Source of the DNA: Candidatus Altimarinota bacterium
GTDB taxonomy: Bacteria; Patescibacteriota; Gracilibacteria; BD1-5; UBA6164
NCBI GenBank assembly: GCA_028719245.1
Contig: JAQUKG010000001.1
Coordinates: 1 to 64,000, forward strand
Direction: 5' to 3'
Length of the DNA stretch: 64,000 bases
Position numbers and translations under genes: made by a program
Shown here: piece by piece, positions 1 to 64,000 of the stretch
Numbering within the stretch: position 1 is the first letter of the stretch
Layout: each line of letters opens with the position of its first letter
Notes under the pieces: model-generated
The model's input: the letters and a program-made list of their open reading frames with translations, nothing else
What the model was told of the DNA's origin: nothing
Database searches by the model: none

Positions 1-2
1 AT

Positions 3-965
3 CTAAATGAAACTAAAAAATCATATTTAAATTTTTTATCAGAAAAAGAAAAAGTTATAAATATTTTAAAAAATTCGTATAAAATAAAATTAAGAGGTGA
101 GAAAATATCAAAAGTTTTACCATCATATCAGCAATGAATTTTAGTTGATTGAAGTATGACAGATTTAGAATTTGTAAATTATATAGAAAATCTTTTAAAA
201 AGTTTTAAATTAAACTCTCATTCTTCAGTTTGAATATCTGAATTAGTTTTAGTTGAAGATAAAAATAAGAATAATAGAGATACTATTTCATCCCAAATAT
301 TTTATATTCCTTTAAAATTAGAATTAGAGTGAACAAAATCAAACATTGTTGATTTTTTATATTTTTTACAAAAAGTTTGAAGAATTGAATCAGTTCAAGA
401 TGATAATATAACTTTTTATTCCGACAATGTATTAAATAATAATTTATTATGAAATCAAACTAATATTTATGAAAATAAAATAGTTGATATAGAGTCTATA
501 GAGTTTTATGATTATATAGATACTTCTAGTAATCCTGCAACTCAAAAAGATGCTTTATCACTTATGTCATACATTAAAAATTGAGTAGAAAAAGATGAAA
601 CATATAAAATAAATATATCTCTAAGATTTTATGTTAAATGATTACCAACTTATAAAATAGAATCTTATATTGCAGAAACAATTTCATTATACAATAAGAA
701 ATTAAAACTAATAACTTCAAATTTAAAAAATTTAGAGTCAAAAAAATCATCTAATACATCTAATGAAGTACTAACAATTATTTCATCTTTAAATTCTATA
801 AATACATATCTAAATGATTTAGAACCAACTATAAAAATATTACAAAATTGATTAAAAGGTAAAAATAATTATGATGATTTGTATTCTAAGGCTTTAAAAG
901 TTAAGTATGATATAGATAATATTTCTACTGTATTAGACAGCAATATTAAAAAAATTAAAAATTAA
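3..965 (+). CDS. PilO-like pilus alignment protein, C-terminal part
   Basis: The reading frame is open from the left edge, so the N-terminus lies outside the window; about 320 residues are visible. I see two alpha/beta-like segments (for example VDFLYFLQKVGRIESVQ at about residues 117-133 of the fragment) followed by a helical, coiled-coil-prone C-terminus. The pattern of a beta strand, then a 'fL..l....ri' helix, recalls PilO/GspM proteins, which line up the inner-membrane complex of type IV pili. The next gene, 10 bases downstream, is a PilB-like ATPase, which fits. No catalytic motif is visible. The assignment rests on shape and neighbourhood and is tentative. Confidence 0.45.
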
Positions 966-975
966 TATTAAAAGT

Positions 976-2244
976 ATGAATTATAAAGAAATTATTGAAA
1001 ATTTAAAAAATCTAATTTACTCTTGAGAAAATGTTCAACAAATATGTGATTATATAATTCTATGAGCCGTTTTATCAGGTGCATCAGATATTCATATTGA
1101 ACCTTTAGCTTCATTTGTTAGACTTAGATATAGAATAGATTGAGAATTAAAAGAAATATTAGAATATCAATCTTTTTTACATCAATGAATTGTTGCTAGA
1201 TTTAAAATACTTTCTGATCTTAAAATAGACGAATCTAGAGTTCCACAAGATTGAAGAATTAGTAAAACTATTGAAGAAAAACCTCTTGATTTAAGAGTAT
1301 CAACTCTTCCAACAGTTCAATGAGAAAAGATTGTTATGAGAATAGTTGATAAATCAAAAAAAGTTCCAAAGTTAGAAGAATTATGAATAGAGGGAAAAAA
1401 TTTAAAATTAGTAAAGAAATCAATATCTCTACCGAACTGAATTATTTTAACATCTTGACCAACTTGATCAGGTAAATCTACTACATTATATGCAGCATTA
1501 AGTGTTTTAAATAAGGAAAATGTTAATATAATGACTTTAGAAGATCCTGTTGAAAATCAAGTTGATTGAATTAATCAAAGTCAAGTTAAACCAAATATTT
1601 GATATACATTTGCTAATTGACTTAGGACAGCTCTTAGACAAGATCCAGATATAATAATGGTTTGAGAAATAAGAGATCATGAAACTATTGAAATTGCTAT
1701 TGAAGCTTCTCTTACTTGACATCTTGTTTTGTCTACAATACATACTAATTCTGCCTCAGAAACTTTAACAAGAGTTCTTCAAATGTGAATCCAACCTTTT
1801 TTAATACCAGCATCTTTTAATTCTGTAATAGCACAAAGACTTATTAGAAGACTTTGTCCACATTGCAAAAAACAAATTTGATTAAATGAGTTAGATAAAG
1901 AAACTTTAAAGGATATTCAAAATGCAATAAATCTAACTGAAAAAGAAGAACTTTTATCAAGAGTTTGAGCAGAGATATTAAAATCCCCAAAATTTTATAA
2001 GCCTATTTGATGTGAACAATGTGATAATACTTGATATAAATGAAGAGTATGATTATATGAAGTATTAGAAATAACTTCATGAGTTAAAGAAATGATTCTA
2101 TCTTGAGATAGTGCATTTAATATAAATAAACAAGCTATAAAAGATTGAATGATTTCTTTAGAACAAGATTGAATTATTAAAGCTCTAAATGGATTAACTT
2201 CACTTGAAGAAGTTTATAGTGTTGCAAAAACTCAAAATGCATAA
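976..2244 (+). CDS. pilB: Type IV pilus / type II secretion assembly ATPase
   Basis: This 422-residue cytoplasmic hexameric ATPase would power pilus extension or secretion. The Walker A motif GPTGSGKST lies at residues 161-169, with its first two P-loop glycines written TGA. The Asp/His-box region includes LEDPVE, and the Walker B-type stretch DPDIIMVGEIRD starts near residue 223. Two CxxC pairs (CPHC near 294 and CEQC near 346) form the zinc site typical of PilB/GspE. It lacks the long N-terminal N1 domain of classical PilB and is closer in length to short GspE or PilT forms, but the zinc site favours an assembly ATPase. It sits between a PilO-like and a PilC-like gene in one transcription unit. 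Confidence 0.93.
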
Positions 2245-2270
2245 TATTTATAACTTATAATTTTTAAATT

Positions 2271-3437
2271 ATGTCAGATTTATATATTCTAGATAGTGAA
2301 AAAAAAGAAAATATATCAAATAATAATGATTATAATGAAAATAATATAGGTTTATCAATAATTGATAAATTTAATATATTTATATTATCAAAACAAGCTT
2401 TAAAAATAAAACAAAAAGTTGTATTTTTTAGGTTATTGTCAACAATGATTAATGCATGAATTACATTAACAAAATGAATTTCAATACTAGAAAAACAAGA
2501 AAAGGAATGAACTGTATTAAAAAATATTTTAATACACTTTTTGAAATATTTAAAACAATGAAAATGATTTTCTGAGTGTATGAGTATGTTTAATGCATCT
2601 TTTTCTCCTGCAGAAATTGGTATAATTGAATCTTGAGAAAAAACTTGAAAATTAAATACAACATTAAGAGATTTGGCTAATCAAATTGAAAAGATAGCAT
2701 CCATAAATTGAAAATTAAAATCAGCACTTATGTATCCAGCAATGATAATAGTAGTAGTTATTTGAGTTGTAGTTGTTATGATGACAATGGTTGTTCCAAA
2801 ATTACTTGAAATATTCTCATGATCTCAAAACTTACCAGCAACTACTAGATTATTAATTACAATCTCAGATTTCTTCGTTGTATATTGGTGGTTAATAATT
2901 ACATTTATATTATGATTTATAATTTTTGTTTTATTTTGGAAGAAAACTCCTAAATGAAAATATCATTTTGATAGAATTATATTAAAACTTCCAATTTTTT
3001 GAATGATAACTCAAAAAATTATTTTATCAAAATTTTCCAGAATACTTTCTTGAATGTTAAAATCATGAGTTTCAATAGTTGAATCTCTTAGAATAGTTTC
3101 TGATGCAGTATGAAATGAAGTTTATAGACAAAGGATACTTTTTTTAAGAGATGATGTAAAAAAATGATTAAGAATATATGAATCTTTAGAAGATGATCCT
3201 TTATTTCCAGAAATGATGGTTTCTATGATTCAAATATGAGAGCAAACTGCTAAAATTGATGAAATTATTTTAAAAGTAGCTGATTTTTATGATGAAGAAG
3301 TTGATAATACAATATTAGTAATTAATAAACTTTTAGAACCAATAATTATTGTTTTTATGGCAGTTATTGTTTGATTTATAGCAATAGCTATTATGCAACC
3401 TATTATGAATCTTGCTGACACCATTAGTAATAGTTAG
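2271..3437 (+). CDS. pilC: Type IV pilus / type II secretion inner-membrane platform protein
   Basis: The gene encodes 388 residues with the duplicated GspF/PilC architecture: a cytoplasmic helical domain (about 75-180), a hydrophobic pair near 165-235, a second helical domain (about 250-350) containing PLFPEMMVSMIQ, and a final hydrophobic segment near 355-380. Platform proteins couple rotation of the PilB ATPase to loading of pilin subunits. It starts 26 bases after the ATPase stop and ends at TAG. Its position directly after pilB and the family's usual length of about 400 residues support the call. An N-terminal Asp/Asn/Ser-rich extension of about 25 residues is unusual. Confidence 0.9.
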
Positions 3438-3503
3438 TTTTAAAAGTTTGTATTTTTCCATAAAATATAATATAATGAAAGAAATTAAAATTAAATAAAA
3501 ATT

Positions 3504-6329
3504 ATGAAAAAAATATTTTACATTATTGTATTTTACTTTCTTTGCTTAAATAATGTTTTTGCAAGCCTATTAGATACAAAGAAAAAACTATGATTAACAA
3601 CTAATAATCCAAAAGAAACTGTAGAGGCAACAACATCATCTTGATCTTTTCTTGATTCTCTTTGGAATGCCTTATATATAACATTATGGGGACTTATACT
3701 TTTTGCTTTGGTAATCTTATTAATTAAATTGGTAAGATTACTTTTTGAAGTTTGAATGACAAAGAAACTTGTTTATATGAAAGTTACACTTCCAAAAGCT
3801 GATTCAAAATTAGATAAAGAAAAAGAAACTAAAAAGGATTTTAAAGAAAAAACTTGAATGATGAGTATGTATTATAAAGCTATTCATAAACTAAGTGATG
3901 CCTGACTAAAAGATACTATGACAGATGCTGTTTTTGATCACTCAAAAGTATCATTAGAATTAGCTTATGAACATTGAGAATTAAGTTTTTATATAGTTAC
4001 TTACGAATGATATGTAAATGTTGTTACTCAACATATTACATCAATATATAACGATGCTGAAGTTAGAATAATAGATAAAGAAAAAGAATATATAAAAATA
4101 AAGCCCGAATGATATACACTTAGAGCATCATCTCTTTGAAAAGATAAAGATGATGTTTTCCCAATTAGATGTTTTAAATATCTTGAAGATGACCCATTAA
4201 ATAATTTTACAAATGTATTTTCATCTCTTGATAAAGAAGATAAAGCTGTTTATCAAATTATAATTAAACCTATTTGATCAAGGTGGAATAAAAAAGCAAA
4301 AAAAGCATCTTGATTGGTAGCTAAATGACAATATAAAAAGAAAAATAACATTCCTTTTTTGGATTTCTTTTGGAATCCTCTTGTTGCTTTAGTTCAATGA
4401 ACGGATAGTATGGTTAAAGATGAAACTGCTCCTTGAGCTTCATCTTGAGATAGTTACAAAATATTCAATCAGGCTGAAACAGAAAGCCAAAAAATTATGT
4501 GAGAGGCAGCATGACAACCGGCTTTTAGAACTTCAATTAGAATACTTGTTGCTTCAAAAATACCAAAAAAAGCGGAAGAATGAGCACATGCAGTAATAGC
4601 AGCTTCTTCAATATTTACTGATGAGTATAATAATGCTTTAGATAATCCTCAATTTTATGAAGATTTTTTATATTTTATATTTACCCCTATAAGATATTTT
4701 GCCTTTCAACATAAATTAATTTGATTTTTTCAAAATGTTTCTATATTTTCAACAGATGAATTATCAACTTTGTTTCATTTTCCAGATATAAATTATAATA
4801 AATCACCTATTATAAATTGGCTAGAATATAAAAAATTAGCTCCCCCACATAATTTAAAATTTCCTCATGATCCTTGTATCTTAGAAGAAAAGATTAAAAT
4901 TTGAACTAAAGAAATAATTGATGAAATAACTTGAGAAAAGAAACAAGAAGATATTTTTGAAATAAAACAAGTTCATAGACAACTTTGATGATTTCCAGTT
5001 TTTAAGGATTGAGTTTTAATGTGATTTAATGAATATAGAAATAAAAGAATTCCTATTTATTTTGATAAGAAAGATAGAGGTAGACATCATTATATTATAT
5101 GAAAATCTTGAGGGTGAAAATCAGTTTTTATTTGATATTTAGCTCGTCAAGATATGCGGAATTGAGATGGACTTTGTGTAATTGACCCACATTGAGACTT
5201 AGTTGAAGATATTTTAGCATTTACTCCGAAAGAAAGAGCTCGTGATACAGTTGTTTTTGACCCAGCAGATGATGAATATCCAATGTGATTAAATATGCTT
5301 GAAGTAATAAGCGAAGATAAAGATGCCAGAAAAAGAGAAATGGACAGAGCTGCTATGGATGCTACAGAAATATTTATAAAAATATTTTGAGATGAGATAT
5401 TTGGTCCTCGTATACAACATTATTTTAGAAATGGTTGTTTAACATTGATGGAGGATTTAGAAGATTGATGAACTCTAATAGATGTTCCTAGACTTTTTGT
5501 TGATGATGCTTTTATGAAATATAAAACTTCAAAAATTACAAATCCTGTTGTAAAATCTTTCTGGGAACATGAATATGCAAACACTTGAGATAGAGAAAAA
5601 CAAGAAATGATTCCTTATTTCTCTTCAAAATTTGGGCCATTTATTACAAATACAACTATAAGAAATATTATTGGTCAACCAAAATCAGCCTTTAATATAA
5701 GAGAAATAATGGATACTAGAAAAGCACTTTTAGTAAATCTTTCAAAATGAAAAATAGGAGCTTTAAATGCACAGTTGCTTTGACTTATATTTGTTTCAAA
5801 AGTAAATATGGCAGCAATGAGTAGAGCTGATATGCCGGAAAATGAAAGAAAAGATTTTTTCATGTATGTTGATGAATTTCAAAACTTTGCTACCGAAACT
5901 TTTTGAGAAATATTATCAGAAGCTAGAAAGTATCGTTTAGCCTTGATAATGGCTCATCAATTTATAGCACAAATTGGATGAAATTGATCTAAAAAATGAG
6001 ATAAGCCATCTATTAAAGATGCTGTATTTTGAAATGCTTGAACAATTATGTCATTTAAAGTTTGAGCCGAAGATGCTGAATATTTAGAAAAAGAATATGC
6101 ACCTTTATTGTCTCAACAAGATATAATTTGAATTGCAAATTTTACAACTTATGTTAAATTGAATATAAATAATGCTACAACTCGTCCTTTTGATATGAAA
6201 ACTCTTTGGGATAATAATTATAAAAATATTGAGGCAGCAAAAATTATTAAAGAATATTCTAGAAAAAAATATTGAAGAAAGAAAAAATATGTAGATATGG
6301 AAATTGAAGCTAGACTTTGAATAACTTAA
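3504..6329 (+). CDS. VirD4/TraG-like membrane-anchored type IV secretion ATPase
   Basis: The product is 941 residues. An N-terminal hydrophobic signal or anchor (1-21) and a second membrane segment (about 57-78) precede a large cytoplasmic part. The Walker A motif GKSGGGKS is at 533-540, followed by CVIDPHGDLVEDIL near 558-571, the signature of T4SS coupling-protein or conjugation ATPases. A second acidic motif, YVDEFQNFAT, is near 786. VirD4/TraG proteins recognise DNA or protein substrates and push them into a type IV secretion channel. The gene follows pilC and precedes three VirB2-like proteins, so it may couple a DNA- or protein-transfer channel to the pilus machine. Codon 552 is one of only three CGG/CGA codons in the window. 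Confidence 0.85.
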
Positions 6330-6345
6330 AAATTAATTATTTTAT

Positions 6346-7287
6346 ATGAAAAAACTAATTATAAAAATATTATTTTCAATAACTTTATTATTTATACCTT
6401 TATTTACATTTGCGACAAACATAGATAATATAAAAATTGTAACTGAAGATACTTGAAATAATAAAAATAATACTTATTTAGATCAATTGTCATCAAAATG
6501 AAATTTTTTTTCTGTTTCAACTACTTGAGAAAAATGAGCTAAATACCTCTTATTAAATATTGCAAGAGATATGAGAGTTATGGTTTTTGCTGTAATTTTT
6601 TTGATGATTATAGTAATGGTTTTAAAATTATTATTTTCTGAAAGCACCGATGAAGAACAACAAAAGAAATTAAGAAAATGAATACTTTGGGCAAGTATAT
6701 GAATAATGATTATGCAAATTTCTTTTGTATTTTACAATGTTATGTTTGATAAAGATGTAAATGCTGCTTTAGCTAAAAACACATGAAAAAAACTTATAGA
6801 ACCTTTTGCTGAATTACTTATGCTATTGGCATCATTTGCATTTATTGTAATGGCTATATATGCATTTTATAGAATAATTACAGCTTGATGAGAAGAAGAT
6901 AAAATTAAAAAATGAAAAACAGCTATTTACCATGCTATTATTTGATTTATAATCATAAAATTTTCTAATTTAATTGTAACAAATACTTTTAATCCTGATT
7001 GTAATTGATGAAGTTTAATATCTTATTGGGGAACAAATATTTGTGAAAATGTTAAAGATAATTCAAAAATAGTAATTACATTAATAAATTGGTTTAATAC
7101 ATTTGTTTGAATAATTGTAGTTTTGATGATAATTTATGCTTGATTTTTAGTAATTACTTGATGATGAGATGATGAAAAAACAAAAAAAGCAAAAAAAATT
7201 ATTTTCAATTCAGCAATTTGATTATTAATATTATTTGCTAGTTATTTAATTTTAACATTTTTTATAATTCCAGAAAGTAAAATTTAA
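6346..7287 (+). CDS. VirB2/TrbC-like polytopic membrane protein with three modules
   Basis: This 313-residue protein has a clear signal peptide (1-23, ending FTFA). It then shows three hydrophobic pairs, each with a short charged loop between them: near residue 98 (SESTDEEQQKKLRKG), near 180 (AGGEEDKIKKGK) and near 271 (TGGGDDEKTKKAKK). Each loop is followed by a hydrophobic helix such as IIFNSAIGLLILFASYLI. One such two-helix unit resembles a VirB2/TrbC pilin subunit; here three are fused. It is 16 bases after the VirD4-like ATPase and 10 before a similar protein. It may be a structural channel or pilus-base component. This is inference from topology; no catalytic residues are visible. Confidence 0.6.
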
Positions 7288-7297
7288 TATATTGCTT

Positions 7298-8194
7298 ATG
7301 AAAAAAAATCTTTTAAAAATATTTCTAATATTTTCTTTGTTTACTATAAATATTTGATTAGCTTGAAATATAAATTTTTCGGATGCATCACCTGCAACCT
7401 CAAAAATTAAAACGGTTTCTATATCTGAAAAAAGTTGAACTATTGAAACTCAAATTTCAAACACTACTTATAATGTTTTTAAAACAATAAAAATAGTTAT
7501 ATGATGACTTTTAGTTGTTTATATGGTTTATGCTTGAGCTTCAATGGCTCTTATGTGAGATGATGAAAAACAAGTTTCAACTGCTAAAAGAAGTATTTGG
7601 CATGCAATTGTCGCACTTTTATTTATAAATATACCTTGAACTTTATATCTGGCTTTCTCAGACAAAAAAACATCTGATGATGTAACCTCAAGTCTCTGAG
7701 ATATTACAACTATTTATAATAGAAATATATTAATGAATAGTGATAATTTTAAAACAACTTTTTGATCTTTAATTACTTTTCTAGAAATAGCAATAGTTAT
7801 ACTAGCTGTATTTATGTTTATTTTACAATGAATAAGACTTATGTCATCATTAGATGAAAAGAGAGTTTGAGAAGCTAGAAATAAAATATTATGGTCTCTT
7901 GCATGACTTATATTTATATGAATAATGGAAGTTTGGAGAAATATGGTTTTTATTTGAGATTTCAAATGAACTGGACAAGACATGTTTTCAAAATTAGTAA
8001 ATTTAGCATTATTCTTTGCTGGACCAATTGCTATATTTTTCTTAAGTATGGCTTGATATTATTATATCACATCTGGTTGAGAAGATGATAAAATCAAAAA
8101 AGCAAAAAGTATAGTTTTTAATACACTACTCGCAACTTTACTTCTTTTATGAATGTATACTTTCCTACTTGATCTAAAAACTTTAACTTTCTAA
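7298..8194 (+). CDS. VirB2/TrbC-like polytopic membrane protein with three modules
   Basis: The 298-residue product has a signal peptide (about 1-21, ending GLAG) and three copies of the two-helix module seen in the preceding gene. Charged loops occur near residue 83 (MGDDEKQVSTAKR), 183 (SSLDEKRVGEARN) and 259 (SGGEDDKIKKAK). The third copy is the closest match to the canonical form. The first two are diverged, which suggests old duplications. The same strand, 10-base spacing and shared module indicate a common complex with the neighbouring proteins. VirB2-type pilins polymerise or line a channel; whether the fused forms do so is unknown. Confidence 0.58.
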
Positions 8195-8203
8195 TTTAAT
8201 TTT

Positions 8204-8812
8204 ATGAAAAAATTATTAATTATAATATCTTTATTATTTTTTCAATTATCTTTTGCCGATAATTGAGCAACAAATACAGCCACTCTTTGATGAAACTCTT
8301 GATGAAATCCAAATCCAACAAATTCAGTGATTACTTCTTGAGTTTCAAATGCAACAAATACAGCCACTCTTTGAAATTGAACCTCAAATACAGCAAATAC
8401 AGCCACTCTTTGATGAACTTCATCAAATACCTCAAATGCAAGTTCTTCAAGCACCACTTCTTGATGAAGCTCAGATAATATAACAGTAAAGGTTACTGAA
8501 AAAATACCTTGAGCTGAATGTTGAGAATGTTCAAAAAAATGAAACGATGGATGATGTTTGGAATACACCTGTAAAGTCCAACCTTGATTTACTTCTATTA
8601 CTTTAATGATTTGACAAATTATTAAATGGTTTACAGCAATTGCAGCTTTAGCTTGAGTTTGATTTATAGTTTTAAATTGAATGTTTCTTTCAATTTGATG
8701 AGAATGAAAAGATGAAATTAAAAAGAAAATTGTAAAAACTATAGCATGAATTATCTTATTACTTCTTAGTTGATTAATATTGAATATAATTGCTCCTTGG
8801 GTTTATAAATAA
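8204..8812 (+). CDS. Secreted Ser/Thr/Gly/Asn-rich protein with C-terminal VirB2-like module
   Basis: The 202-residue protein has a signal peptide (1-18, ending SFA), then a low-complexity region (about 19-95) rich in Asn, Thr, Ser and Gly. This holds three near-identical copies of NTATLG, encoded by a 21-24 base repeat at 8267, 8351 and 8392. A cysteine cluster (CGEC, then two more Cys, about 107-125) follows. Two hydrophobic helices flank the charged loop GGEGKDEIKKKIV near residue 163, the single VirB2-like module. It could be the exposed pilin-like subunit of the set, with the upstream fused proteins as relatives. It ends the unit; the 3' end is 4 bases from the convergent mutL stop. Confidence 0.55.
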
Positions 8813-8815
8813 TTT

Positions 8816-10636
8816 TTACCTTTCATATTTATTTTTTAAATCTTCAAGTCATATTTCATATATTACTGGTCTTCAATGAGGACAAGTTGAACTATAACTT
8901 TCTGTAGAATCCTTCAGTAACTTATTCATTTCAAATAAATTTAGTTTATTTCAAAATTTGATAGCACTTCTACAAGCTGTGTATGCAAATATTTTGTTTT
9001 TTATTTCTTCTAAACTTTTTGATTTTAAAATATTTCAATAAGCTATATCTCAAATAATTCATAAAATTAAATTGTTTAAATCTTCTTTTTTAACAAAATC
9101 TGGGATAGTATAAATTGAAATAATAGAGTTTCATAAAATTTCTATTTCAAATCACATATTTTCAAAAATGTCTTTATTGTCAATTATAATTTCTAATTCA
9201 TTTGTCGCCAATTTTATATTTTCTGGAAATAATAATTTTTGAGAAAATTTTTTTGTGTCTAATTTTAAAAGTTTTTCATAAATTATTCTCTCAGCTAAAG
9301 CATGTTGGTCTAAAATGACTATTTTTCATTCATTTTCTACGATTATATAGCTATTAAATGCTTGTCCAATAATTTTTCATAATTTTGTATAATGTAAATC
9401 TCACGATTCAAACAAATTTACTTCATTTTTTGGTTTCTCCAAATCTCAAGAATTTTGTAAAATTTCTTTTGTAAAATTTATACTATTGTTTATTTTATAT
9501 TGATTTGGATTTGAATAAGTATTTTTATATGGAGAAAATTCTTTAAAATTTGTTCAACTTCAAGTATAATAAGAAGGTATTTTTAATTCTACTTTAGCCT
9601 CGCTTGGTTGATGTAGAAAAGAAGAATAAGCAAGAGGAGTTATTAAACTAATTTTTTCTAATTTATCAAAAATAGCATGATAAACAGTTCTAAAAATATT
9701 TTGTTCATTTTCAAATCTGATTTCTTGTTTTCTAGGATGAACATTTACATCTATAATCGTTGGGTTTATAAATATATTTAAAACATAAGCTGGATAACTT
9801 CCGTGAGGTATAAATCTATTATAAGCATCAATTATTGCTTTTGAAATAATTATGGAAGTAATAGGTCTAGAATTTACAAAAATATGTTGTTTATTTTTAT
9901 TTTGAAAATTTATTTTTGGATTAGAAATATATCAAATAATTTTTATTCAAAACATTTCAAAATTTACATCAAGTAAATTTTCAGATAATTCGCTTCAGTA
10001 AATATTATATATTCTAGTTTTTAAGGTTTCGTCTTCACTATATTTAAATATTTTTTTTCATTCACTCTCAAATTCAAATCATATATTTGGATTACTTAAA
10101 CAAGCATTTTCTAAATAAGATAATATTTTTAAATATTCAGTTCTATCTTGTTTCAAATAATTAAGTCTTGCAGGTGTATTATAAAATAAATTATCAATTA
10201 TAATAGTTGTTCAAGTTGAATGTGAAGATTTTGTGAAGATTTTTCACATTTCGTTATTATAATCTAGTTTGTAAGCTTCTAAACTATCGCTTATTTTTGA
10301 TATTATTGATATTTTAGACACACTAGAAATTGAAGCAAGAGCCTCTCCTCTAAATCAGAATGTTAAAACATTATATAAATCTTCTAAAGATTTTATTTTT
10401 GAAGTTGTGTATTTATCTAGACATATTTCTAAATCTTTTTTTTGTATTCATTCTCAATTATCTGTGATAATAATTTGTTTTTTTCATCACTCTAAAATAC
10501 TAATTTTTATATTTGTAGCACTAGCATCTATAGAATTTTCAATTAATTCTTTTACGACTGAAGCTGGTCTTTCAACAACTTCTCAAGCTGAAATTTGATT
10601 TATTAGATTTTTATCTAATTTAATTATTTTTTGCAT
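8816..10636 (-). CDS. mutL: DNA mismatch repair protein MutL
   Basis: The 606-residue GHKL ATPase coordinates mismatch repair after MutS recognition. The N-terminus carries [20 protein letters not shown], the Bergerat-fold signature with the catalytic Glu and Mg-binding Asn. The C-terminal domain has [12 protein letters not shown], matching the DQHA(X)2E(X)4E metal-binding endonuclease motif, and CPHGRPV near the end. This is therefore a nicking-type MutL, unlike the E. coli protein. MutS is not in the window. The start ATG at 10634-10636 is set by the conserved N-terminus. It is transcribed towards the pilus cluster. Confidence 0.96.
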
Positions 10637-10726
10637 ATTATATTTATGGTTATTTTTATTTATTATATTGAAAAAAATATTAAATAAAGTTATTGTGAAG
10701 AATTTGTGAAAAGTATCATATTACAT
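10637..10726. other. Intergenic stretch between mutL and the S-layer promoter
   Basis: The mutL start and the S-layer gene are divergent. This short AT-rich piece should hold the mutL promoter. A TATAAT-like box on the minus strand lies near 10668-10673, but no convincing -35 is seen in front of it. Confidence 0.3.
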
Positions 10727-10753
10727 TTGACTTTTTTATTAAAACTTTATAAT
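10727..10753 (+). promoter_or_regulatory. Promoter of the S-layer gene (TTGACT-N15-TATAAT)
   Basis: TTGACT at 10727-10732 and a perfect TATAAT at 10748-10753 are separated by 15 bases. Transcription would start near 10760, giving the S-layer mRNA a leader of roughly 380 bases. Confidence 0.7.
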
Positions 10754-10759
10754 CTGCTA

Positions 10760-11140
10760 GTATATATTAATGTTCTTTAAAATCATTCGAAAAATAAATA
10801 TAAAATTGGTTTTAGCTTGTTTTTGCAAAAGTATAAAGCAGGAAGAAAATATTCATCATCTCTATTATTTTCTAGAGAGCGAGAGAAAAATAATGATAAA
10901 TGTTTTCTTCCTGAGTTATGCATATGCAAACTTCAGGTTAAGGCTTTAACCTTTTAGAGGAATTCTCTAAAAAAGAGTTTATCTAATACTCTTAAAAATA
11001 TTAGGTCTACTATATTTATATAGTAATAATTGGCACCGAAGGAGGTTTTAGCCTTTTTCAAAAGTTTGAGTGTTAAATTTAGAAATTAATTTCTAATGTT
11101 CTAATATTCTAACTCTTTATTTTATAACTTATATTTATAT
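10760..11140 (+). ncRNA. Long structured 5' leader of the S-layer gene
   Basis: About 380 bases lie between the likely start of transcription and the S-layer ATG, with many hairpins. The largest is 10839-10913, whose outer arms CAGGAAGAAAA and TTTTCTTCCTG pair through a long imperfect stem. A 7-bp stem AGGTTAA/TTAACCT spans 10935-10952. TAGAG/CTCTA stems lie at about 10955-10969, AAGAGT/ACTCTT at about 10972-10992, and ACTATAT/ATATAGT near 11009. An 18-base palindrome is at 11079-11096. A GGCACCGAAGGAGG stretch sits near 11032. It may stabilise the mRNA or regulate its translation. I could not match it to tmRNA, RNase P, SRP RNA or a known riboswitch. Confidence 0.5.
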
Positions 11141-14100
11141 ATGAGTAATACTTTATTTAAAAAAGTTACTGCTGCTGCTGCTGCTTTATCTATTGTTTTA
11201 TCAATAGTTGTTCCAGTTGTATGAGTACAAGCTGCTGATGATTCAACTTCTGCTGCTAATAGATTAGCTGCTTTAGGTGTTATCGTTGACAATTCTAAAG
11301 ATCCTTCTAAATATAATTTAGGATCAAACATAACTAGAAGAGAAATGCTTAAAGTTATGATGAATTTATCTTCTGTTGAAGTTGGTGATACTTGTGAATG
11401 AAAATTTGCAGATTTACCAGCATCTGATTGGGGATGTAAATATGCTGAAGCTGCTTTAAAAGCTGGTTTCATTGCTGCTAATAAAAATTTCAGACCTAAT
11501 GATATGGTTACTGAAGCTGAAGCATTAAAAATGATAATGCAAGCTAGAGGTGTTGCTAAAACAGAAGGTATAACTGATTGGGCTCAAGCTTATGCTGATG
11601 CTGCAGTTAAAGCTGGTATTTTAGCTGAAGGAACTAAAGTTTCTACTAAAGCTGCTAAAAGATCAATGGTAGTTGTTACTGCTGATACAGCTGTTACTAC
11701 TACTACTTCTGCTGATACTACTGATACTACTTCTACTGAAGGAACAGATGATTTAAGTGGATTATTTGGAGATTTATTTGGTGATGAAACAGGAACTGAT
11801 ATGGGAACTGGAACTACTACTGATACTACTTCTACTGGAACTACTACTGATACTACTTCTACTGGAGTTACTGTTTCTGGTGGTGATGTTGAAGTTAGTT
11901 TAAATCCTGCTTCTACTGCTAATGGAACTCAAATACCAAATAATGGTACTATTAGATTTGCAATGGTTGACTTTACAGCTGGTAATACAGATGTATCAGT
12001 TAATACTGTTGATTTAAAATCAGTAGGTTTAGCTCAAGTTCCTACTTCAACTAGAGTATGGTTTGAAAAAAATGGTAAAAGATTATCTGGTAAAGCTGCT
12101 TTTTCTTCTGATAGAACAGCTGTAGTTTCTTTTGCTCCTGCTTTAGTTGTTAAAGCTGGTTCAAGTGAAACTTTAGATTTATATGTTGAATTAGCTACTG
12201 ATGCTTGAAACGATTTCCAATTTTCTGGAAAAATTGCTTCTAGTTCAGCTACTAATAATAACTGAGAATTTGTTACTAATGTTTTAAGAACTGCTACTTA
12301 TACAGTTGCTCCTGTTACTTTTGCTAAAGGAGGTGCTAATACTACTTACAACCAATCTAATGATATGGTTGAATTAGGTAGATTTACTCTTGAAAATAAA
12401 GATACTTCTTCTGAAACTAGAGATGTTAAATTTCAATCAATTACTTTAAGACAAAATGAAAGTGGTGATTTAGCTGATTTAACTGATTTACAAGTTGAAA
12501 GAAATGGTGTAAAAGTTTCTAGTGAAATGACTGTTTCTTGAAAAGATGTAACTTTTGTTTTAAATGACACAGTAAAAGACGGTTCTACTGCTACTTACTA
12601 TGTTAAAGCTAAAGTTGCTAATGTTCAAAATAATTCTGGTGATAAATATCAATTTTCTTTAAGAAATACTACTGATTTAAATGCTGTAGAAGTTCTTAAT
12701 GGATTTAGATCTACTGTTACTAGAGCTGATACTGACTTAAATATTTATACAGTTTTAGGTTCTGATGTTAAATTTGAAAGAAATTCTTCTGTAGAATTAT
12801 CTAAAAATTATGCAAAATGAACAAGTAATGTAATCTTATTACAAGGTACAATTACTACTAAATCTCCTATTACATTAGAAGATCCTACTTTAACTTTCAC
12901 TTCTTCTACTGGTGCTAATTTATTATTTGACACAATTTATTTACAAATTGGTTCATCTACAATGACTTGGACTGCTGGTACAGGAACTACTGCTTCATTT
13001 TTAGGTTTAGCTACTGTTAATAGTTCAGCTGATGTAAAAATGTATGGTAAATTAAGAGATTCTGCTCCTGCTGCTAATATTAAATTTGATGATTTAAGAT
13101 TATCATCATTTACAAAAGCTGAGTATGTTTCTAATCAAAATACTGTAACTTCTGCAGTTTGAACTATATCTGCTGTTCAAGTTTCAGTTGATTCTACAAC
13201 TTTAAGTGTTACTAGAGTTGATGGTCTTGGTAATACAAAAATGGCTGTTTGATCAAAAGCAGTTACTGTATATGGTGTAAATTTAGCTGTTACTCAAGGT
13301 AATGATGTTTCTATATCTAATGCTGAATATACTGTTACAGCTTCTGGTTCTTATACTAATAATGTATTTGCTACATTATATGTTGACTGAACTGCTGTTT
13401 CAACTAAAACTATTAATGCTTCTACTGTTAAATTTGATAATTTAACTAAACTTGTTGGAAAAACTCCTGTTAATTTAACTGTTAAAGTTGATTTATCAGA
13501 TGCTTATTCTAATGGAGATTTTGCTTTAAAATTAACTGCTTTAGATATAGTTGATACTTTAACTTCTCAAACAGTTTCTTTAGGTACAACTCCTAGCTCT
13601 GCTACATTTACTGTTGCTCAAGCTAAAGGTACTTTATCTAGCTCTGATAATAATCCAAAAAGATCATTATTACTTGCTGGTGATAAAAATCAAAAAGTTT
13701 TAGCTTTCAGAGTTAAAGCTGAAAATGATAATGTTAAATTAAGAGATTTATCTTTCTCTTGAGTTAATTTAGATAAAATGTCTAATTTTAGAATATTAAC
13801 TCCAACTAGTAAAGAAATAGCTGCTACAAGTAGTAATGCTTCAACTGTTTCATTTAGTAATATCACTCCAGAAGATGCAATCACTATGGATCATACTGAT
13901 ACTTACTATTTAATAGCTGATTTAAATACTAATGTAATTGCTACTAATGTAGTTGTTGAATTATTATATGCTTCATCTAATATTAAAGCTACTAACGGTT
14001 CTACAATTGCTATGGTTTGAGCTAATGTATTATCTAATACTCATTTAGTTGATGAAAATAAAGCTGTTATTGCAAAAGCTACTAATAGTTCTAAAGATAT

Positions 14101-14488
14101 AAGTACTTCTGCATTAAGATTTAGTGTAACTGCTTCTGGTAAAGATCAAGTTACTTTATCTGGTGCTACATTCTCTAATCAATTATCTGGTTATACAGGT
14201 TCTACTGTATTAGTAAAAGTTTATAAAGATACTGTATCTTCTGCAAACTTAGTTGGTTCAGTTTCTACTACTGCTAATTGAGGTGATGTTACAGTTCCAT
14301 TTACTGCTAATAATACTGTTGATGCTTCTTCAACTAATAACTATATAGTTGTTGTTGATTGAGTAACTATTGATGCTAATGCTAATACTCCTTCTTGGAC
14401 AATTAGAGCAAACACTATATATGTTGGTTCAATAGATGCTAGTCTATACAACAATATGGGTGAATTCCCTTTAACTGAAACTAAATAA
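11141..14488 (+). CDS. S-layer-like surface protein with SLH-like N-terminus
   Basis: The 1115-residue product has a signal peptide (about 1-28, ending VQA). Two SLH-like repeats follow (about 29-115 and 116-170), with ITRREMLKVM and a WAQAYADAAVKAGIL helix typical of these cell-wall anchoring modules. A Thr/Asp/Ser linker (about 185-245) contains a direct 27-base coding repeat (TTTDTTSTG units). The rest is a long beta-rich, Ala/Thr/Val-rich region, probably Ig-like domains. There is almost no Cys. Glycine is mostly GGT/GGA, with only about 13 TGA codons, unlike neighbouring genes. Its own promoter, a long leader and a strong terminator suggest a very abundant transcript. It probably forms the outer surface lattice. 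Confidence 0.85.
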
Positions 14489-14530
14489 TTTTAGATTAAG
14501 TTAAATTAAAAAATTATTAAATTAATTTTA

Positions 14531-14562
14531 AAATCCCTTCTCTTAAGAGAAGGGATTTTTTT
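14531..14562 (+). terminator. Strong terminator after the S-layer gene
   Basis: The stem AAATCCCTTCTC/GAGAAGGGATTT has a TTAA loop and is followed by a T-run. It is the most stable simple hairpin-terminator in this part of the window. Confidence 0.9.
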
Positions 14563-14676
14563 ATAATTTGTTTAGTTTAAACTATATTAAAAAGATTATA
14601 GCATTATTTTTTCTTAATAGACTTATTCCTTAATCTAATCATAGAAATATTTAAATGTTTAATTTTATACTTATTT

Positions 14677-15123
14677 TTAAGCTAAAGAACTTTGAAAGAA
14701 TTTGATAACTTTTTCTAAAAAAGCTTTTAAATGTCAATTATTTATTCAATTAATTTTCCTAAATCTTAAATAACTTATAGTTATAGTATTTGGAACCGGT
14801 TCGCTTTCTACTCAAGCACGATAATCAAATCTTCAAGGTTTAGATAAAAAATCATAATTTATGCCAATTTCGTAACCTTTTCATCAATACTCAAAGGAAA
14901 CACTAACTATTTTTCAATTTAAAATTTTAATGTTTCTAGATCTAAAAAATAATCTTCAAACAATATGAGAAACATAAGTAAATTCTTGTATTGTTGATAC
15001 TAAAGCACTTTCTACTCAAGCTTTCCATCTATTAACTCAACTAGAAACTGACATAGAAAATTGTGGTGATAAGAATAATCATGGAAGATCTAATTGTCAA
15101 GGTTGTGGTAACATTTGTCTCAT
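14677..15123 (-). CDS. Hypothetical protein, 148 aa
   Basis: I do not recognise this protein. It starts MRQMLPQPGQLDLP and has no signal peptide. The middle is rich in beta-strand-like stretches (GRLFFRSRNIKILNGKIVSVSFEYGGKGYEIGINYDF, about residues 57-93). A helical end FLEKVIKFFQSSLA follows. The repeated phrase AGVES occurs near residues 35 and 102, hinting at an internal duplication. It has its own promoter at 15153-15179 and diverges from lexA, so the two genes share a 157-base control region. It might be linked to the SOS response only by position. Confidence 0.7.
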
Positions 15124-15152
15124 AAAATAAAAAATCAAATTCTAATGTTTTT

Positions 15153-15179
15153 ATTTTACAATATTTTTTAATAAGTCAA
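15153..15179 (-). promoter_or_regulatory. Promoter of the 148-aa gene (TTGACT-N15-TAAAAT)
   Basis: On the minus strand TTGACT (15174-15179) is followed after exactly 15 bases by TAAAAT (15153-15158), about 30 bases before the ATG. Confidence 0.55.
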
Positions 15180-15221
15180 ATCTTCTACTTCAAAAACCTA
15201 TTTTTAAAAACAACTTATTTT

Positions 15222-15248
15222 TTGACTTTAAAAATATTTATATATAAT
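15222..15248 (+). promoter_or_regulatory. Promoter of lexA (TTGACT-N15-TATAAT)
   Basis: TTGACT (15222-15227) and TATAAT (15243-15248) are spaced by 15 bases. The start codon lies 33 bases further on. An AT-rich element, TTTAATATATAACT at 15259-15272, sits just downstream and could be an operator. Confidence 0.65.
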
Positions 15249-15280
15249 AACTATACATTTTAATATATAACTATTAATTT

Positions 15281-15922
15281 ATGCTTACAGATAAACAACA
15301 AAATGTTCTTGATATAATAACAGATTTTATTGGTAGATATGCTAAATCACCAACTATTGAAGAATTACAAACTTTAACTCATCAAAAATCAAAAAGATGA
15401 GTAGTTCAATATTTAGAAGCTTTAGAAAAAAGATGATTTATTACTAGATGAAGTGGTTTTAGAAGTATTAGACTTTGAAATTGAGTTTGATTTCAAACTA
15501 TGTTAAATATTCCAATTTTGTGAATAGCAAATGCTTGAAGACCTTTAGCTTTAGCTGATCAGTATGAATATTGAACTTTACCTATTTCAAAAACTTTAAT
15601 TCATTGAGAATGACAAGATTATTTTATAGTAAAAGTTGAATGAACTAGTATGAATGAATTTAGAGTAAATGACAAATATATAGAAAATTGAAGCTATGTT
15701 TTAATTGATAAAAGAGAAAAAGTTATAAATACAAATGATGCATTTTTGTTTGTAGTTGATAATGCAGCAACTTTAAAAATTCCAAAAAAAGAATGAAATA
15801 ATTTATATTTAATACCTAAATCTAGGGATAATTATCACAAACCAATTGTAGTATCTGAAGATGACAATGTTTTAGTTAATTGAAAAGTAGTTGATGTATT
15901 TAATTTTGAAAAAGTGTCGTAA
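15281..15922 (+). CDS. lexA: LexA SOS repressor / S24 autoprotease
   Basis: The 213-residue protein has an N-terminal winged helix with SPTIEELQTLTHQKSKRGVVQYLEALEKRGFI (about 23-54). The autocleavage site is NAGRPL at residues 84-89, cutting Ala85-Gly86, and that Gly is a TGA codon. The catalytic Ser123 lies in VEGTSMNEF and the catalytic Lys166 in AATLKIPK. LexA represses DNA-repair genes until RecA filaments trigger its self-cleavage. A recA gene at 43.8 kb completes the pair. The stop TAA is at 15920-15922, and an insertion element begins on the next base; the 4-base target duplication GTAA covers the stop codon, so the reading frame is intact. Confidence 0.95.
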
Positions 15923-15934
15923 GAGCCTGTCCCA

Positions 15935-15968
15935 AAAATACTAAATTGAATAGATTTAGTATTTTTTT
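15935..15968 (+). terminator. Terminator at the left end inside the IS
   Basis: AAAATACTAAAT pairs with ATTTAGTATTTT around a short loop and is followed by T residues. It now terminates lexA transcription and blocks read-in to the transposase. Confidence 0.8.
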
Positions 15969-16069
15969 TGAGTAAAATAGAAAAGATATAAATTAATAAA
16001 AATAAATATGTTTAAAGAATATAATCAAGAACAAGCTTTTTTGTTACCACCAAGCTTCAGAGAATATCT

Positions 16070-17461
16070 ATGAGAAGACATGAAGCAATAATATTAAGTG
16101 AGATAATAGAAAAACTAAACTTAGAAAAATTACTAAAGCAGTATAATAAAAATCTAGTATGAAATGGAAGACCAGCATATAATCCAAAAATGCTTTTAAA
16201 AATATTATTTTACTGATATATGAATCAAACTTTTAGTAGTAGAAAATTAGCATCAAAGGTAAAATCAGATTTATGATTTATGTATTTAACATGAAATAAT
16301 AAACCAGACTTTAGAACCATAAACAGATTTAGAAAAGAAAAATGAAATATATTAGAAGATATATTTGTACAAATAGTTATGAAAGCAAAAAAACTATGAC
16401 TCATTCAATTTTGAACAGTAAGCTTAGACTGAACAAAAATATATGCAAATGCATCAAAAAATAAAAATTATGAGATAGCTTGATTAGATAAAAAAATTAA
16501 GTCATTTTTTGATGAAGCAGATGAAATAGATAAACTAGAAGATAAAGAATTTTGAGAAGAAAACGAAAATCATATTCCAGAAGAACTAAAAACCAAAGAA
16601 TGAAGAGATAAAAAGAGAAAAGAAATTGAAGAAAAAAGACAAAAAGCAGAAGAAAGAAAAGAAATCATAAAAAATGAAATAAATGAAAAACAAAAGGCTT
16701 GAATAAAACAAGAAAGAATAAATCTCACAGATAAAGATTCAAGATTAGTACTAATGAAGAGAAAAGATTGGTGAAATTGATATAATCCACAAATACTAAC
16801 AGAAAATCAAATTATTTTAACAACAACAGTTCCAAATTCAGCAGATGATAATAATGAATTAATACCATTATTAGAAAAGTTAAAAAATAAATTTACTATT
16901 TTTCCAAAAAATATATTAGCAGATAAATGATATTGAAATGAGGAGAATTATAAATATCTAGAAAAAGGTAATATATTATCATATATTCCACATCAAGAAA
17001 ATAGTGGAAAAAATCTAGATGAATATATATATGAAAAAAGTAATGATACTTATGAAGATAAAGACTGAAATATATTTAAGTTTAAACAATTTATGGGAAG
17101 ATTAGATTGAACTTGAAAAAAATGAAGACCAAGAAAAGAAAATATTAAAACATTAAAAGAAGAAGATTACAAAGCAAAACTATACATTACAAGACTAGAA
17201 AGCTGATGAAATAAATTTTTATATGTAGCAAAGAATTTAAAAGAGATTTACAGGAGAAATGATGAGAGATTATATAGTGAAGAATGAAAAAAAATATATA
17301 AGAAAAGATGAACTTGTGTAGAACCTGTTTTTGGTAATGTTAAATTTAACCTTTGATTTGAAAGGTTTTTATTAAGGTGATTTGAATGAGTTCAAATTGA
17401 GTGGAATTTGATAAGTTTAGCTCATAATCTAAAGAAAATCATCAAATTCAAAACTTCTTAG
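16070..17461 (+). CDS. IS1182-like DDE transposase, N-terminus frameshifted
   Basis: The main frame gives 463 residues from ATG 16070 (MRRHEAIILSEIIEK). It has a DUF772-like N-terminal domain, then DDE residues in VSLDGTKIYANA, ILADKGYGNEENY and CVEPVFGNVK. A highly charged Lys/Glu insertion (about residues 140-215) lies between the first two. The usual family start, FKEYNQEQAFLLPPSFREYLGED, is present upstream at 16008-16079 but in another frame; that frame ends at TAA 16089-16091. One missing base near 16079, or a -1 frameshift, would join GED to HEAIIL. The protein may therefore be made from the internal ATG, by frameshifting, or be inactive. Confidence 0.82.
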
Positions 17462-17516
17462 GAAAATTTTTTCAATTTTTTTAAATTTCAATTTAAGTTC
17501 TATTTTTCACTAAAAG

Positions 17517-17550
17517 AAAAAATCCCAATACAATTTGCATTGGGATTTTT
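17517..17550 (+). terminator. Terminator at the right end inside the IS
   Basis: A perfect 12-bp stem AAAAATCCCAAT/ATTGGGATTTTT stops transposase transcription. Its right arm overlaps the terminal inverted repeat. Confidence 0.85.
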
Positions 17551-17561
17551 GGGACAGGCTC

Positions 17562-18123
17562 GTAAGGCTCTTTTTTTAATGTAATCTAAGATAAGACTAT
17601 GTCAATTTAATGTTTTGGTATATTTTGTATAAATATGATAAACTTAAGAAAAATTCATACTTAATTATATTATAGGAAATTTTAATAAATTATTTGTTTC
17701 TGAAATGGCTATAAACTTGGCTAGTTCTAATCACACGATATCTTGAGCTAAGGAGCTTTTTTCTTGATATGTTCAAACTATTTTAGAATAAGATAAAAGT
17801 AAAAAAACTTTGTAAAAGAAGATTTTGAATTAAATGTTTTGGTATATTTTAGAGGAATATGATAAAATAAGGAAAGTTTATTTATTATAGGATGCTTTGT
17901 TTATAGTAATCATTAGTATTTTTTATACTCAAAGTGTCCAGTTTTATTTTAGAATTTTTATCTCTTTTTTTTGCAAAAATAAGAAAAAAACTATAATTAA
18001 AAAGATTTTTAGGTATTTAAAAAGAAAAAGATGAAAAATTGGTTATAAAATTTATAGTTAATTTTTTGTCTTAATCTTTTGTTTATCTTTAAAAATCAAT
18101 TTTATATTTTAATTTATATTTTT
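17562..18123. other. 562-base gap before pnp with an imperfect direct repeat
   Basis: I find no gene here. Two similar blocks, 17604-17677 and 17828-17892, share AATTWAATGTTTTGGTATATTTT, then AATATGATAAA, then TTATTATAGGA. Between them is a short GC-richer piece around 17715-17760 with a small AGCT/AGCT hairpin before T residues. The blocks could be duplicated promoters or the ends of small RNA genes. The rest, 17893-18123, is AT-rich and presumably carries the pnp promoter, though no clear -35/-10 pair stands out. Confidence 0.4.
17604..17892 (+). repeat. Pair of imperfect direct repeats upstream of pnp
   Basis: Blocks 17604-17677 and 17828-17892 match over most of their length. The clearest shared cores are ATGTTTTGGTATATTTT and AATATGATAAA. 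They lie between the IS and pnp and do not match the IS ends. Confidence 0.55.
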
Positions 18124-20331
18124 ATGATTTGATTATCTGATAAAAATGCAGTTAATATAATTCCTCTTAAAAGAACTTATAATATTTGAGGAAAAAATAT
18201 TACTTTTGAAACTGGAAAATTATGACTTTTAGCAAATGGAAGTGTTACAGTAAGTGATGATTTTTGAAATGTTTTATTTATTACTGCTTGAATAAAAGAA
18301 GTTTGAGTAAATGAAAAGGCTGACTTTTTCCCTTTAGTTGTTGATTATCAAGAAAAATTTTATGCAACTTGAAAAATTGGTTGAAATAGATTTATGAAAA
18401 GAGAGGGAAGACCTTCAGAAAGTTCTATTTTAACTTCAAGAATTATTGATAGACCAATTCGTCCTATGTTTCCAAAAGGATTTATAAATGATGTTCAAAT
18501 TATAGCGACAGCTCTTTCTGCAACAAATGAAAGTGATTTATGATTTTTTGGTATTACTTGAGCAAGTTTAGCTTTAATGATGACAGGAGCTCCATTTGAA
18601 TGACCTGTTTCTTGAGTTAGAATTATTAAAAATTGTGAATGAAAATTTATTTTTGATCCAGCTTTTGAAGAAGAACAAACTGCAAAATTGAATTTACTTG
18701 TTGCTTGAACTTTTGATGCTATTACTATGGTTGAATCAGCTGGAAAAGAAGTTTCTAAAGATGAAATGATGGAATGATTAAAATTTGCTTTTGATTTAGT
18801 AAAAGAATTATCTAAAGCTCAAAATGATTTTATAACTGAATATAAAAAACTTTTTTGAATTTCTCAAATACAAGAATTTTATAATTTACCAGATGAAAGT
18901 TTATTTGATAAGGTATCAGAATTCTTAACTCTAGAAAAATTAGAATCTCTTTATGGATTATGAAAAAAAGATTTTCAAAAAGAACTTGATAAATTAGATA
19001 TTGAAACAAAAGAATTTTTATGACTAACTGAAGAAAATGCAGAAGAATTATGAATTGATATAAATTCTATTTGAGAATTAGTTTATAAAAGAGTTAAAAA
19101 AGTAATGAGAAAAAACATTTTAGAAAAAGAAAAAAGGCTTGATTTAAGAGCTTTAGATGAAGTTAGACCAATTAAATGTGAAACTTGACTTTTACCAAGA
19201 GTTCATGGTTCAGCTTTATTTCAAAGAGGTATGACACAAGCACTTTCTATTACAACTTTATGAGGACCAGAAGATATTCAAATTGTTGATGATATGTATG
19301 AAGAAACAACTAGAAGATATATTCATCATTATAATTTTCCTCCATTTTCAGTTTGAGAAGTTAGAATGCTTAGGTGAGTTTGAAGAAGAGAAATTTGACA
19401 TGGAAAACTTGCTGAAAAAGCACTAGAAGCAGTTTTACCAAGTGAAATAGATTTTCCATATATGATGAGAGTAGTTTCTGAAACTATGACTTGTAATTGA
19501 TCAAGTTCTATGGCTTCAATTTGTTGATCTACACTTTCTTTGATGCAAGCATGAGTTCCAATAACTGCACCAGTTGCTTGAATCGCTATGTGAATGATTT
19601 ATGATGAAGAAACTTGAAACTATAAAATATTAAGCGATATTCAAGCTCAAGAAGATTTCCTTTGAGATATGGATTTCAAAGTAGCAATGAGTCCAAACGG
19701 TATTACAGCTATGCAACTTGATGTAAAAATAAAGTGATTAAGTATGGAAGTATTTGAAAATGCTTTTAGTCAAGCCAGAATATCTATAAATTATATACTT
19801 GAAGAAATGTTAAAAGTTCAACCAAAAGTTGCACCAAATCTTTCTCCATATGCACCTTTAATAATGAATGTATTTGTTCCAGTTGATAAAATTAGAGAAG
19901 TTATTTGAAAATGATGAGAAAATGTTCAAAGAATTGAAAAAGAATACAATGTAAAGATTTCAATAGCTGAAGATTGAAATACTACTGTTACAGCCAAAGA
20001 TCAAATCTGATGAAACAAAGCAATAGATGAAATTAAATCTATGGTTTGGGAGCCAGAAGTTGGTTATAAAGGTATTTGAAAAATAGCAAAAATAATTGAT
20101 GGAACTTGAGCAATTGTTGAATTCAATTGAAAATCTTGAATGATTCATATTTCAAAACTTGCTGCAACTAGAGTTATAAATGTTACTGATATAGTAAAAG
20201 AATGAGAACAAGTTGAATTTGAAGTAATAGAGGTTAATAAAGAAAAATGAAGAATTTGATTGAAAAGAAAATTTGATCCAATTCCTCCAAAAGTTGAAAT
20301 AATTCCAAAAGTTGAAGAAATAAATCTTTAA
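18124..20331 (+). CDS. pnp: Polyribonucleotide nucleotidyltransferase (PNPase)
   Basis: The 735-residue enzyme degrades RNA 3' to 5' by phosphorolysis. Two RNase PH-like domains flank a helical linker: the first holds [25 protein letters not shown] (about 100-125), the second [20 protein letters not shown] and MGMIYDEETG. A KH domain with VIGKGGENVQRIE (about 595-607) and an S1 domain ending GRIGLKRKF follow. Length and domain order match the bacterial family. The likely partners are the RNA-decay exonucleases. It is followed after 93 bases by fusA. Glycine in the KH GxxG loop is written TGA. Confidence 0.97.
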
Positions 20332-20424
20332 TGTATAAAAAATTTTGACTTATATTAACTATTATATAAAATCAGTCAGTCTATTTTTTAAAATAGTTTG
20401 TTATTTAATTATTAAAAGTTTTAT

Positions 20425-22566
20425 ATGGCACAAGCACCAAAACCTTTAGATAAGGTTAGAAATATATGAATCATTGCACATATTGATGCATGAAAAACTA
20501 CTACAACTGAAAGAATATTATTTTATACTTGAAAAACTCACAAAATTTGAGAAGTTCATGAATGAGCTGCTACAATGGATTGGATGGAACAAGAAAGAGA
20601 AAGAGGTATTACAATTACTTCTGCTGCTACAACAGCTTTCTGGAAAGATTTACAAATAAATATTATTGATACTCCTTGACATGTTGACTTTACAATTGAG
20701 GTTGAAAGATCTCTAAGAGTTTTAGATGGTTGAGTTGCTGTATTTGACTGATCTCAATGAGTAGAACCACAATCAGAAACTGTTTGGAAACAAGCAGATA
20801 AGTATTGAGTTCCAAGAATTGCTTTTGTAAATAAAATGGATAAAACTGGTTGAGATTTTTTCATGACTGTTGAATCTATTAAAAAGAAATTAGCTTGAAA
20901 TAAAGTTATTCCAATTCAATTACCTATTTGAGCTGAAAGCGAATTTAAATGAATTATTGATTTAGTTCAATTAAAAGCATTTAGATTTGAATGAACTGCT
21001 TGAGAAAAAATTATTGAAATAGATATTCCTGCTGATCTAAAAGATAAAGCTGAAGCTATGAGACTTGAATTAATGGAAAAGGTTGCTGAACAAGATGATG
21101 TTTTAATGGAAAAATATTTTGCTGAAGGTGAGTTATCTGTTGAAGAAATAAAATCTTGAATGAGAAAATGAGTAATATCTAATTCTTTATATCCAGTAGT
21201 TTGTGGATCTGCTTTACAAAATATATGAGTTCAATTAGTAATAGATGCTGCTTGTGATTATTTACCTAGTCCTTTAGATGTTAATGGTTGAGTTTTAACA
21301 GTTATGGATCCAGATGATAGAGAAAAAACTAAAGATATAAAAGTTAGCGATGATTCTTCACTTTGAGCTATAGCATTTAAAATTGCAACAGATCCATTTG
21401 TTTGAAGAATTACTTTCGTTAGAGTTTATACTTGAATATTAAAATCTTGAAGTTATGTTTATAATCCAGTTTCATGAGAAAAAGAAAGAATTTGAAGACT
21501 TTTACAAATGCATGCTAATGAAAGACAAGAAATTGAGGAAATTAGAGCTTGACATATTTGAGCTGTAATTTGATTAAAAGATACAAGAACTTGAGATACA
21601 CTTTGTGATTTAAATGATAAATTTTTAGTTGAAGCTATGGATTTTCCAGAACCAGTAATATCAATTTCAGTTGAACCAAAAACAAAAGCTGATCAAGAAA
21701 AAATGGGTATGGCTTTAAATAAATTAGCTGAAGAAGATCCTTCATTTAGAGTTTCATCAAATCCAGAAACAAATCAAACAATTATTGCTTGAATGTGAGA
21801 ATTACATCTTGATATAATCGTTGATAGAATGAAAAGGGAATTTAAAGTTGAATGTAATGTTTGAGCCCCACAAGTTGCTTATAGAGAAACTATTAGAAAT
21901 ACTGTTGTAGATGCTGAATGTAAATATTCAAAACAATCTTGAGGTAGATGACAATATGGACATGTTGTTATTACTTTTGAACCTTACAAAGAAGCAGAAG
22001 CTGATGATAAAGAATGAATTAAATTAACTAATAAATTTGTTAATAAAATAGTTTGATGAACTGTTCCAAAAGAATATGTTCCTTGAGTTGAAAAATGATT
22101 AAATGAAGCTTACGGAAGATGAATATTAGCTTGATATCCTTTAGTTGATATAAAAGCTACTTTAACATTTGGTTCTTACCATGATGTAGACTCTTCAGAG
22201 CTTGCATTTAAAATTGCTGCTTCTAAATGTTTCAGAATTGCTTGTAAAAAAGCAAGTCCTGTTTTACTTGAGCCAATAATGAAAGTTGAATTAAATACTC
22301 CAGAAGAATATATGTGAGATGTTTTAGGTCAAGTTAATTCAAAAAGATGAAGAATTGAAGAAATGGGGCAAAGAGGTCAAGCTAAAATTATTACAGCCTA
22401 TATTCCATTATCGGAAATGTTTGGTTATGCAACTGAGTTAAGATCTGCCTCTCAATGAAGAGCTACTTATGCTATGGAATTCCATCATTATGATGAAGTT
22501 CCTGCAAATCTTGCTATGAAAATTAGAGAAGAAAGATGATTCAAACTTGAAGAAGACGAAGATTAA
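20425..22566 (+). CDS. fusA: Elongation factor G
   Basis: The 713-residue translational GTPase drives ribosomal translocation. The G1 motif AHIDAGKTTTTER is near residues 18-30, the G2/G3 region contains [12 protein letters not shown] and [16 protein letters not shown], and G4 is NKMDKTG. Domains II to V follow with the expected length. Glycine is still mostly TGA in this abundant protein, which contrasts with the S-layer gene. TTGACT at 20345-20350 with TATAAA after 14 bases is a possible promoter. A hairpin terminator follows the gene. Confidence 0.97.
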
Positions 22567-22578
22567 AATATGATGAAG

Positions 22579-22609
22579 AAAAAACACGACATTTCAGTCG
22601 TGTTTTTTA
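22579..22609 (+). terminator. Terminator after fusA
   Basis: The stem AAAACACGAC/GTCGTGTTTT around ATTTCA is followed by T residues. Confidence 0.9.
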
Positions 22610-22661
22610 GTTTTAATTTTACTTTTAATAAGCTAATATAGCTGTGATTTTTTATAAAGAG

Positions 22662-23240
22662 TTACTTATTTTCATAACCTTCCTTAAAATAATTTGGATT
22701 AAACTCACCAAAATCATTTCTTTGTTCTGGATTTAAAGATATAAGTTTATCTATATAGTGAGTAATATTTTTAGCATTTTCTATATGATACATAACTATA
22801 TCTCACATTCAACTATGAGAAGTTTGGATTTCCAAAGTTCAATATCAAAAAAATTTTCATATAAGATTTGCAGTAAAATAATTAACATTTACTATATTCT
22901 CATAATGAATCTTTTTCATATAATCATTAAAGAATCATTTTATTCAATGAAATAAAATTCTTTTAGAAGTTATAATTATATAATTTCTTCTAGTTCTATA
23001 AATTTTATAAAATATATTAAATCATCAAATTGATAATATTAAAATAGAAATTAAAACCAAAGTTCAACTGTTTAAATTAAAATAATTTCAAATTAATAAA
23101 AAAACTACCACTATAAATAATATTGGAATACTAATTATTGAAATTTCATAAATCAATTGTATTTTTGAAGGTTTTGAATAGTGTAATACTTTTTCATCTA
23201 TTAATTTTCACTCAAAATAAAGATTTGCCCATTTGTCCAT
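22662..23240 (-). CDS. Bacterial PH-domain (DUF304-like) membrane protein
   Basis: The 192-residue protein has two hydrophobic helices (about 35-57 and 62-82, ILFIVVVFLLI and TLVLISILILSIGGF). A beta-rich domain follows with NYIIITSKRILFHGIKGFFNDYMKKIHYENIVNVNY, the pattern of YdbS/DUF304 bacterial PH domains: 'Y.vT..Ri....G', then the 'i.y..I..v' strand. A tail of about 30 residues ends in EGYENK. Such proteins sit at the inner membrane and have no settled function. It has its own promoter and diverges from the NAD kinase gene. Confidence 0.75.
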
Positions 23241-23269
23241 AAAATAAATTTAATAAATAAATTAGCATA

Positions 23270-23296
23270 ATTATAACTAAAAATCATTTTACTCAA
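23270..23296 (-). promoter_or_regulatory. Promoter of the PH-domain gene (TTGAGT-N15-TATAAT)
   Basis: On the minus strand TTGAGT (23291-23296) and TATAAT (23270-23275) are separated by 15 bases, 29 bases before the ATG. Confidence 0.6.
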
Positions 23297-23358
23297 ATCT
23301 TTTTGCTAAAAATACAAAAAAACATATTATTTTTCAAAATATTAACTAATTGTAAAAT

Positions 23359-24138
23359 ATGGAAATAAAAATAATAGATAATTTTAAAATAGTATTTTCT
23401 AATATGAAATACGAAGAAAGTAAGGAATTAAGAGATTTTTTATCTTGAACAACTATAATAGATTTTTTAAAAAAACTAGATAAAAATATTATAATAGTTT
23501 TGTGATGAGATGGAACAATGTTAGAAGCTGTTCATGAATTCTTTACAGAAAATAAGGCATTTTTATGAATAAATTTCTGACATAAATGATTTTTAATGAA
23601 TGATTTAAATATATTAAAAAATAAACTAAATCTAAAAAAAAATTCTTACCCATTACTAAGTTGTAAATATTTTTGAGATGAAAAAGTATTTTTAAATGAA
23701 ATAGACATAAGTTCTTGTTTTTGAAGAATGGCTAATTTGAAAATATCTTTATGAAATAATTATAGTTTAGATTTAATCTGAGATTGACTTATAATTAGTT
23801 CACCAATATGATCAAGTTGATACAATGTTTCTTTATGATGACCTATAATTCCTCATAATCTAGAAACTTTTGTATTATCTCCAAAAGCTCCATGGAAACC
23901 AACAAAACAATCTCCAATGCTCATAGATAACAAAGAAAAGATAACAATAAAATTAAATAATCCAGAATCAAAAGTTGATATATATTGAGACTGAGTATTA
24001 TTTAAACAAGTTAGAGATTTTGAAAAAGAAATAATTATACAAAAATCCCAAAAGAATGTTGATTTATATTTTAATTATACAGATGATTCTTATCCTTATT
24101 TTAAAGTATTACAAGAACAAGGATTTAGTAAAATTTAG
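23359..24138 (+). CDS. nadK: NAD kinase
   Basis: The 259-residue enzyme phosphorylates NAD to NADP. GGDGTMLEA is at residues 49-57 with both leading glycines written TGA. The NE-containing stretch FLNEIDISSC follows, and SSPIGSSGYNVSLGGPI is the conserved substrate-binding loop. The protein is short compared with the E. coli enzyme (292) but complete. A weaker promoter, TTGCTA with TATTAT after 16 bases, lies upstream. It ends at TAG, 29 bases before mfd, so the two are probably cotranscribed. Confidence 0.92.
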
Positions 24139-24167
24139 TTTGTTTTCTTAAATCAAATTTTTTTCCC

Positions 24168-27100
24168 ATGCACTACCTAAACACCTGAAATATATTTTCA
24201 AAAAGCCTTTTGATAAAAGAATACCTTAATTCACCCTTGCATTTGACTAAAAAGAATGAGTTAATAAACTCTCTTATTGTAACAAAAGCAGAAAATATAA
24301 AAAAATATTTAAATATTTTTTTATATTTAAATATTCCACTAACTGAAATAACTTGTTTATCTCAATTTATTGATTTTGTGTATAATTCAAACTGAAACTT
24401 TATCGTTAATTATGATTTAGTTTTTGCAAAGTTACCAAATAATTGGGAAATAGAAAATAAAAATTTAATAAAAATTGAAAGAAATAAACCTTTAAATATA
24501 GATTTGGTTGTTAAAAACCTGACCGATTTTGGTTATAAATTTAGAGAACATTTAGATTGATGAGATTACAAAAAAACTTGAGATACTTTGTCTATTAAAG
24601 TAAAAAATAAAAAAGAAACAATTATAATTAGTTTTTGGTGAGATAATGTTGAAAATATCTTTTTAGAAAATTGAATTAATTCTAAAGAAATTGAAAATAT
24701 AATAATTTGAAAAATAGATAGTATAAATTACTTTGCTTTAAATAATAATTTTAATAATGAACTAACAATCTTATTAAAACAGAAACATATTGTTTTAGAC
24801 AATATTGACATATTAGAATGAGCTTGAAATTTAGAAGATTTAGAAAATATTCTTGCTTTAGATATACTAAAGGATTCAAATATAAATCAAATCAATCTTG
24901 ATATTACTGATTTATTTATAGACAATATTGAAAATCTAATAAAACTTTTAAAATCAGATAAAAAAATAAGTATTTATACAAAAAATGAAAAAACTATTTT
25001 AAAATTTTTGGAATACAACAATATTTCAAATATTTTAGTTTATAAAACAGATTTAACTATCTTAAAATCTTTTAAATCATCTAATGAAATAGTAATTTGT
25101 GATGATAATTTATCAAAAATATTTGTTAAAAAAAGGGTCAAAAAATCACTTAGCGAAAACTTAGATTTACTTTTACAAATAAAACCTTGAGATTTTGTTG
25201 TTCATATTGAACATGGAATTTGAATATTTAAATGAATTATTTATAAAGAATTAGGAAAAATAAAAAAAGAATACTTAGAAATAGAATACAAAAACAATGA
25301 TAAACTTTTTGTTCCAATTACTGAAGTAAGAAGAGTTAGTAAATATATTTGAAATGAAAATCCTACTTTGACTTGATTGTCCACAAAAGAATGGTCTAAA
25401 AAGCTTGAGAAAGTTGCCTTTGATGTGCAAAAAGTAGCTGAAGAGCTTTTGGAAATCTATGCTAGCAGAAAAATTTCAAATTGATTTGCTTTCAAGTATG
25501 ACGAAATTGAAATGATAAAATTTGCTAGAAGTTTTGATTTTGAATATACTCCAGATCAAGTTAATGCAATAGACGAAATTATGAATGATATGTCTAAATC
25601 AACTCCAATGGAAAGAATCTTGGTTTGAGATGTAGGATTTTGAAAAACAGAAATTGCTTTTAATGCTGTTTATAATGCATTTTTAAATAAAAAACAATCA
25701 ATAATTATTTCTCCTTTAGTAGTTTTAGCTTACGAACACTATAATAAAGCAATAGAAAGATTTTCAAGTTTCCCAATAAATATTGAAGTCTTAACTAGAT
25801 TTGAAACCGAAAGTCAAGCTAGGATTATTTTAAAAAAATTACAAGAATGAAAAATAGATTTAATTATTTGAACTCATAGATTATTATGAGAAAAAATTAA
25901 ATATAAAGATTTATGACTTTTAATAATTGATGAAGAACATAAATTTTGAGTTCAAGATAAAGAAAAAATTAAAGAAATGAAATGAAATATAGACATATTG
26001 TCTATGTCAGCAACTCCGATTCCAAGAAGTTTAAATATGGCTTTAAATTGAGTAAGAGATGTTTCTATTTTATCAAAAGCTCCTTCTATTAGAAAATGAG
26101 TTGAAACTTTTGTGTCTAAATTTGATGATAATATTATAAAACAAGCTTGAGAAAAAGAATTTGAAAGATGATGACAATTATTTTTTATACACAATAGAGT
26201 TGATTCTATAGATGCAATGCAAGAATATTTACAAAATTTATTCCCAAAAAGAAAAATTATTATAACTCACTGACAACTTCACTGAAATGAATTAGAAGAT
26301 AGAATTTTAGCTTTTAAAAAGAAAGAATATGATATTTTACTTTCTTCAACTGTTATAGAAAATTGAATAGATTTTGCTAATGTAAACACTATTATTATAA
26401 ATGATGCTTATAAATTTTGAATTAGCCAAATTCATCAACTTAGATGAAGAGTATGAAGAAGTGATAAAGTTTGATATTGTTATTTACTTTTTAAAAAAGA
26501 AAAAATTTCTCCAGATGCAGCAAAAAGATTAACTACAGTTGTAGAATATTCTCATCTTTGAGCCTGATTTGAACTTGCTATAAGAGATTTAGAAATCAGA
26601 TGATGATGAGATATTTTAGGATTAAAACAATCTTGAATGTCTAGTGAAATTTGAATAAATACTTATTTAAAATTACTTGAAGATAAAATTGAAGAATTAA
26701 AAATGCAGACTAATATTTTACAAGAGTCTTCTTCAAAGAATAAAGAGAATAAAAGGATTGAAACAACTATAGATTTAAATATTTCAGCTTATTTATGAGA
26801 TAATTTTTTTGATAGTGAACTTGATAAAATAAACTTTTATAGAGAAATTGAAAGTATTTGAGATTTAGAAGAACTTGAAAATCTAATTTGTGATTTTAGT
26901 GAATTTAGCTGAGAATTAAAAGAAGAAAATAAAAATTTATTTAAATTATTAGAAATTAGAATTGTTTGTTCTAATTACAAAATTAAATCTATAAAAAGAT
27001 CTTGAGTCAGCTATGAAATAAACTTTGTAGGAAATTTAAAAATAGATGAATTAAAATCTTTTTTAGATTTAGATAAAGATGTAAAATTAGTCGTAAATTC

Positions 27101-27233
27101 TATAACTTGCTTAAAATGTAGTTGTCAAAAATTTTCTTGAGATTTAGATTTTTTAAATTATTTATATCAAATATTAATTGAAAATAAAAATACTATTAAA
27201 GCTATTAAAAAATTTGTGAAGCTAAAAAAATAA
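24168..27233 (+). CDS. mfd: Transcription-repair coupling factor Mfd
   Basis: The 1021-residue translocase removes stalled RNA polymerase and recruits nucleotide-excision repair. The UvrB-homology N-terminus (about 1-330) is strongly diverged. The RNA-polymerase interaction domain is clear at PGDFVVHIEHGIGIFKGI. Helicase motifs follow: Walker A VGDVGFGKTE, Walker B IIDEEHKFGV, motif III SATPIPR, and motif VI HQLRGRVGRSD. The start at ATG 24168 gives MHYLNTGNIF; an alternative ATG at 24210 would remove 14 residues. Length is a little under the family norm of about 1150. A weak terminator shared with the convergent ctpA gene follows. Confidence 0.95.
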
Positions 27234-27256
27234 CCCTTGAAAGGATTATTTTTTAC
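27228..27256. terminator. Weak bidirectional hairpin between mfd and ctpA
   Basis: AATAACCCTT pairs with AGGATTATT around GAA, followed by T residues on the plus strand. It overlaps the two convergent stop codons. Confidence 0.5.
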
Positions 27257-28607
27257 TTCAACTTCAAACCAATTCTCAACTTCAAGTTTTTAGATTTTCC
27301 TTATTATACTCATCAATTGTTAAACTAATATTTCCAAACTTTATAAATTTTTTAAGTATTTTCACAGCTTCTTCTAATTGCCTATCATAAGGTTTAAAAT
27401 CTTTTTCCTTTCAAGGAATTGGAGTATAATCTTCTTTTTTAAATTCAACTTTTATATCTGGAATAATTCAATTATGATCAATAGAGTAATCTTTTGGAGT
27501 ATACCATTTTGCAATTGTTAATTTTAACATACTTCAATCTGGTAAATCAAAAGGTTGTTGAACTGATCATTTTCAATAAGATTTTTCTCAAACTAAAATC
27601 GCTTTATTATAATCTTTTAAGGCTCAAGCTGTAATTTCAGATGCTGAAGCTGAATTTCAATTAATTAAAACAACTATTTTTTTATCAAATACTTCTCAAA
27701 AATTTTCACTATAATAATAATTATTTAACAAACTATTTTTATATTTTGTAGTTACAAGTAATTTTCATTTTTCTATAAAATTTGATAATATTTCAACTGC
27801 ACTTTGTAAATATCCCCCTCAATTATCTCTTAAATCTATTATAATTCATTTAATCTTTTCATTATTAAAAGTGTTTAAAATTTCTGCAAATTCTTTAGAA
27901 GTATTTTCTCAAAATAAATTTATAGAAATATATCAAATTTCTTGATTATTTATATCTTTCGTATCAACTGAAGGAATTTTTATTTTATCTCTTATAACTT
28001 CTTTTATAATAAAATCATTTTCTCAAGCTCTAAGTATTTTTAAAACTACTTTAGTTCAAGCTGGTCATTTTATATTATTTACTCATTCTTGTAAAGTTAA
28101 ATCTTTTAAAGAAACTCAATTTGCCTCAATAATTATATCTCATTGTCTTATTCAACTATTTAATGCTGGAGATCACTTTAAAACTCTATCAACTAATATT
28201 CATAATTCATTTTTATCAATAACTGCTCAAATTCATTCAAAATCTCAACTTAAAACATCCTCAAATTGTTTGGTAATATCTGGTGTCATAAACTCTGAAA
28301 ATTTATCTCAAAGCGAATTAATAAATCAGGTAATTACTCAGTATTGTAAATCTTTTGGTTTTAAATCATCATTTCAATAATAATTTTGAGACACTATATT
28401 ATAAACTTTCCAAAATAAATCTAAATCTAAATCTCAAGTTGAGGTTTTAGTATTTACTATTGATTGAATAATTCAATTGTCTTTTTTAGTAAATTCTCAA
28501 AATAAATATCCATAATTGTTTGATGTGTAAAATCAAAGTAAAAAAGATGTTAAAAAGATTATAAAAAATAGTAAAAAACTTCTGTTTTTATTTTTAATTT
28601 GTTCCAT
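27246..28607 (-). CDS. ctpA: C-terminal processing peptidase, S41 family
   Basis: The 453-residue protein has an N-terminal membrane anchor (about 9-27, FLLFFIIFLTSFLLGFY). A PDZ domain follows, with GIGAVIDKNELGILVDRV and SPALNSGIRQGDIII. The protease core has GIIIDLRDNGGGYL and the catalytic Ser321 in NSASASEITAG. Lys346 in GEKSYGKGSVQ is exactly 25 residues later, as in the Tsp/Prc dyad. CtpA enzymes trim or degrade exported proteins at the membrane. The C-terminus is Gly/Ser-rich (TGSGELVGSGSKK). It converges on mfd. Confidence 0.93.
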
Positions 28608-28917
28608 AAATGTTTAATAAAATTTAAAAATATTTAACAAGTTTATAATAATAATTTATCATTTAAAAACAAGTCAATTAAAAAAAATATTAATTGTAAA
28701 AAAAATGTTAATTTCTTTTAATCTCTATTTTAAAGGTATTAAAAGAATAACTTTAAAAGAATTATTTATTTTTATAACTTTTTTAATATAATTTAGCTAT
28801 TAAAGTTATTAACATTTTTAATTATTACTACTACTATATAATATATTATATATAAAAATTTGTAATTAATAAAAATATATAGTAAAATGTTAATAACTTT
28901 AATTTATAAAAAAGTAT
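28608..28917. other. 310-base intergenic region with a 20-bp inverted repeat
   Basis: No gene is visible. The promoter of ctpA should lie at its left end on the minus strand (TTGACT and TTGTTT boxes near 28660-28680 followed by TATTAT repeats). At the right end is the long inverted repeat described separately. Short echoes of its core, AAAATGTTAAT near 28704, occur further left. Confidence 0.5.
28799..28903. repeat. Perfect 20-bp inverted repeat before a five-gene unit
   Basis: ATTAAAGTTATTAACATTTT at 28799-28818 is the exact complement of AAAATGTTAATAACTTTAAT at 28884-28903. The 65-base spacer is nearly pure A/T with its own short palindromes. The right arm ends 14 bases before the ATG at 28918, so it could be a paired operator, an RNA cruciform or stem, or a replication-like element. 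Confidence 0.75.
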
Positions 28918-29229
28918 ATGATATTAAATATATTTAAAAAATATTCAGAAAAGTCTAAGAGAAAAAAAATTATTATTACAATAATTCAAAATTTAAATAT
29001 AAATGAAAAACAAAAAAATTTATATTTAGATAGTTTAGAATTTCTTGATGAAATAGGGTTAGATAAACTTTATAAATCTTTAGAAAGTTTTATGTGAGAA
29101 ATAGAAAGACAACAAATGGAAGATATAAGCCGTGAAAGTTTTACAAAAATAGCTTGAATGAGAAAAAAAGAAGTTCAAGAAAAACAAAAAGAAATAAACA
29201 GTTTTTGATTTTTATTAAATAATTTATAA
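28918..29229 (+). CDS. Small helical hypothetical protein, 103 aa
   Basis: I do not recognise it. The protein is predicted wholly helical and highly charged: MILNIFKKYSEKSKRKKII, then a segment KNLYLDSLEFLDEIGLDKLYKSLESFMGEIERQQ, then GMRKKEVQEKQKEINSFGFLL. No signal or membrane segment is evident. It opens a five-gene unit (28918-33593) directly behind the 20-bp inverted repeat. It could be a regulator or adaptor for the membrane proteins that follow. Confidence 0.65.
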
Positions 29230-29233
29230 AAAT

Positions 29234-29548
29234 ATGTCATTAGAAATAAAATCAGTAGAAATAAAAGTAAATGAATTACCTTATATGAATTTTGAAAATA
29301 GAAATCCACAAAATATTGAACCAGCTTTAAAAAATTTAGATAGTTTTTCTTGAAATAGATATTTATGTACAGAATTTACTTGTTGATTAGATGAAAAACA
29401 AACACAATGAGTTTGTAGCAACTTTGATTCTTTAATTTATAATTTAAAACAACAAAATCCATGTTTAACTCATGATCTTTTTAGGTGATGAATATGTATA
29501 GCAAAAGCTTGAACTTCATATTTGAATTTTTTAAGAGTTAAATACTAA
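29234..29548 (+). CDS. Small Cys-containing hypothetical protein, 104 aa
   Basis: The start is 4 bases after the previous stop. I see five cysteines: C48 and C53 (YLCTEFTC), then C64, C81 and C92. The region FTCGLDEKQTQGVCSNFDSLIYNLKQQNPCLTHDLFRGGICIAKAGTSY could form a small metal-binding or disulfide fold. There is no signal peptide, so metal binding is more likely if the protein stays in the cytoplasm. The function is unknown. The tight spacing implies translation together with the 103-aa gene. Confidence 0.65.
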
Positions 29549-29607
29549 ATTATTTACATATAAAAATTAGATAATATTGCTTAATTTTACTATATAGCAA
29601 ATAAAAA

Positions 29608-30990
29608 ATGAAAAATTTTAAGGTTGAAGTTTCTAAATGATTAGAAAAATATAATCTGATAAAAAAAGCAGAATCTGAAAAAATACTTAGAGATGAGCTT
29701 CATAATGAAGGTTTTGCTGTTTTAACTGTTTTAGAAATTTGAGAATTAGAAGTTTCTTGAAATAAATTTTTCTTTGAAATTTTGCAAAAAGACGGAACTT
29801 TAAAAGTTTGAACTATAGTTTCTAATGATATATTTAAAGCATATTTAAAAATAAAATATGAACTTAAATATGATTTAATGTATCTTTATAAAGAAAAAGA
29901 TACTACAATTGATGAAAAAAAGAAAATTATTTTAGAGTTAGAAATACATTATAAAATATACTTAGAATCAAATAAAAAAGATATTGAAGAAAAATTAGAA
30001 AAAGATCAATGAATAAAAAAAATACAAAAAGAAGAATCTATTGATTGATTTCAAATGAAAAAAGAATTAGATTATGTTTATCAAATAATAGATAAAGTAT
30101 TAATAAAATTAAAAAATATTATAGAAAAGGATAATGAAAAGATATTATGATTTGAAAAAAAAGAAAAATTAAAAAATTTATATTCAGAAATAATTAAATT
30201 AAAAAATTCAACAAACATTCAAAAATTAAAACAAATTTGAGAATTAGCTTTAACTAAAATATGAGAGTTAGAACTTCAAGTTATTGAAACAAAAAAAAGC
30301 GAAGAGTATATAATTTTATTATCAGATACAAATAAATTATTGAAACAAATTTGATCAAAAAAAGTATTTATAGAAAAAGATAAAGATTTAAATTTTATAT
30401 TAAAAAATCTATTTAATGATTTTTTTGATTTATTTAAACAAAAAAAAGATGAAAAGATAAAAAAAGAAAAAGTAGATACAACCTCAACTTGATATTTAAA
30501 AAATAAATATTTATTAACAAAATATCAAAATCTTTTAGAATTATTAAAAAAAGAAAAATTAAAACATTTTTATGTTTATATAATCCCAACTAAAACTAAT
30601 TCAGAAAAAGTTCAATATTTTATTTTGAAAGAAAAAGTAATAAATCAAAATATTGTAATACTAAAATGAAGAATAACTGGTTGAATATTTTCCTATGTAA
30701 AAATAGTAAAATGATATAAATATTTTATTAAAAGGTTACTGGATTTTTTAGAATTTTTTAAAATGCCAATGACTTTAATAATTTTTACTTATTCATGTGT
30801 TTTTTTGATAGTAAACTTATTAAATAGTCTTTCTATAATTGATAATGAATTAAATTTTAATTGAATATTTTATTTTATATATTTAGCTTTTATACTAGTT
30901 TTATTAAAATTTACAAGATGAATATTTAGTTTGATTTTTAATATTGTAATTTTTTGTTTTTTGTTTATATTTTGAGTGGTAAATTTTTAA
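29608..30990 (+). CDS. Coiled-coil protein with C-terminal membrane segments, 460 aa
   Basis: No known family is recognised. The N-terminal 60 residues form a compact domain that starts MKNFKVEVSKGLEKYNLIKKAE. A long, very Lys/Glu-rich helical stretch (about 90-300) is likely coiled coil. A short domain near 310-370 contains YVYIIPTKTNSEKVQYFILKEKVI. Three to four hydrophobic helices end the protein (about 385-460). This layout suits a membrane-tethered scaffold. The next gene, 16 bases downstream, is a polytopic membrane protein, so the two may form a complex. Confidence 0.7.
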
Positions 30991-31006
30991 TCACTCTTTT
31001 TATTTT

Positions 31007-32353
31007 ATGAAATATTTATTTGTTTTTTTATCATTTTTATATTCATTTATTTTTTATTTGTTTTATATCTTTTCTCAAAATAAAGACATATTTTTAAATA
31101 ATATTCAATCAAATTATACAGTTGTTAATTTATCGTTTTTGGATAAAATCATATTTTCTGGTTCTAATACAATTATAATTCAGTCAATTTTTTGAAATTT
31201 AATTTTTGAAGTAATTATATTTTTTATAATATGAATATTTTTATTTTTTTATTTTTCTGGTTCTAAAAAAGAAGAAAAAATACTTAAAGAACAAATTATT
31301 ACAAAAAATAGTTTTTTAAATTTTACAAAAATATTTAAATTTTTTTCTTATTATATTTGATTTATATTATTTTATTTATCAATGTATTTAATAACAAAAA
31401 GTTTTTCAATCTTTAGTTTTTCTTTTTTTATTTTAATTATTAATATAATTATATTTTCTGTTTTTTTTATATCAAAGCTTTCAAGTATTTCAAAGGATTT
31501 TTTAAGAATAAACTCTATCATATTCTCTATTTTTTATATAATAAATTATATTTATATAATTATTATAGATAATAATTATTATAATTTAATTGATTTTATT
31601 AATTCATTTTTGATATTGTTAATATTTCCAATTTTACTTTATCATGATAAAAAAATAGCAAAAAAAGATTATTTTGATTATTCAACTTTAGTTAATTTTA
31701 GTATTTATATTTTTGTAGTTTTTTTATTTTATTTTTATTTTTATTTATTTCATCAAAATCTGATTTTTTGGATAAGTTTTATTTCTACTTTATTTTGAAT
31801 GATTTGGTTTGAAATTTTGCCAAAAATAAACTTTTTAAAAAATGATAAAATAGTTTTAAAATATATTTGAATAATACTAACTTATGTTTGAATAATTTTT
31901 TGAATAATTTATTTAAGTTTTAAATTCAGTTATATTATTTTATTTATATTAACAATTCAGACTTTTTATAACTTATATATTCATAAAAAATATACAAATT
32001 ATGTTTCACTTTTCTTAGGAGTATTTTTATTTTTCTTTTTGATTTATTATATAATTATTCACTTTAATATAATTGACTATAAATCAATTCAATTCTTGAT
32101 TTTTTCTTTAATTTTATCTTTTAGCTGAATTATATTTACTTATATTGTAAAAATTAAAAGAATGCTAGATTGTTATATAATTCATTTGTTTAGCCATATT
32201 TTTAATATTATTTGAATTGTTTTATTTTTTATTTTTAATAGGTTTGAAATTTTAAATATTTGAATACTTTTACTTTTAGAGTCTGTTTATTTCTTTATAA
32301 GTTATTATAAATTAAATCCTAAAAAAGAAGCTATAACTCATAATAAACATTAA
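31007..32353 (+). CDS. Polytopic membrane protein of unknown function, 448 aa
   Basis: The protein is overwhelmingly Phe/Ile/Leu/Tyr, with about 10-12 likely membrane helices across its length. It begins MKYLFVFLSFLYSFIFYLFY and ends EAITHNKH. Conserved catalytic or transporter motifs are not apparent. A charged loop near residues 88-105 (SGSKKEEKILKEQ) faces one side. It sits between a coiled-coil membrane protein and an MFS-type transporter and shares their transcription unit (2 bases to the next ATG). It might be a channel or a lipid-linked-precursor enzyme; I cannot choose. Confidence 0.7.
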
Positions 32354-32354
32354 A

Positions 32355-33593
32355 ATGTTAACTAAATTCTTTTCTAATTTTAATAAATTACCATTATCAA
32401 ATAAATCAATGGTTTATTTGATGTGGATTTATTGAGTGTGAGAATTGATAACAGGGATTTTTATAAATATCTATGTTTTTAAGTTGTATAACTCTTTTGA
32501 AAATATTTTGATATATAACATGATATTCTTTACTGCTACTTTTATATGATTTTCTGGATTATGATTGTTAATGAGTGTTTTTAAAAAAGATATAAAAAAT
32601 ATGTATTATATTTCTTATATTTTATTTATTTTATCATTTTTAGAATTATTTGTTTTTAAATGAACTTTATTTTGAGTTTATTTATTTTCTGGTATTTTTG
32701 GTTTATGAAACTGAATTTTTCGGTGCGGAGTTCATACTCAAGAATTAAAAAATATTTTAAACAAAAATAGAGATTTCTTTTCTTCATCTATTTCAGCTTG
32801 AGAAAATATTATTAGTATACTTACACCATTATTTACAGCATTTATTTTTGGTATTGCAAAAATTTATAATTTTGATTGATATTTGATATTGTTTTTATTT
32901 TTACCTTTAATTTACCTAATTTCTTTTATTTTTATCAAAAATATTGATTCATATATTCCAAATAAAATTTCAAAAGAAGATTTTACTAATTTTTTTAATC
33001 TAAGGAAATACAAGTACTGACATTTATATTTCTTGTTTTGATGATTTAAGTTAGCTGTTACAACTGTTATAATTTCAGCTGTAAGTATAACTTTATTAAA
33101 AAGTGAAATAAATATATGATTATTTCAAGCAATATTAGCTCTTATTTCAACATTTTTAGTAATTCATTTATCTCATAAAAGAGAAGAAAATAATAGATTA
33201 AAATACTATTTTATTTTCTGTTTCTTGTTATTTTTGGTTTATTTATTATTTTGAATATTTTTTAGTTTAATTAATTTTATAATATTTTCACTAATACTAA
33301 TTTTTTTAAAACCACTTTTTAGAGTTTCTTCGCATGTTTATGATTTGTCTTTAATGGATAGTATAAAAGCTTGAAATAATGATTTTTATCCAGCAATGTT
33401 GTTGAGAGAAGCTGTTTTATGGATTTGAAGAATTGGATCACTTTTAATACTTTTATTTATTTTTAAAAATATGAATTTAACTCTAGAGTTAAATCTAAAA
33501 ATTTGATTAGTTATTTCTTGAATTGTTTTTATTTTCTTATATTGGAGTATTTACTTTTGGGAGAAAAAAGAGAAAAATAATTCTTGATTTTAG
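32355..33593 (+). CDS. MFS-like transporter
   Basis: The 412-residue protein has about 11-12 hydrophobic helices. A cytoplasmic loop after helix 2 (LMSVFKKDIKNMYYIS) and a second half starting near residue 215 fit the two six-helix bundles of the major facilitator superfamily. A polar motif, CGVHTQELKN near 124-133, recalls related MFS proteins of Patescibacteria. Codon 123 is CGG, within a hydrophobic segment before CGVHTQE; Trp would fit there at least as well as Arg. It starts 1 base after the previous stop and ends the five-gene unit at TAG. The substrate is unknown. Confidence 0.65.
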
Positions 33594-33620
33594 TAGAGAG
33601 GTTTTAGCAAAACATCTCTA
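33594..33620 (+). terminator. Hairpin after the five-gene unit
   Basis: TAGAGA-GTTTT pairs with AAAAC-TCTCTA. There is no long T-run, so it may be a weak terminator or an mRNA end-protecting stem. Confidence 0.4.
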
Positions 33621-33682
33621 TATTAAAACACCCCATATTTAAAAAAACAATACCGAAAATATTTTTATGTAATAATTATTTT

Positions 33683-34159
33683 ATGCAAACAACTATCTTT
33701 ACAGGTTCAATTCTAAATTCTCCGTCAAACACCTATCTTATATCAATCTGAGAAGATAGAGTCTTAAAATGAGAAGTAGCAAAACTCATACTTGAAACAT
33801 TTTGACAAAAAATACAAGAAGAATTATTAACTCAAAAATTTTTTGAAAAATGAGAAGCAAGATTATTGCAAATTTGATGAAAAAATCTTATTTTTGCAAG
33901 ACCATTTGATTATGATTTTAAACTTTTGACTATTTTATGAATAGAAAGTTGTATAAAAAATGCCTTTAAAATCTGTGAACAAAATTGATTTGAAAGTATT
34001 TCTATTACAGCATTAAGCTGAAATTATCTTCCAGATAGTGAAAATCAAATAAATGAAATCTCAAAACTTGCTATAAATGATTATTCTTCTAGAAGCCCGA
34101 ATTTTTGTATAAAAGAAATATTTTTAGTAAATAACAATAGAAAAATTTTTAAGGTTTAA
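33683..34159 (+). CDS. Hypothetical protein, possible macro-like fold, 158 aa
   Basis: Alternating strands and helices are visible: NTYLISIGEDRVLKGEVAKLILE, then a Gly-containing turn, then TILGIESCIKNAFKICEQNGFESISITALSGN. The order and the helix 'i..ai..af..a...g..sIsitAl' recall ADP-ribose-binding macro domains and the N-terminal domain of M17 aminopeptidases. The usual macro-domain GGG loop is not evident. The next gene is an M17 aminopeptidase, so a functional link is possible. Treat the fold as a suggestion. Confidence 0.6.
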
Positions 34160-34198
34160 ATCAAAATTTTTTAGAAACAAAAAATCATATTTATAAAC

Positions 34199-34225
34199 TT
34201 GCTTTTGGTTTATTTTTTTTATAAT
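34199..34225 (+). promoter_or_regulatory. Promoter of the aminopeptidase gene (TTGCTT-N15-TATAAT)
   Basis: TTGCTT (34199-34204) and TATAAT (34220-34225) are 15 bases apart. The leader is about 60 bases. Confidence 0.55.
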
Positions 34226-34288
34226 CAATTAAAGTAAAAAATAATTTGCTATTTATTTACTTTTCTTAATTCATTCAAATTTTATATT

Positions 34289-35677
34289 ATGCTAAATATT
34301 CTAAAATCTTTTACAGATGCAAAAAAATCAAATTTAGTAATTTTAATTAAAAATAAATTTGATTTAGAAAATTATAATTTTTTAAATTTAGAGAACTCTA
34401 TTTTATTAAAAATAGATAATATTTTTGAAGAGCAAAAGAATACTTTCTTAAAAGTTTATACTTGAAAAGACGATTTTGAAGAAATAATTTTTTTATTTTA
34501 TCTTGATATAAAAAAAGATATTTTTGTTTTTTTATGAGAAAATATAGATAAAATTCCAGAGAAAATCATTTTTAGTTATAATAAAGATAATATTTTACTT
34601 GATAGTATAATATTATGAAAATATGATTATATAGAATATAAAAGTGAAAAAAAAGAATTAGAATTAAATGTTGTTTGTGAAGATTCACAAATTAAAAATT
34701 TAACTCAAAGATTAGCAACTTTAAAAAATATTACAGATAATAGAGATTTAGTTAATAAACCATCTTGTGATAAAACACCAGATAAATATGTTCAAATTAT
34801 AAAAAATATAAAATTTAAAAATACGAAAATAAAAGTAATTGATTATGAAGAAATAAAAAGATTATGACTAAATTTAATTGAAGCAGTTTGAAGAGCAAGT
34901 AATTATAAACCAAGACTTGTGATTTTGGAAAGGATTGTAGACAAAAAATTGCCAACTATTTGATTAGTTTGAAAATGAATAACTTTTGATACCTGAGGAT
35001 TACACATAAAACCAGAAAATCATATGGACGATATGAAAATAGATATGGCCTGAAGTTCAACTTTACTTTGGACTATGAAGGAAATTGATGAAAAAGAAAT
35101 TAAGTGCAATATAATTTGTGCTTTACCAATAGCTGAAAATAGTATTTCTTGAGATGCTTTTAGACCTTGAGATATTATAAAAAGTTATTGTGGTAAAACA
35201 GTAGAAATAGTAAATACAGATGCAGAATGAAGACTTGTTTTAGCTGACTCTATGAGTTATATTTCAAAAAATTATAAATTGGAAAGTATCACAACTGTTG
35301 CTACTTTAACTTGAGCTTGTATTTATGCATTATGATACAATTATGCTTGAATTATGTGAAATAATAGACAATTTATAGACAACCTTTTAAATAATGAAAC
35401 TTTTGAAAAATATTGGGAATTACCATTTTGAGATTTTTATATAGAAAAAACTAAATGAAAAATAAGTGATTTAGTAAATATAACAGAATTAGTTTACACT
35501 TGATGTTCTATGTGATGAGCATTTTTAGCTAATTTTGTTTTAAATAATGAGAGATTTACTCATATAGATATGGTTTGACCATGATTTGTAAAAGAAAAAT
35601 ATTGACTTTATAATGTATGAGCAACTTGATTTTGAGTTGATAGTTTATCAAAAATGATTTTAAATTATGGAAAATAA
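34289..35677 (+). CDS. pepA: Leucyl aminopeptidase, M17 family
   Basis: The 462-residue dimetal exopeptidase removes N-terminal residues from peptides in the cytoplasm. The catalytic domain shows GKGITFDTGGLHIKP, the metal-binding DMAGSSTLLW, the catalytic region LPIAENSISGDAFRPGDII, and the family signature NTDAEGRLVLAD (about residues 312-323). The N-terminal 120 residues are diverged but of normal length. Its last 11 bases overlap the start of the DUF1653 gene, and that gene overlaps comF, so the three are translationally linked. Confidence 0.94.
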
Positions 35678-35900
35678 TATAAAACTTTGAATATACAAAC
35701 ATTATAAATGAAAACTTTATGAAGTAATTTGAGTTTGACATCATAGCGAAACTTTAGAAAAATTAGTTTTTTATAAAGCTTTATATAATTCACCAGATTT
35801 TTGAGAAAATGCCTTATGGTGTAGACCTTATGAAATGTTTGTTTGAGAAATTGAAATTGATTGAGTTTTAAAACCTAGATTTGAATATGTATGAGAATAG
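35667..35900 (+). CDS. DUF1653 domain protein, 77 aa
   Basis: The sequence follows the DUF1653 pattern: [33 protein letters not shown], then LWCRPYEMF and a final RFEYVGE. These small single-domain proteins are widespread, are probably cytoplasmic, and have no established role. It overlaps the preceding gene by 11 bases and the following gene by 10 bases, and ends at TAG. Confidence 0.88.
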
Positions 35901-36589
35901 TTGACTTTTTCAAAGATTTAATTGCTCCAAAAAAATGTTATTCTTGCCACAAAGAATGACTTTTTTTGTGTAAAGAATGTTTAGAAGAAATATGATATTT
36001 TGAATCAATTTGTCCTGTTTGTAAACAAAGCTCTAGAAATTTTGAAGTTCATTTTTATTGTAAAAATGATTTTGTTTATTTTGATAAAGTAATAATTCTG
36101 AATCATTATAAAAATAAAATTATTAAAAAACTTATAAAAGATGCTAAATTTTATCACAGAAAGGATATTTTGCAAGATTTGTCTATTTATCTTTGAAATA
36201 AACTTTTATCAAGTATAGACGAAAAAAACGATGAAATTGTTTTAATTTCAATTCCAATGTTTTTTTGGAAAAAAATGCTTAGATGATATAATCAATCAGA
36301 AGTATTAATTAAAAGTTTAGCTGATAAGTTTAATATAAAATATAATTTTAAAATTATAAAAAAAATCAAATCAACCAAACCACAATCTCACTTATCCAAA
36401 ATAGAAAGGTTAGAAAATTTACAAAATGTTTTTATTTTTAATAAAAAAGAATTACAAAAATATAAACACAAAACTTTTATAATAGTTGATGATGTAGTTT
36501 CAACTTGAACGACCTTAAATGAGATTGCAAAGTTATTAAAACAGAATTGAGTAAAAAAAATATATTGACTTTGTCTAGCGAGTGATTAA
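35891..36589 (+). CDS. comF: ComF-family phosphoribosyltransferase-like protein
   Basis: The 232-residue protein has an N-terminal zinc-finger-like region with CYSCHKE, CKEC and CPVC. A type I PRTase domain follows, with the PRPP-loop motif IIVDDVVSTGTTLNEIA near the C-terminus and SIPMFFWKKMLRGYNQSEVL earlier. In other bacteria ComF takes part in natural DNA uptake, so it fits with the pilus genes of this organism, although those are 27 kb away. The start overlaps the DUF1653 gene. Confidence 0.9.
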
Positions 36590-36599
36590 ATATTATTTT

Positions 36600-36626
36600 T
36601 TGATTTTCTTTGAAATTTTATATAAT
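36600..36626 (+). promoter_or_regulatory. Promoter of gltX (TTGATT-N15-TATAAT)
   Basis: TTGATT (36600-36605) and TATAAT (36621-36626) are 15 bases apart, 42 bases before the ATG. Confidence 0.65.
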
Positions 36627-36668
36627 AAAACTCACTTACTTAAAATATTTAAAACTAAAAACAAATTT

Positions 36669-38276
36669 ATGTTAGCAAATTTATTATTTCCAGAAATTAA
36701 AGAAACTCCACAAGATATTATTAATAAATATCCAAAAAGGCCTGATTGAAAGGTTATCACAAGAATTGCTCCATCTCCGACTTGATTTTTACATATTTGA
36801 GCAATTTACTCAGCAATGCTTGATAAAATTGTAGCATATAAAAATAATTGATTATTTTTTTTGAGAATAGAGGATACAGACCAAAAAAGAGAAGTTGAAT
36901 GAATGGCAAAAAAGTATATTGAATTATTGAAAATATTTTGACTTAATTTTAATGAATGACCAATTTGATTAAATTGAGAAGATATTTGAAATTATTGACC
37001 ATATACACAATCAAAAAGAGAATATATTTATAAAACTTTTTTAAAAGATTTAGTTTTAAAATGACTTGCTTATCCTTGTTTTTTAACTGAGGAAGAAATA
37101 ACTCAAACAAGAGAAATACAAGAAGCTTCTAAATTACCAACTTGAATTTATAAAGAATATTCTCCTTGGAGATATGCAAGTTTAGAAGATGTAAAAAAAG
37201 CATTAGATGAAAAAAAAGAGTTTGTTATTCGTTTAAAATCTAGTTGAGAATTAATAAAAAAAATTGAAATAAATGATTTAATAAAATGAAAAGTTTCTAT
37301 GCAAGAAAACTTTTTAGATGTAGTTTTAATGAAAACAAATTGAATTCCAACTTATCATTTTGCTCATTTAATAGATGATTATCTTATGGGGACAACACTT
37401 GTAATTAGATGAGATGAATGGTTTGCATCAGTTCCACTACATTTAGAATTGTTTAAAATGATGTTATGGAAAGCTCCGAATTATGCTCATTATTGACCTT
37501 TAGTAAAAATTGATTGAGATTCTAGAAGAAAAATTTCAAAAAGATTAGATCCAGAAGCAGATATAGAATATTATTTTGAAAAATGATTTTTAATAGAAGC
37601 AATTTTAGATTTTTTATCAAATATTATAAATTCATGATTTGAAGATTGGAGAAAAGAAAATTTAAACAAGTCTTATTTAGAATTTGATTTTAAATTAGAA
37701 AAAATAAATTCTGCTTGAGCTTTAGTTGATTTAGAAAAATTAACTTTTGTAAATGCAACACTTATAAAAAATATGCCTTTGGAAGAACTTTATGAAAAAT
37801 TATCTAAATATTTACAAGAATATGAAAACGATTTTTATAATAATAAATTTTTAAAAGTTTCAAAAGAATATAATTTAAAAATTATTACAGAATTAAAAAC
37901 AAGACTTACGATATTTAAAGAATATAAAAAATTGACTACTTTTTTTTATAATGATTTTGATGTAAATCAAGATATAATTGATTTACTTATAAATTTAAAA
38001 ATGAAAATAGAAAATATTGACATTGTAAAAAAATGATTATACTTAGCACTAGATATTTTAAGTGCTAAAAAAGATGAATTTTTAAATATTGAAGAAATTA
38101 AAAATATTTTTGTTGAAGAAATTAAAAAAGTTGAAATGAAAAATTGACAAGTTTTGTGGCCTGTTAGGGTTTCATTGTCTTGAGAAGAATTTTCACCTTG
38201 AGCTTTAGAATTAATTTACATACTTTGAAAACAAAAGTCAATACAAAGAATACAAAATATTTTGAATTTAATATAA
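36669..38276 (+). CDS. gltX: Glutamyl-tRNA synthetase
   Basis: The 535-residue class I synthetase charges tRNA-Glu. The HIGH motif region is RIAPSPTGFLHIGAI (about residues 33-47), IEDTDQKREVEGMAKKY follows, and the KMSKS-type loop is SRRKISKRLDPE. The C-terminal anticodon-binding part is helical and ends LNLI. No GatCAB genes are in the window, so whether it also mischarges tRNA-Gln cannot be told. A possible leading extension (MLANLLFPEIKETPQDIINKY) precedes the catalytic fold and is typical of some Patescibacteria. Confidence 0.96.
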
Positions 38277-38329
38277 AAATGTTATAGAATTAAAACATAT
38301 AAAAATATTATATTCTAACCTATATAAAT

Positions 38330-38728
38330 ATGAATTATCAAATGTTGAAAACTTTACTTGATTCTCTTGTATCAAATTTTAAATGTCCAAATTGTTCTAA
38401 TACAGTTAATGATTCTTTAATTGAAATAGTTTGAGCTGCTTGAAGTAGTGTAAATTTAGATATTTTTTGTTCTAATTGTGAAAAACATACTTTTGTTAAA
38501 GCGGAAGTTTCTCAAATAAATTTATGAAATTTAATGAATTTTAAATGAGAAAATATAAATGAAATCAAACAAAAATTACAAGAAAAATTATCTTGATTAA
38601 ATATTAAAAAAGCAGATTTTTCTAATACAAAAAATATTGAAGCAAAAATAAATGATAAACAAATTTTAGAATTAAGAGAAACTTTAAAAAATGAAAATGT
38701 TAATGTTAAGGATTTTCTAAGTGAATAA
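38330..38728 (+). CDS. Zinc-ribbon hypothetical protein, 132 aa
   Basis: Two Cys pairs are visible, CPNC (about residues 19-22) and CSNC (about 46-49), in a typical zinc-ribbon spacing. A Lys/Glu/Asn-rich helical tail follows (about 70-132). The helix LQEKLSGLNIKKADFSN carries no active-site residues that I recognise. It may bind a nucleic acid or protein partner. It lies between gltX and typA with no overlap. Confidence 0.65.
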
Positions 38729-38804
38729 AATATTTTTATGTTTATGAAGGTTTTTATATTTAAATTTTACTTTTTTAGTTTTATTTCTATAATGTTGCCG
38801 AGAT

Positions 38805-38832
38805 AAAAAAAGTATTTCAAAAAATACTTTTT
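38805..38832 (+). terminator. Terminator-like hairpin before typA
   Basis: AAAAAGTATTT pairs with AAATACTTTTT. A TATAAT box at about 38788-38793 lies just upstream, so the hairpin may fall inside the typA leader rather than after the previous gene. Confidence 0.65.
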
Positions 38833-38860
38833 ATTTTTTATTTTATTATTATTTATATTT

Positions 38861-40660
38861 ATGTCTTTTAGAAATATAGCTATTATAGCCCATGTAGATC
38901 ACGGAAAAACTACTTTAGTTGATGCAATGTTAAAACAATCTTGAACTTTTAGAGAAAATGAAAAAGTTGAAACATGTGTTATGGATTCTAACGATCAAGA
39001 AAAAGAAAGGTGAATTACTATTTATGCAAAAAATACTTCAATATTTTATAAATGAAATAAAATAAATGTTGTTGATACTCCTGGACATGCTGATTTTTGA
39101 AGCGAAGTTGAAAGAGTTTTAAGAATGGTTGATAGTGTTTGTCTAGTAGTTGATGCTTATGAATGACCAATGCCACAAACAAAATTCGTTCTAAAAAAAT
39201 CTTTACAATTAGGTTTAAAACCAATTGTAATTATCAATAAAATTGATAAACCAACTGCAAGACCAGATTGGGTTGTTGACCAATTATTTGATTTATTTGT
39301 AAAACTTTGAGCAACTGATGAACAACTTGATTTTCCAGTTTGTTATTCTATAGCAAGGGAATGAATTGCAAAAAGAAATTTAGAAGATGAATCAAATAGT
39401 ATAACTCCTTTATTTGATATGATAATGGAAAAGGTTACTGAGGCTTCAAACGATATAACAAAACCTTTTAGAATGCAAGTTGCAAACTTGGCTTATGATA
39501 ATTTTTTATGAAGATTAGCTATTTGAAGAGTTTATGCTTGAGTTGTAAAAGTATGACAAGAAGTTATAATTACAAGTAATTCTTGAGTTCAAAGAAAAGC
39601 AAAAATTGCTGAAGTTTTGACTAATGAATGACTAAATAAGGTAAAAACAAAAGAAGCTGTTGCTTGAGATATAGTAACAATAGCTTGAATACCAGATATA
39701 TTTGTATGAGAAACTATTGCTGAAAATACTGAAGTTCCAGCAATGCCTGCTATTACAATTGATGAACCAACTTTAAAAATGGAATTTTTAGTAAATAATT
39801 CTCCATTTTGTTGAAAAGAATGAAAAATGGTTACTTCAAGACAAATAAGAGATAGATTAGAAAAAGAGTTAGAAACAAATGTTTGATTAAAAGTAGATTT
39901 TTCTTGAGATAATTTTATAGTTTCTGGTAGATGAGAATTACATTTATCAGTTCTTATAGAAACTATGAGAAGAGAATGATTTGAATTACAAGTTTGAGCT
40001 CCAGAAGTAATTATGCATAGTGAGAATTGAGTTAAAATGGAACCAATTGAAAGAGTTGCTGTTTCTGTTCCAAGTGAATTTTCGGGATCAGTTATAGAAA
40101 AACTTTGAAAAAGAAAATGAGAAATGGTAAATATGGTTGATGAAAATTGACTTGTTTCACTTGAATTTAAAGTTCCAACTAGATGACTTTTAGGTTTTAA
40201 ATCAGAATTTACAACTATTACAAAATGAGAATGAATTTTAACAAGTTCTTTTGAAGAATTTGCTCCATATAAATGACCTATTGAAAAAAGAGAAGTTTGA
40301 AGTATGGTTTCAGGTGAAACTGGTTCAACTATGGCTTATTCATTGTGGAAATTACAAGAAAGATGACCATTATTTGTAGATCCAGCAGTTGCAATTTATG
40401 AATGAATGATTATATGAGAACATTTAAAATGATGAGAATTAGTTGTAAATGCTACTAAAAATAAACAATTAACAAATGTTAGAGCATCAGGAAGTGATGA
40501 AGCATTAAGACTTGTAACTCCAAAAAGAATGACTTTAGAAGAGGCAATTGATTATATTTGAAATGATGAATATGTAGAAGTTACTCCTTTAAATATTAGA
40601 CTTAGAAAAAAATATCTATCAGAAACTGATAGAAAAAGGTATGGTAGAAGTAAAGATTAA
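38861..40660 (+). CDS. typA: Ribosome-associated GTPase TypA/BipA
   Basis: The 599-residue translational GTPase assists ribosome assembly under stress. G1 is [15 protein letters not shown] (about 10-24), G2/G3 carry [14 protein letters not shown] and [16 protein letters not shown], and G4 is NKIDKP. The C-terminus includes [13 protein letters not shown] and [23 protein letters not shown], which separate TypA from EF-G and LepA. The length matches the family. It lies between a zinc-ribbon gene and nusA. Confidence 0.96.
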
Positions 40661-40687
40661 AAAAATAATAATTGATATTATTTTAAT

Positions 40688-40714
40688 TTGTATTTTCTAA
40701 AAAAAACATATAAT
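40688..40714 (+). promoter_or_regulatory. Promoter of nusA (TTGTAT-N15-TATAAT)
   Basis: TTGTAT (40688-40693) and TATAAT (40709-40714) are 15 bases apart. Transcription would start about 40721, directly before the hairpin at 40723. Confidence 0.6.
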
Positions 40715-40722
40715 AACTTTTG

Positions 40723-40756
40723 AAAAGACGAGAGTTTGGAAACAAATTCTCGTTTT
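40723..40756 (+). terminator. Hairpin with T-run in the nusA leader
   Basis: AAAA-CGAGA-TTTG pairs with CAAA-TCTCG-TTTT around GAAA. It could terminate typA. It also lies between the nusA promoter and its ATG and so could act as an attenuator for nusA. Confidence 0.7.
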
Positions 40757-40781
40757 ATATTAATTTATTAACTATAAAAGT

Positions 40782-41855
40782 ATGTTAGATATTAAAAAAA
40801 TTGAAGCAGCTATCAATCAAATTTCAGCTGAAAAAAAGATTTCAAAGGAGAATCTTATTGATATTATTGAGTCAGCAATTAAAACTGCTTATAAAAAAGA
40901 TTATGGTTCAAAAGATGAAAATGTAATTGTAAAACTTGATTTAGAAGCCTGAAAAATAGAAATTACAGTTGAAAAAACTGTTGTAAAAGAAGTTACAAAT
41001 CCATCAACTGAGATTAGTTTTGAAGAATTATGAGAAGATGCAGATGATTTTGAAGAATGAGATGTAATTGAATTAGATGTTAGCGATAATATTTCAAGTT
41101 CTTCATTTTGAGATTCATTTTGAAGAATAGCATCGCAAGCAGCTAGACAAGTAATTATTCAAAAAATATGAGATAGTGAAAAACAAAAGATTTATGAATT
41201 ATTTAAAGATAAAGTTTGAGAAGTAATAAGTATGAAAGTTGTTATGATTGAGTCTGGAAAAGTAGTTCTTGATTATAATTGAAATCAAGTAATTCTTCCA
41301 AAATCAGAACAAGTTTCTAGAGATAATTATGTTCCAGATGCTAGATTTTATGTATATGTTAGTGAGGCATTCATTGATGAAAAAACTGGACCAAGAGTTA
41401 TATTATCAAGAAAAGATAAAAATATAGTTCCAGCTATAATTGCTTTATATGTCCCAGAAGTGGCTGATTCAAGTATATCAATAGACAATGTTGTTAGATA
41501 TCCTTGAGTAAAAACAAAAGTTTTAGTTTCTACAAATTATGATGAAATAGATCCAGCTTGAAGTTTAATTTGATCAAAATGAATTAGAGTTAAATCAGTT
41601 ATGGAAGAGTTATCTTGAGAAAAAGTTGATATAATCGTAGATAATTGAAATGTTAAAGATATTATTTCTAAATCATTAACTCCAGCAACAGTTTTAAAAG
41701 TTGAGGTTTCAGAAGATGATTCTACAGCAAAAGTTTATATTTTATCAGAAGAAAGAGCAAAAGCTATTTGAAAAAATTGAGTAAATATAAATCTTGCTTC
41801 ACAACTTACTTGATATAATATTTCTTTAGTAGAAGTTCAAGAAAAAACTGAATAA
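40782..41855 (+). CDS. nusA: Transcription termination/antitermination factor NusA
   Basis: The 357-residue protein binds RNA polymerase and nascent RNA to control pausing, termination and antitermination. The N-terminal polymerase-binding domain has ISKENLIDIIESAIKTAYKKDYG. The S1 region is VGEVISMKVVMIESGKVVLDYNG. Two KH domains follow, with SLIGSKGIRVKSVMEELSGEKVDII and AIGKNGVNINLASQLTGYNISL. There is no C-terminal acidic repeat, as in short NusA proteins. An acidic insertion (about 70-100, EELGEDADDFEEGD) is present in the N-domain. It precedes rplI and ruvX in one unit. Confidence 0.95.
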
Positions 41856-41876
41856 TTTTATAATTAAATTATTATT

Positions 41877-42320
41877 ATGAAAGTAGTATTTTTACAATTA
41901 GTTCCAAATGTTGGACATATTTGAGATATAAAAGAAATTAGTGATAGTTATGCTAGAAATTTTTTAATTCCAAAAGGTTTAGCAAAAAAGTTAGATGAAA
42001 AAGAAGAAGAAAAATTAAAGCAAGAAGAAAAGAAAAAAGAAGAAAATAGAAGAAATCTTGTTGAAAATAGACATAAAATAATAGAAACTTTAAATCTTAA
42101 ACAACTTCATTTTAAAGTAAAAATAGCAGAGAATTGAAAAATGTTTGGTTGAATTTGAGAACATGATATTATTGATAAAATTTTTAAAGATTTTAAAATA
42201 AAACTAGAAAAAAAGCATATAGACATGCCAGATTGACATATAAAAAAGATTTGAAAAAAAGATATATTTATAAAATTATCATCTGATAGTATGGCTAAAA
42301 TAACAATAATTGTAGAATAA
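41877..42320 (+). CDS. rplI: Ribosomal protein bL9
   Basis: The 147-residue large-subunit protein has the typical N-terminal domain [38 protein letters not shown]. A long Lys/Glu connecting helix (about 40-75) and a C-terminal domain ending SMAKITIIVE follow. Several CPR lineages are reported to lack bL9, so its presence here is worth noting. The stop overlaps the ruvX start codon by one base (TAATG). Confidence 0.95.
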
Positions 42321-42721
42321 TGAATTATTTATCAATTGATCTTTGAGACAAAAGATGTTGAATAGCATATTCTAATATGTGAATTATTTTTACTTTACCA
42401 TTTGTGGAGAGATTTAAATTAGTTTGAGAATTAAAAAAAATAATTATAGAAAAAAATATTTCAGAAATAGTTATTTGAATGCCTTTTGATTTGTATTGAA
42501 AAGATTTAAGACAATTAGATAAAACTAAAAAATTTGTTTTAAAATTAAAACAAATTTTTAAAAATATTGAAATAATTGAAGTTGATGAAAGATTTACAAC
42601 TTTTGAATCAATAAATATTTTAACTGAACTTTGATGAAATAAAAAAGATATTTTAGAAAAAAAAGATAGTATTTCAGCTTACTTAATTTTGGAAAGATTT
42701 TTAAGTCAAGTTAATACTTAA
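42320..42721 (+). CDS. ruvX: Holliday junction resolvase RuvX (YqgF)
   Basis: The 133-residue RNase H-like nuclease shows IDLGDKRCGIAYSN with the first catalytic Asp, the middle strand IVIGMPFDLYG, VDERFTTFES, and KKDSISAYLILERFL with the last acidic residue. YqgF proteins also act in 16S rRNA 5' processing, so the exact task could be either. It is translationally coupled to rplI through a TAATG overlap. Confidence 0.93.
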
Positions 42722-42833
42722 TAATTTACATAAGTAGAAAAATAATTTTATTTTTACTATACTAAATATATTATAATTTTTATTTAACTTTACTTTTTTA
42801 GTATTTTTTTTAAACTGTTTTCACTTAAAAATA

Positions 42834-43454
42834 ATGTCTAAATTTATGAAAATATTTGTATTTGATACGGAAACTACTTGATTTATTGATAAAAAAAATA
42901 CTTCTTTAGATGCACAACCACATATAATACAATTTGCTTGAATATATTGAGAAATTAAGTCTTGAGAATTCAAAGAAATTAAAAGAATTAATCAAATGAT
43001 AAAACCAAAAATTCCGATTCCATTTTGAGCTAGTCAAATTCATCATATTTATGATATAGATTTAAAAGATGCTCCATCAATTGAAGAATATATTTGAGAT
43101 TTTTTAAAAATAATTAATGAAAGTGATGTAATTATTTGACATAATATAGAATATGATGAAGAAATGTTAAAAATTGAATTAAAAAGGCTAAATCGTGAGT
43201 TTGAATATAAACCAAATCAAATAATATGTACAATGAAACAAACAGTTGATTTTTGTGCTTTACCTTGAAATTGAAATAGGTTTAAATACCCGAAACTTTG
43301 AGAACTTTATAAAAAATTATTTTGAGAGTATTTTTTGTGAGCTCATGATGCAATAGTTGATGTTGAGGCGACCTTAAAAGCATTTATGGAATTATATAAA
43401 AATTGAATTGTAAAATTAGATGAAAAAAAACATCAAGTATTAAGTTTATTTTAA
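42834..43454 (+). CDS. DnaQ-like 3'-5' exonuclease
   Basis: The 206-residue DEDD-family nuclease carries FDTETTG (motif I, about 11-17), GHNIEYDEEM (motif II, about 101-110) and HDAIVDVEAT (motif III, about 168-177). The His in the last motif makes it the DEDDh type. It may be a free proofreading subunit of DNA polymerase III or a stand-alone exonuclease. A start at ATG 42834 gives MSKFMKIFVFD; the second Met at 42846 is a possible alternative. Confidence 0.9.
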
Positions 43455-43466
43455 TAATAAAATATT

Positions 43467-43691
43467 ATGACATATAATGATTTAATAAATATAGATGATT
43501 TTGAAAAAAGAGAAACATTTAATCCTGAAAGATGAGATGTAGCTTTTTATTGTAAAGATTGTGAGGAAATAGTGCAAACTGAAAGAAAAAATCCAAATTG
43601 ATATATTTTTATTTGTAAAAAATGTAGCTGAACTAATGTTGCAGTTTGAACTTTAGCTTGATTAAAGGAAAATTATAGAATTAAATGATAA
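43467..43691 (+). CDS. Small zinc-ribbon protein, 74 aa
   Basis: The protein has two CxxC pairs, YCKDCEE (about residues 28-34) and CKKCSGTN (about 51-58), separated by about 18 residues. This is the arrangement of an RPB9/TFIIS-like zinc ribbon. There is no other domain. It starts 12 bases after the exonuclease stop and probably belongs to the same transcript. The function is unknown; it may bind nucleic acid. Confidence 0.75.
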
Positions 43692-43705
43692 TTTTAAAAA
43701 AAGTT

Positions 43706-43732
43706 TTGACATATATTTTAAATATATATACT
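43706..43732 (+). promoter_or_regulatory. Promoter of recA (TTGACA-N15-TATACT)
   Basis: A perfect TTGACA (43706-43711) and TATACT (43727-43732) are 15 bases apart. The element TTTAAATATATACT at 43732-43745 directly after the -10 repeats part of the spacer and is a candidate LexA operator. Confidence 0.65.
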
Positions 43733-43778
43733 TTAAATATATACTGAGTTATATGAATTTAATTTTTAATTATGTTGT

Positions 43779-44762
43779 ATGGATAAAAAAGAAGCATTGG
43801 CACAAGCTCTATCAATGATAGAAAAACAATTTTGAAAATGAGCAGTTATGAAATTATGAGAAAAAGAAAGTATGAATGTAGAGACTAGTTCATCAGGTTC
43901 TTTATCGCTTGATATTGCTCTTTGATGATGATATGCAAAATGAAGAATAGTTGAAATTTATTGACCTGAATCATCAGGTAAAACTACTTTAGCACTTCAT
44001 GCGATTGCTGAAGTTCAAAAAGCTTGATGAACTGCTGCTTTTGTGGATGCAGAACATGCACTTGATCCAAAATATGCAAAAAAGATTTGAGTTGATATTG
44101 ATAATTTAATTATTTCTCAACCTGATTATTGAGAGCAAGCACTAGAAATAGTTGATGCTTTGGTTAGATCTGGGGCTGTTGATTTGGTTATTGTTGATAG
44201 TGTTGCCGCTTTAACTCCAAAAGCAGAAATAGAATGAGAAATGTGAGATAGTCATATGTGATTACAAGCAAGACTTATGAGTCAAGCTTTGAGAAAAATA
44301 ACTTGACCTATATCAAAAACCTGATGCACGGTTATATTTATCAACCAAATAAGAATGAAGATTTGAATTATGTTTTGAAGTCCTGAAACAACAACTTGAT
44401 GAAATGCTTTGAAATTTTATGCATCTCAAAGACTTGATGTTAGAAAAAAAGATAAAATTGAAACTTGAACTTGAATAGATAAAGAAGCGACTTGAAATAG
44501 AACAAAAGTAAAAGTTGTAAAAAATAAGGTAGCTCCTCCATTTAGAGAAGCAGAATTTGATGTAATGTATAATGAATGAATATCAAAGATTTGAGAAATA
44601 GTTGATATTTGAACTGAATTAGAAATTATTAAAAAATCAGGTTCGTTTTATTCGTTTGGTGAAACTAAATTATGACAATGAAGAGAAAATGTTAAACAAT
44701 TTTTATCTGAAAATAAAGAATTAGCTAAAGAAATTGAGGAAATAATTAAAAATAGTTTATAA
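43779..44762 (+). CDS. recA: Recombinase RecA
   Basis: The 327-residue recombinase forms the DNA filament for homologous recombination and LexA cleavage. The Walker A motif [10 protein letters not shown] is at residues 62-71. [33 protein letters not shown] and [28 protein letters not shown] follow. The C-terminal domain is short. There is no intein. The gene has a near-consensus promoter and no overlap with its neighbours. Confidence 0.98.
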
Positions 44763-44818
44763 AATTTATAGATTTAAAGTAATCAAATTATTAATTGAAA
44801 TTGATTTTAGAAAAAAAT

Positions 44819-44845
44819 TTGTGTTTTTAAAAAATTCTCTATAAT
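44819..44845 (+). promoter_or_regulatory. Candidate promoter of rpmG (TTGTGT-N15-TATAAT)
   Basis: TTGTGT (44819-44824) and TATAAT (44840-44845) are 15 bases apart. A second TATAAT occurs near 44894 without a good -35. Confidence 0.45.
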
Positions 44846-44906
44846 TGGTTGGTATTTTTGAAAACTTAAAAAAGATTTCATATTTTATAATTTATAATAT
44901 ACTTAT

Positions 44907-45086
44907 ATGGCAAAAGGTAAAAGAACTTATGTAGGGTTTTATTCGGAAGAAACTGGGAATTTAGTACATATTACTAATATAAACAAAAAAAATTTTTGAC
45001 CAGGTGAAAAACTTACTCTTAGAAAATATAATAAAGTGACTAGAAAACATGAAGTATTAAAAATGAAAGAAATTAAAAAAGGGTAA
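44907..45086 (+). CDS. rpmG: Ribosomal protein bL33
   Basis: The 59-residue sequence MAKGKRTYVGFYSEETGN..., followed by LTLRKYNKVTRKHEVLKMKEIKK, matches the bL33 pattern of three strands and a basic C-terminus. No cysteines are present, so this is the zinc-free form. It precedes efp with a hairpin between. Confidence 0.85.
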
Positions 45087-45095
45087 TTCCAAATA

Positions 45096-45125
45096 AACCA
45101 GTCTTCAAAAGAGACTGGTTTAAAA
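45096..45125 (+). terminator. Hairpin between rpmG and efp
   Basis: AAACCAGTCTC-type arms pair around TTCAAAAG and end in TTTAAAA. The T-run is short, so some read-through to efp is likely; no separate efp promoter is seen. Confidence 0.7.
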
Positions 45126-45146
45126 TTTAAAATTAACTTATAAAAA

Positions 45147-45710
45147 ATGAAAACAGCTTTTGAATCTAAACCAGGAACGGTTTTAAAAATTGATTGAGAA
45201 TTATTTTTCGTATCAAAATACGAATATCATAGAGCTTGAAGAGGAACAACTACTATTAAAATGAGATTAAAAAACCTTATGAATAATTCTTCTACTGATA
45301 GGACATTTAATTGAGAAGATAAAATGGATGATGTTATATTAGATAGAGCAAGATTTGAATATTTATATTGAGCTTGATGAGTTTATGCTTTTATGAATCA
45401 AACAACTTATGAACAAATTGAATTAGATGAGGATACAATTTGAGATATGAAATATTTTTTAGTTGAATGAAATACTGTAGATATTCAACAATATGAATGA
45501 AAATTTATTTGACTTGTATTGCCTACAAATATTAAATTAACAATTGAAGAATGTGAGCCATGAGTAAAGTGAAATACAGCTGATGGGAAGGTTACTAAAG
45601 ATGCAATCACTAATACTGGTCTAAATATTAAAGTTCCTTGATTTATTAATCAATGAGATGAAATTATAGTTAACACAGAAACTTGAGAATATATGGAAAG
45701 AGCAAAGTAA
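45147..45710 (+). CDS. efp: Elongation factor P
   Basis: The 187-residue factor relieves ribosome stalling at proline stretches. The N-terminal KOW-like domain has HRAGRGTTTIKMRLKNL, where the tip residue is Arg32 instead of the common Lys34-type residue. The OB domains follow, with LPTNIKLTIEECEPGVKG and GLNIKVPGFINQGDEIIVNTETGEYMERAK, both family signatures. An Arg at the tip is known in bacteria that rhamnosylate EF-P with EarP; that gene is not in the window. A strong terminator follows. Confidence 0.95.
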
Positions 45711-45736
45711 AACCTTTTAAATTTAAAAAACCTTTA

Positions 45737-45775
45737 ACAGTAGTTTTTCTGACTCTAGAAAACTACTGTTTTTTT
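45737..45775 (+). terminator. Terminator after efp
   Basis: AACAGTAGTTTT pairs with AAAACTACTGTT, followed by a T-run. Confidence 0.9.
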
Positions 45776-45893
45776 ATTTTATAGCAGATATATAATAGAA
45801 AACTTGTTCTTAAATAGAAAAATGAGTATAATATAAATATTTTTTGAATAAAGAATTCAAATATAAAAGATTAGAACAATGCTAATAATTTTG

Positions 45894-47219
45894 TTATTTA
45901 TATATGGGAAACTTTAAACAAAGTTCTTCCACTTCTTTTTTTATCTTTTCTAAATCTTTATTTGAATTAATAAATTTATAAAATTCTTCCAAATTTTTAG
46001 ATCTTTGTTCTTTATCTTCAATATATCAAAAATCAACAACTATATCACTTACTCTTTTAATTAAATTTGCTATTATATCCATTTCTTTTTCTTTCATTCA
46101 TCTCATTGTAACTATAGGAGTTCAAAGTCTTATTCAACTTGGATAAAATGCTGTTGCTGGATCACGAGGAATAGTGTTTTTATTTAGTGTAATTCAAGCT
46201 TTATCTAAAGCTTCTTGCATATAAACTCATCTTCATCTTCAAACATTTACAAGCATTAAATGATTATCAGTTCAACCACTAACTAATTCAAATCATAATT
46301 CTTTTAATTTTAGAGCTAAATATTTAGCATTTTTAACTATTTGTTTATTTGATTCTATAAATTCAGGTTTTAATGCTTCTCAAAGTGCAACTGCTATTGC
46401 TAAAGTTTGGTGATTATGAGGTCATCATTGAAGTCAAGGAAAAACAGCTTTATCAATTTTTAAAGCTAATTCTGGATCTTTTTTAAGTCATTTCTCAGTT
46501 ACCATAATCATTCATCATCTTGGTCATCTAAGTGTTTTATGAGTTGTTGTTGTTATTATATCTACATATGGAGCAGGATTAGTGTGAACTCAAGATATTA
46601 CAAGTCACGAAATATGAGCTATATCAGCTGCAATATAAGCTCCAACTTCATCAGCTATTTTAGCTATTTCTTTAAATGGAAATTCTCTAGCATAAGCAGA
46701 AGCTCAAATCCATACTAATTTTGGTTTATTTTCTCTTATAATTTTTGCAGTTTCTTCTAAATCTATATATCAATCTTCTCTAACATGATATTGAACGGCA
46801 TTGAAAAAAGATCAAGTTACTGAAGCTTTCCATCAATGTGTTAGGTGTCATCCATCAAGTAAACTTTGTCAAACAACTGTATCTCAAGGTTTACAAGTGG
46901 CAACATAAACAGCAAAATTTGCAGGACTTCAACTATATGGTTGAACATTTACTGCAACTACTCAAGGAAATGCTTTTTTAGCTCTTTCTATTGCTAATTC
47001 TTCAACTTCATCTACAAATTCATTTCACCCGTAATACCTTTTTCTAGCATATCACTCACTATATTTATTTGTAAAAGGTGTTCAAAGTGCCTCAATTGTT
47101 GATAAAGAAGCAATACATTCTGAAGGAATAAGTTCAAGAGTTGTTTCTTGTCTATTCATTTCTTTTTGGACTAAATCATAACAAATAGGATCAGTTATTT
47201 TTAAATTATCAAAATTCAT
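45894..47219 (-). CDS. glyA: Serine hydroxymethyltransferase
   Basis: The 441-residue PLP enzyme converts serine and tetrahydrofolate to glycine and methylene-tetrahydrofolate. ELIPSECIAS, YSEGYARKRYYGG and VNVQPYSGSPAN mark the N-terminal half. The PLP-lysine motif is TTTTHKTLRGPRGGM. The length is slightly above the bacterial norm of about 420. It supplies glycine in a cell that also spends UGA codons on glycine. It has its own promoter; the preceding genes on this strand are the two large unknown proteins. Confidence 0.95.
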
Positions 47220-47262
47220 AGTAAAATACTTAGAAAATAAATGTAAATTTTTATACAATTTT

Positions 47263-47289
47263 ATTATATGTAAAATGTTTTTAATGCAA
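47263..47289 (-). promoter_or_regulatory. Promoter of glyA (TTGCAT-N15-TATAAT)
   Basis: On the minus strand TTGCAT (47284-47289) and TATAAT (47263-47268) are 15 bases apart. The -35 is fused to the T-run of the terminator just upstream. Confidence 0.65.
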
Positions 47290-47317
47290 AAAAATAATCC
47301 TTCTTTGGATTATTTTT
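47290..47317 (-). terminator. Terminator after the 775-aa gene
   Basis: AAAATAATCC pairs with GGATTATTTT. Its T-run on the minus strand flows into the glyA -35. Confidence 0.85.
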
Positions 47318-47332
47318 TCATTTTTATAAAAA

Positions 47333-49660
47333 TTAAACTAGTTTACCTATTTTTTCTATCACCATCTGATTTCAATCTTTATCTTTTTTACTTTCAAATC
47401 TTCATTTAGTTATCAAATCATAAATTCATTCTATAACAGTAACTTTTTTAATATCTTTATTTATAGGAGAATTTCTTATATTTAAAGTAACCTTATCTTT
47501 ATCTATAATAATATCATTTAAATCAAATTTTCATAATTCAGTTGTAATAGATACTTTATATTTTTCTCAATTTATATCTAATTCTTGAGTTCAAGGATTA
47601 AAAAATAATTTTCATACTTTTGAAGAAAGTTTAGTTGGATTTTGTATTCCATTTATTGTATTCTCTATACTTTTTGTTAAATCTACTTTTTCTTGTTCTT
47701 TTCTGCTGTCTTCTATTTTTTGATTTGTTTTTTCTATTTCTTTAGCAAATGGTTCTCTTTTTTCTTTTACAAATTCATTAAATTCTATTAATCTATTAGT
47801 TTTACTTTGAGCTCTTTCAACTATTCATCATCAAACTATATCTTTAATATTTCAAGTGGTAATAGATTTACTTTTACAAAAATCTCTAATTAAAACTAAT
47901 GTTTCAGCTAAAAGTGGTCTTGAAGCATCAGTAATAGCCTTATATTTATCAGCTCAAATAGTATTAGTTATAACAGAAGAAAAATCATCACCAGAAGCAA
48001 TAAGTTTAGAAATTTCTATATCATCAATAGATTTTCAAACTGTATTATTCCAATTTGTTATATTTTTATATTCTCAGGCAAGTATTTTATCATACATTAC
48101 CACTTTTTCTCTATTTGTTTCTAAAGCTGAAATAGTTTGTTTTTGTTCTTCTAGTTTTTGTTCTTCTCATTCTTTTCTTGCTTTTTTTTGTTCTTCAGCA
48201 GTTTTTATTTCTTTTGCTTTATTATGAATATCAAATGCATTTTTAACTATTTGTATAAATTCAAGAGATGTTAATTTTTTATCTTGCTTATATTTATCAA
48301 TTAAATCAAATTTTAAATTAACTCATTCAAATTCAACTCAAGAAGTAAATATTTTTTGCCAAAAATCTTCTGGTTTTGAGTCTCATTGTAATTCTATTAA
48401 TTTATCAATTTCTCATTTTTCTCATGATTCTTTTTTCTTTAATCAATCTTTTAAAGCTCATATTTTTATTTCAGATAAATCTATTTCTTCAAATATTCAA
48501 ACTCATTTTTTAGAAATACTTCAAGATTTATCTAAAGTAGCTCATAGCGAAGTAAATCATCAAATAAATCTTTTTAAATCTAGTCTAGAATTGAAATCTC
48601 CAAGTGGATCTTTGTTGTCAAGTCATAAAAAGAAAGCTAAAATTTTTCATAAAAATGAATTTCACAAAAGTTTTTGTAGTATATTTCACAAAGCTGGAAA
48701 CTTTTCAGTTATATTTAGTGCCATATCGAGTTGATTTTCTGAGTCTATAGCTCCTTTATCTGCTGTTTGTATGTCAGTGTTAAATTTGGTAAGAAATGCT
48801 GATATACTACTTAGTTGATCTTTAGGAATTTCTTTATCATTTATTTTAATGTTTCTTTTATCCAATGTAATTTTGTTTATAATATCTTCGCTAATTGGTC
48901 AAGTTTCTATAGCATTTAAATCTCTAAAATAAGGAATATTATTAACTATATTTTGTTTTTCTAAAGAAGTAAGTTTTGGATCTAAAGAGTTTAATTTATC
49001 ATTAACTTTAGTGAATCAAGAAACATATCACTCAATTATCTTTTTAAAATCTACTTCTTCCCCAGTTTTTCAAGCTTCTTCTAATCATTTAAGAGTATCT
49101 TCAGCTTTAGTTAATTTTTTTACATCTGGCGAAATCATTTTTGATAAATCTCAAAAAGATGACATAAGTCAGCTAGTTTGTTTAACTATTTCAGATCATA
49201 ATAATCTTTTTGCTAATGCAACAATTATAATGTTTTTTGAAGTTTCATCAAGAAAATCAAACTTATTAAGCATTCATCTAAGTTGTGGTTCATATTCAGC
49301 TCTCATAATATGAATTTTATCTGATTTAGCTTGTCATAAAAAATTATCAAGATTTATAAAAGAATATCATTCCGCTTCTAGTTTATTTTTATAGTCAATT
49401 CAAGTTTGAGCTTTTTCTGGAGAGTTTGGTTTTCCTCATATAATACTATTTCTAACAGCATCTATAGCTCAAGTTTTATCTGAACTTGCTATTTGTTCTT
49501 TTAAAGCCTTTAATCTCTCACAAGTGATTTTTATAGGATCAGCTCATAATTCTTTTTTTAAATTATCTAACTCTTCTTGAGTTGGATTTTTATCTTTTAA
49601 TAACTCTTGTAGAGTTGTAGTTGTTCATTCTGGAGAACAAATTTGTGATTCTGGTGCCAT
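47333..49660 (-). CDS. Large helical protein of unknown function, 775 aa
   Basis: No family is recognised. The protein is Lys/Glu/Asp/Ile-rich and mostly helical, with no signal peptide. The start is MAPESQICSPEGTTTTLQELL. A moderately hydrophobic stretch near residues 325-350 (GNSFLGKILAFFLGLDNKD) might touch membranes. A strong coiled-coil candidate lies about 490-530 (KTAEEQKKARKEGEEQKLEEQK). A beta-rich C-terminal domain follows (about 670-770, LFFNPGTQELDINGEKYKVSITTEL). It follows the 600-aa gene by 23 bases and so probably works with it. It could be a structural, cell-surface or predation-related protein; this is speculation. Confidence 0.7.
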
Positions 49661-49683
49661 ATGGGTGGTGGTTAGGGATTTAT

Positions 49684-51486
49684 TTATTTAGTATATTGTT
49701 CTAAAGCTTCACTAACAATCTTTTTTATTTCTGCTTCTGTATAAACTTTTCAAGTTTCTTTATTTATAGTACTTGATTTCATAACAGCTGTAGTTAGAAT
49801 TGACACTATTGCAACTTGTCATACTATTGCGATAGGTTTAAAGTAAACCATAGCTATAATTAAAGTTCATATTGCTAATCAAACTCAAATTTTCCATTCT
49901 AAAGGAATTGCCTCATAAAGTTCTTTTAATGCTTTTGTCGTTCATGAAATAAATGCATCTGCAATTTTTCAGAATATATTTCATAATACCATTTTAACAT
50001 CTTCAGGAATAGTTCATTCTTTAATTCATTCAATTAATTTCTTATCAAAATATTTTCATCTGAAAGAAGGATTATCTCACAGTATTTTCCATAATTTTAA
50101 ATATATAGCAGATTTTTCAAGTCAATTAAGAGAATTTATATCAGTGTTTCATCATGTAATTAAATATAATTCTAATAGTTGTTTCATTGTTAAACCATTT
50201 TCACTAAAAAATTTATTATACTCTTTTTTAATATCACCTTCTCAGAATAATCAAGATAGTAAGGTAATAATTTTTCATCTAAATTCAAATAATTGTTCTA
50301 TAAATTGTTTTTCCTTATCATCTTGTGCAGATGATAACATTCTATTTTTTTCGTCTGGAGTTCATTTTAATTTATCAGACATTGATATTAATGTAATTAA
50401 TGTTTTTCAGCTTATATCTTTAAATAATCATTCTCTTTCTTCTAAGTCTCAAAAATTAATTTTTCAATTTTCAGTTCATATTTCAAACATACTTATTGAG
50501 GATAATTGTTTCATAGCATCAGCTGGATTTATACTAAAAGATGTATTTTCAACTTTTTCAACTATTTTATTTATCATTCATGATCACATTTTTCATAAAT
50601 CAATTAAATTTTCTCCAATTTTTCAAGACTTCCATTCTTTATTTCATTTTCAAATAGTTTTATCTAAGAAATCTTCATTATCAATAAAAAGTTTTAAAGA
50701 CTTATAAATTTGTTTATCACTTCATTTATTAGAAATTTTAAGTCTTTCTCATATTCATTTTTCTCATTTTTTATATTCATCTTTTAGATCTGAAAAACTT
50801 TTAGATTTTATTTCATCTAAATTTAAAATTGATATAGTAAAGTCATTTTTCTTTTCTCACTTTAACAAGAATAAAGATTTTATTCCTCAAATATATTGTA
50901 AGTCTTTATCTTTCAATATATCTTTTCATCCTTCTACTTTATCTTCAACTTTCCCCTTAGTATTTTTTAAAAAACTCAAACTAACTCATTCAGGTAGTTC
51001 TGGAATTTTTCCAGTAAACATATATGCAAACCAAGCTCAAATTCAAGCAACCCATCATCAAAATCATCACTTAGCATTCTTAATCTTATCAAAAATTTCT
51101 CAAGCATTCGCAAATCTAGAACCTAATGATGAAATTTTATCAAAAAACGATAATCATTTATTTTTTTTCTCTGTTTTTCATTTTAAAGCTCAATCTATTG
51201 CAACTTTTCATGCTTCATTAGGAGTCATTCATTTATCAAAAACTTGAGCAACTCAAATATCTCAAGGGAGAGCTTCTCTGATTTCTGCTTGTTCTTCTGG
51301 GGTTAATCATTCTCTCAATGTTTCTCTTGCTCATTTTCAATTACTTTTTGCTTCCTCAGCTAGTTGTCTAATTTTTTTAGCTAAATTTTCATGACTTTTT
51401 GTTTCTAACTCTTTGGCTAATTCTTCAGGAGTTCTTTCAGTTTGTATATCAGCTCCAGGTAAAACATCTCTATTATTTCATGCCAT
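49684..51486 (-). CDS. Large protein with C-terminal membrane segments, 600 aa
   Basis: The function is unknown. The N-terminus (1-115) is charged and helical, with LTPEEQAEIREALPGDIGVAQVFDKGMTPNEAGKVAIDGALKG. A glycine/tryptophan-rich hydrophobic piece near 142-165 (AKGGFGGWVAGIGAWFAYMFTG) follows. A long helical middle leads to two likely membrane helices at about 537-572 (IGVGLAIGTLIIAMVYFKPIAIVGQVAIVS). It ends EALEQYTK. Together with the 775-aa gene it forms a two-gene unit behind the hicBA toxin-antitoxin genes. The membrane helices place at least part of it in the envelope. Confidence 0.7.
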
Positions 51487-51519
51487 AATTTTTATATTAA
51501 TTTATAAACATGCTTCAAT

Positions 51520-51546
51520 CTTATCACAATTTTTGAATTAATGCAA
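51520..51546 (-). promoter_or_regulatory. Candidate promoter of the large-protein pair (TTGCAT-N15-GATAAG)
   Basis: On the minus strand TTGCAT (51541-51546) is followed after 15 bases by GATAAG (51520-51525). The -10 is weak. The -35 adjoins the T-run of the hicA terminator, as at glyA. Confidence 0.4.
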
Positions 51547-51572
51547 AAAAAAGAGACAAAATGTCTCTTTTT
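51545..51572 (-). terminator. Terminator after hicA
   Basis: AAAAAGAGAC pairs with GTCTCTTTTT around a short loop and has T-runs on the minus strand. Confidence 0.85.
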
Positions 51573-51623
51573 ACCAATATTTTACTTTAAATTAAATTAT
51601 ATTTTTCAATTAGCTATTTAAAA

Positions 51624-51890
51624 TTAAGAATTCTCTTTTAAATTTTCTAGCTTTTTATCTTGAAATTCATTTTTATTTAGAAATAAATTTTTATCAATTC
51701 AAGACTGTCTAAATATACTAATTATTGTTTTTATATTAAGTGTCTTATTTGAATGATTTGGGACTGTTACCTTTAAAGTTCAATTTTTTAGTTGAATATG
51801 ACTTCATTTTTGATGAGAAACTTCAAATCAACTAGATAACAAAAATTTTAAGATATCTTTTGATTTTATATTATAAATATTTGGATTCAT
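51624..51890 (-). CDS. hicA: HicA-type toxin (mRNA interferase)
   Basis: The 88-residue protein has the dsRBD-like HicA core: SKDILKFLLSSGFEVSHQKGSHIQLKNG with the catalytic His in GSH, then TVPNHSNKTLNIKTIISIFRQSGI. The C-terminal tail of about 20 residues (LNKNEFQDKKLENLKENS) is longer than usual. HicA toxins cleave mRNAs until HicB binds them. It starts one base after the hicB stop codon. Confidence 0.93.
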
Positions 51891-51891
51891 A

Positions 51892-52113
51892 CTAAACTGT
51901 TACATAGGTATTAAAAGAATTTTTTAAAGATTGTAAAATTTCCCATTCATCATCTCAATGTTCCAATCATTCGATATGACAACTTAAAGCTTCTTTTCAA
52001 TTATTAATAGCTTCCTCCAATGTATCTCATTCTGTAACAATATTAAAAATATTTGATAAAACTGTATAAGTTCCATCTTCATTTTTAAGTATATTTAGAG
52101 GTAAATTATTCAT
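51892..52113 (-). CDS. hicB: HicB-type antitoxin
   Basis: The 73-residue protein matches the short HicB RNase H-like partial fold: LPLNILKNEDGTYTVLSNIFNIVTEGDTLEEAINNGKEAL. There is no C-terminal DNA-binding domain, so repression, if any, needs another protein or the short tail. It is the first gene of the pair, the reverse of the E. coli hicA-hicB order, which lets the antitoxin be made first. It ends at TAG. Confidence 0.9.
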
Positions 52114-52143
52114 ATTTTTAAAAATTATTTATTTAATAATTTA

Positions 52144-52170
52144 ATTATATAAATTTTTTATAAAAATCAA
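52144..52170 (-). promoter_or_regulatory. Promoter of hicBA (TTGATT-N15-TATAAT)
   Basis: On the minus strand TTGATT (52165-52170) and TATAAT (52144-52149) are 15 bases apart, 30 bases before the hicB ATG. Confidence 0.65.
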
Positions 52171-52184
52171 TTTTTAAATTAAAG

Positions 52185-52212
52185 CAAAAAAAAGACAATT
52201 TGTCTTTTTTTT
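52185..52212 (-). terminator. Terminator after recQ
   Basis: AAAAAAAAGACAA pairs with TTGTCTTTTTTTT; its T-run leads straight into the sequence before the hicB promoter. Confidence 0.85.
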
Positions 52213-52285
52213 ATTCTTTATCATAAGTTTGTTTAGATATAATTTATTTATTAAGATATAAATTTAGCATACAAAAAAGGATAAA

Positions 52286-54559
52286 TTATAAATCTCATTT
52301 TTCAATCATACAAATAGCTGTTTTTATGTCAAAATAACTAATATTTTCATCACAAAAATCTTTTATAGGTTTTAATTTTTCTAAACTTAAAGAATTATTT
52401 TTTATAGTTTCTTTAATTTTTTTTAATTTTTCTAAAGAAGAAAATTTTAAAATTTCGCTTAAAGTAAGTTTATTTAAACTATAAAGTTTAACTATATGTT
52501 CTTCAATTGTTTGAATTGTCATTTCTCTTTTTATAGCAATTTCTTGCAAAGAAATTTTTTCTTGTAATAAAGATAAAGTTTGAGTATAAGTATCTATTTT
52601 TTCTATTTTAATTTTTTGTAAAGATGAAGAATTTTTCATCTTTACTGATTTCTTTAAATTTTTTACTTTAAAATACAAACTTGATTGTAAATCTTTTTCT
52701 TCGTCAAAAAGTATTGAATTATTATAAATACTAGCAATTCAGCTTTGAGTTATTCATATTTTTGGATATTGTCAGGCAGATTTATACAAAAATCAATTTT
52801 GGGTTAATGTATCAAAAATAGCCAAAACAAGATTTTTATCATAAATTTGTAAAATTGCAAAATCTTTATCTAAGTCTAAATTCCATTCTAGTATTTTTTT
52901 ATCCTTTTCTCAAACTAATATAGAAGCTAAAATTTGACTTCAAAATTTATTATCAAATCTTTTAATAAATTCTAAAACAAGCAAAAATACATTTTTTGGA
53001 ATTACTTCTTTTTCTCAATTCAAATCATATTTTTTCTTATCAATACAATAATCACAAACTCCACAATTTTCTCACATATTTTTTAAATCTTCTTCATCAC
53101 CGAAATATTCTAAAATAAATCTTTTTCTACATCCTGGTTTAAAAAGTAATTTTTTAACTTGTTCTAATTTAAAATATGATTCTTCTTTAAGCAAATTTTG
53201 ATGATTCCATAAAATTGGCAGTTTATCCAAATCTATTTTTGGCAAAATAAGTGTAATTCATCTTCACCTAAAATCTGTTTCTCAAGCTTTTACATCAAAT
53301 CATCTTTTTAAAACTGAATATTTTTCAAATATCTTTATAATACTTCAAACCTTCATATCACTTCAAATTCCAGATTCAATTGCAACAGAATTATATGTTT
53401 TTAATATTTGATGATTAGTTCATTCTCAAATTTTAAAATCTTTATATAAATAACTATACAAAGTCAAAATATCAGTTTTTGGAGGATAAGTATTTTCAAT
53501 AAAAAATTCTTGAATAATTGTGTCTTGATAACTAGCCAAAATCACTCAATAACTATTTTTTCAATCTCTTCAAGCTCTACCGACTTCTTGATAATAATTT
53601 TCAATACTTCAAGGTAAATTGTAATGAATTACAAATCTTATATTTTTTTTATCAATTCACATACCAAAAGCATTTGTAGCAACAATCACATCATAAGTTG
53701 AATTCATAAAATTATTTTGTTCTTGTTCTCTTAAATCAGGTTTCATTTCTCCCGTATAAATTCAAACTTTTACTCAGTTTTCAAGTAAATATTGATAAAC
53801 TTTTGAAACTGCTTTTACACTTGAACAATAAATTATTCAATATGGAGGAGTTTTTTTGATTATTTCTAAAACTTTTTCTAACTTTTCAGCTTCTTTTGAG
53901 ATTTCTCTAACTATAAAAGCAAGATTTTCTCTATTAAATCCTGAGGTCCATATTTTATAATCTTTTAATCAAAGTCTTTCAATTATATCAGTTCTTACTT
54001 TTTTTGTAGCAGTTGCTGTTAGTGCAACTATTGGAAAAGTTTTTATATTTCTTAAATTTTCAATAAAATCTCTAATTTTTAAATAACTTGGTCTAAAATC
54101 ATGTCACCATTGACTAATACAATGAGCCTCATCAATAGCAATTAATGCAATATTTACATTTTGCATAGTATTTAAAAATAATTCATCATTTAATCTTTCT
54201 GGTGCAATATAAAGAAACTTTACACTTCAATTTTGATTTGAATCATTTAAACTAATTTCATCAAGTAATAAATTCTTTTGTGCAGTTGATATAGTAGAAT
54301 TTATAACTTCTGCTCTAAATCAAAGTTCATTTAATTTATCAACCTGATCTTTCATAAGAGAAATTAAAGGAGAAATAATTAGGACAAGTCAATCTAAAAC
54401 ACTTCAAGCAAATTGATAAACAAGTGATTTTCAACCTCAAGTTGGCATAAAAACAAGAGTGTCATTTTTATCAATTACACTCTTTATAATTTCAAGTTGT
54501 CATTCCCTAAAATTATCTAGTTTAAATTTAGTTTTTAATATTTCTTCAAAATTTTGCAT
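52286..54559 (-). CDS. recQ: RecQ-family ATP-dependent DNA helicase
   Basis: The 757-residue helicase unwinds DNA in recombination and repair. Motifs in order: FREGQLEIIKSVI (motif 0), FMPTGGGKSLVYQ (Walker A), IAIDEAHCISQWGHDFRP (motif II plus aromatic-rich loop), ALTATATKKVR (motif III), and YYQEVGRAGRDGK (motif VI). A zinc site uses CRKR..., CGVCDYC. A winged helix follows. The C-terminal HTH domain around TYTQTLSLLQEKISLQEIAIKREMTIQTIEEHIVKL is the module often attached to Bacteroidetes and CPR RecQ. It diverges from the paralogue pair. Confidence 0.95.
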
Positions 54560-54579
54560 ATATTTTTTTAATATTTTAA

Positions 54580-54606
54580 AGTATATTAAAAAATGTATAT
54601 TTACAA
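54580..54606 (-). promoter_or_regulatory. Promoter of recQ (TTGTAA-N15-TATACT)
   Basis: On the minus strand TTGTAA (54601-54606) and TATACT (54580-54585) are 15 bases apart, 20 bases before the ATG. Confidence 0.6.
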
Positions 54607-54689
54607 AATCAAAAATTAACTTTACAAAATATTTTATCTTAGTAAATTCTATAAAATTTTCTTCAATTTAAAATATTAAATAATATTAT

Positions 54690-55808
54690 ATGAATTCACC
54701 CACTAACTCCATAAATTCACCGAATTTATCACAAAATAAAATACAATCTGCTGAACAAATAATAAATTTTGCTACAAATGAAATCCGAAAACTAAAAAGA
54801 TTTATATGATCTGATTGATTGGCTATAATTGAAGAACATAGAGAAGTCTTAATAAAATGATTGCAGTTATTTGTAAGGAATTTTAATGATAATCAAACTC
54901 TTGACTGATTTTCTAAAGTAGAAAAAGATTATCTAATGAAACCAGAAGATTGAAAAACATATTCTCAAGAAGAAAAAAGAACTATAGAAACATTACTTTT
55001 TTATAGATTTGCTTTAAAACATATATTTAAAATCAAAGAAAAAGCTAGAAAAGTTGTTGATTTTGAAAGAATAAGAGGATTGATTTGAGATAATCATCAT
55101 TTAATTCCAGACTTACAACCTGCTAGTCATTATATTGAAGCTATAAGAGAAACAATAAATTTATTAAGAAGTAAATATTCTTGAATTACAAAATTACCAG
55201 AATGAATTACTACTATCATAGTTCCAAATTTATATGCTAGACCAGACTTTATTTCTAAAATACTAAGTTTTTATATTTTATGACAAAAAACAGTGGGAGA
55301 ATTGCTGGAAGAATGAAAAATAAATATAGTTTTTAGTTGAAATATTGTAAGTATTAGAACAGATTACGAACTTGAATGAAAATATTTTGAATTAGATAGT
55401 AATTGATTTTACTTAATTGATGAAGAAACTTGATTGCCTATACTTAGTGAATATTGAGTATTTTTAGATCAAGTAAAAAAAGTAAGGGGATTAAAAAGCT
55501 TAAAAGATACTGAAAACTTTATTAAAAACAATTATGAAGAGTATTCAAGTAAACTAGAAGAAATAATAAGAAATTGGGTTAAGAAAGATTTAGAAAGAAA
55601 TTTATATACTTTATCAGTTTTAATGGTGTTATCTAAAGACTATGAAAATATATTTTTATTAGAAAACCCTAACCAAAATCAAGATAAAGATGATTGAAAT
55701 CATAATGTTCAAAAAATAATTTTACTTAAACCAAAAGAATGAAGTAATTTAGAATTTGTTGAAGAAGAACATGATTTAAAAGTAGATTTAACAGATAATT
55801 TATTTTAA
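54690..55808 (+). CDS. Hypothetical protein, 372 aa; paralogue of the next gene
   Basis: I do not recognise it. The N-terminus is low-complexity (MNSPTNSINSPNLSQNK). Helices follow, then a core at about residues 170-275 with LPEGITTIIVPNLYARPDF, VGELLEEGKINIVFSGN and IDEETGLPILSEYG. This core recurs in the downstream gene, so the two arose by duplication. The end is Asp/Glu-rich. No signal or membrane segment is seen. Codon 33 is CGA, one of three CGA/CGG codons in the window, within NEI-x-KLKRF, where Arg fits a basic helix. Confidence 0.68.
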
Positions 55809-55829
55809 AAAATATATAATATTAAAATT

Positions 55830-57320
55830 ATGAATATTGAGCCTATTTTACATATCAAAGAACCAACTTGCTGAATTACTAGTTTAAATTCATTTCAATT
55901 AGGAGATAGTGAGGAAACTAATCAGCTAAGAATGGCTGAAAAATTGAGAGTTAAAATTGCATCAAAAAGATTAGAAATACAAATAAATGATTTATTTAAT
56001 GTTTTATTTGAAGAAAATAAAACAACTCTTAAAACTGAATTTCAAGAGTTTGTAGAAAATTATACTAAAGATTCTCCTATAGCTCTTGAATGAATTACTA
56101 GTTTAGAATATTATTATCTTACAGAATTAAAACAAAATACTAGAATTTTAAATCAAGAAGAAGAAAAATTAAAGCAAGACATTTATAATTTATTATTTTT
56201 AAGATTTTCATATATTACCTTACTAAAAAGAAAAATTGACAAAAACATACAAGAACCTAAACAATATGAAATTCCTGAAGTAGAGCCTGAGTCATATAGA
56301 ACAAAATTTAGAAGAAAAAAAAATGATATGGCAAAAAAGCTACCCAATCCAAGAATGTTAGAGTGAGATGAAGGTTATATATGGTTTTTAAGAAAATCTT
56401 TTGAAAAATTTAGAAGATTAGAAAGGTTAAAATCTAGAAGATATAATTCAAAAATTATAGAATTACCTGAATGACTTGATACTATAAGTGTTAATATTAG
56501 TAGTTTTGAATCTATTTTTAATGTACTTAATTTTAAGCTATGAGATAAAACAATCTTAGAATTACTTGAAGAAGGAAAAATAAATTTAGTATTTAATTTA
56601 GTTTGAGTTTATAGAAGAACTAGCTGACTTTTAAGTAAATTTGAAGTTGATGAATATTGAGATATTGTTTTTGATGAAGAAACTTGAGATCCTATATTAA
56701 GTGAATATTGAGAATTACTACAAAGAATTATATCAAAATCCAATTGACTCTTGAAGGGGCTAGAAATAGAAGATATTGAAAAATATTTATCAGAAAATAA
56801 TAAAGAATTTTCAGAAGAATTATATGAATTAAAAAAGCTAAAGAAACAACAAATATTGGTATATCTTCAAACTTTAGAATTTTTATTAAGACTCAGTTAT
56901 AATCATAATTTATTTATATGTAGGTGAAAAAATGATTTTATAGAAGAAATTAAGAAAATAAAATTAAAAGGTATTTCACAAACTTTGGATTTAATTTTAA
57001 AAAAAGTCTTTTGAAATATGGCTGTTCAGTTTTATGCAACTTCATTTTCTTCAATTATACATGATACTATTAGTCAATTTGGTGCAGATAGTTCTGGAGT
57101 TATCTTTTTAAGTTCGTTAATAGATAATTATAGAGATTTACCAGAAAGTTTATGAATAAATCCTATAAATACAGCTATTGTAGTTCCGGATGATTCTAAT
57201 ACAAAAAAACAAACTTTAGAATCTAGAGTTCAAAAAGTAGATATTTGTAGTATGGTTGTTTATTCAAAATGAAAAATACAAGTTTATGATTTAAAAGAAA
57301 CAAAAAAAGCTATTAATTAG
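55830..57320 (+). CDS. Hypothetical protein, 496 aa; paralogue of the preceding gene
   Basis: The function is unknown. The core at about residues 210-305 (LPEGLDTISVNISSFESIF, ILELLEEGKINLVFNLVG, FDEETGDPILSEYG) aligns with the preceding protein. Around it are a helical N-terminal half with a basic cluster (YRTKFRRKKNDMAKKLP, about 152-168) and a C-terminal extension. The latter ends in a mixed strand-helix segment: SSGVIFLSSLID, then NTAIVVPDDSN and VYSKGKIQVYDL. It starts 21 bases after its paralogue and ends at TAG inside a terminator hairpin. Confidence 0.68.
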
Positions 57321-57330
57321 CTTTTTTTGT
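57302..57330 (+). terminator. Terminator overlapping the end of the 496-aa gene
   Basis: AAAAAAAGCTA pairs with TAGCTTTTTTT. The stop codon TAG lies within the stem, so the coding end doubles as a terminator. Confidence 0.85.
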
Positions 57331-57366
57331 TTGAATAATTTTGAAACTTAGATATTATTTTTAGTT

Positions 57367-58074
57367 TTAAACTAAATTTAACTTTTTAAATAATTCATCT
57401 TTCTCAGTTTTTGAGAGTTCTTTATACTCTCATTCTTTTAAATTTCAAAGTTCAATATTTTCTATTCTAATTCTTTTTAAGTTTTTGACTTCATTTCAAA
57501 CTTTCTGGACCATTCTTCTAATTTGTCTATTTTTTCACTGCGAAATTGTAATATAAAATTTGTATGGAGAAATTCTTTCAATATCTGCTTGTTTTGTTTT
57601 ACTTCAAAGGATAATAAGTCAATTTCTCATTTTTTCTAAAGCTCAGTCCATGATAATTTCAAAAGTTTCTACAATATATTGTTTTTCATGATTATATCTT
57701 GGATGCATCAAAAAATTTGCAAGCCTTCAATCATTTGTCATTAAAATGAGTCAAGTTGTATCTTTATCAAGTCTTCAAATTGGAAAAACTCTTTGATCTA
57801 TATTTATAACATCTAAAATGGTTTTTTCTCATATATTAGCACAAGTTGTTACAACTCACCTTGGTTTATTTACTTTAAAATATAAAAGTTCTTTTTGTTC
57901 TTTTATAGCTTTATCCAACATTTCAACTTTATCAATATTTGAATCTATAGTTTGTCCAATTTTAGCAATTTTTCAGTTTACTTTAATTAAACCTAAAGAA
58001 ATGTATTCTTCAGCTTTTCTACGAGAACAAAATCAAGCTTGAGATAAGTATTTATGAATTCTTAGTTTTTCCAT
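57367..58074 (-). CDS. Pseudouridine synthase, RsuA/RluB family
   Basis: The 235-residue enzyme isomerises a uridine in rRNA. An S4-like RNA-binding N-terminus (EKLRIHKYLSQAGFCSRRKAEEYISLGLIKVNGK) is followed by the catalytic domain. Its signature is FPIGRLDKDTTGLIL, with the nucleophilic Asp near residue 107. GKNRQIRRMVQKVGNEVKNLKRI is the family's C-terminal motif. Whether it acts on 16S or 23S rRNA cannot be told. Its ATG is preceded by a GC-rich palindrome that contains the only clear Shine-Dalgarno-like GGGGAGG in the window. It is probably cotranscribed with nrnA. Confidence 0.93.
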
Positions 58075-58084
58075 AATTATTATT

Positions 58085-58121
58085 CCTCCCCTTTTTAATA
58101 AGGGGGAGGTTAGGTGGGGGT
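58085..58121 (-). repeat. GC-rich REP-like palindrome before the pseudouridine synthase
   Basis: CCTCCCC pairs with GGGGAGG around TTTTTAATAAG, and TTAGGTGGGGG follows on the plus strand. The base composition is far above the surrounding sequence. On the minus strand one arm supplies GGGGAGG about 11 bases before the ATG at 58074, so the stem would hide it. It also resembles extragenic repeat units known from other bacteria. Confidence 0.65.
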
Positions 58122-59092
58122 TAAATTTTTAAATTAAATGATTTTATTTCTTCTAATTGAGCTTTTGTAGTAAATCAAGATGCTTTCTTATGTCATCATC
58201 AATCAAATCTTTTGGCAATTTGTGTTAAATCTATATCATCTCTTAAAGTTCTAAGAGATGCTTTTATATATTCTCATTTTTGAGTTAATAAACTACAATA
58301 TTTAATATTTTCAGCTGTATTTAAATAATCTATTACTCAAGAAATATCATCATAATCTGAAGAATAACTGTCTAACATTGATTTATTTACATAAGAGTAT
58401 AAAACTCAATTTTCATCTATAAAACTATCAGATAATATTTTTCACCAAAGTTTTATTGTAGACAATTTATTATTTTTAAAAAATCTGTCCACAATTAATT
58501 TATAATCAGCTCATAATTCAAATAATTCAGAAGCAATTAAATAAGTTATATTATCCACATTTGAATGTTTAAATCATCCTGTATCTGTATAAATTCAAGC
58601 AAGAATATTTGTTGCTGAAATAGAAGATATTTGGATATTTAAAAGATAAAATATTTCAAAAACTATCATTGTAGTTGATGAATATTTTACATTTAAAATA
58701 TTTTGTTTTGCATATAATTCGTTTGTAATATGATGATCTATTGAAATTGTATTATAAGTTTTTCAATCAAAAAGTTCTGGATAAATCTGGTCAAATCAAG
58801 TTTGACTTTTACTTCAACTATCAAAAAATATAATTAAATCGTAATCTTTTGGATTAAAGCTTTTTTTATATTTTTCAGTATTTTTTAAAAATTTGTATTT
58901 TTCTGGAATATCATCAATGCAAATTAAATCAATATTTTTTCATGCAAGATTATCCTGAATAATTTCATAAAATGAGGTTGCAGATCAGATGGTGTCTAAG
59001 TCAGGATTTTTATGGCTAATTAAAGCTATATTTTCTCATAAAGTAATTTTATCAATTATTTTTCAATAAACTCTTAATTTTTTGTCTAACAT
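58121..59092 (-). CDS. nrnA: DHH phosphoesterase, NrnA-like (oligoRNase/pAp phosphatase)
   Basis: The 323-residue DHH/DHHA1 enzyme degrades very short RNAs and dephosphorylates pAp. SHKNPDLDTIGSATSF carries the first metal ligands, FFDSG the second, SIDHHITNE the DHH motif, and IYTDTGGFKHSN the fourth acidic site. The DHHA1 C-terminus has RFDGGGHKKASGF, the substrate-binding GGGH motif. With PNPase it would complete RNA turnover to mononucleotides. It is followed on the same strand by the pseudouridine synthase. Confidence 0.92.
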
Positions 59093-59119
59093 TTAATTTA
59101 GATTATTTTGTAAGGGTTT

Positions 59120-59146
59120 ATAATAATTATTTTTTTATATATTCAA
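59120..59146 (-). promoter_or_regulatory. Promoter of nrnA (TTGAAT-N15-TATTAT)
   Basis: On the minus strand TTGAAT (59141-59146) and TATTAT (59120-59125) are 15 bases apart, 27 bases before the ATG. Confidence 0.55.
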
Positions 59147-59185
59147 GTTTACAGCTATTGATTATTTAATATTATTATTTATAAT

Positions 59186-60070
59186 TTAACTTTTAATAAT
59201 TCTAACTTCTTCTTGTAATTCAAATCAAAATTTTTCCATAACTTTTGTTTTTGCCAAACTAACTAAATATATCAAATCTTTGTAATTTCAATTATCACAA
59301 TTAGTCATTAAAAAATTTGCATGTTTTTGAGAAAAATAAGCTGTATTATGAGTAAATCATTTTAATCAAACTTCTTCAATAAGCTTTCAAGCTGAAAACT
59401 CCTTAGAATGATTCTTAAAAAAACTTCCACAACTATTTCATTTTGGTTGAACTTCTTCTCTATATTTAATATTATCAACATCTGAGAAATATTTTTCCAC
59501 TAAAACCGACAAATCAAATTTAGCTTTTATTATAAAATATTTTTCACTTTGTTTAAATAAGCTATTTCTATATCAGAATTTACAAGAATCTTTATTTAAT
59601 CTTTCTATTTTTCAAGTTTCTAAATTATAAACTTCTGTTTCAGAAATATTATTTTCTGTTTCAAGTCAAAAACATCATGCATTTCAAAAAATAGCTCATC
59701 CAATACTTCAAGGAAGTCAAATAAATCTATGCCATAAATTTTGTTCAAAATCATTTTCTAATTTTTCAGAAATTTCCCAAATAGATTCTGAAGAGTAAAT
59801 TTCTAATATTTTTAAATTTTTATCATAGGCAAATCATTTTAAATTATTTTTTATAACTATTCAATTAAATTCTTCAAAAGCAAAAAGTAAATTTGTTCAA
59901 GCTCAAACAAAAAGCAATTTTAAATTATTTTCTTTTGAAAAATTGATAATTTCTTTTAAATTAAAAACATCATTTATATTATTTATTTCATAATAATATT
60001 TAGTTTTTGCTTTAGTTTTGAAATTAGATAAGTTTGTTATATCCACATCTTTTTGTAATAAATTTTGCAT
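59186..60070 (-). CDS. murB: UDP-N-acetylenolpyruvoylglucosamine reductase
   Basis: The 294-residue FAD enzyme makes UDP-MurNAc for peptidoglycan. VGAGTNLLFAFEEFNGIVI and LPGSIGGAIFGNAGCFGLE are FAD-binding signatures. KFGYRNSLF carries the Tyr loop, and GNSCGSFFKNHS holds the catalytic Ser region, followed by LIEEVGLKGF. This is the type II form without the Tyr-loop insertion. It shows that the cell makes or modifies its own wall precursors. It diverges from the region before the WecA-like gene. Confidence 0.94.
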
Positions 60071-60233
60071 TTATTTAATTATCAAAAATTAAATTAGTTT
60101 AATTTAAAGTATAAAACTTAATTAAATTAAATAATGAATTTTACACTTCAAATATTATAAACAAACAACATATTTTATCAAAAGATTTTCTTAAATTTTT
60201 GTTAATAAGTCATAAGCTGGAAGATATACTAAT

Positions 60234-60344
60234 ATGAAAAATAGTTTTTTTTGATGCTTCTTTAGTATTTCCATTTTCTTCATCATCAATATACTATTTG
60301 TCTATTTTTCTGATTTAAGGCTGTTATTACCAATATTTGTGTAA
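60234..60344 (+). CDS. Possible 36-aa membrane peptide
   Basis: The frame ATG to TAA codes MKNSFFGCFF followed by ISIFFIINILFVYF, a single membrane helix, and a short basic/hydrophobic tail. A TATACT box lies just upstream (about 60223). The only support is the hydrophobic pattern, use of TGA as Gly, and the absence of another gene here. It could be chance. Confidence 0.25.
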
Positions 60345-60357
60345 ATATTGGTAATAA
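60324..60357. repeat. Perfect 15-bp hairpin, GTGT loop
   Basis: TTATTACCAATATTT and AAATATTGGTAATAA are exact complements separated by GTGT. No long T-run follows, so it may be an operator, an attenuating stem or a remnant of a mobile element rather than a simple terminator. Confidence 0.75.
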
Positions 60358-60517
60358 TCTTTGAAATTATTCAGGCATTACTCAAGTTATTACTCTAAAT
60401 TATGGGATTATTTTTTAAAGCTCTTCCTATTTCCATATTTATCATAATTAAATAAAATCATACTTGATTATCTAAAAATATAATTAAAATAAATAAAATA
60501 ATTTATTAAAATTAATT

Positions 60518-61579
60518 ATGTTTATAAATTTAATTATTACATTTTTTTTATCAATCATATTATCTTTTATTTTTATAATAATTTTTAAGTTTTTATTTTA
60601 TAAATTTAGGATTCTTGATAATCCAATAAAATACAAAAAAAATAGGGCTCCAATTCCTTATAGTATGTGAGTTATATTTTTTTTAAGTTTTTTTATTTTA
60701 AGTTCTTTTTTTGTAGAACACAATTATAAAATATATTTAATCTGGTTTTTTTGATTAATTATAACATTAGTCAGTTTTATTGATGATATGCTAAATGTCA
60801 GTCCAAAAATTAGATTATTAATTCAAATAATTATTTGAGCTATTATTTGATTAACAGCTATAAAAGTTTGATATATTAGTAATATTTTTGGCTGAGTTAT
60901 AAATCTAGACAAATATTTTCTAGAAATACTAAATTTTAAAATATATATAATCTCGCTTATATTCACGATTGTTTGGTATGTTTTTATTTTTAATTCTCTG
61001 AATTGGACAGATTGAATTGAATGAAATACATCTTGATTGTCCATAATAAACTTTATTATAATTTTTTTACTTTGATTTAAATTATATTATACAGATAATT
61101 ATATTTGATGAATAGAAAATGCTAAATTTATTATGAAGATTAGTTTAATATTAATTTGAATCTTGTTGCCATTTTTCTATTTTGATTATAAACAAAAGAT
61201 ACTTATGTGAGATAGCTGAACTATGTTTCTAGCTTTTATGTTGGCAAGTTTGGCTATTATTTCTGGTTGAAAAATCGCAACAGTTTTGGTAGTTTTTTGA
61301 ATTTATAGTTTTGATGCAATTTATGTAATATTTAGAAGAATAAAAAACAAAAAAAATCCGCTAACCTGAGATTTTACACATCTTCATCATAGACTTATTG
61401 ATTTATGAATTTCAAAAAATAAAGTTTTAATTTTTGTATTTATTTCTAGTTTTTTATTTGGAATAACTTCTTTATTTTTAGATAAAGTTTGAAAAATAAT
61501 TATATTTGTAATAATTATATTTTTTGTTATATTTGCTCCAAATGTAATTTCTAAAATGATAAAAGATGATAAAAAATAA
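60518..61579 (+). CDS. WecA/MraY-family phospho-sugar transferase
   Basis: The 353-residue polytopic enzyme links a nucleotide-activated sugar phosphate to undecaprenyl phosphate. About ten membrane helices are visible. The signature residues are FIDDMLNVSPKIRLLIQ (DD motif, about 87-103), NWTDGIEGNTSG, LMGDSGTMFLAFM and HLHHRLIDLG. The last is the His-rich motif of WecA-type enzymes, which favours a WecA/TagO-like GlcNAc-1-P transferase over MraY. It probably starts assembly of a surface glycan. Its last 14 bases overlap the pseudopilin gene. Confidence 0.9.
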
Positions 61580-62252
61580 ATATGGATTTACATTTATTGA
61601 AATAATTATTGTAGTCTCAATTTTAATAATGATTTCAGCTTTATCAATAGATAGTTTTTGAAAAAATTTTGAAAAAGTATCTTTGTGAAATGAGGTAAAT
61701 CTTTTAAACAATAAAATTTCTAAACTTGATAATGATATTTTATCAAATATTACAGATTATAAAATATATCTTTTTACCTGAACTTGATGATATTTTTATT
61801 ATTATGAAAATTCTCTTTATAAAAATATAAATCAGTTTATAAGTATTAATTGATTTACTTGAAAAATTACAACAAATGATATTTCAAAAAATACTCTTGA
61901 CTTAAATATCTATATTAATTGAAAAAAAAATCAAAATACTTCACTTTCTTCAACTTGAGTTTTTGAATATAATTTTTCAAATAATTCAGATTATATGATT
62001 AATTCTTATATTTGAAGTAATAATTTAAATAAAATATATTTAGAATATTTTTCAAAAATAGATAAAGAAAAACTTATTTATTTAGAAGAGATAAAAGATG
62101 AATTGTTAAATTCGTATACTTGAATAATTATTTCAAATAAAATTTGATGAAAAAGAATTTTTCAAACTATGACTTGAGCTTTGATAAATTCAGATTTAAC
62201 TTTTAAATTTGGAAGTTTTTCAAATGAATATAATTTAAAATTAACCAAATAA
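61566..62252 (+). CDS. Type IV pilin-like protein (pseudopilin), 228 aa
   Basis: The start MIKNKYG gives a short basic leader. FTFIEIIIVVSILIMISALSI follows: Gly at -1, Phe at +1 and Glu at +5 form the prepilin peptidase site and methylated helix of type IV pilins. The remaining 200 residues are Asn/Ser/Lys-rich with many strand-like segments and no cysteine pair, and may be a minor pilin head. An ATG at 61581 is out of frame, so 61566 is the start. The overlap with the preceding gene indicates coupling. It connects to the pilus machine at the left end of the window. Confidence 0.85.
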
Positions 62253-62256
62253 AAAT

Positions 62257-63225
62257 ATGAGAATAGCATTTTTTTGAACTTGAGAATTTTCTAAAAGTAT
62301 TTTAGAAGATTTAGTAAAAAATTATAAAGAAATTGAAGTTTCTTTAGTCGTGAGTCAAATAGATAAACCTACTTGAAGAAAACAAGAATTATTACCAACC
62401 CCAATTAAGGAGTTTGCACTAAATAATAATTTAAATGTTTTACAACCAGAAAAATTAAAAGAAAATTTTGAATTATTTGATAAATTAAAATCATTAAGTC
62501 TTGATTTTATAGTTGTTGTTGCTTATTGAAAAATTATTCCAATTGAAATTTTAGAAATTCCAAAATATGGTTGTATAAATATTCATGGAAGTATTTTACC
62601 AAACTATCGTTGAGCAAGCCCTATTCAAGAAAGTTTAAAAAACTGAGATAAAAAGACATGATTGACAATTATGTATATGTCCAAATGAATGGATGAATGA
62701 GATATATTAAAAATTGAAGAAATTGAAATAAATATTTTAGATAAAACTCCAGATATTTTTGCAAAATTTGAACAAATTTGAGCTAAAATTTTAGTTGAAA
62801 GTTTAGAAAAAATAATATCTTGAAAATTAAAATGAATTTCTCAAGATAATTCTAAAGCAACTTATTGTAAAAAGATAGAAAAAGAAGATGGAAAAATAGA
62901 TTTTGAAAATGAAAATGTAGAGCAAATTTACAACAAATTCAGAGCTTATTTTCCTTGGCCTTGAATTTGGAGTTTTTATAAATGAAAAAAATTAGATATT
63001 ACGAATTGCTTTTTTGAAGAAAACAATATAATTTTTGATGAAGATTTTAAACTTTGAGATGTAGTTGAATTTGAAAATGAATGAAAAAAAGAAATCTGAA
63101 TTTTATGTAAATGATGAATTTTGATTTTGTATAAAGTCAAACTTGAATGAAAAAAAGAAATGTCAATAAAAGATTTCCTAAACTGAAACAAAGATTTTTT
63201 AGAATATAATTTTATTTTATGATAG
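62257..63225 (+). CDS. fmt: Methionyl-tRNA formyltransferase
   Basis: The 322-residue enzyme formylates the initiator Met-tRNA. The N-terminal domain shows RIAFFGTGEFSKSIL, FIVVVAYGKIIP, INIHGSILPNYRGASPIQESL (the SLLP-type formyl-donor site with the catalytic His/Asn) and LTIMYMSKGMDEGDIL. The C-terminal OB-like domain contains AYFPWPGIWSFYKGKKL. It ends with a TGA-Gly directly before TAG. The start of the next gene lies inside its last codons. Confidence 0.94.
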
Positions 63226-63350
63226 ATTTTTTATTAGCAATTTTAAAAGAGTTCATAGAAACAATTATAATTGATATAGTTTTAAATAAATATGTTTTAT
63301 CAATTATACTAATTATAATTTTCATCATATTATGATATGCTATTATTTAA
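63219..63350 (+). CDS. Small membrane peptide, 43 aa
   Basis: The frame overlaps the end of fmt by 7 bases (ATGATAG). It codes MIDFLLAILKEFIETIIIDIVL, then a second hydrophobic run SIILIIIFIILGYAII. One amphipathic and one membrane helix are likely. It lies 18 bases before the ABC-2 permease gene, in phase with the operon, which argues for a real gene. The function is unknown. Confidence 0.5.
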
Positions 63351-63368
63351 ATAATTAACTTTTATTTT

Positions 63369-64000
63369 ATGTTAAACATCGCATTAAACACATTTAAAGA
63401 AATTATTAGAAATAAGTTTTTGTATTTAATACTTGTTTTTGCATTTTTATTTATAATTTTGTCTATTTCTTTATGAAAATTAACTATTTGAGAAGATAGT
63501 AAAGTTGTAGTTGATTTTTGAATTGCAATGATAGAAATATTTTGACTTATAGGGGTTTTATTTGTTTGAAGTCAATTATTATTCAAAGAAATAGAGTGAA
63601 AAACTATATTTTTAATATTATCAAAACCAATAAAAAGGTATGAATTTATTTTATGAAAATTTTTATGATTTAGTTTTGTAATATTTTTAATAACTTTTTT
63701 ACAATCAATTTTATATTTATGAGTTTTGTATTTTAAAGCAATTCCTATTGAATCTTTAATAATTTTTTCTTTAGTATTTATATTTTTGAAATTAATTATT
63801 TTAGTTGCATTAGTTTTGTTTTTCTCAACTTTTATGTCAAATATTTTAACAATAGTTATATCTATGCTTGTTTATTTTATTAGTCATAGTTTTAGTTTAC
63901 TTTTAGATTTAGCTATAAAAATGAAAAATGAATTTCTTGAAATATTTGTTAAATTTTTACAACTTCTATTTCCACCTTTTGAAGCAATGAATTTAAAAGA
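63369..64000 (+). CDS. ABC-2 type transporter permease, N-terminal part
   Basis: About 210 residues are visible before the window ends. The start MLNIALNTFKEIIRNKFLYLILVFAFLFIIL is the classic ABC-2 permease opening. The segment FKEIEGKTIFLILSKPIKRYEFILGKFLGF contains the 'E..T...ll..Pi.R..fllgK' pattern of this family. Five or six membrane helices are visible. An ATPase gene probably lies nearby outside the window. The substrate is unknown. Confidence 0.85.

What the first reader, a model, noticed from the sequence alone, without database searches (positions are those of the whole stretch)
6346..8812. Seven VirB2/TrbC-like two-helix modules spread over three adjacent genes
The module is a hydrophobic helix, a loop of the form GG(D/E)(D/E)DKIKKAK, and a second helix of the type xIFNxAIGLLIL. 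It occurs three times in the 313-aa protein, three times in the 298-aa protein and once in the 202-aa protein. Ordinary VirB2/TrbC pilins are single small subunits. Fused tandem modules that keep a signal peptide would build a fixed-stoichiometry ring or channel base. I know of no well-described system of this form.
Basis: partly seen in the sequence, partly recalled or inferred. Interest (0 to 1): 0.7.

Follow-up and report, generated by a model that had tools for sequence, protein, structure and literature searches.

The report
Fused tandem T4SS pilin modules, Gracilibacteria
An ultrasmall, probably host-dependent bacterium, and nearly its whole class, encodes its secretion-machine 'pilin' units fused three in a row in two membrane proteins plus a single unit in a third, here next to a motor protein of the machine, which suggests a built-in base or channel of fixed composition rather than an ordinary pilus.

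Summary
The seven two-helix modules are real. Under genetic code 25 the three genes carry 3, 3 and 1 copies of the Pfam T4SS_pilin (PF18895) hairpin, each behind a signal-like N-terminus. The order VirD4-like ATPase, 3-module, 3-module, 1-module is complete in 32 of 39 loci fetched from the window's family. The 3+3+1 set recurs across the class, its genes reshuffled beside VirB4 or VirD4-type ATPases; in standard-code relatives a 3+3 pair is often followed by a giant protein with one module. Elsewhere in Patescibacteria the modules are mostly separate genes in arrays (published), some with 2- or 3-module fusions. I found no report of the fused 3+3 form in the library searched. No class member sampled matches VirB6/TrbL, and the first module of the 313-aa protein aligns weakly with the N-terminal hairpin of patescibacterial VirB6. 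Best reading: a cis-linked hetero-oligomeric pilin/VirB6-like membrane core of a chromosomal T4SS. Structure, stoichiometry, ATPase contact and substrate are untested. New variant of a known kind.

The parts
3504..6329 (+). P4: VirD4/HerA-like AAA+ ATPase, 941 aa, N-terminal hydrophobic region (partner gene)
   Evidence: DUF87 2.7e-7, TrwB_AAD_bind 7.3e-6, TraG-D_C 0.0033; match in 48/48 family genomes
6346..7287 (+). P1: 313-aa protein with signal-like N-terminus and three T4SS_pilin modules
6346..6414 (+). P1 Sec-like signal sequence (MKKLIIKILFSITLLFIPLFTFA)
   Evidence: read from the sequence; inference
6547..6756 (+). P1 module a (aa 68-137); the module that weakly resembles the CPR VirB6 N-terminal hairpin
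6787..6990 (+). P1 module b (aa 148-215), loop AGGEEDKIKKGK
6979..7065 (+). P1 b-c linker (aa 212-240) with a Cys pair (C219, C233), predicted extracytoplasmic
   Evidence: two or more Cys in this linker in 28/32 orthologues
7054..7272 (+). P1 module c (aa 237-309), loop GGGDDEKTKKAK
7298..8194 (+). P2: 298-aa protein with signal-like N-terminus and three T4SS_pilin modules
7451..7657 (+). P2 module a (about aa 52-120)
7745..7951 (+). P2 module b (about aa 150-218)
7973..8185 (+). P2 module c (about aa 226-296), loop SGGEDDKIKKAK
8204..8812 (+). P3: 202-aa single-module pilin with signal-like N-terminus, low-complexity linker and Cys motif before the module
8588..8809 (+). P3 pilin module (aa 129-202), conserved C-terminal IAPW(V/I)YK

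Best explanation
P1, P2 and P3 are membrane subunits of a chromosomal T4SS-type machine, worked by the adjacent VirD4-like ATPase and by an unlinked VirB4. Each VirB2-type hairpin has both ends outside and its charged loop in the cytoplasm. In other Patescibacteria such modules are mostly separate neighbouring genes; in this class they are covalently joined as 3+3, with one extra single-module subunit, so that non-identical modules are delivered in fixed order and number. The fused pair most likely forms the membrane platform or channel that stands where VirB6 (and perhaps the first pilin layers) stand elsewhere, touching the ATPases through its cytoplasmic loops. P3, which keeps the single-pilin form, would be a cap, a minor subunit or a polymerising pilin; in standard-code class members the single-module gene after the pair carries a large extension, PKD repeats in the one scanned. 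Shown: module homology, copy number, conservation, gene linkage, loop/linker charge and cysteine pattern. Inferred: topology, oligomer, ATPase contact, VirB6-like role, cargo.
For: Modules match T4SS_pilin. ATPase-P1-P2-P3 is complete in 32 of 39 family loci, 5 more are cut by contig ends, 2 are not linked. In another TGA=Gly family of the class (f13) P1-like lies downstream of VirB4 (P-loop_TraG, AAA_10) in 6 of 8 loci, and in one locus P3-like and P2-like lie downstream of the VirD4-like ATPase (L186); in order relatives P1 sits beside the ATPase and P2-P3 sit elsewhere. Standard-code class members: 22 of 25 fetched loci have adjacent 3+3 pairs, two 4+4, one 2+3. Modules cluster by position in the protein, not by genome: 8 label changes against 83 in shuffles. 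K+R 16-22% in all seven intra-module loops against 3-9% in tails and linkers; Cys pairs only in predicted outside segments. AF2 gives three long helical hairpins in each. Inspected arrays elsewhere hold several modules and include 2- and 3-module fusions. None of the 55 (of 241) phylum genomes that match TrbL/VirB6 belongs to this class, and G000 has no match; Quinonero-Coronel et al. report VirB6 absent in Gracilibacteria (PMC12102498). P1 module a against the CPR VirB6 N-terminal hairpin: hhalign 80%, full-hairpin register, 0.2% when reversed.
Against: The VirB6 link is weak: only P1a, strongest with the broad alignment; f13 P1a alone gives 0.2%; no P1/P2 match to solved VirB6, VirB2 or CedA1 chains; Foldseek found nothing significant. 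AF2 confidence is low (pTM 0.39), so module packing is unknown. The genome also has at least six separate single-module pilins, so fusion is not its only pilin supply. VirB4 is on another contig in the window's own genome.
Confidence: 0.55

Rival explanations
1. Fused pilin precursors: P1 and P2 are polyproteins cut into single pilins that polymerise, i.e. just another way to encode the known Patescibacteria pilin array.
For: Arrays of similar modules exist elsewhere (arrays of 2-11 genes in PMC12102498); the P1 b-c and P2 a-b linkers are long and variable.
Against: By reading, no second signal sequence lies between modules; the P1 b-c linker keeps a Cys pair in 28/32; the P1 a-b and P2 b-c linkers are short (about 15-18 aa); modules are position-specific.
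Confidence: 0.15
2. A DNA-uptake apparatus like archaeal Ced/Ted: VirD4/HerA-like ATPase plus a polytopic pilin-derived membrane channel used to import nucleic acid from the host.
For: P4 hits CedD weakly (4.7e-4); CedA is a 6-7 TM VirB6 relative whose N-terminal region is homologous to the CedA1 pilin (PMC9905601), the same kind of relation as P1 to pilins.
Against: The N-terminal domain of P4 shows no similarity to the VirB4 N-terminal domain (1.2%); the CedD score is far below its cut-off; the direction of transport cannot be read from sequence.
Confidence: 0.2
3. Diversified pilins for surface variation (host adaptation or antigenic variation), as proposed for VirB2 arrays.
For: Proposed in PMC12102498 by analogy with Bartonella and Anaplasma.
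Against: Each module position is conserved over the family and clusters by position; strong linkage to ATPase genes.
Confidence: 0.07

Closest known systems
Patescibacteria VirB2-like pilin arrays (PF18895; PMC12102498; six-pilin cluster of Ca. Southlakia epibionticum, PMC12857230)
   Same: Same Pfam family and hairpin, several divergent copies side by side, chromosomal T4SS context.
   Different: Published arrays are described as separate genes; here six modules are fused 3+3 in two proteins with a seventh in P3, beside a VirD4-like ATPase rather than VirB4, and the pattern is class-wide.
VirB2/TrbC pilins (PF04956)
   Same: Signal peptide, two hydrophobic helices with a charged cytoplasmic loop.
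   Different: One module per protein there; P1/P2 have three and are not recognised by PF04956 at E<=1.
VirB6/TrbL and archaeal CedA/TedA
   Same: About 300 aa with six TM segments, as for VirB6 of MPF-FATA systems and CedA; [quoted passage not shown] P1 module a weakly matches the CPR VirB6 N-terminal hairpin.
   Different: No PF04610 match; the whole length is built of pilin repeats rather than having one pilin-like region.
Mbov_0395 family pilin-like conjugal transfer protein (NF045849, mycoplasma ICE)
   Same: P1 passes the curated cut-off.
   Different: That family is a single 80-position module.

Membership tests
T4SS_pilin (PF18895) | Score above the curated cut-off (26.6 bits) | tested here: met
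   P1 77.1 and P2 61.1 bits; P3 at 23.0 is below
T4SS_pilin (PF18895) | Single small two-helix subunit | tested here: not met
   P1 and P2 hold three modules each; P3 holds one
VirB2/TrbC (PF04956) | Match to the TrbC model | tested here: not met
   No hit at E<=1 for P1, P2, P3; the solo pilin on contig C2 hits weakly at 0.014
VirB2-type conjugative pilin | Assembles into an extracellular filament | not testable with these tools
VirB6/TrbL (PF04610) | Match to the TrbL model | tested here: not met
   No PF04610 hit in G000, none for P1/P2
VirB6/TrbL (PF04610) | Remote profile similarity to the VirB6 N-terminal hairpin | tested here: inconclusive
   P1a 80% with the broad P1 alignment, 60% with the family only, 0.2% reversed, f13 alone 0.2%
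VirD4/T4CP (partner ATPase P4) | VirD4/TrwB-type motor domain | tested here: met
   TrwB_AAD_bind 25.5 bits over cut-off 20.5, DUF87 31.4 over 23.2
T4SS in this genome | VirB4, VirB3/PrgI and pilin in the same genome | tested here: met
   VirB4 on C68, PrgI on C2, single pilins on C2, C5, C6, C29; all unlinked to the window operon
Conjugation system | Relaxase gene | not tested
   No relaxase search was run; PMC12102498 reports relaxases as rare in Patescibacteria

The most novel reading that the evidence does not exclude
In Gracilibacteria and sister groups the missing VirB6 has been replaced by (or still is) a tandem fusion of pilin modules, so that P1 and P2 are living intermediates between VirB2-type pilins and VirB6/CedA-type channels, and the pilin arrays of other Patescibacteria are fixed hetero-oligomers rather than variant pilins.
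Probability: 0.25. Interest if true: 0.8.

Novelty: new variant of a known kind. Interest (0 to 1): 0.58.

Why it matters
T4SS genes are essential for life on a host in the one patescibacterium tested genetically (cited in PMC12102498), yet the inner-membrane core of the system in Gracilibacteria is unassigned because VirB6 is not found. Fusion in cis of six divergent pilin modules implies a defined hetero-oligomer, which argues against reading pilin arrays as mere surface variation, and it bears on the question raised for CedA/CedA1 and VirB6/VirB2 (PMC9905601) of which came first, pilin or channel.

Tried and rejected
Generic hydrophobic-repeat artefact: rejected, because PF18895 is specific genome-wide and in control genomes and modules show position-specific conservation. 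Recent tandem duplication or gene conversion in this genome: rejected by the module tree. Link to type IV pili: pilB/pilC lie just upstream in the window, but that adjacency is not kept in family relatives; in sister family f2 a T2SSE-type ATPase precedes P2, so a looser association stays open. Anti-phage defence: only weak ATPase-domain hits for P4, none for P1-P3. Foldseek of the P1 model against PDB: no significant match, uninformative at this confidence. Sequence search against solved structures: nothing for P1/P2. N-terminal domain of P4 as a VirB4-type domain: not supported.

Full report
What is there. The window lies in an alternative-code genome (TGA=Gly). With table 25 the reported coordinates give three closely packed genes, 6346-7287 (P1), 7298-8194 (P2) and 8204-8812 (P3), behind an ATPase gene at 3504-6329 (P4), with gaps of 16, 10 and 9 bases. 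With table 11 these genes fall apart. Each of P1-P3 begins with a Sec-like signal sequence, by reading.

Modules. Pfam T4SS_pilin hits P1 (1.1e-21, three stretches), P2 (1.1e-16, three) and P3 (8.7e-5, one, just under cut-off); NCBIfam NF045849 hits P1 over its cut-off. The same Pfam model finds only ten places in the whole genome and rings in one of fourteen control genomes. A profile from P3 alone, an independent single-module gene, recognises P1 module c and two P2 modules, and profile-profile comparison ties all seven together through intermediates. AlphaFold2 with 22-row alignments shows three long helical hairpins in P1 (59-97/103-133, 140-179/184-214, 236-271/276-307) and in P2 (49-86/90-120, 148-183/187-218, 222-258/263-295), but with low confidence (pLDDT 62 and 68, pTM 0.39).

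Topology. Over 32-36 orthologues, K+R make up 16-22% of all seven intra-module loops and 3-9% of tails and linkers. Two cysteines occur in the P1 b-c linker (28 of 32) and in the P3 N-terminal tail (36 of 36), and hardly anywhere else. Both patterns fit loops inside and ends and linkers outside, as for VirB2 (established knowledge). Topology itself is inferred.

Conservation in the family. All 48 genomes searched have a P4 match and a P1 match. Of 39 loci fetched, 32 have ATPase-P1-P2-P3 complete and in order, five are cut by contig ends and two are not linked. A convergent mutL follows in many. Modules group by position in the protein, not by genome (8 changes against a shuffled mean of 83), so the fusion predates the family and each module is specialised. 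The tree rests on 75 columns and does not resolve the order of the duplications.

Conservation in the class. 186 of 192 class genomes have a P1-profile match at 1e-10; many such matches are single modules. In the same order but another family (f2), P1 stays beside P4 while full-length P2, with P3 where seen, sits at another place. In a more distant TGA=Gly family (f13), P1-like follows VirB4 and a 310-345-aa membrane protein in six of eight loci, and P2-like and P3-like lie together, once behind the P4 orthologue (L186). In standard-code families, one of which is Peregrinibacteria by contig match (G142:C1 and PGYE01000001.1, both 998424 bases), 22 of 25 fetched loci have adjacent 3+3 proteins, two have 4+4 and one 2+3; about half continue into a giant protein with one module near its N-terminus, with PKD repeats in the one scanned. 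These loci were chosen from the best hits, so the fractions are not a census.

Outside the class. P1-profile hits are mostly single-module genes in arrays; the multi-module cases picked for inspection show arrays with 2-module fusions (L220-L225) and one 3-module fusion (L219). So fusion is a graded trait that became regular as 3+3 in this class.

Rest of the machine here. The genome has VirB4 on another contig, PrgI/VirB3 with a TraC-like (TrsD-like) protein and a single pilin, and at least six single-module pilins in all. PF04610 (TrbL/VirB6) has no match in this genome, and none of the 55 of 241 phylum genomes that match belongs to this class. Quinonero-Coronel et al. 2025 report that VirB6 homologues are absent in Gracilibacteria and describe pilin arrays of 2-11 genes; the passages I read do not mention fused multi-module pilins (PMC12102498).

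VirB6 link. The N-terminal hairpin of 15 patescibacterial TrbL-family proteins aligns over its full length with P1 module a (60% with the family alignment, 80% with the order/class alignment; reversed control 0.2%), and weakly at the same place with the generic module (29%). P1a of f13 alone does not match (0.2%). Beltran et al. [quoted passage not shown] A pilin-built VirB6 equivalent is therefore plausible but not established.

Mechanism. I commit to a fixed hetero-oligomeric membrane core (platform or channel) of a chromosomal T4SS-type machine, with P3 as single-pilin partner: about 0.55 for a structural T4SS core role in this fused form, 0.25 for the stronger claim that it replaces VirB6. 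Oligomer, ATPase contact, direction and cargo are inferred, not shown.

Limits. Loci outside the family were not sampled at random; organism names are missing for most genomes; no complex prediction was possible; the paper library lacks most subscription journals, so absence of a report of fused pilins means absence in what I could search.

Noticed in passing
window 156-3437: Type IV pilus-type genes (PilB-type T2SSE ATPase at 976-2244, PilC-type T2SSF at 2271-3437, preceded by a 269-aa ORF perhaps PilO-like) directly upstream on the same strand; adjacency to the ATPase-pilin operon is not kept in family relatives.
   Followed up: partly
window 8261-8470: P3 of this genome has a Thr/Ser/Asn/Gly low-complexity insertion with NTATLGG-like repeats (202 aa against about 130-190 in most relatives).
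   Followed up: no
L127:6410-11356; similar in L117, L119, L124, L126, L128, L132, L133, L136, L137, L143: In standard-code class members the 3+3 pair is followed by a protein of about 1,300-1,670 aa with one pilin module near its N-terminus and, in L127, PKD repeats; a nusG gene lies divergently upstream of the pair.
   Followed up: partly
G554:C8:141900-142106: A pilin module lies in an open frame reported as 26,099 aa; other giants with one module reach 3,300-3,500 aa.
   Followed up: no
L182:2306-3358, L185:5886-6956: In sister family f2 a T2SSE-type (PilT-like) ATPase gene lies directly upstream of P2.
   Followed up: partly
window 16070-17461: 463-aa ORF that reads like an IS transposase.
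   Followed up: no
L078:6546-8497 (G000 contig C29): A separate array of four single-module pilin genes (207, 121, 114 and 198 aa) in the same genome.
   Followed up: partly

Follow-up and report, generated by a model that had tools for sequence, protein, structure and literature searches.

Promoters with primary-sigma boxes and a shortened −35/−10 distance in a TGA-recoding order of Candidatus Gracilibacteria

Promoters recognized by the primary sigma factor are usually assumed, across all bacteria, to hold their −35 and −10 elements apart by a spacer of 17 ± 1 bp. Shorter spacers are used by alternative sigma factors, ~15 bp by sigma-28 and 13 to 15 bp by sigma-B, which shows that a sigma holoenzyme can function at ~15 bp; these are, however, group 3 sigma factors with other −10 and −35 sequences, whereas the boxes described here are those of group 1. 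The sigma-70 promoters of E. coli, B. subtilis, and other phyla share with our genome the TTGA.. and TATAAT boxes, the subset carrying TG, the relation to gene strand and position, and a single primary sigma factor with regions 1.1 to 4, but their spacer mode is 17 bp rather than 15 to 16 bp. A transcription start site survey of nine species from five phyla gives 17 bp as the most frequent distance throughout and suggests conservation of this value; its main text nowhere uses the word "Patescibacteria" (PMC8407463). Among the open-licence literature matches listed, none described how promoters are spaced in Gracilibacteria, Absconditabacteria, or Patescibacteria.

The DNA analyzed, a stretch of 64,000 nucleotides referred to as the window, comes from a member of Candidatus Gracilibacteria with a small genome in which TGA encodes glycine. 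The coding fraction was 0.04 under code 11 and 0.91 under code 25, in-frame TGA occurred in conserved genes, and the nearest named sigma-gene loci were mostly from Gracilibacteria; the assignment of TGA to glycine rests on the known code of that group (PMC8629427).

A first-pass annotation of the window had proposed that TTGnnn, exactly 15 bases, and TATAAT or a one-base variant recur upstream of many unrelated genes. Direct reading bore this out at all 13 firm positions, each of which has TTGnnn-N15-hexamer in its 27 bases, the −10 being an exact TATAAT in nine and one base off in four (TAAAAT at 15153, TATACT at recA and recQ, and TATTAT at nrnA). EM was run over the 250 nt upstream of ORFs; the S-layer site lies outside this range and the rpmG ORF is under the size limit of the gene caller, so both were checked by reading only. 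EM agreed on a 16-bp spacer for nadK, but the best reading for fusA was 16 bp with TAAAAT instead of the 14 bp claimed, and pairs were found at pnp, typA, and murB (15, 16, and 16 bp), all three of which had been listed as having no clear box. At mutL, listed likewise, there is indeed no strong box, although a weak candidate exists. A site at 51520 to 51546, described as weaker, is weak (it ends in GATAAG, with two mismatches), and EM picked another weak site instead, at 51596 to 51622 (posterior, 0.38).

Table 1. Paired −35 and −10 elements in the window, with the gene they precede and the basis of each call (EM values are posteriors; x, spacer length)
Pair	Gene or ORF	Position	Strand	Basis
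TTGACT-N15-TATAAT	S-layer (SLH) ORF, start 388 nt downstream	10727..10753	+	direct reading
TTGACT-N15-TAAAAT	153-aa ORF (148-aa gene in first-pass annotation)	15153..15179	-	direct reading; EM 0.98
TTGACT-N15-TATAAT	lexA	15222..15248	+	direct reading; EM 0.99
TTGCAA-N15-TATAAT	pnp (absent from first-pass annotation)	17971..17997	+	EM 0.88; G002 match TTGCAA-N16-TATAAT
TTGACT-N16-TAAAAT	fusA	20345..20372	+	EM 0.97; G020 match x=16
TTGAGT-N15-TATAAT	PH-domain gene	23270..23296	-	direct reading; EM 0.95
TTGCTA-N16-TATTAT	nadK	23303..23330	+	EM 0.78
TTGCTT-N15-TATAAT	pepA	34199..34225	+	direct reading; EM 0.96
TTGATT-N15-TATAAT	gltX	36600..36626	+	direct reading; EM 0.98
TTTACT-N16-TATAAT	typA (absent from first-pass annotation)	38766..38793	+	EM 0.85; G010 match TTTACT-N16-TACAAT
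TTGTAT-N15-TATAAT	nusA	40688..40714	+	direct reading; EM 0.96
TTGACA-N15-TATACT	recA	43706..43732	+	direct reading; EM 0.98; G008, L070 matches x=16
TTGTGT-N15-TATAAT	rpmG	44819..44845	+	direct reading
TTGCAT-N15-TATAAT	glyA	47263..47289	-	direct reading; EM 0.99; G001 x=15, G020 x=16
TTGATT-N15-TATAAT	hicB	52144..52170	-	direct reading; EM 0.99
TTGTAA-N15-TATACT	recQ	54580..54606	-	direct reading; EM 0.59
TTGAAT-N15-TATTAT	nrnA	59120..59146	-	direct reading; EM 0.90
TTGATA-N16-TATAAT	murB (absent from first-pass annotation)	60154..60181	-	EM 0.80
TTGATT-N15-TAAAAT	353-aa ORF at 60518	60464..60490	+	EM 0.62
TTGTAT-N17-TATAAT	941-aa ORF at 3504	3448..3476	+	EM 0.76
TTGAAT-N17-TAGAAT	132-aa ORF at 38330	38262..38290	+	EM 0.60
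TTTATT-N16-TATAAT (weak)	103-aa ORF at 28918	28765..28792	+	EM 0.53
TTTATT-N15-TATAAT (weak)	mutL	10662..10688	-	EM 0.52

On both strands of the intergenic DNA of the window, nine exact TTG..TATAAT pairs had a spacer of 15 bp, and every other spacing from 8 to 25 bp occurred at most three times. As an independent sample, we used 20 stretches of the same genome (378,920 bases, window excluded; the sampled third of the genome). Upstream of genes in this sample, exact TTGnnn..TATAAT pairs numbered 33 at 15 bp, 8 at 16 bp, 5 at 17 bp, and 3 at 18 bp, against shuffle means of ~1 to 2 per spacing and 1.2 per shuffle at 15 bp (Poisson P ~1e-35 for the excess at 15 bp), and the strand that leads to no gene start had only two at 15 bp. 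Once one mismatch was allowed in the −10 element, both 15 bp and 16 bp were raised (58 and 54 pairs versus ~19 expected).

EM with a free spacer gave 75 sites at 15 bp, 62 at 16 bp, and 16 at 17 bp for this genome. The 142 called sites, with degenerate boxes admitted, comprised 68 or 69 at 15 bp, 60 at 16 bp, 13 or 14 at 17 bp, and none at 18 bp, with a mean of 15.61 bp (95% confidence interval, 15.50 to 15.72); the spacer of 17 ± 1 bp with a mode of 17 bp that marks sigma-70 group 1 was thus not found. A spacer of exactly 15 bp, as first proposed, is strongly enriched but too narrow a description of a range of 15 to 16 bp. Called sites at 15 and 16 bp numbered 13 and 5 in the window and were near equal in the rest of the sampled genome (56 and 55), which speaks against one sharply defined optimum.

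The boxes themselves are of the sigma-70 type. The −10 element recovered by EM was TATAAT in this genome and in its relatives, and the −35 element was TTGA.T (frequencies of TTG, 0.97/0.97/0.86), with a consensus of TTGA, then C/T/A, then T/A. Box sequence was coupled to spacer length: an exact TATAAT was present in 43 of 68 sites at 15 bp versus 13 of 60 at 16 bp (P = 2.6e-6), and an extended −10 TG was present in 7 of 14 sites at 17 bp versus 3 of 128 at 15 to 16 bp (P = 1.8e-6). Genus mates showed the same pattern, with exact TATAAT in 26/42 versus 25/82 (P = 0.001) and TG in 10/16 versus 6/124 (P = 8.6e-8). Sites that depart from 16 bp therefore bear extra help, a perfect −10 at 15 bp and TG at 17 bp. 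In this genome and its genus mates, the distance from the −10 box to the start codon was narrow, with a peak at 27 to 31 nt.

Among the relatives, the spacing formed a cline, mostly 16 bp in the family and order, 16 or 17 bp in the same class, and 17 bp in Saccharibacteria and another family of Patescibacteria. When untrained TTGACA/TATAAT matrices were applied under a flat prior on the spacer, the same cline emerged: 15 bp for our genome, 16 bp for the family, 16 over 15 bp for f2/f3 in the order, 16 over 17 bp for f13, 16 and 17 bp equally for f20 in the class, and 17 bp for f22 in the class, Saccharibacteria, and f38 in the phylum. Called sites at 15 plus 16 bp versus 17 bp numbered 428:32 in the order and 4:86 in Saccharibacteria, f38, and f22 together (P ~1e-67); with exact TATAAT, f2/f3 had 12 sites at 15 bp and 8 at 16 bp. 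Two further Patescibacteria (G125 and G167) also had 17 bp; the other Patescibacteria resolved here (these two, Saccharibacteria, and f38) share the boxes but not the spacing. Seven of the 23 genome samples had no interpretable mode (G037, from the order, and G076, G107, G114, G132, G187, and G207). With more DNA, EM gave 17 bp for G107 and G076, although direct counts for G076 favored 16 bp (6 versus 2); for G003 (29 segments), EM was unstable (14:9, 15:9). We also compared genes matched between our genome and its relatives. Of 43 pairs in which each member had a confident promoter (at least three of these pairs match one genome to itself under a second name), 42 had both spacers at 15 to 16 bp or both at 17 bp. 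These genes retained the boxes and the short spacing though the spacers had diverged.

Base composition is not the sole cause, because 11 AT-rich Bacilli/Clostridia loci (23 to 31% GC) peaked at 17 bp (15:0.3, 16:0.8) and two members of the order with 41 to 42% GC (G036 and G045) peaked at 16 bp; a third, G037, had no usable motif. No clear spacer peak emerged from ten loci drawn from mixed taxa (50% GC), and E. coli was dropped as a de novo EM control when 50 kb (22 upstream segments) yielded no stable motif.

With the boxes, the peak at 15 to 16 bp, the cline, the coupling of box to spacer, and the short spacing at the matching genes of relatives established from sequence, we consider it probable that these are promoters of the primary sigma factor (sigma-70 group 1) whose −35/−10 distance is shortened in this TGA=Gly order of Gracilibacteria, with a holoenzyme tuned to ~16 bp. 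The proposed preference of the lineage for a shorter spacer is thus supported in part: it holds in the sampled third of the genome and in the sampled members of the order, and the AT-rich controls at 17 bp speak against an artifact of composition, but it is for 15 to 16 bp, not 15 bp alone, with 16 bp the most frequent value in the relatives. The housekeeping holoenzyme would read the usual TTGA.. and TATAAT boxes at a preferred distance of ~16 bp instead of 17 bp; 15 bp would be tolerated well, mostly with a perfect −10, and 17 bp would be rare, often with the extended −10 TG.

The genome encodes a single full sigma-70 (one region-3 match; the assembly is 90.7% complete). This RpoD scored above the curated Pfam cutoffs for regions 1.1, 1.2, 2, 3, and 4 but below the NCBIfam equivalog cutoffs (TIGR02393, 348.7 versus 354; NF006666, 459 versus 572). 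The sigma and beta-flap contacts, which the first-pass annotation had put forward for inspection, showed no change of length: there was no indel in regions 2.4 to 4.2 of this sigma factor or in the flap stretch aligned for 24 of 26 genomes (G088 and G096, of f13, left out), and three RpoC N termini inspected by eye had no indel and nothing odd. These comparisons thus point to no structural cause. The geometry of the holoenzyme, meaning the position of sigma-2 relative to sigma-4, is nonetheless the reading that we infer to be best, and it may have changed through substitutions, of which there are candidates, without indels. A one-residue deletion before region 4.2 of the f13 sigma factor was rejected as the cause, as spacing in f13 is 16 to 17 bp.

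On balance, we slightly favor the idea that the reach of sigma-70 was retuned stepwise in one clade (17, 16/17, 16, and then 15/16 bp) by point substitutions alone, with promoters following genome-wide. Relatives at 15/16, 16, and 17 bp would be a natural series for finding the residues that set the sigma-2/sigma-4 distance, and how a "fixed" molecular ruler evolves would become directly testable among close relatives. Should 15 to 16 bp indeed be the spacing in an order of the Candidate Phyla Radiation, promoters in these mostly uncultured genomes should be reannotated with a free spacer, and the same spacing should guide the choice of native promoters in genetic tools.

Promoters could instead have drifted in cis, with a polymerase that still prefers 17 bp and tolerates 15 to 16 bp and with deletion bias or relaxed selection shortening spacers genome-wide, because E. 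coli RNA polymerase, in the experiments cited, gives high expression with spacers of 15 to 19 bp, and in a synthetic library a 16-bp spacer was as strong as one of 17 bp (PMC8695583). The lack of indels in the compared sigma and flap stretches fits such drift. We judge it unlikely, since it should leave many spacers of 17 and 18 bp, yet 18 bp is absent and half of the 14 sites at 17 bp carry TG; moreover, short spacing recurs at the matching genes of relatives, and Saccharibacteria and f38, likewise Patescibacteria with small genomes, stay at 17 bp.

Less probable still is an effect of DNA shape or topology, in which AT-rich A-tract DNA or a relaxed chromosome would require fewer base pairs for the same angle between the boxes. 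Our spacers are 86 to 91% AT, and 67 to 88% of sites contain an A or T run of at least 4. Scores for the GyrA C-terminal repeats are weak in three of four genomes of the genus, and two f13 genomes yielded only one such repeat each. Against this, the AT-rich Bacilli/Clostridia stay at 17 bp, G036 and G045 are at 16 bp yet Saccharibacteria of 43% GC are at 17 bp, and G002 (21.6% GC) favors 16 bp more than our genome does (22.6% GC). GyrA is present, and loss of gyrase was rejected as the cause for our genome.

We regard as very improbable a second factor, either a global activator or a sigma-4/HARE-HTH protein, that reads the TTGA box, so that the distance is not the sigma spacing. A protein with sigma region 4 and a HARE-HTH domain (RNA polymerase delta-like) is encoded (L003:11912-12976), and the second of two region-4 matches in the genome lacks regions 2 and 3. 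The −35 consensus, however, is sigma-70-like, and there is almost no change in the recognition helix of sigma 4.2. The sigma-4/HARE protein was rejected as the cause: its distribution does not follow spacing, as it occurs in 17-bp and 16-bp genomes alike and neither G020 (16 bp) nor G175 (17 bp) has a full-length match.

Chance combined with selection by the reader has next to no probability, for although exact TATAAT and TTG are frequent in DNA of 23% GC and the one-mismatch histogram of the whole window has no clear peak, the strand-specific excess in DNA outside the view of the first-pass annotation refutes it and confirms the short-spaced pairs as a real signal. Run on the strand that leads to no gene, EM drifted to other motifs with no shared spacing: 11:43 and 19:24 in our genome, 11:37 in Bacilli/Clostridia, 12:27 in the Gracilibacteria loci, and 15:12 in Saccharibacteria, where the box was TTTTc-like (43 segments). 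There was no 16S match in the assembly. Upstream regions of tRNA genes had no fair box pair in 4 of 11 cases and had one in 7, with a best spacing of 15 or 16 bp (our genome, 16 and 16; G002, 16, 16, and 15, one tied with 14; G001, 15; G003, 16).

In the window, the first-pass annotation had described TTGnnn separated by exactly 15 bases from TATAAT, or a one-base variant of it, at 13 firm sites and a weaker 14th, and had suggested that this geometry reflects a housekeeping sigma factor or polymerase that prefers a shorter spacer. Direct reading recovered TTGnnn-N15-hexamer at all 13 firm sites (TATAAT exact in nine, with one mismatch in four), but the 14th falls short, with two mismatches in its hexamer. 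As an independent sample, we used 20 stretches (378,920 b) from other contigs of the same genome, in which genes were called as the longest non-overlapping ORFs under code 25 and intergenic gaps of at least 40 b were split by reading direction into 172 segments leading to a gene start and 140 that do not. In the gene-leading segments, we found 33 exact TTG..TATAAT pairs at a spacing of 15, 8 at 16, 5 at 17 and 3 at 18, with 0 to 4 at each remaining spacing within 6 to 27; at 15, the other strand gave 2 and dinucleotide shuffles gave about 1 to 2. Thus, the proposed comparison with shuffled sequence bore out an exact-pair peak at 15 in this genome. However, 15 is not the sole spacing. EM modeling in which both matrices and the spacer (10 to 23) were left free, applied to 203 upstream segments including the window, returned TTGA.T and TATAAT as the −35 and −10 elements, with 75 sites at 15, 62 at 16 and 16 at 17 (confident calls, 69, 60 and 13, respectively).

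The choice of spacer was coupled to the quality of the −10 region. Exact TATAAT occurred in 43 of 68 promoters with a 15-base spacer versus 13 of 60 with 16 (P = 2.6e-6). The TG of an extended −10 was present in 7 of 14 at 17 versus 3 of 128 at 15 to 16 (P = 1.8e-6). The three genus mates, pooled, gave 26/42 versus 25/82 for TATAAT (P = 0.001) and 10/16 versus 6/124 for TG (P = 8.6e-8), and the TATAAT trend had the same direction, without reaching significance, in the family (10/17 versus 26/78, P = 0.059) and the order (11/25 versus 12/56, P = 0.06). Among confident calls, the window is biased toward 15 (13 versus 5 at 16), whereas the rest of the genome sample is even (56 versus 55); the first-pass annotation had thus seen mainly perfect-TATAAT promoters. 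A spacing of 16 would be closest to the optimum and require the least help, with a perfect −10 box compensating for 15 and TG for 17. Apparent shortening through a misplaced −10 box is unlikely, since the TG sites support its register. The distance from the −10 end to the start codon peaks at 27 to 31 nt in this genome and its genus mates, in keeping with promoters whose leaders are short, and is spread more widely in the family and order. Upstream of tRNA genes, 7 of 11 regions had a fair box pair, the best spacing being 15 or 16 (one tying with 14).

Among relatives in the order, the peak lay at 16 rather than 15. EM gave 26 sites at 15 and 58 at 16 in genus mate G002; 18, 19 and 13 at 15, 16 and 17 in G001; and an unstable 9, 9 and 5 at 14, 15 and 16 in G003 (29 segments). 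Three genomes of the family gave 26 at 15 and 89 at 16, and four of the order gave 31, 59 and 3 at 15, 16 and 17, duplicates among the named loci (for example, L083 = G008 and L092 = G041) being left unpooled in the relatives' EM counts. Exact pairs at 15/16 numbered 15/17 in G002, 6/1 in G001, 2/2 in G003, 9/21 in the family and 12/8 in the order. The 15:16 ratio of the window's genome differs from those of G002 (P = 0.0014) and the family (P = 8e-8).

Outside the order, families of the same class gave EM counts at 16 and 17 of 23 and 4 (G088) or 9 and 19 (G096, third seed drifted) in f13, 24 and 22 in f9, 15 and 31 in f20 and 5 and 38 in f22. Family f10 gave 17 sites at 17 in two seeds (the third drifted), f7 weakly gave 8 to 9 at 17 and 5 to 7 at 16, and f8 gave a seed-dependent mode of 17, but near matches there numbered 6 at 16 and 2 at 17. 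The mode was 17 in Saccharibacteria (30 of 53 segments), in another Patescibacteria family (22 sites, two of three seeds) and in Bacilli/Clostridia (63, with 18 at 18). Beyond the order, EM placed at most 3 sites per sample at 15 in an initial survey and in the class and Patescibacteria runs above (4 in one drifted run). An untrained pass with a flat prior gave the same cline; of the 23 genome samples in that initial survey, 7 had no interpretable mode. Base composition alone does not account for the short spacing: the window's genome is AT-rich (23% GC), but eleven Bacilli/Clostridia loci at 23 to 31% GC gave 55 at 17, 11.5 at 18, 0.8 at 16 and 0.3 at 15, and two order genomes at 41 to 42% GC (G036 and G045) peak at 16, a third (G037) being without a usable motif. 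Saccharibacteria at 43% GC peak at 17.

A survey based on transcription start sites, covering nine species from five phyla, found 17 bp to be the most frequent spacer and proposed that it is conserved phylogeny-wide (PMC8407463). In E. coli, 17 is likewise commonest, with good expression at 15 to 19 and 16 equal to 17 in a synthetic library (PMC8695583). The promoters described here depart from sigma-70 promoters in one defining feature, the spacer mode. Our searches of open-licence papers turned up no promoter-spacing study of Gracilibacteria, Absconditabacteria or Patescibacteria.

Promoters were also compared at matching genes (best blastp match, non-reciprocal, at least 40% identity, 60% coverage, at most six relatives per gene). 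The 43 pairs in which both members had a confidently called promoter, which are not independent because a gene may have several relatives and at least three pairs come from a single genome listed twice under different names, comprised (own-relative) 17 of 15-15, 11 of 15-16, 1 of 15-17, 11 of 16-16, 1 of 16-15 and 2 of 17-17. The boxes were kept while spacer sequences diverged. The rpoD promoter has a 15-base spacer here and in the five relative rows listed (four genomes; G008 = L083). Gene names are those of the first-pass annotation or come from inspection of translations, family-library searches covering the sigma factor and the sigma-4/HARE protein.

Coordinates of individual features
Feature	Sequence	Position	Strand	Remark
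463-aa ORF resembling an IS transposase (translation inspected)	window	16070-17461		downstream of lexA
L10 ribosomal gene (identity by inspection)	locus L022	6000		promoter spacer of 15 in two order genomes; protein identity 40 and 48%
Sigma region-4 domain fused to HARE-HTH (RNAP delta-like) domain	locus L003	11912-12976	+	

The genome encodes one sigma factor with regions 1.1, 1.2, 2, 3 and 4, which scores below the NCBI RpoD cut-offs (narrowly for TIGR02393). Named loci best matching it are mostly Ca. Gracilibacteria, whose known code is TGA = Gly (PMC8629427); TGA is read as a residue here, since ORFs reach normal length only if it is not a stop. No 16S rRNA match was found in the assembly.

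The suggested inspection of sigma and the beta flap revealed no length change in the order within the stretches compared, but did reveal order-specific substitutions as candidates. Between sigma regions 2.4 and 4.2, there were no gaps relative to SigA chains of solved structures or to nine other sigmas of the order, and the recognition helices are almost unchanged. Region 2.4 reads WIRQGVTR in 10 of 10 sigmas of the order versus WIRQAITR in 19 others outside f13. This change, which we take to be at position 438 (E. coli numbering), is one candidate spacing determinant, and further substitutions (EAKTL, region 4) are likewise candidates, all confounded with phylogeny. The beta-flap stretch, as placed here, had no gaps in the alignment, which covered 24 of 26 genomes; GDKSKDVKDSSL was common to the 10 rows of the order and absent from every other row. 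As the cause of the short spacing, our favored guess is a displacement of roughly one base pair in sigma-2, sigma-3 or sigma-4, brought about by substitutions.

The two f13 sigmas (G088 and G096) read WIKQSITK in region 2.4 and diverge across regions 2.4 to 3 (WIKQSITKAIADM, VRIPVHLIDEI); each of these genomes has a single GyrA C-terminal repeat match versus 4 to 6 in the other 26 genomes. The sigma-4/HARE protein is widespread in Patescibacteria: of 26 genomes searched, 21 have a full-length match. It is 59 to 79% identical in eight of nine other genomes of the order, with no full-length match in G020, and is possibly a factor binding the beta flap.

Leaders in which the start codon lies 24 to 36 nt beyond the −10 box (78 from this genome, 67 from genus mates) showed no visible Shine-Dalgarno sequence. 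The best AGGAGG match per leader (n = 78) was 2 of 6 bases in 64, 3 in 13 and 4 in 1. With leaders that are short and vary little in length, translation starts may be chosen without such pairing. G is almost absent (0 to 5% at each of 21 positions in this genome, at most 10% in genus mates), and T directly precedes the start codon in 74% and 70% of leaders, respectively.
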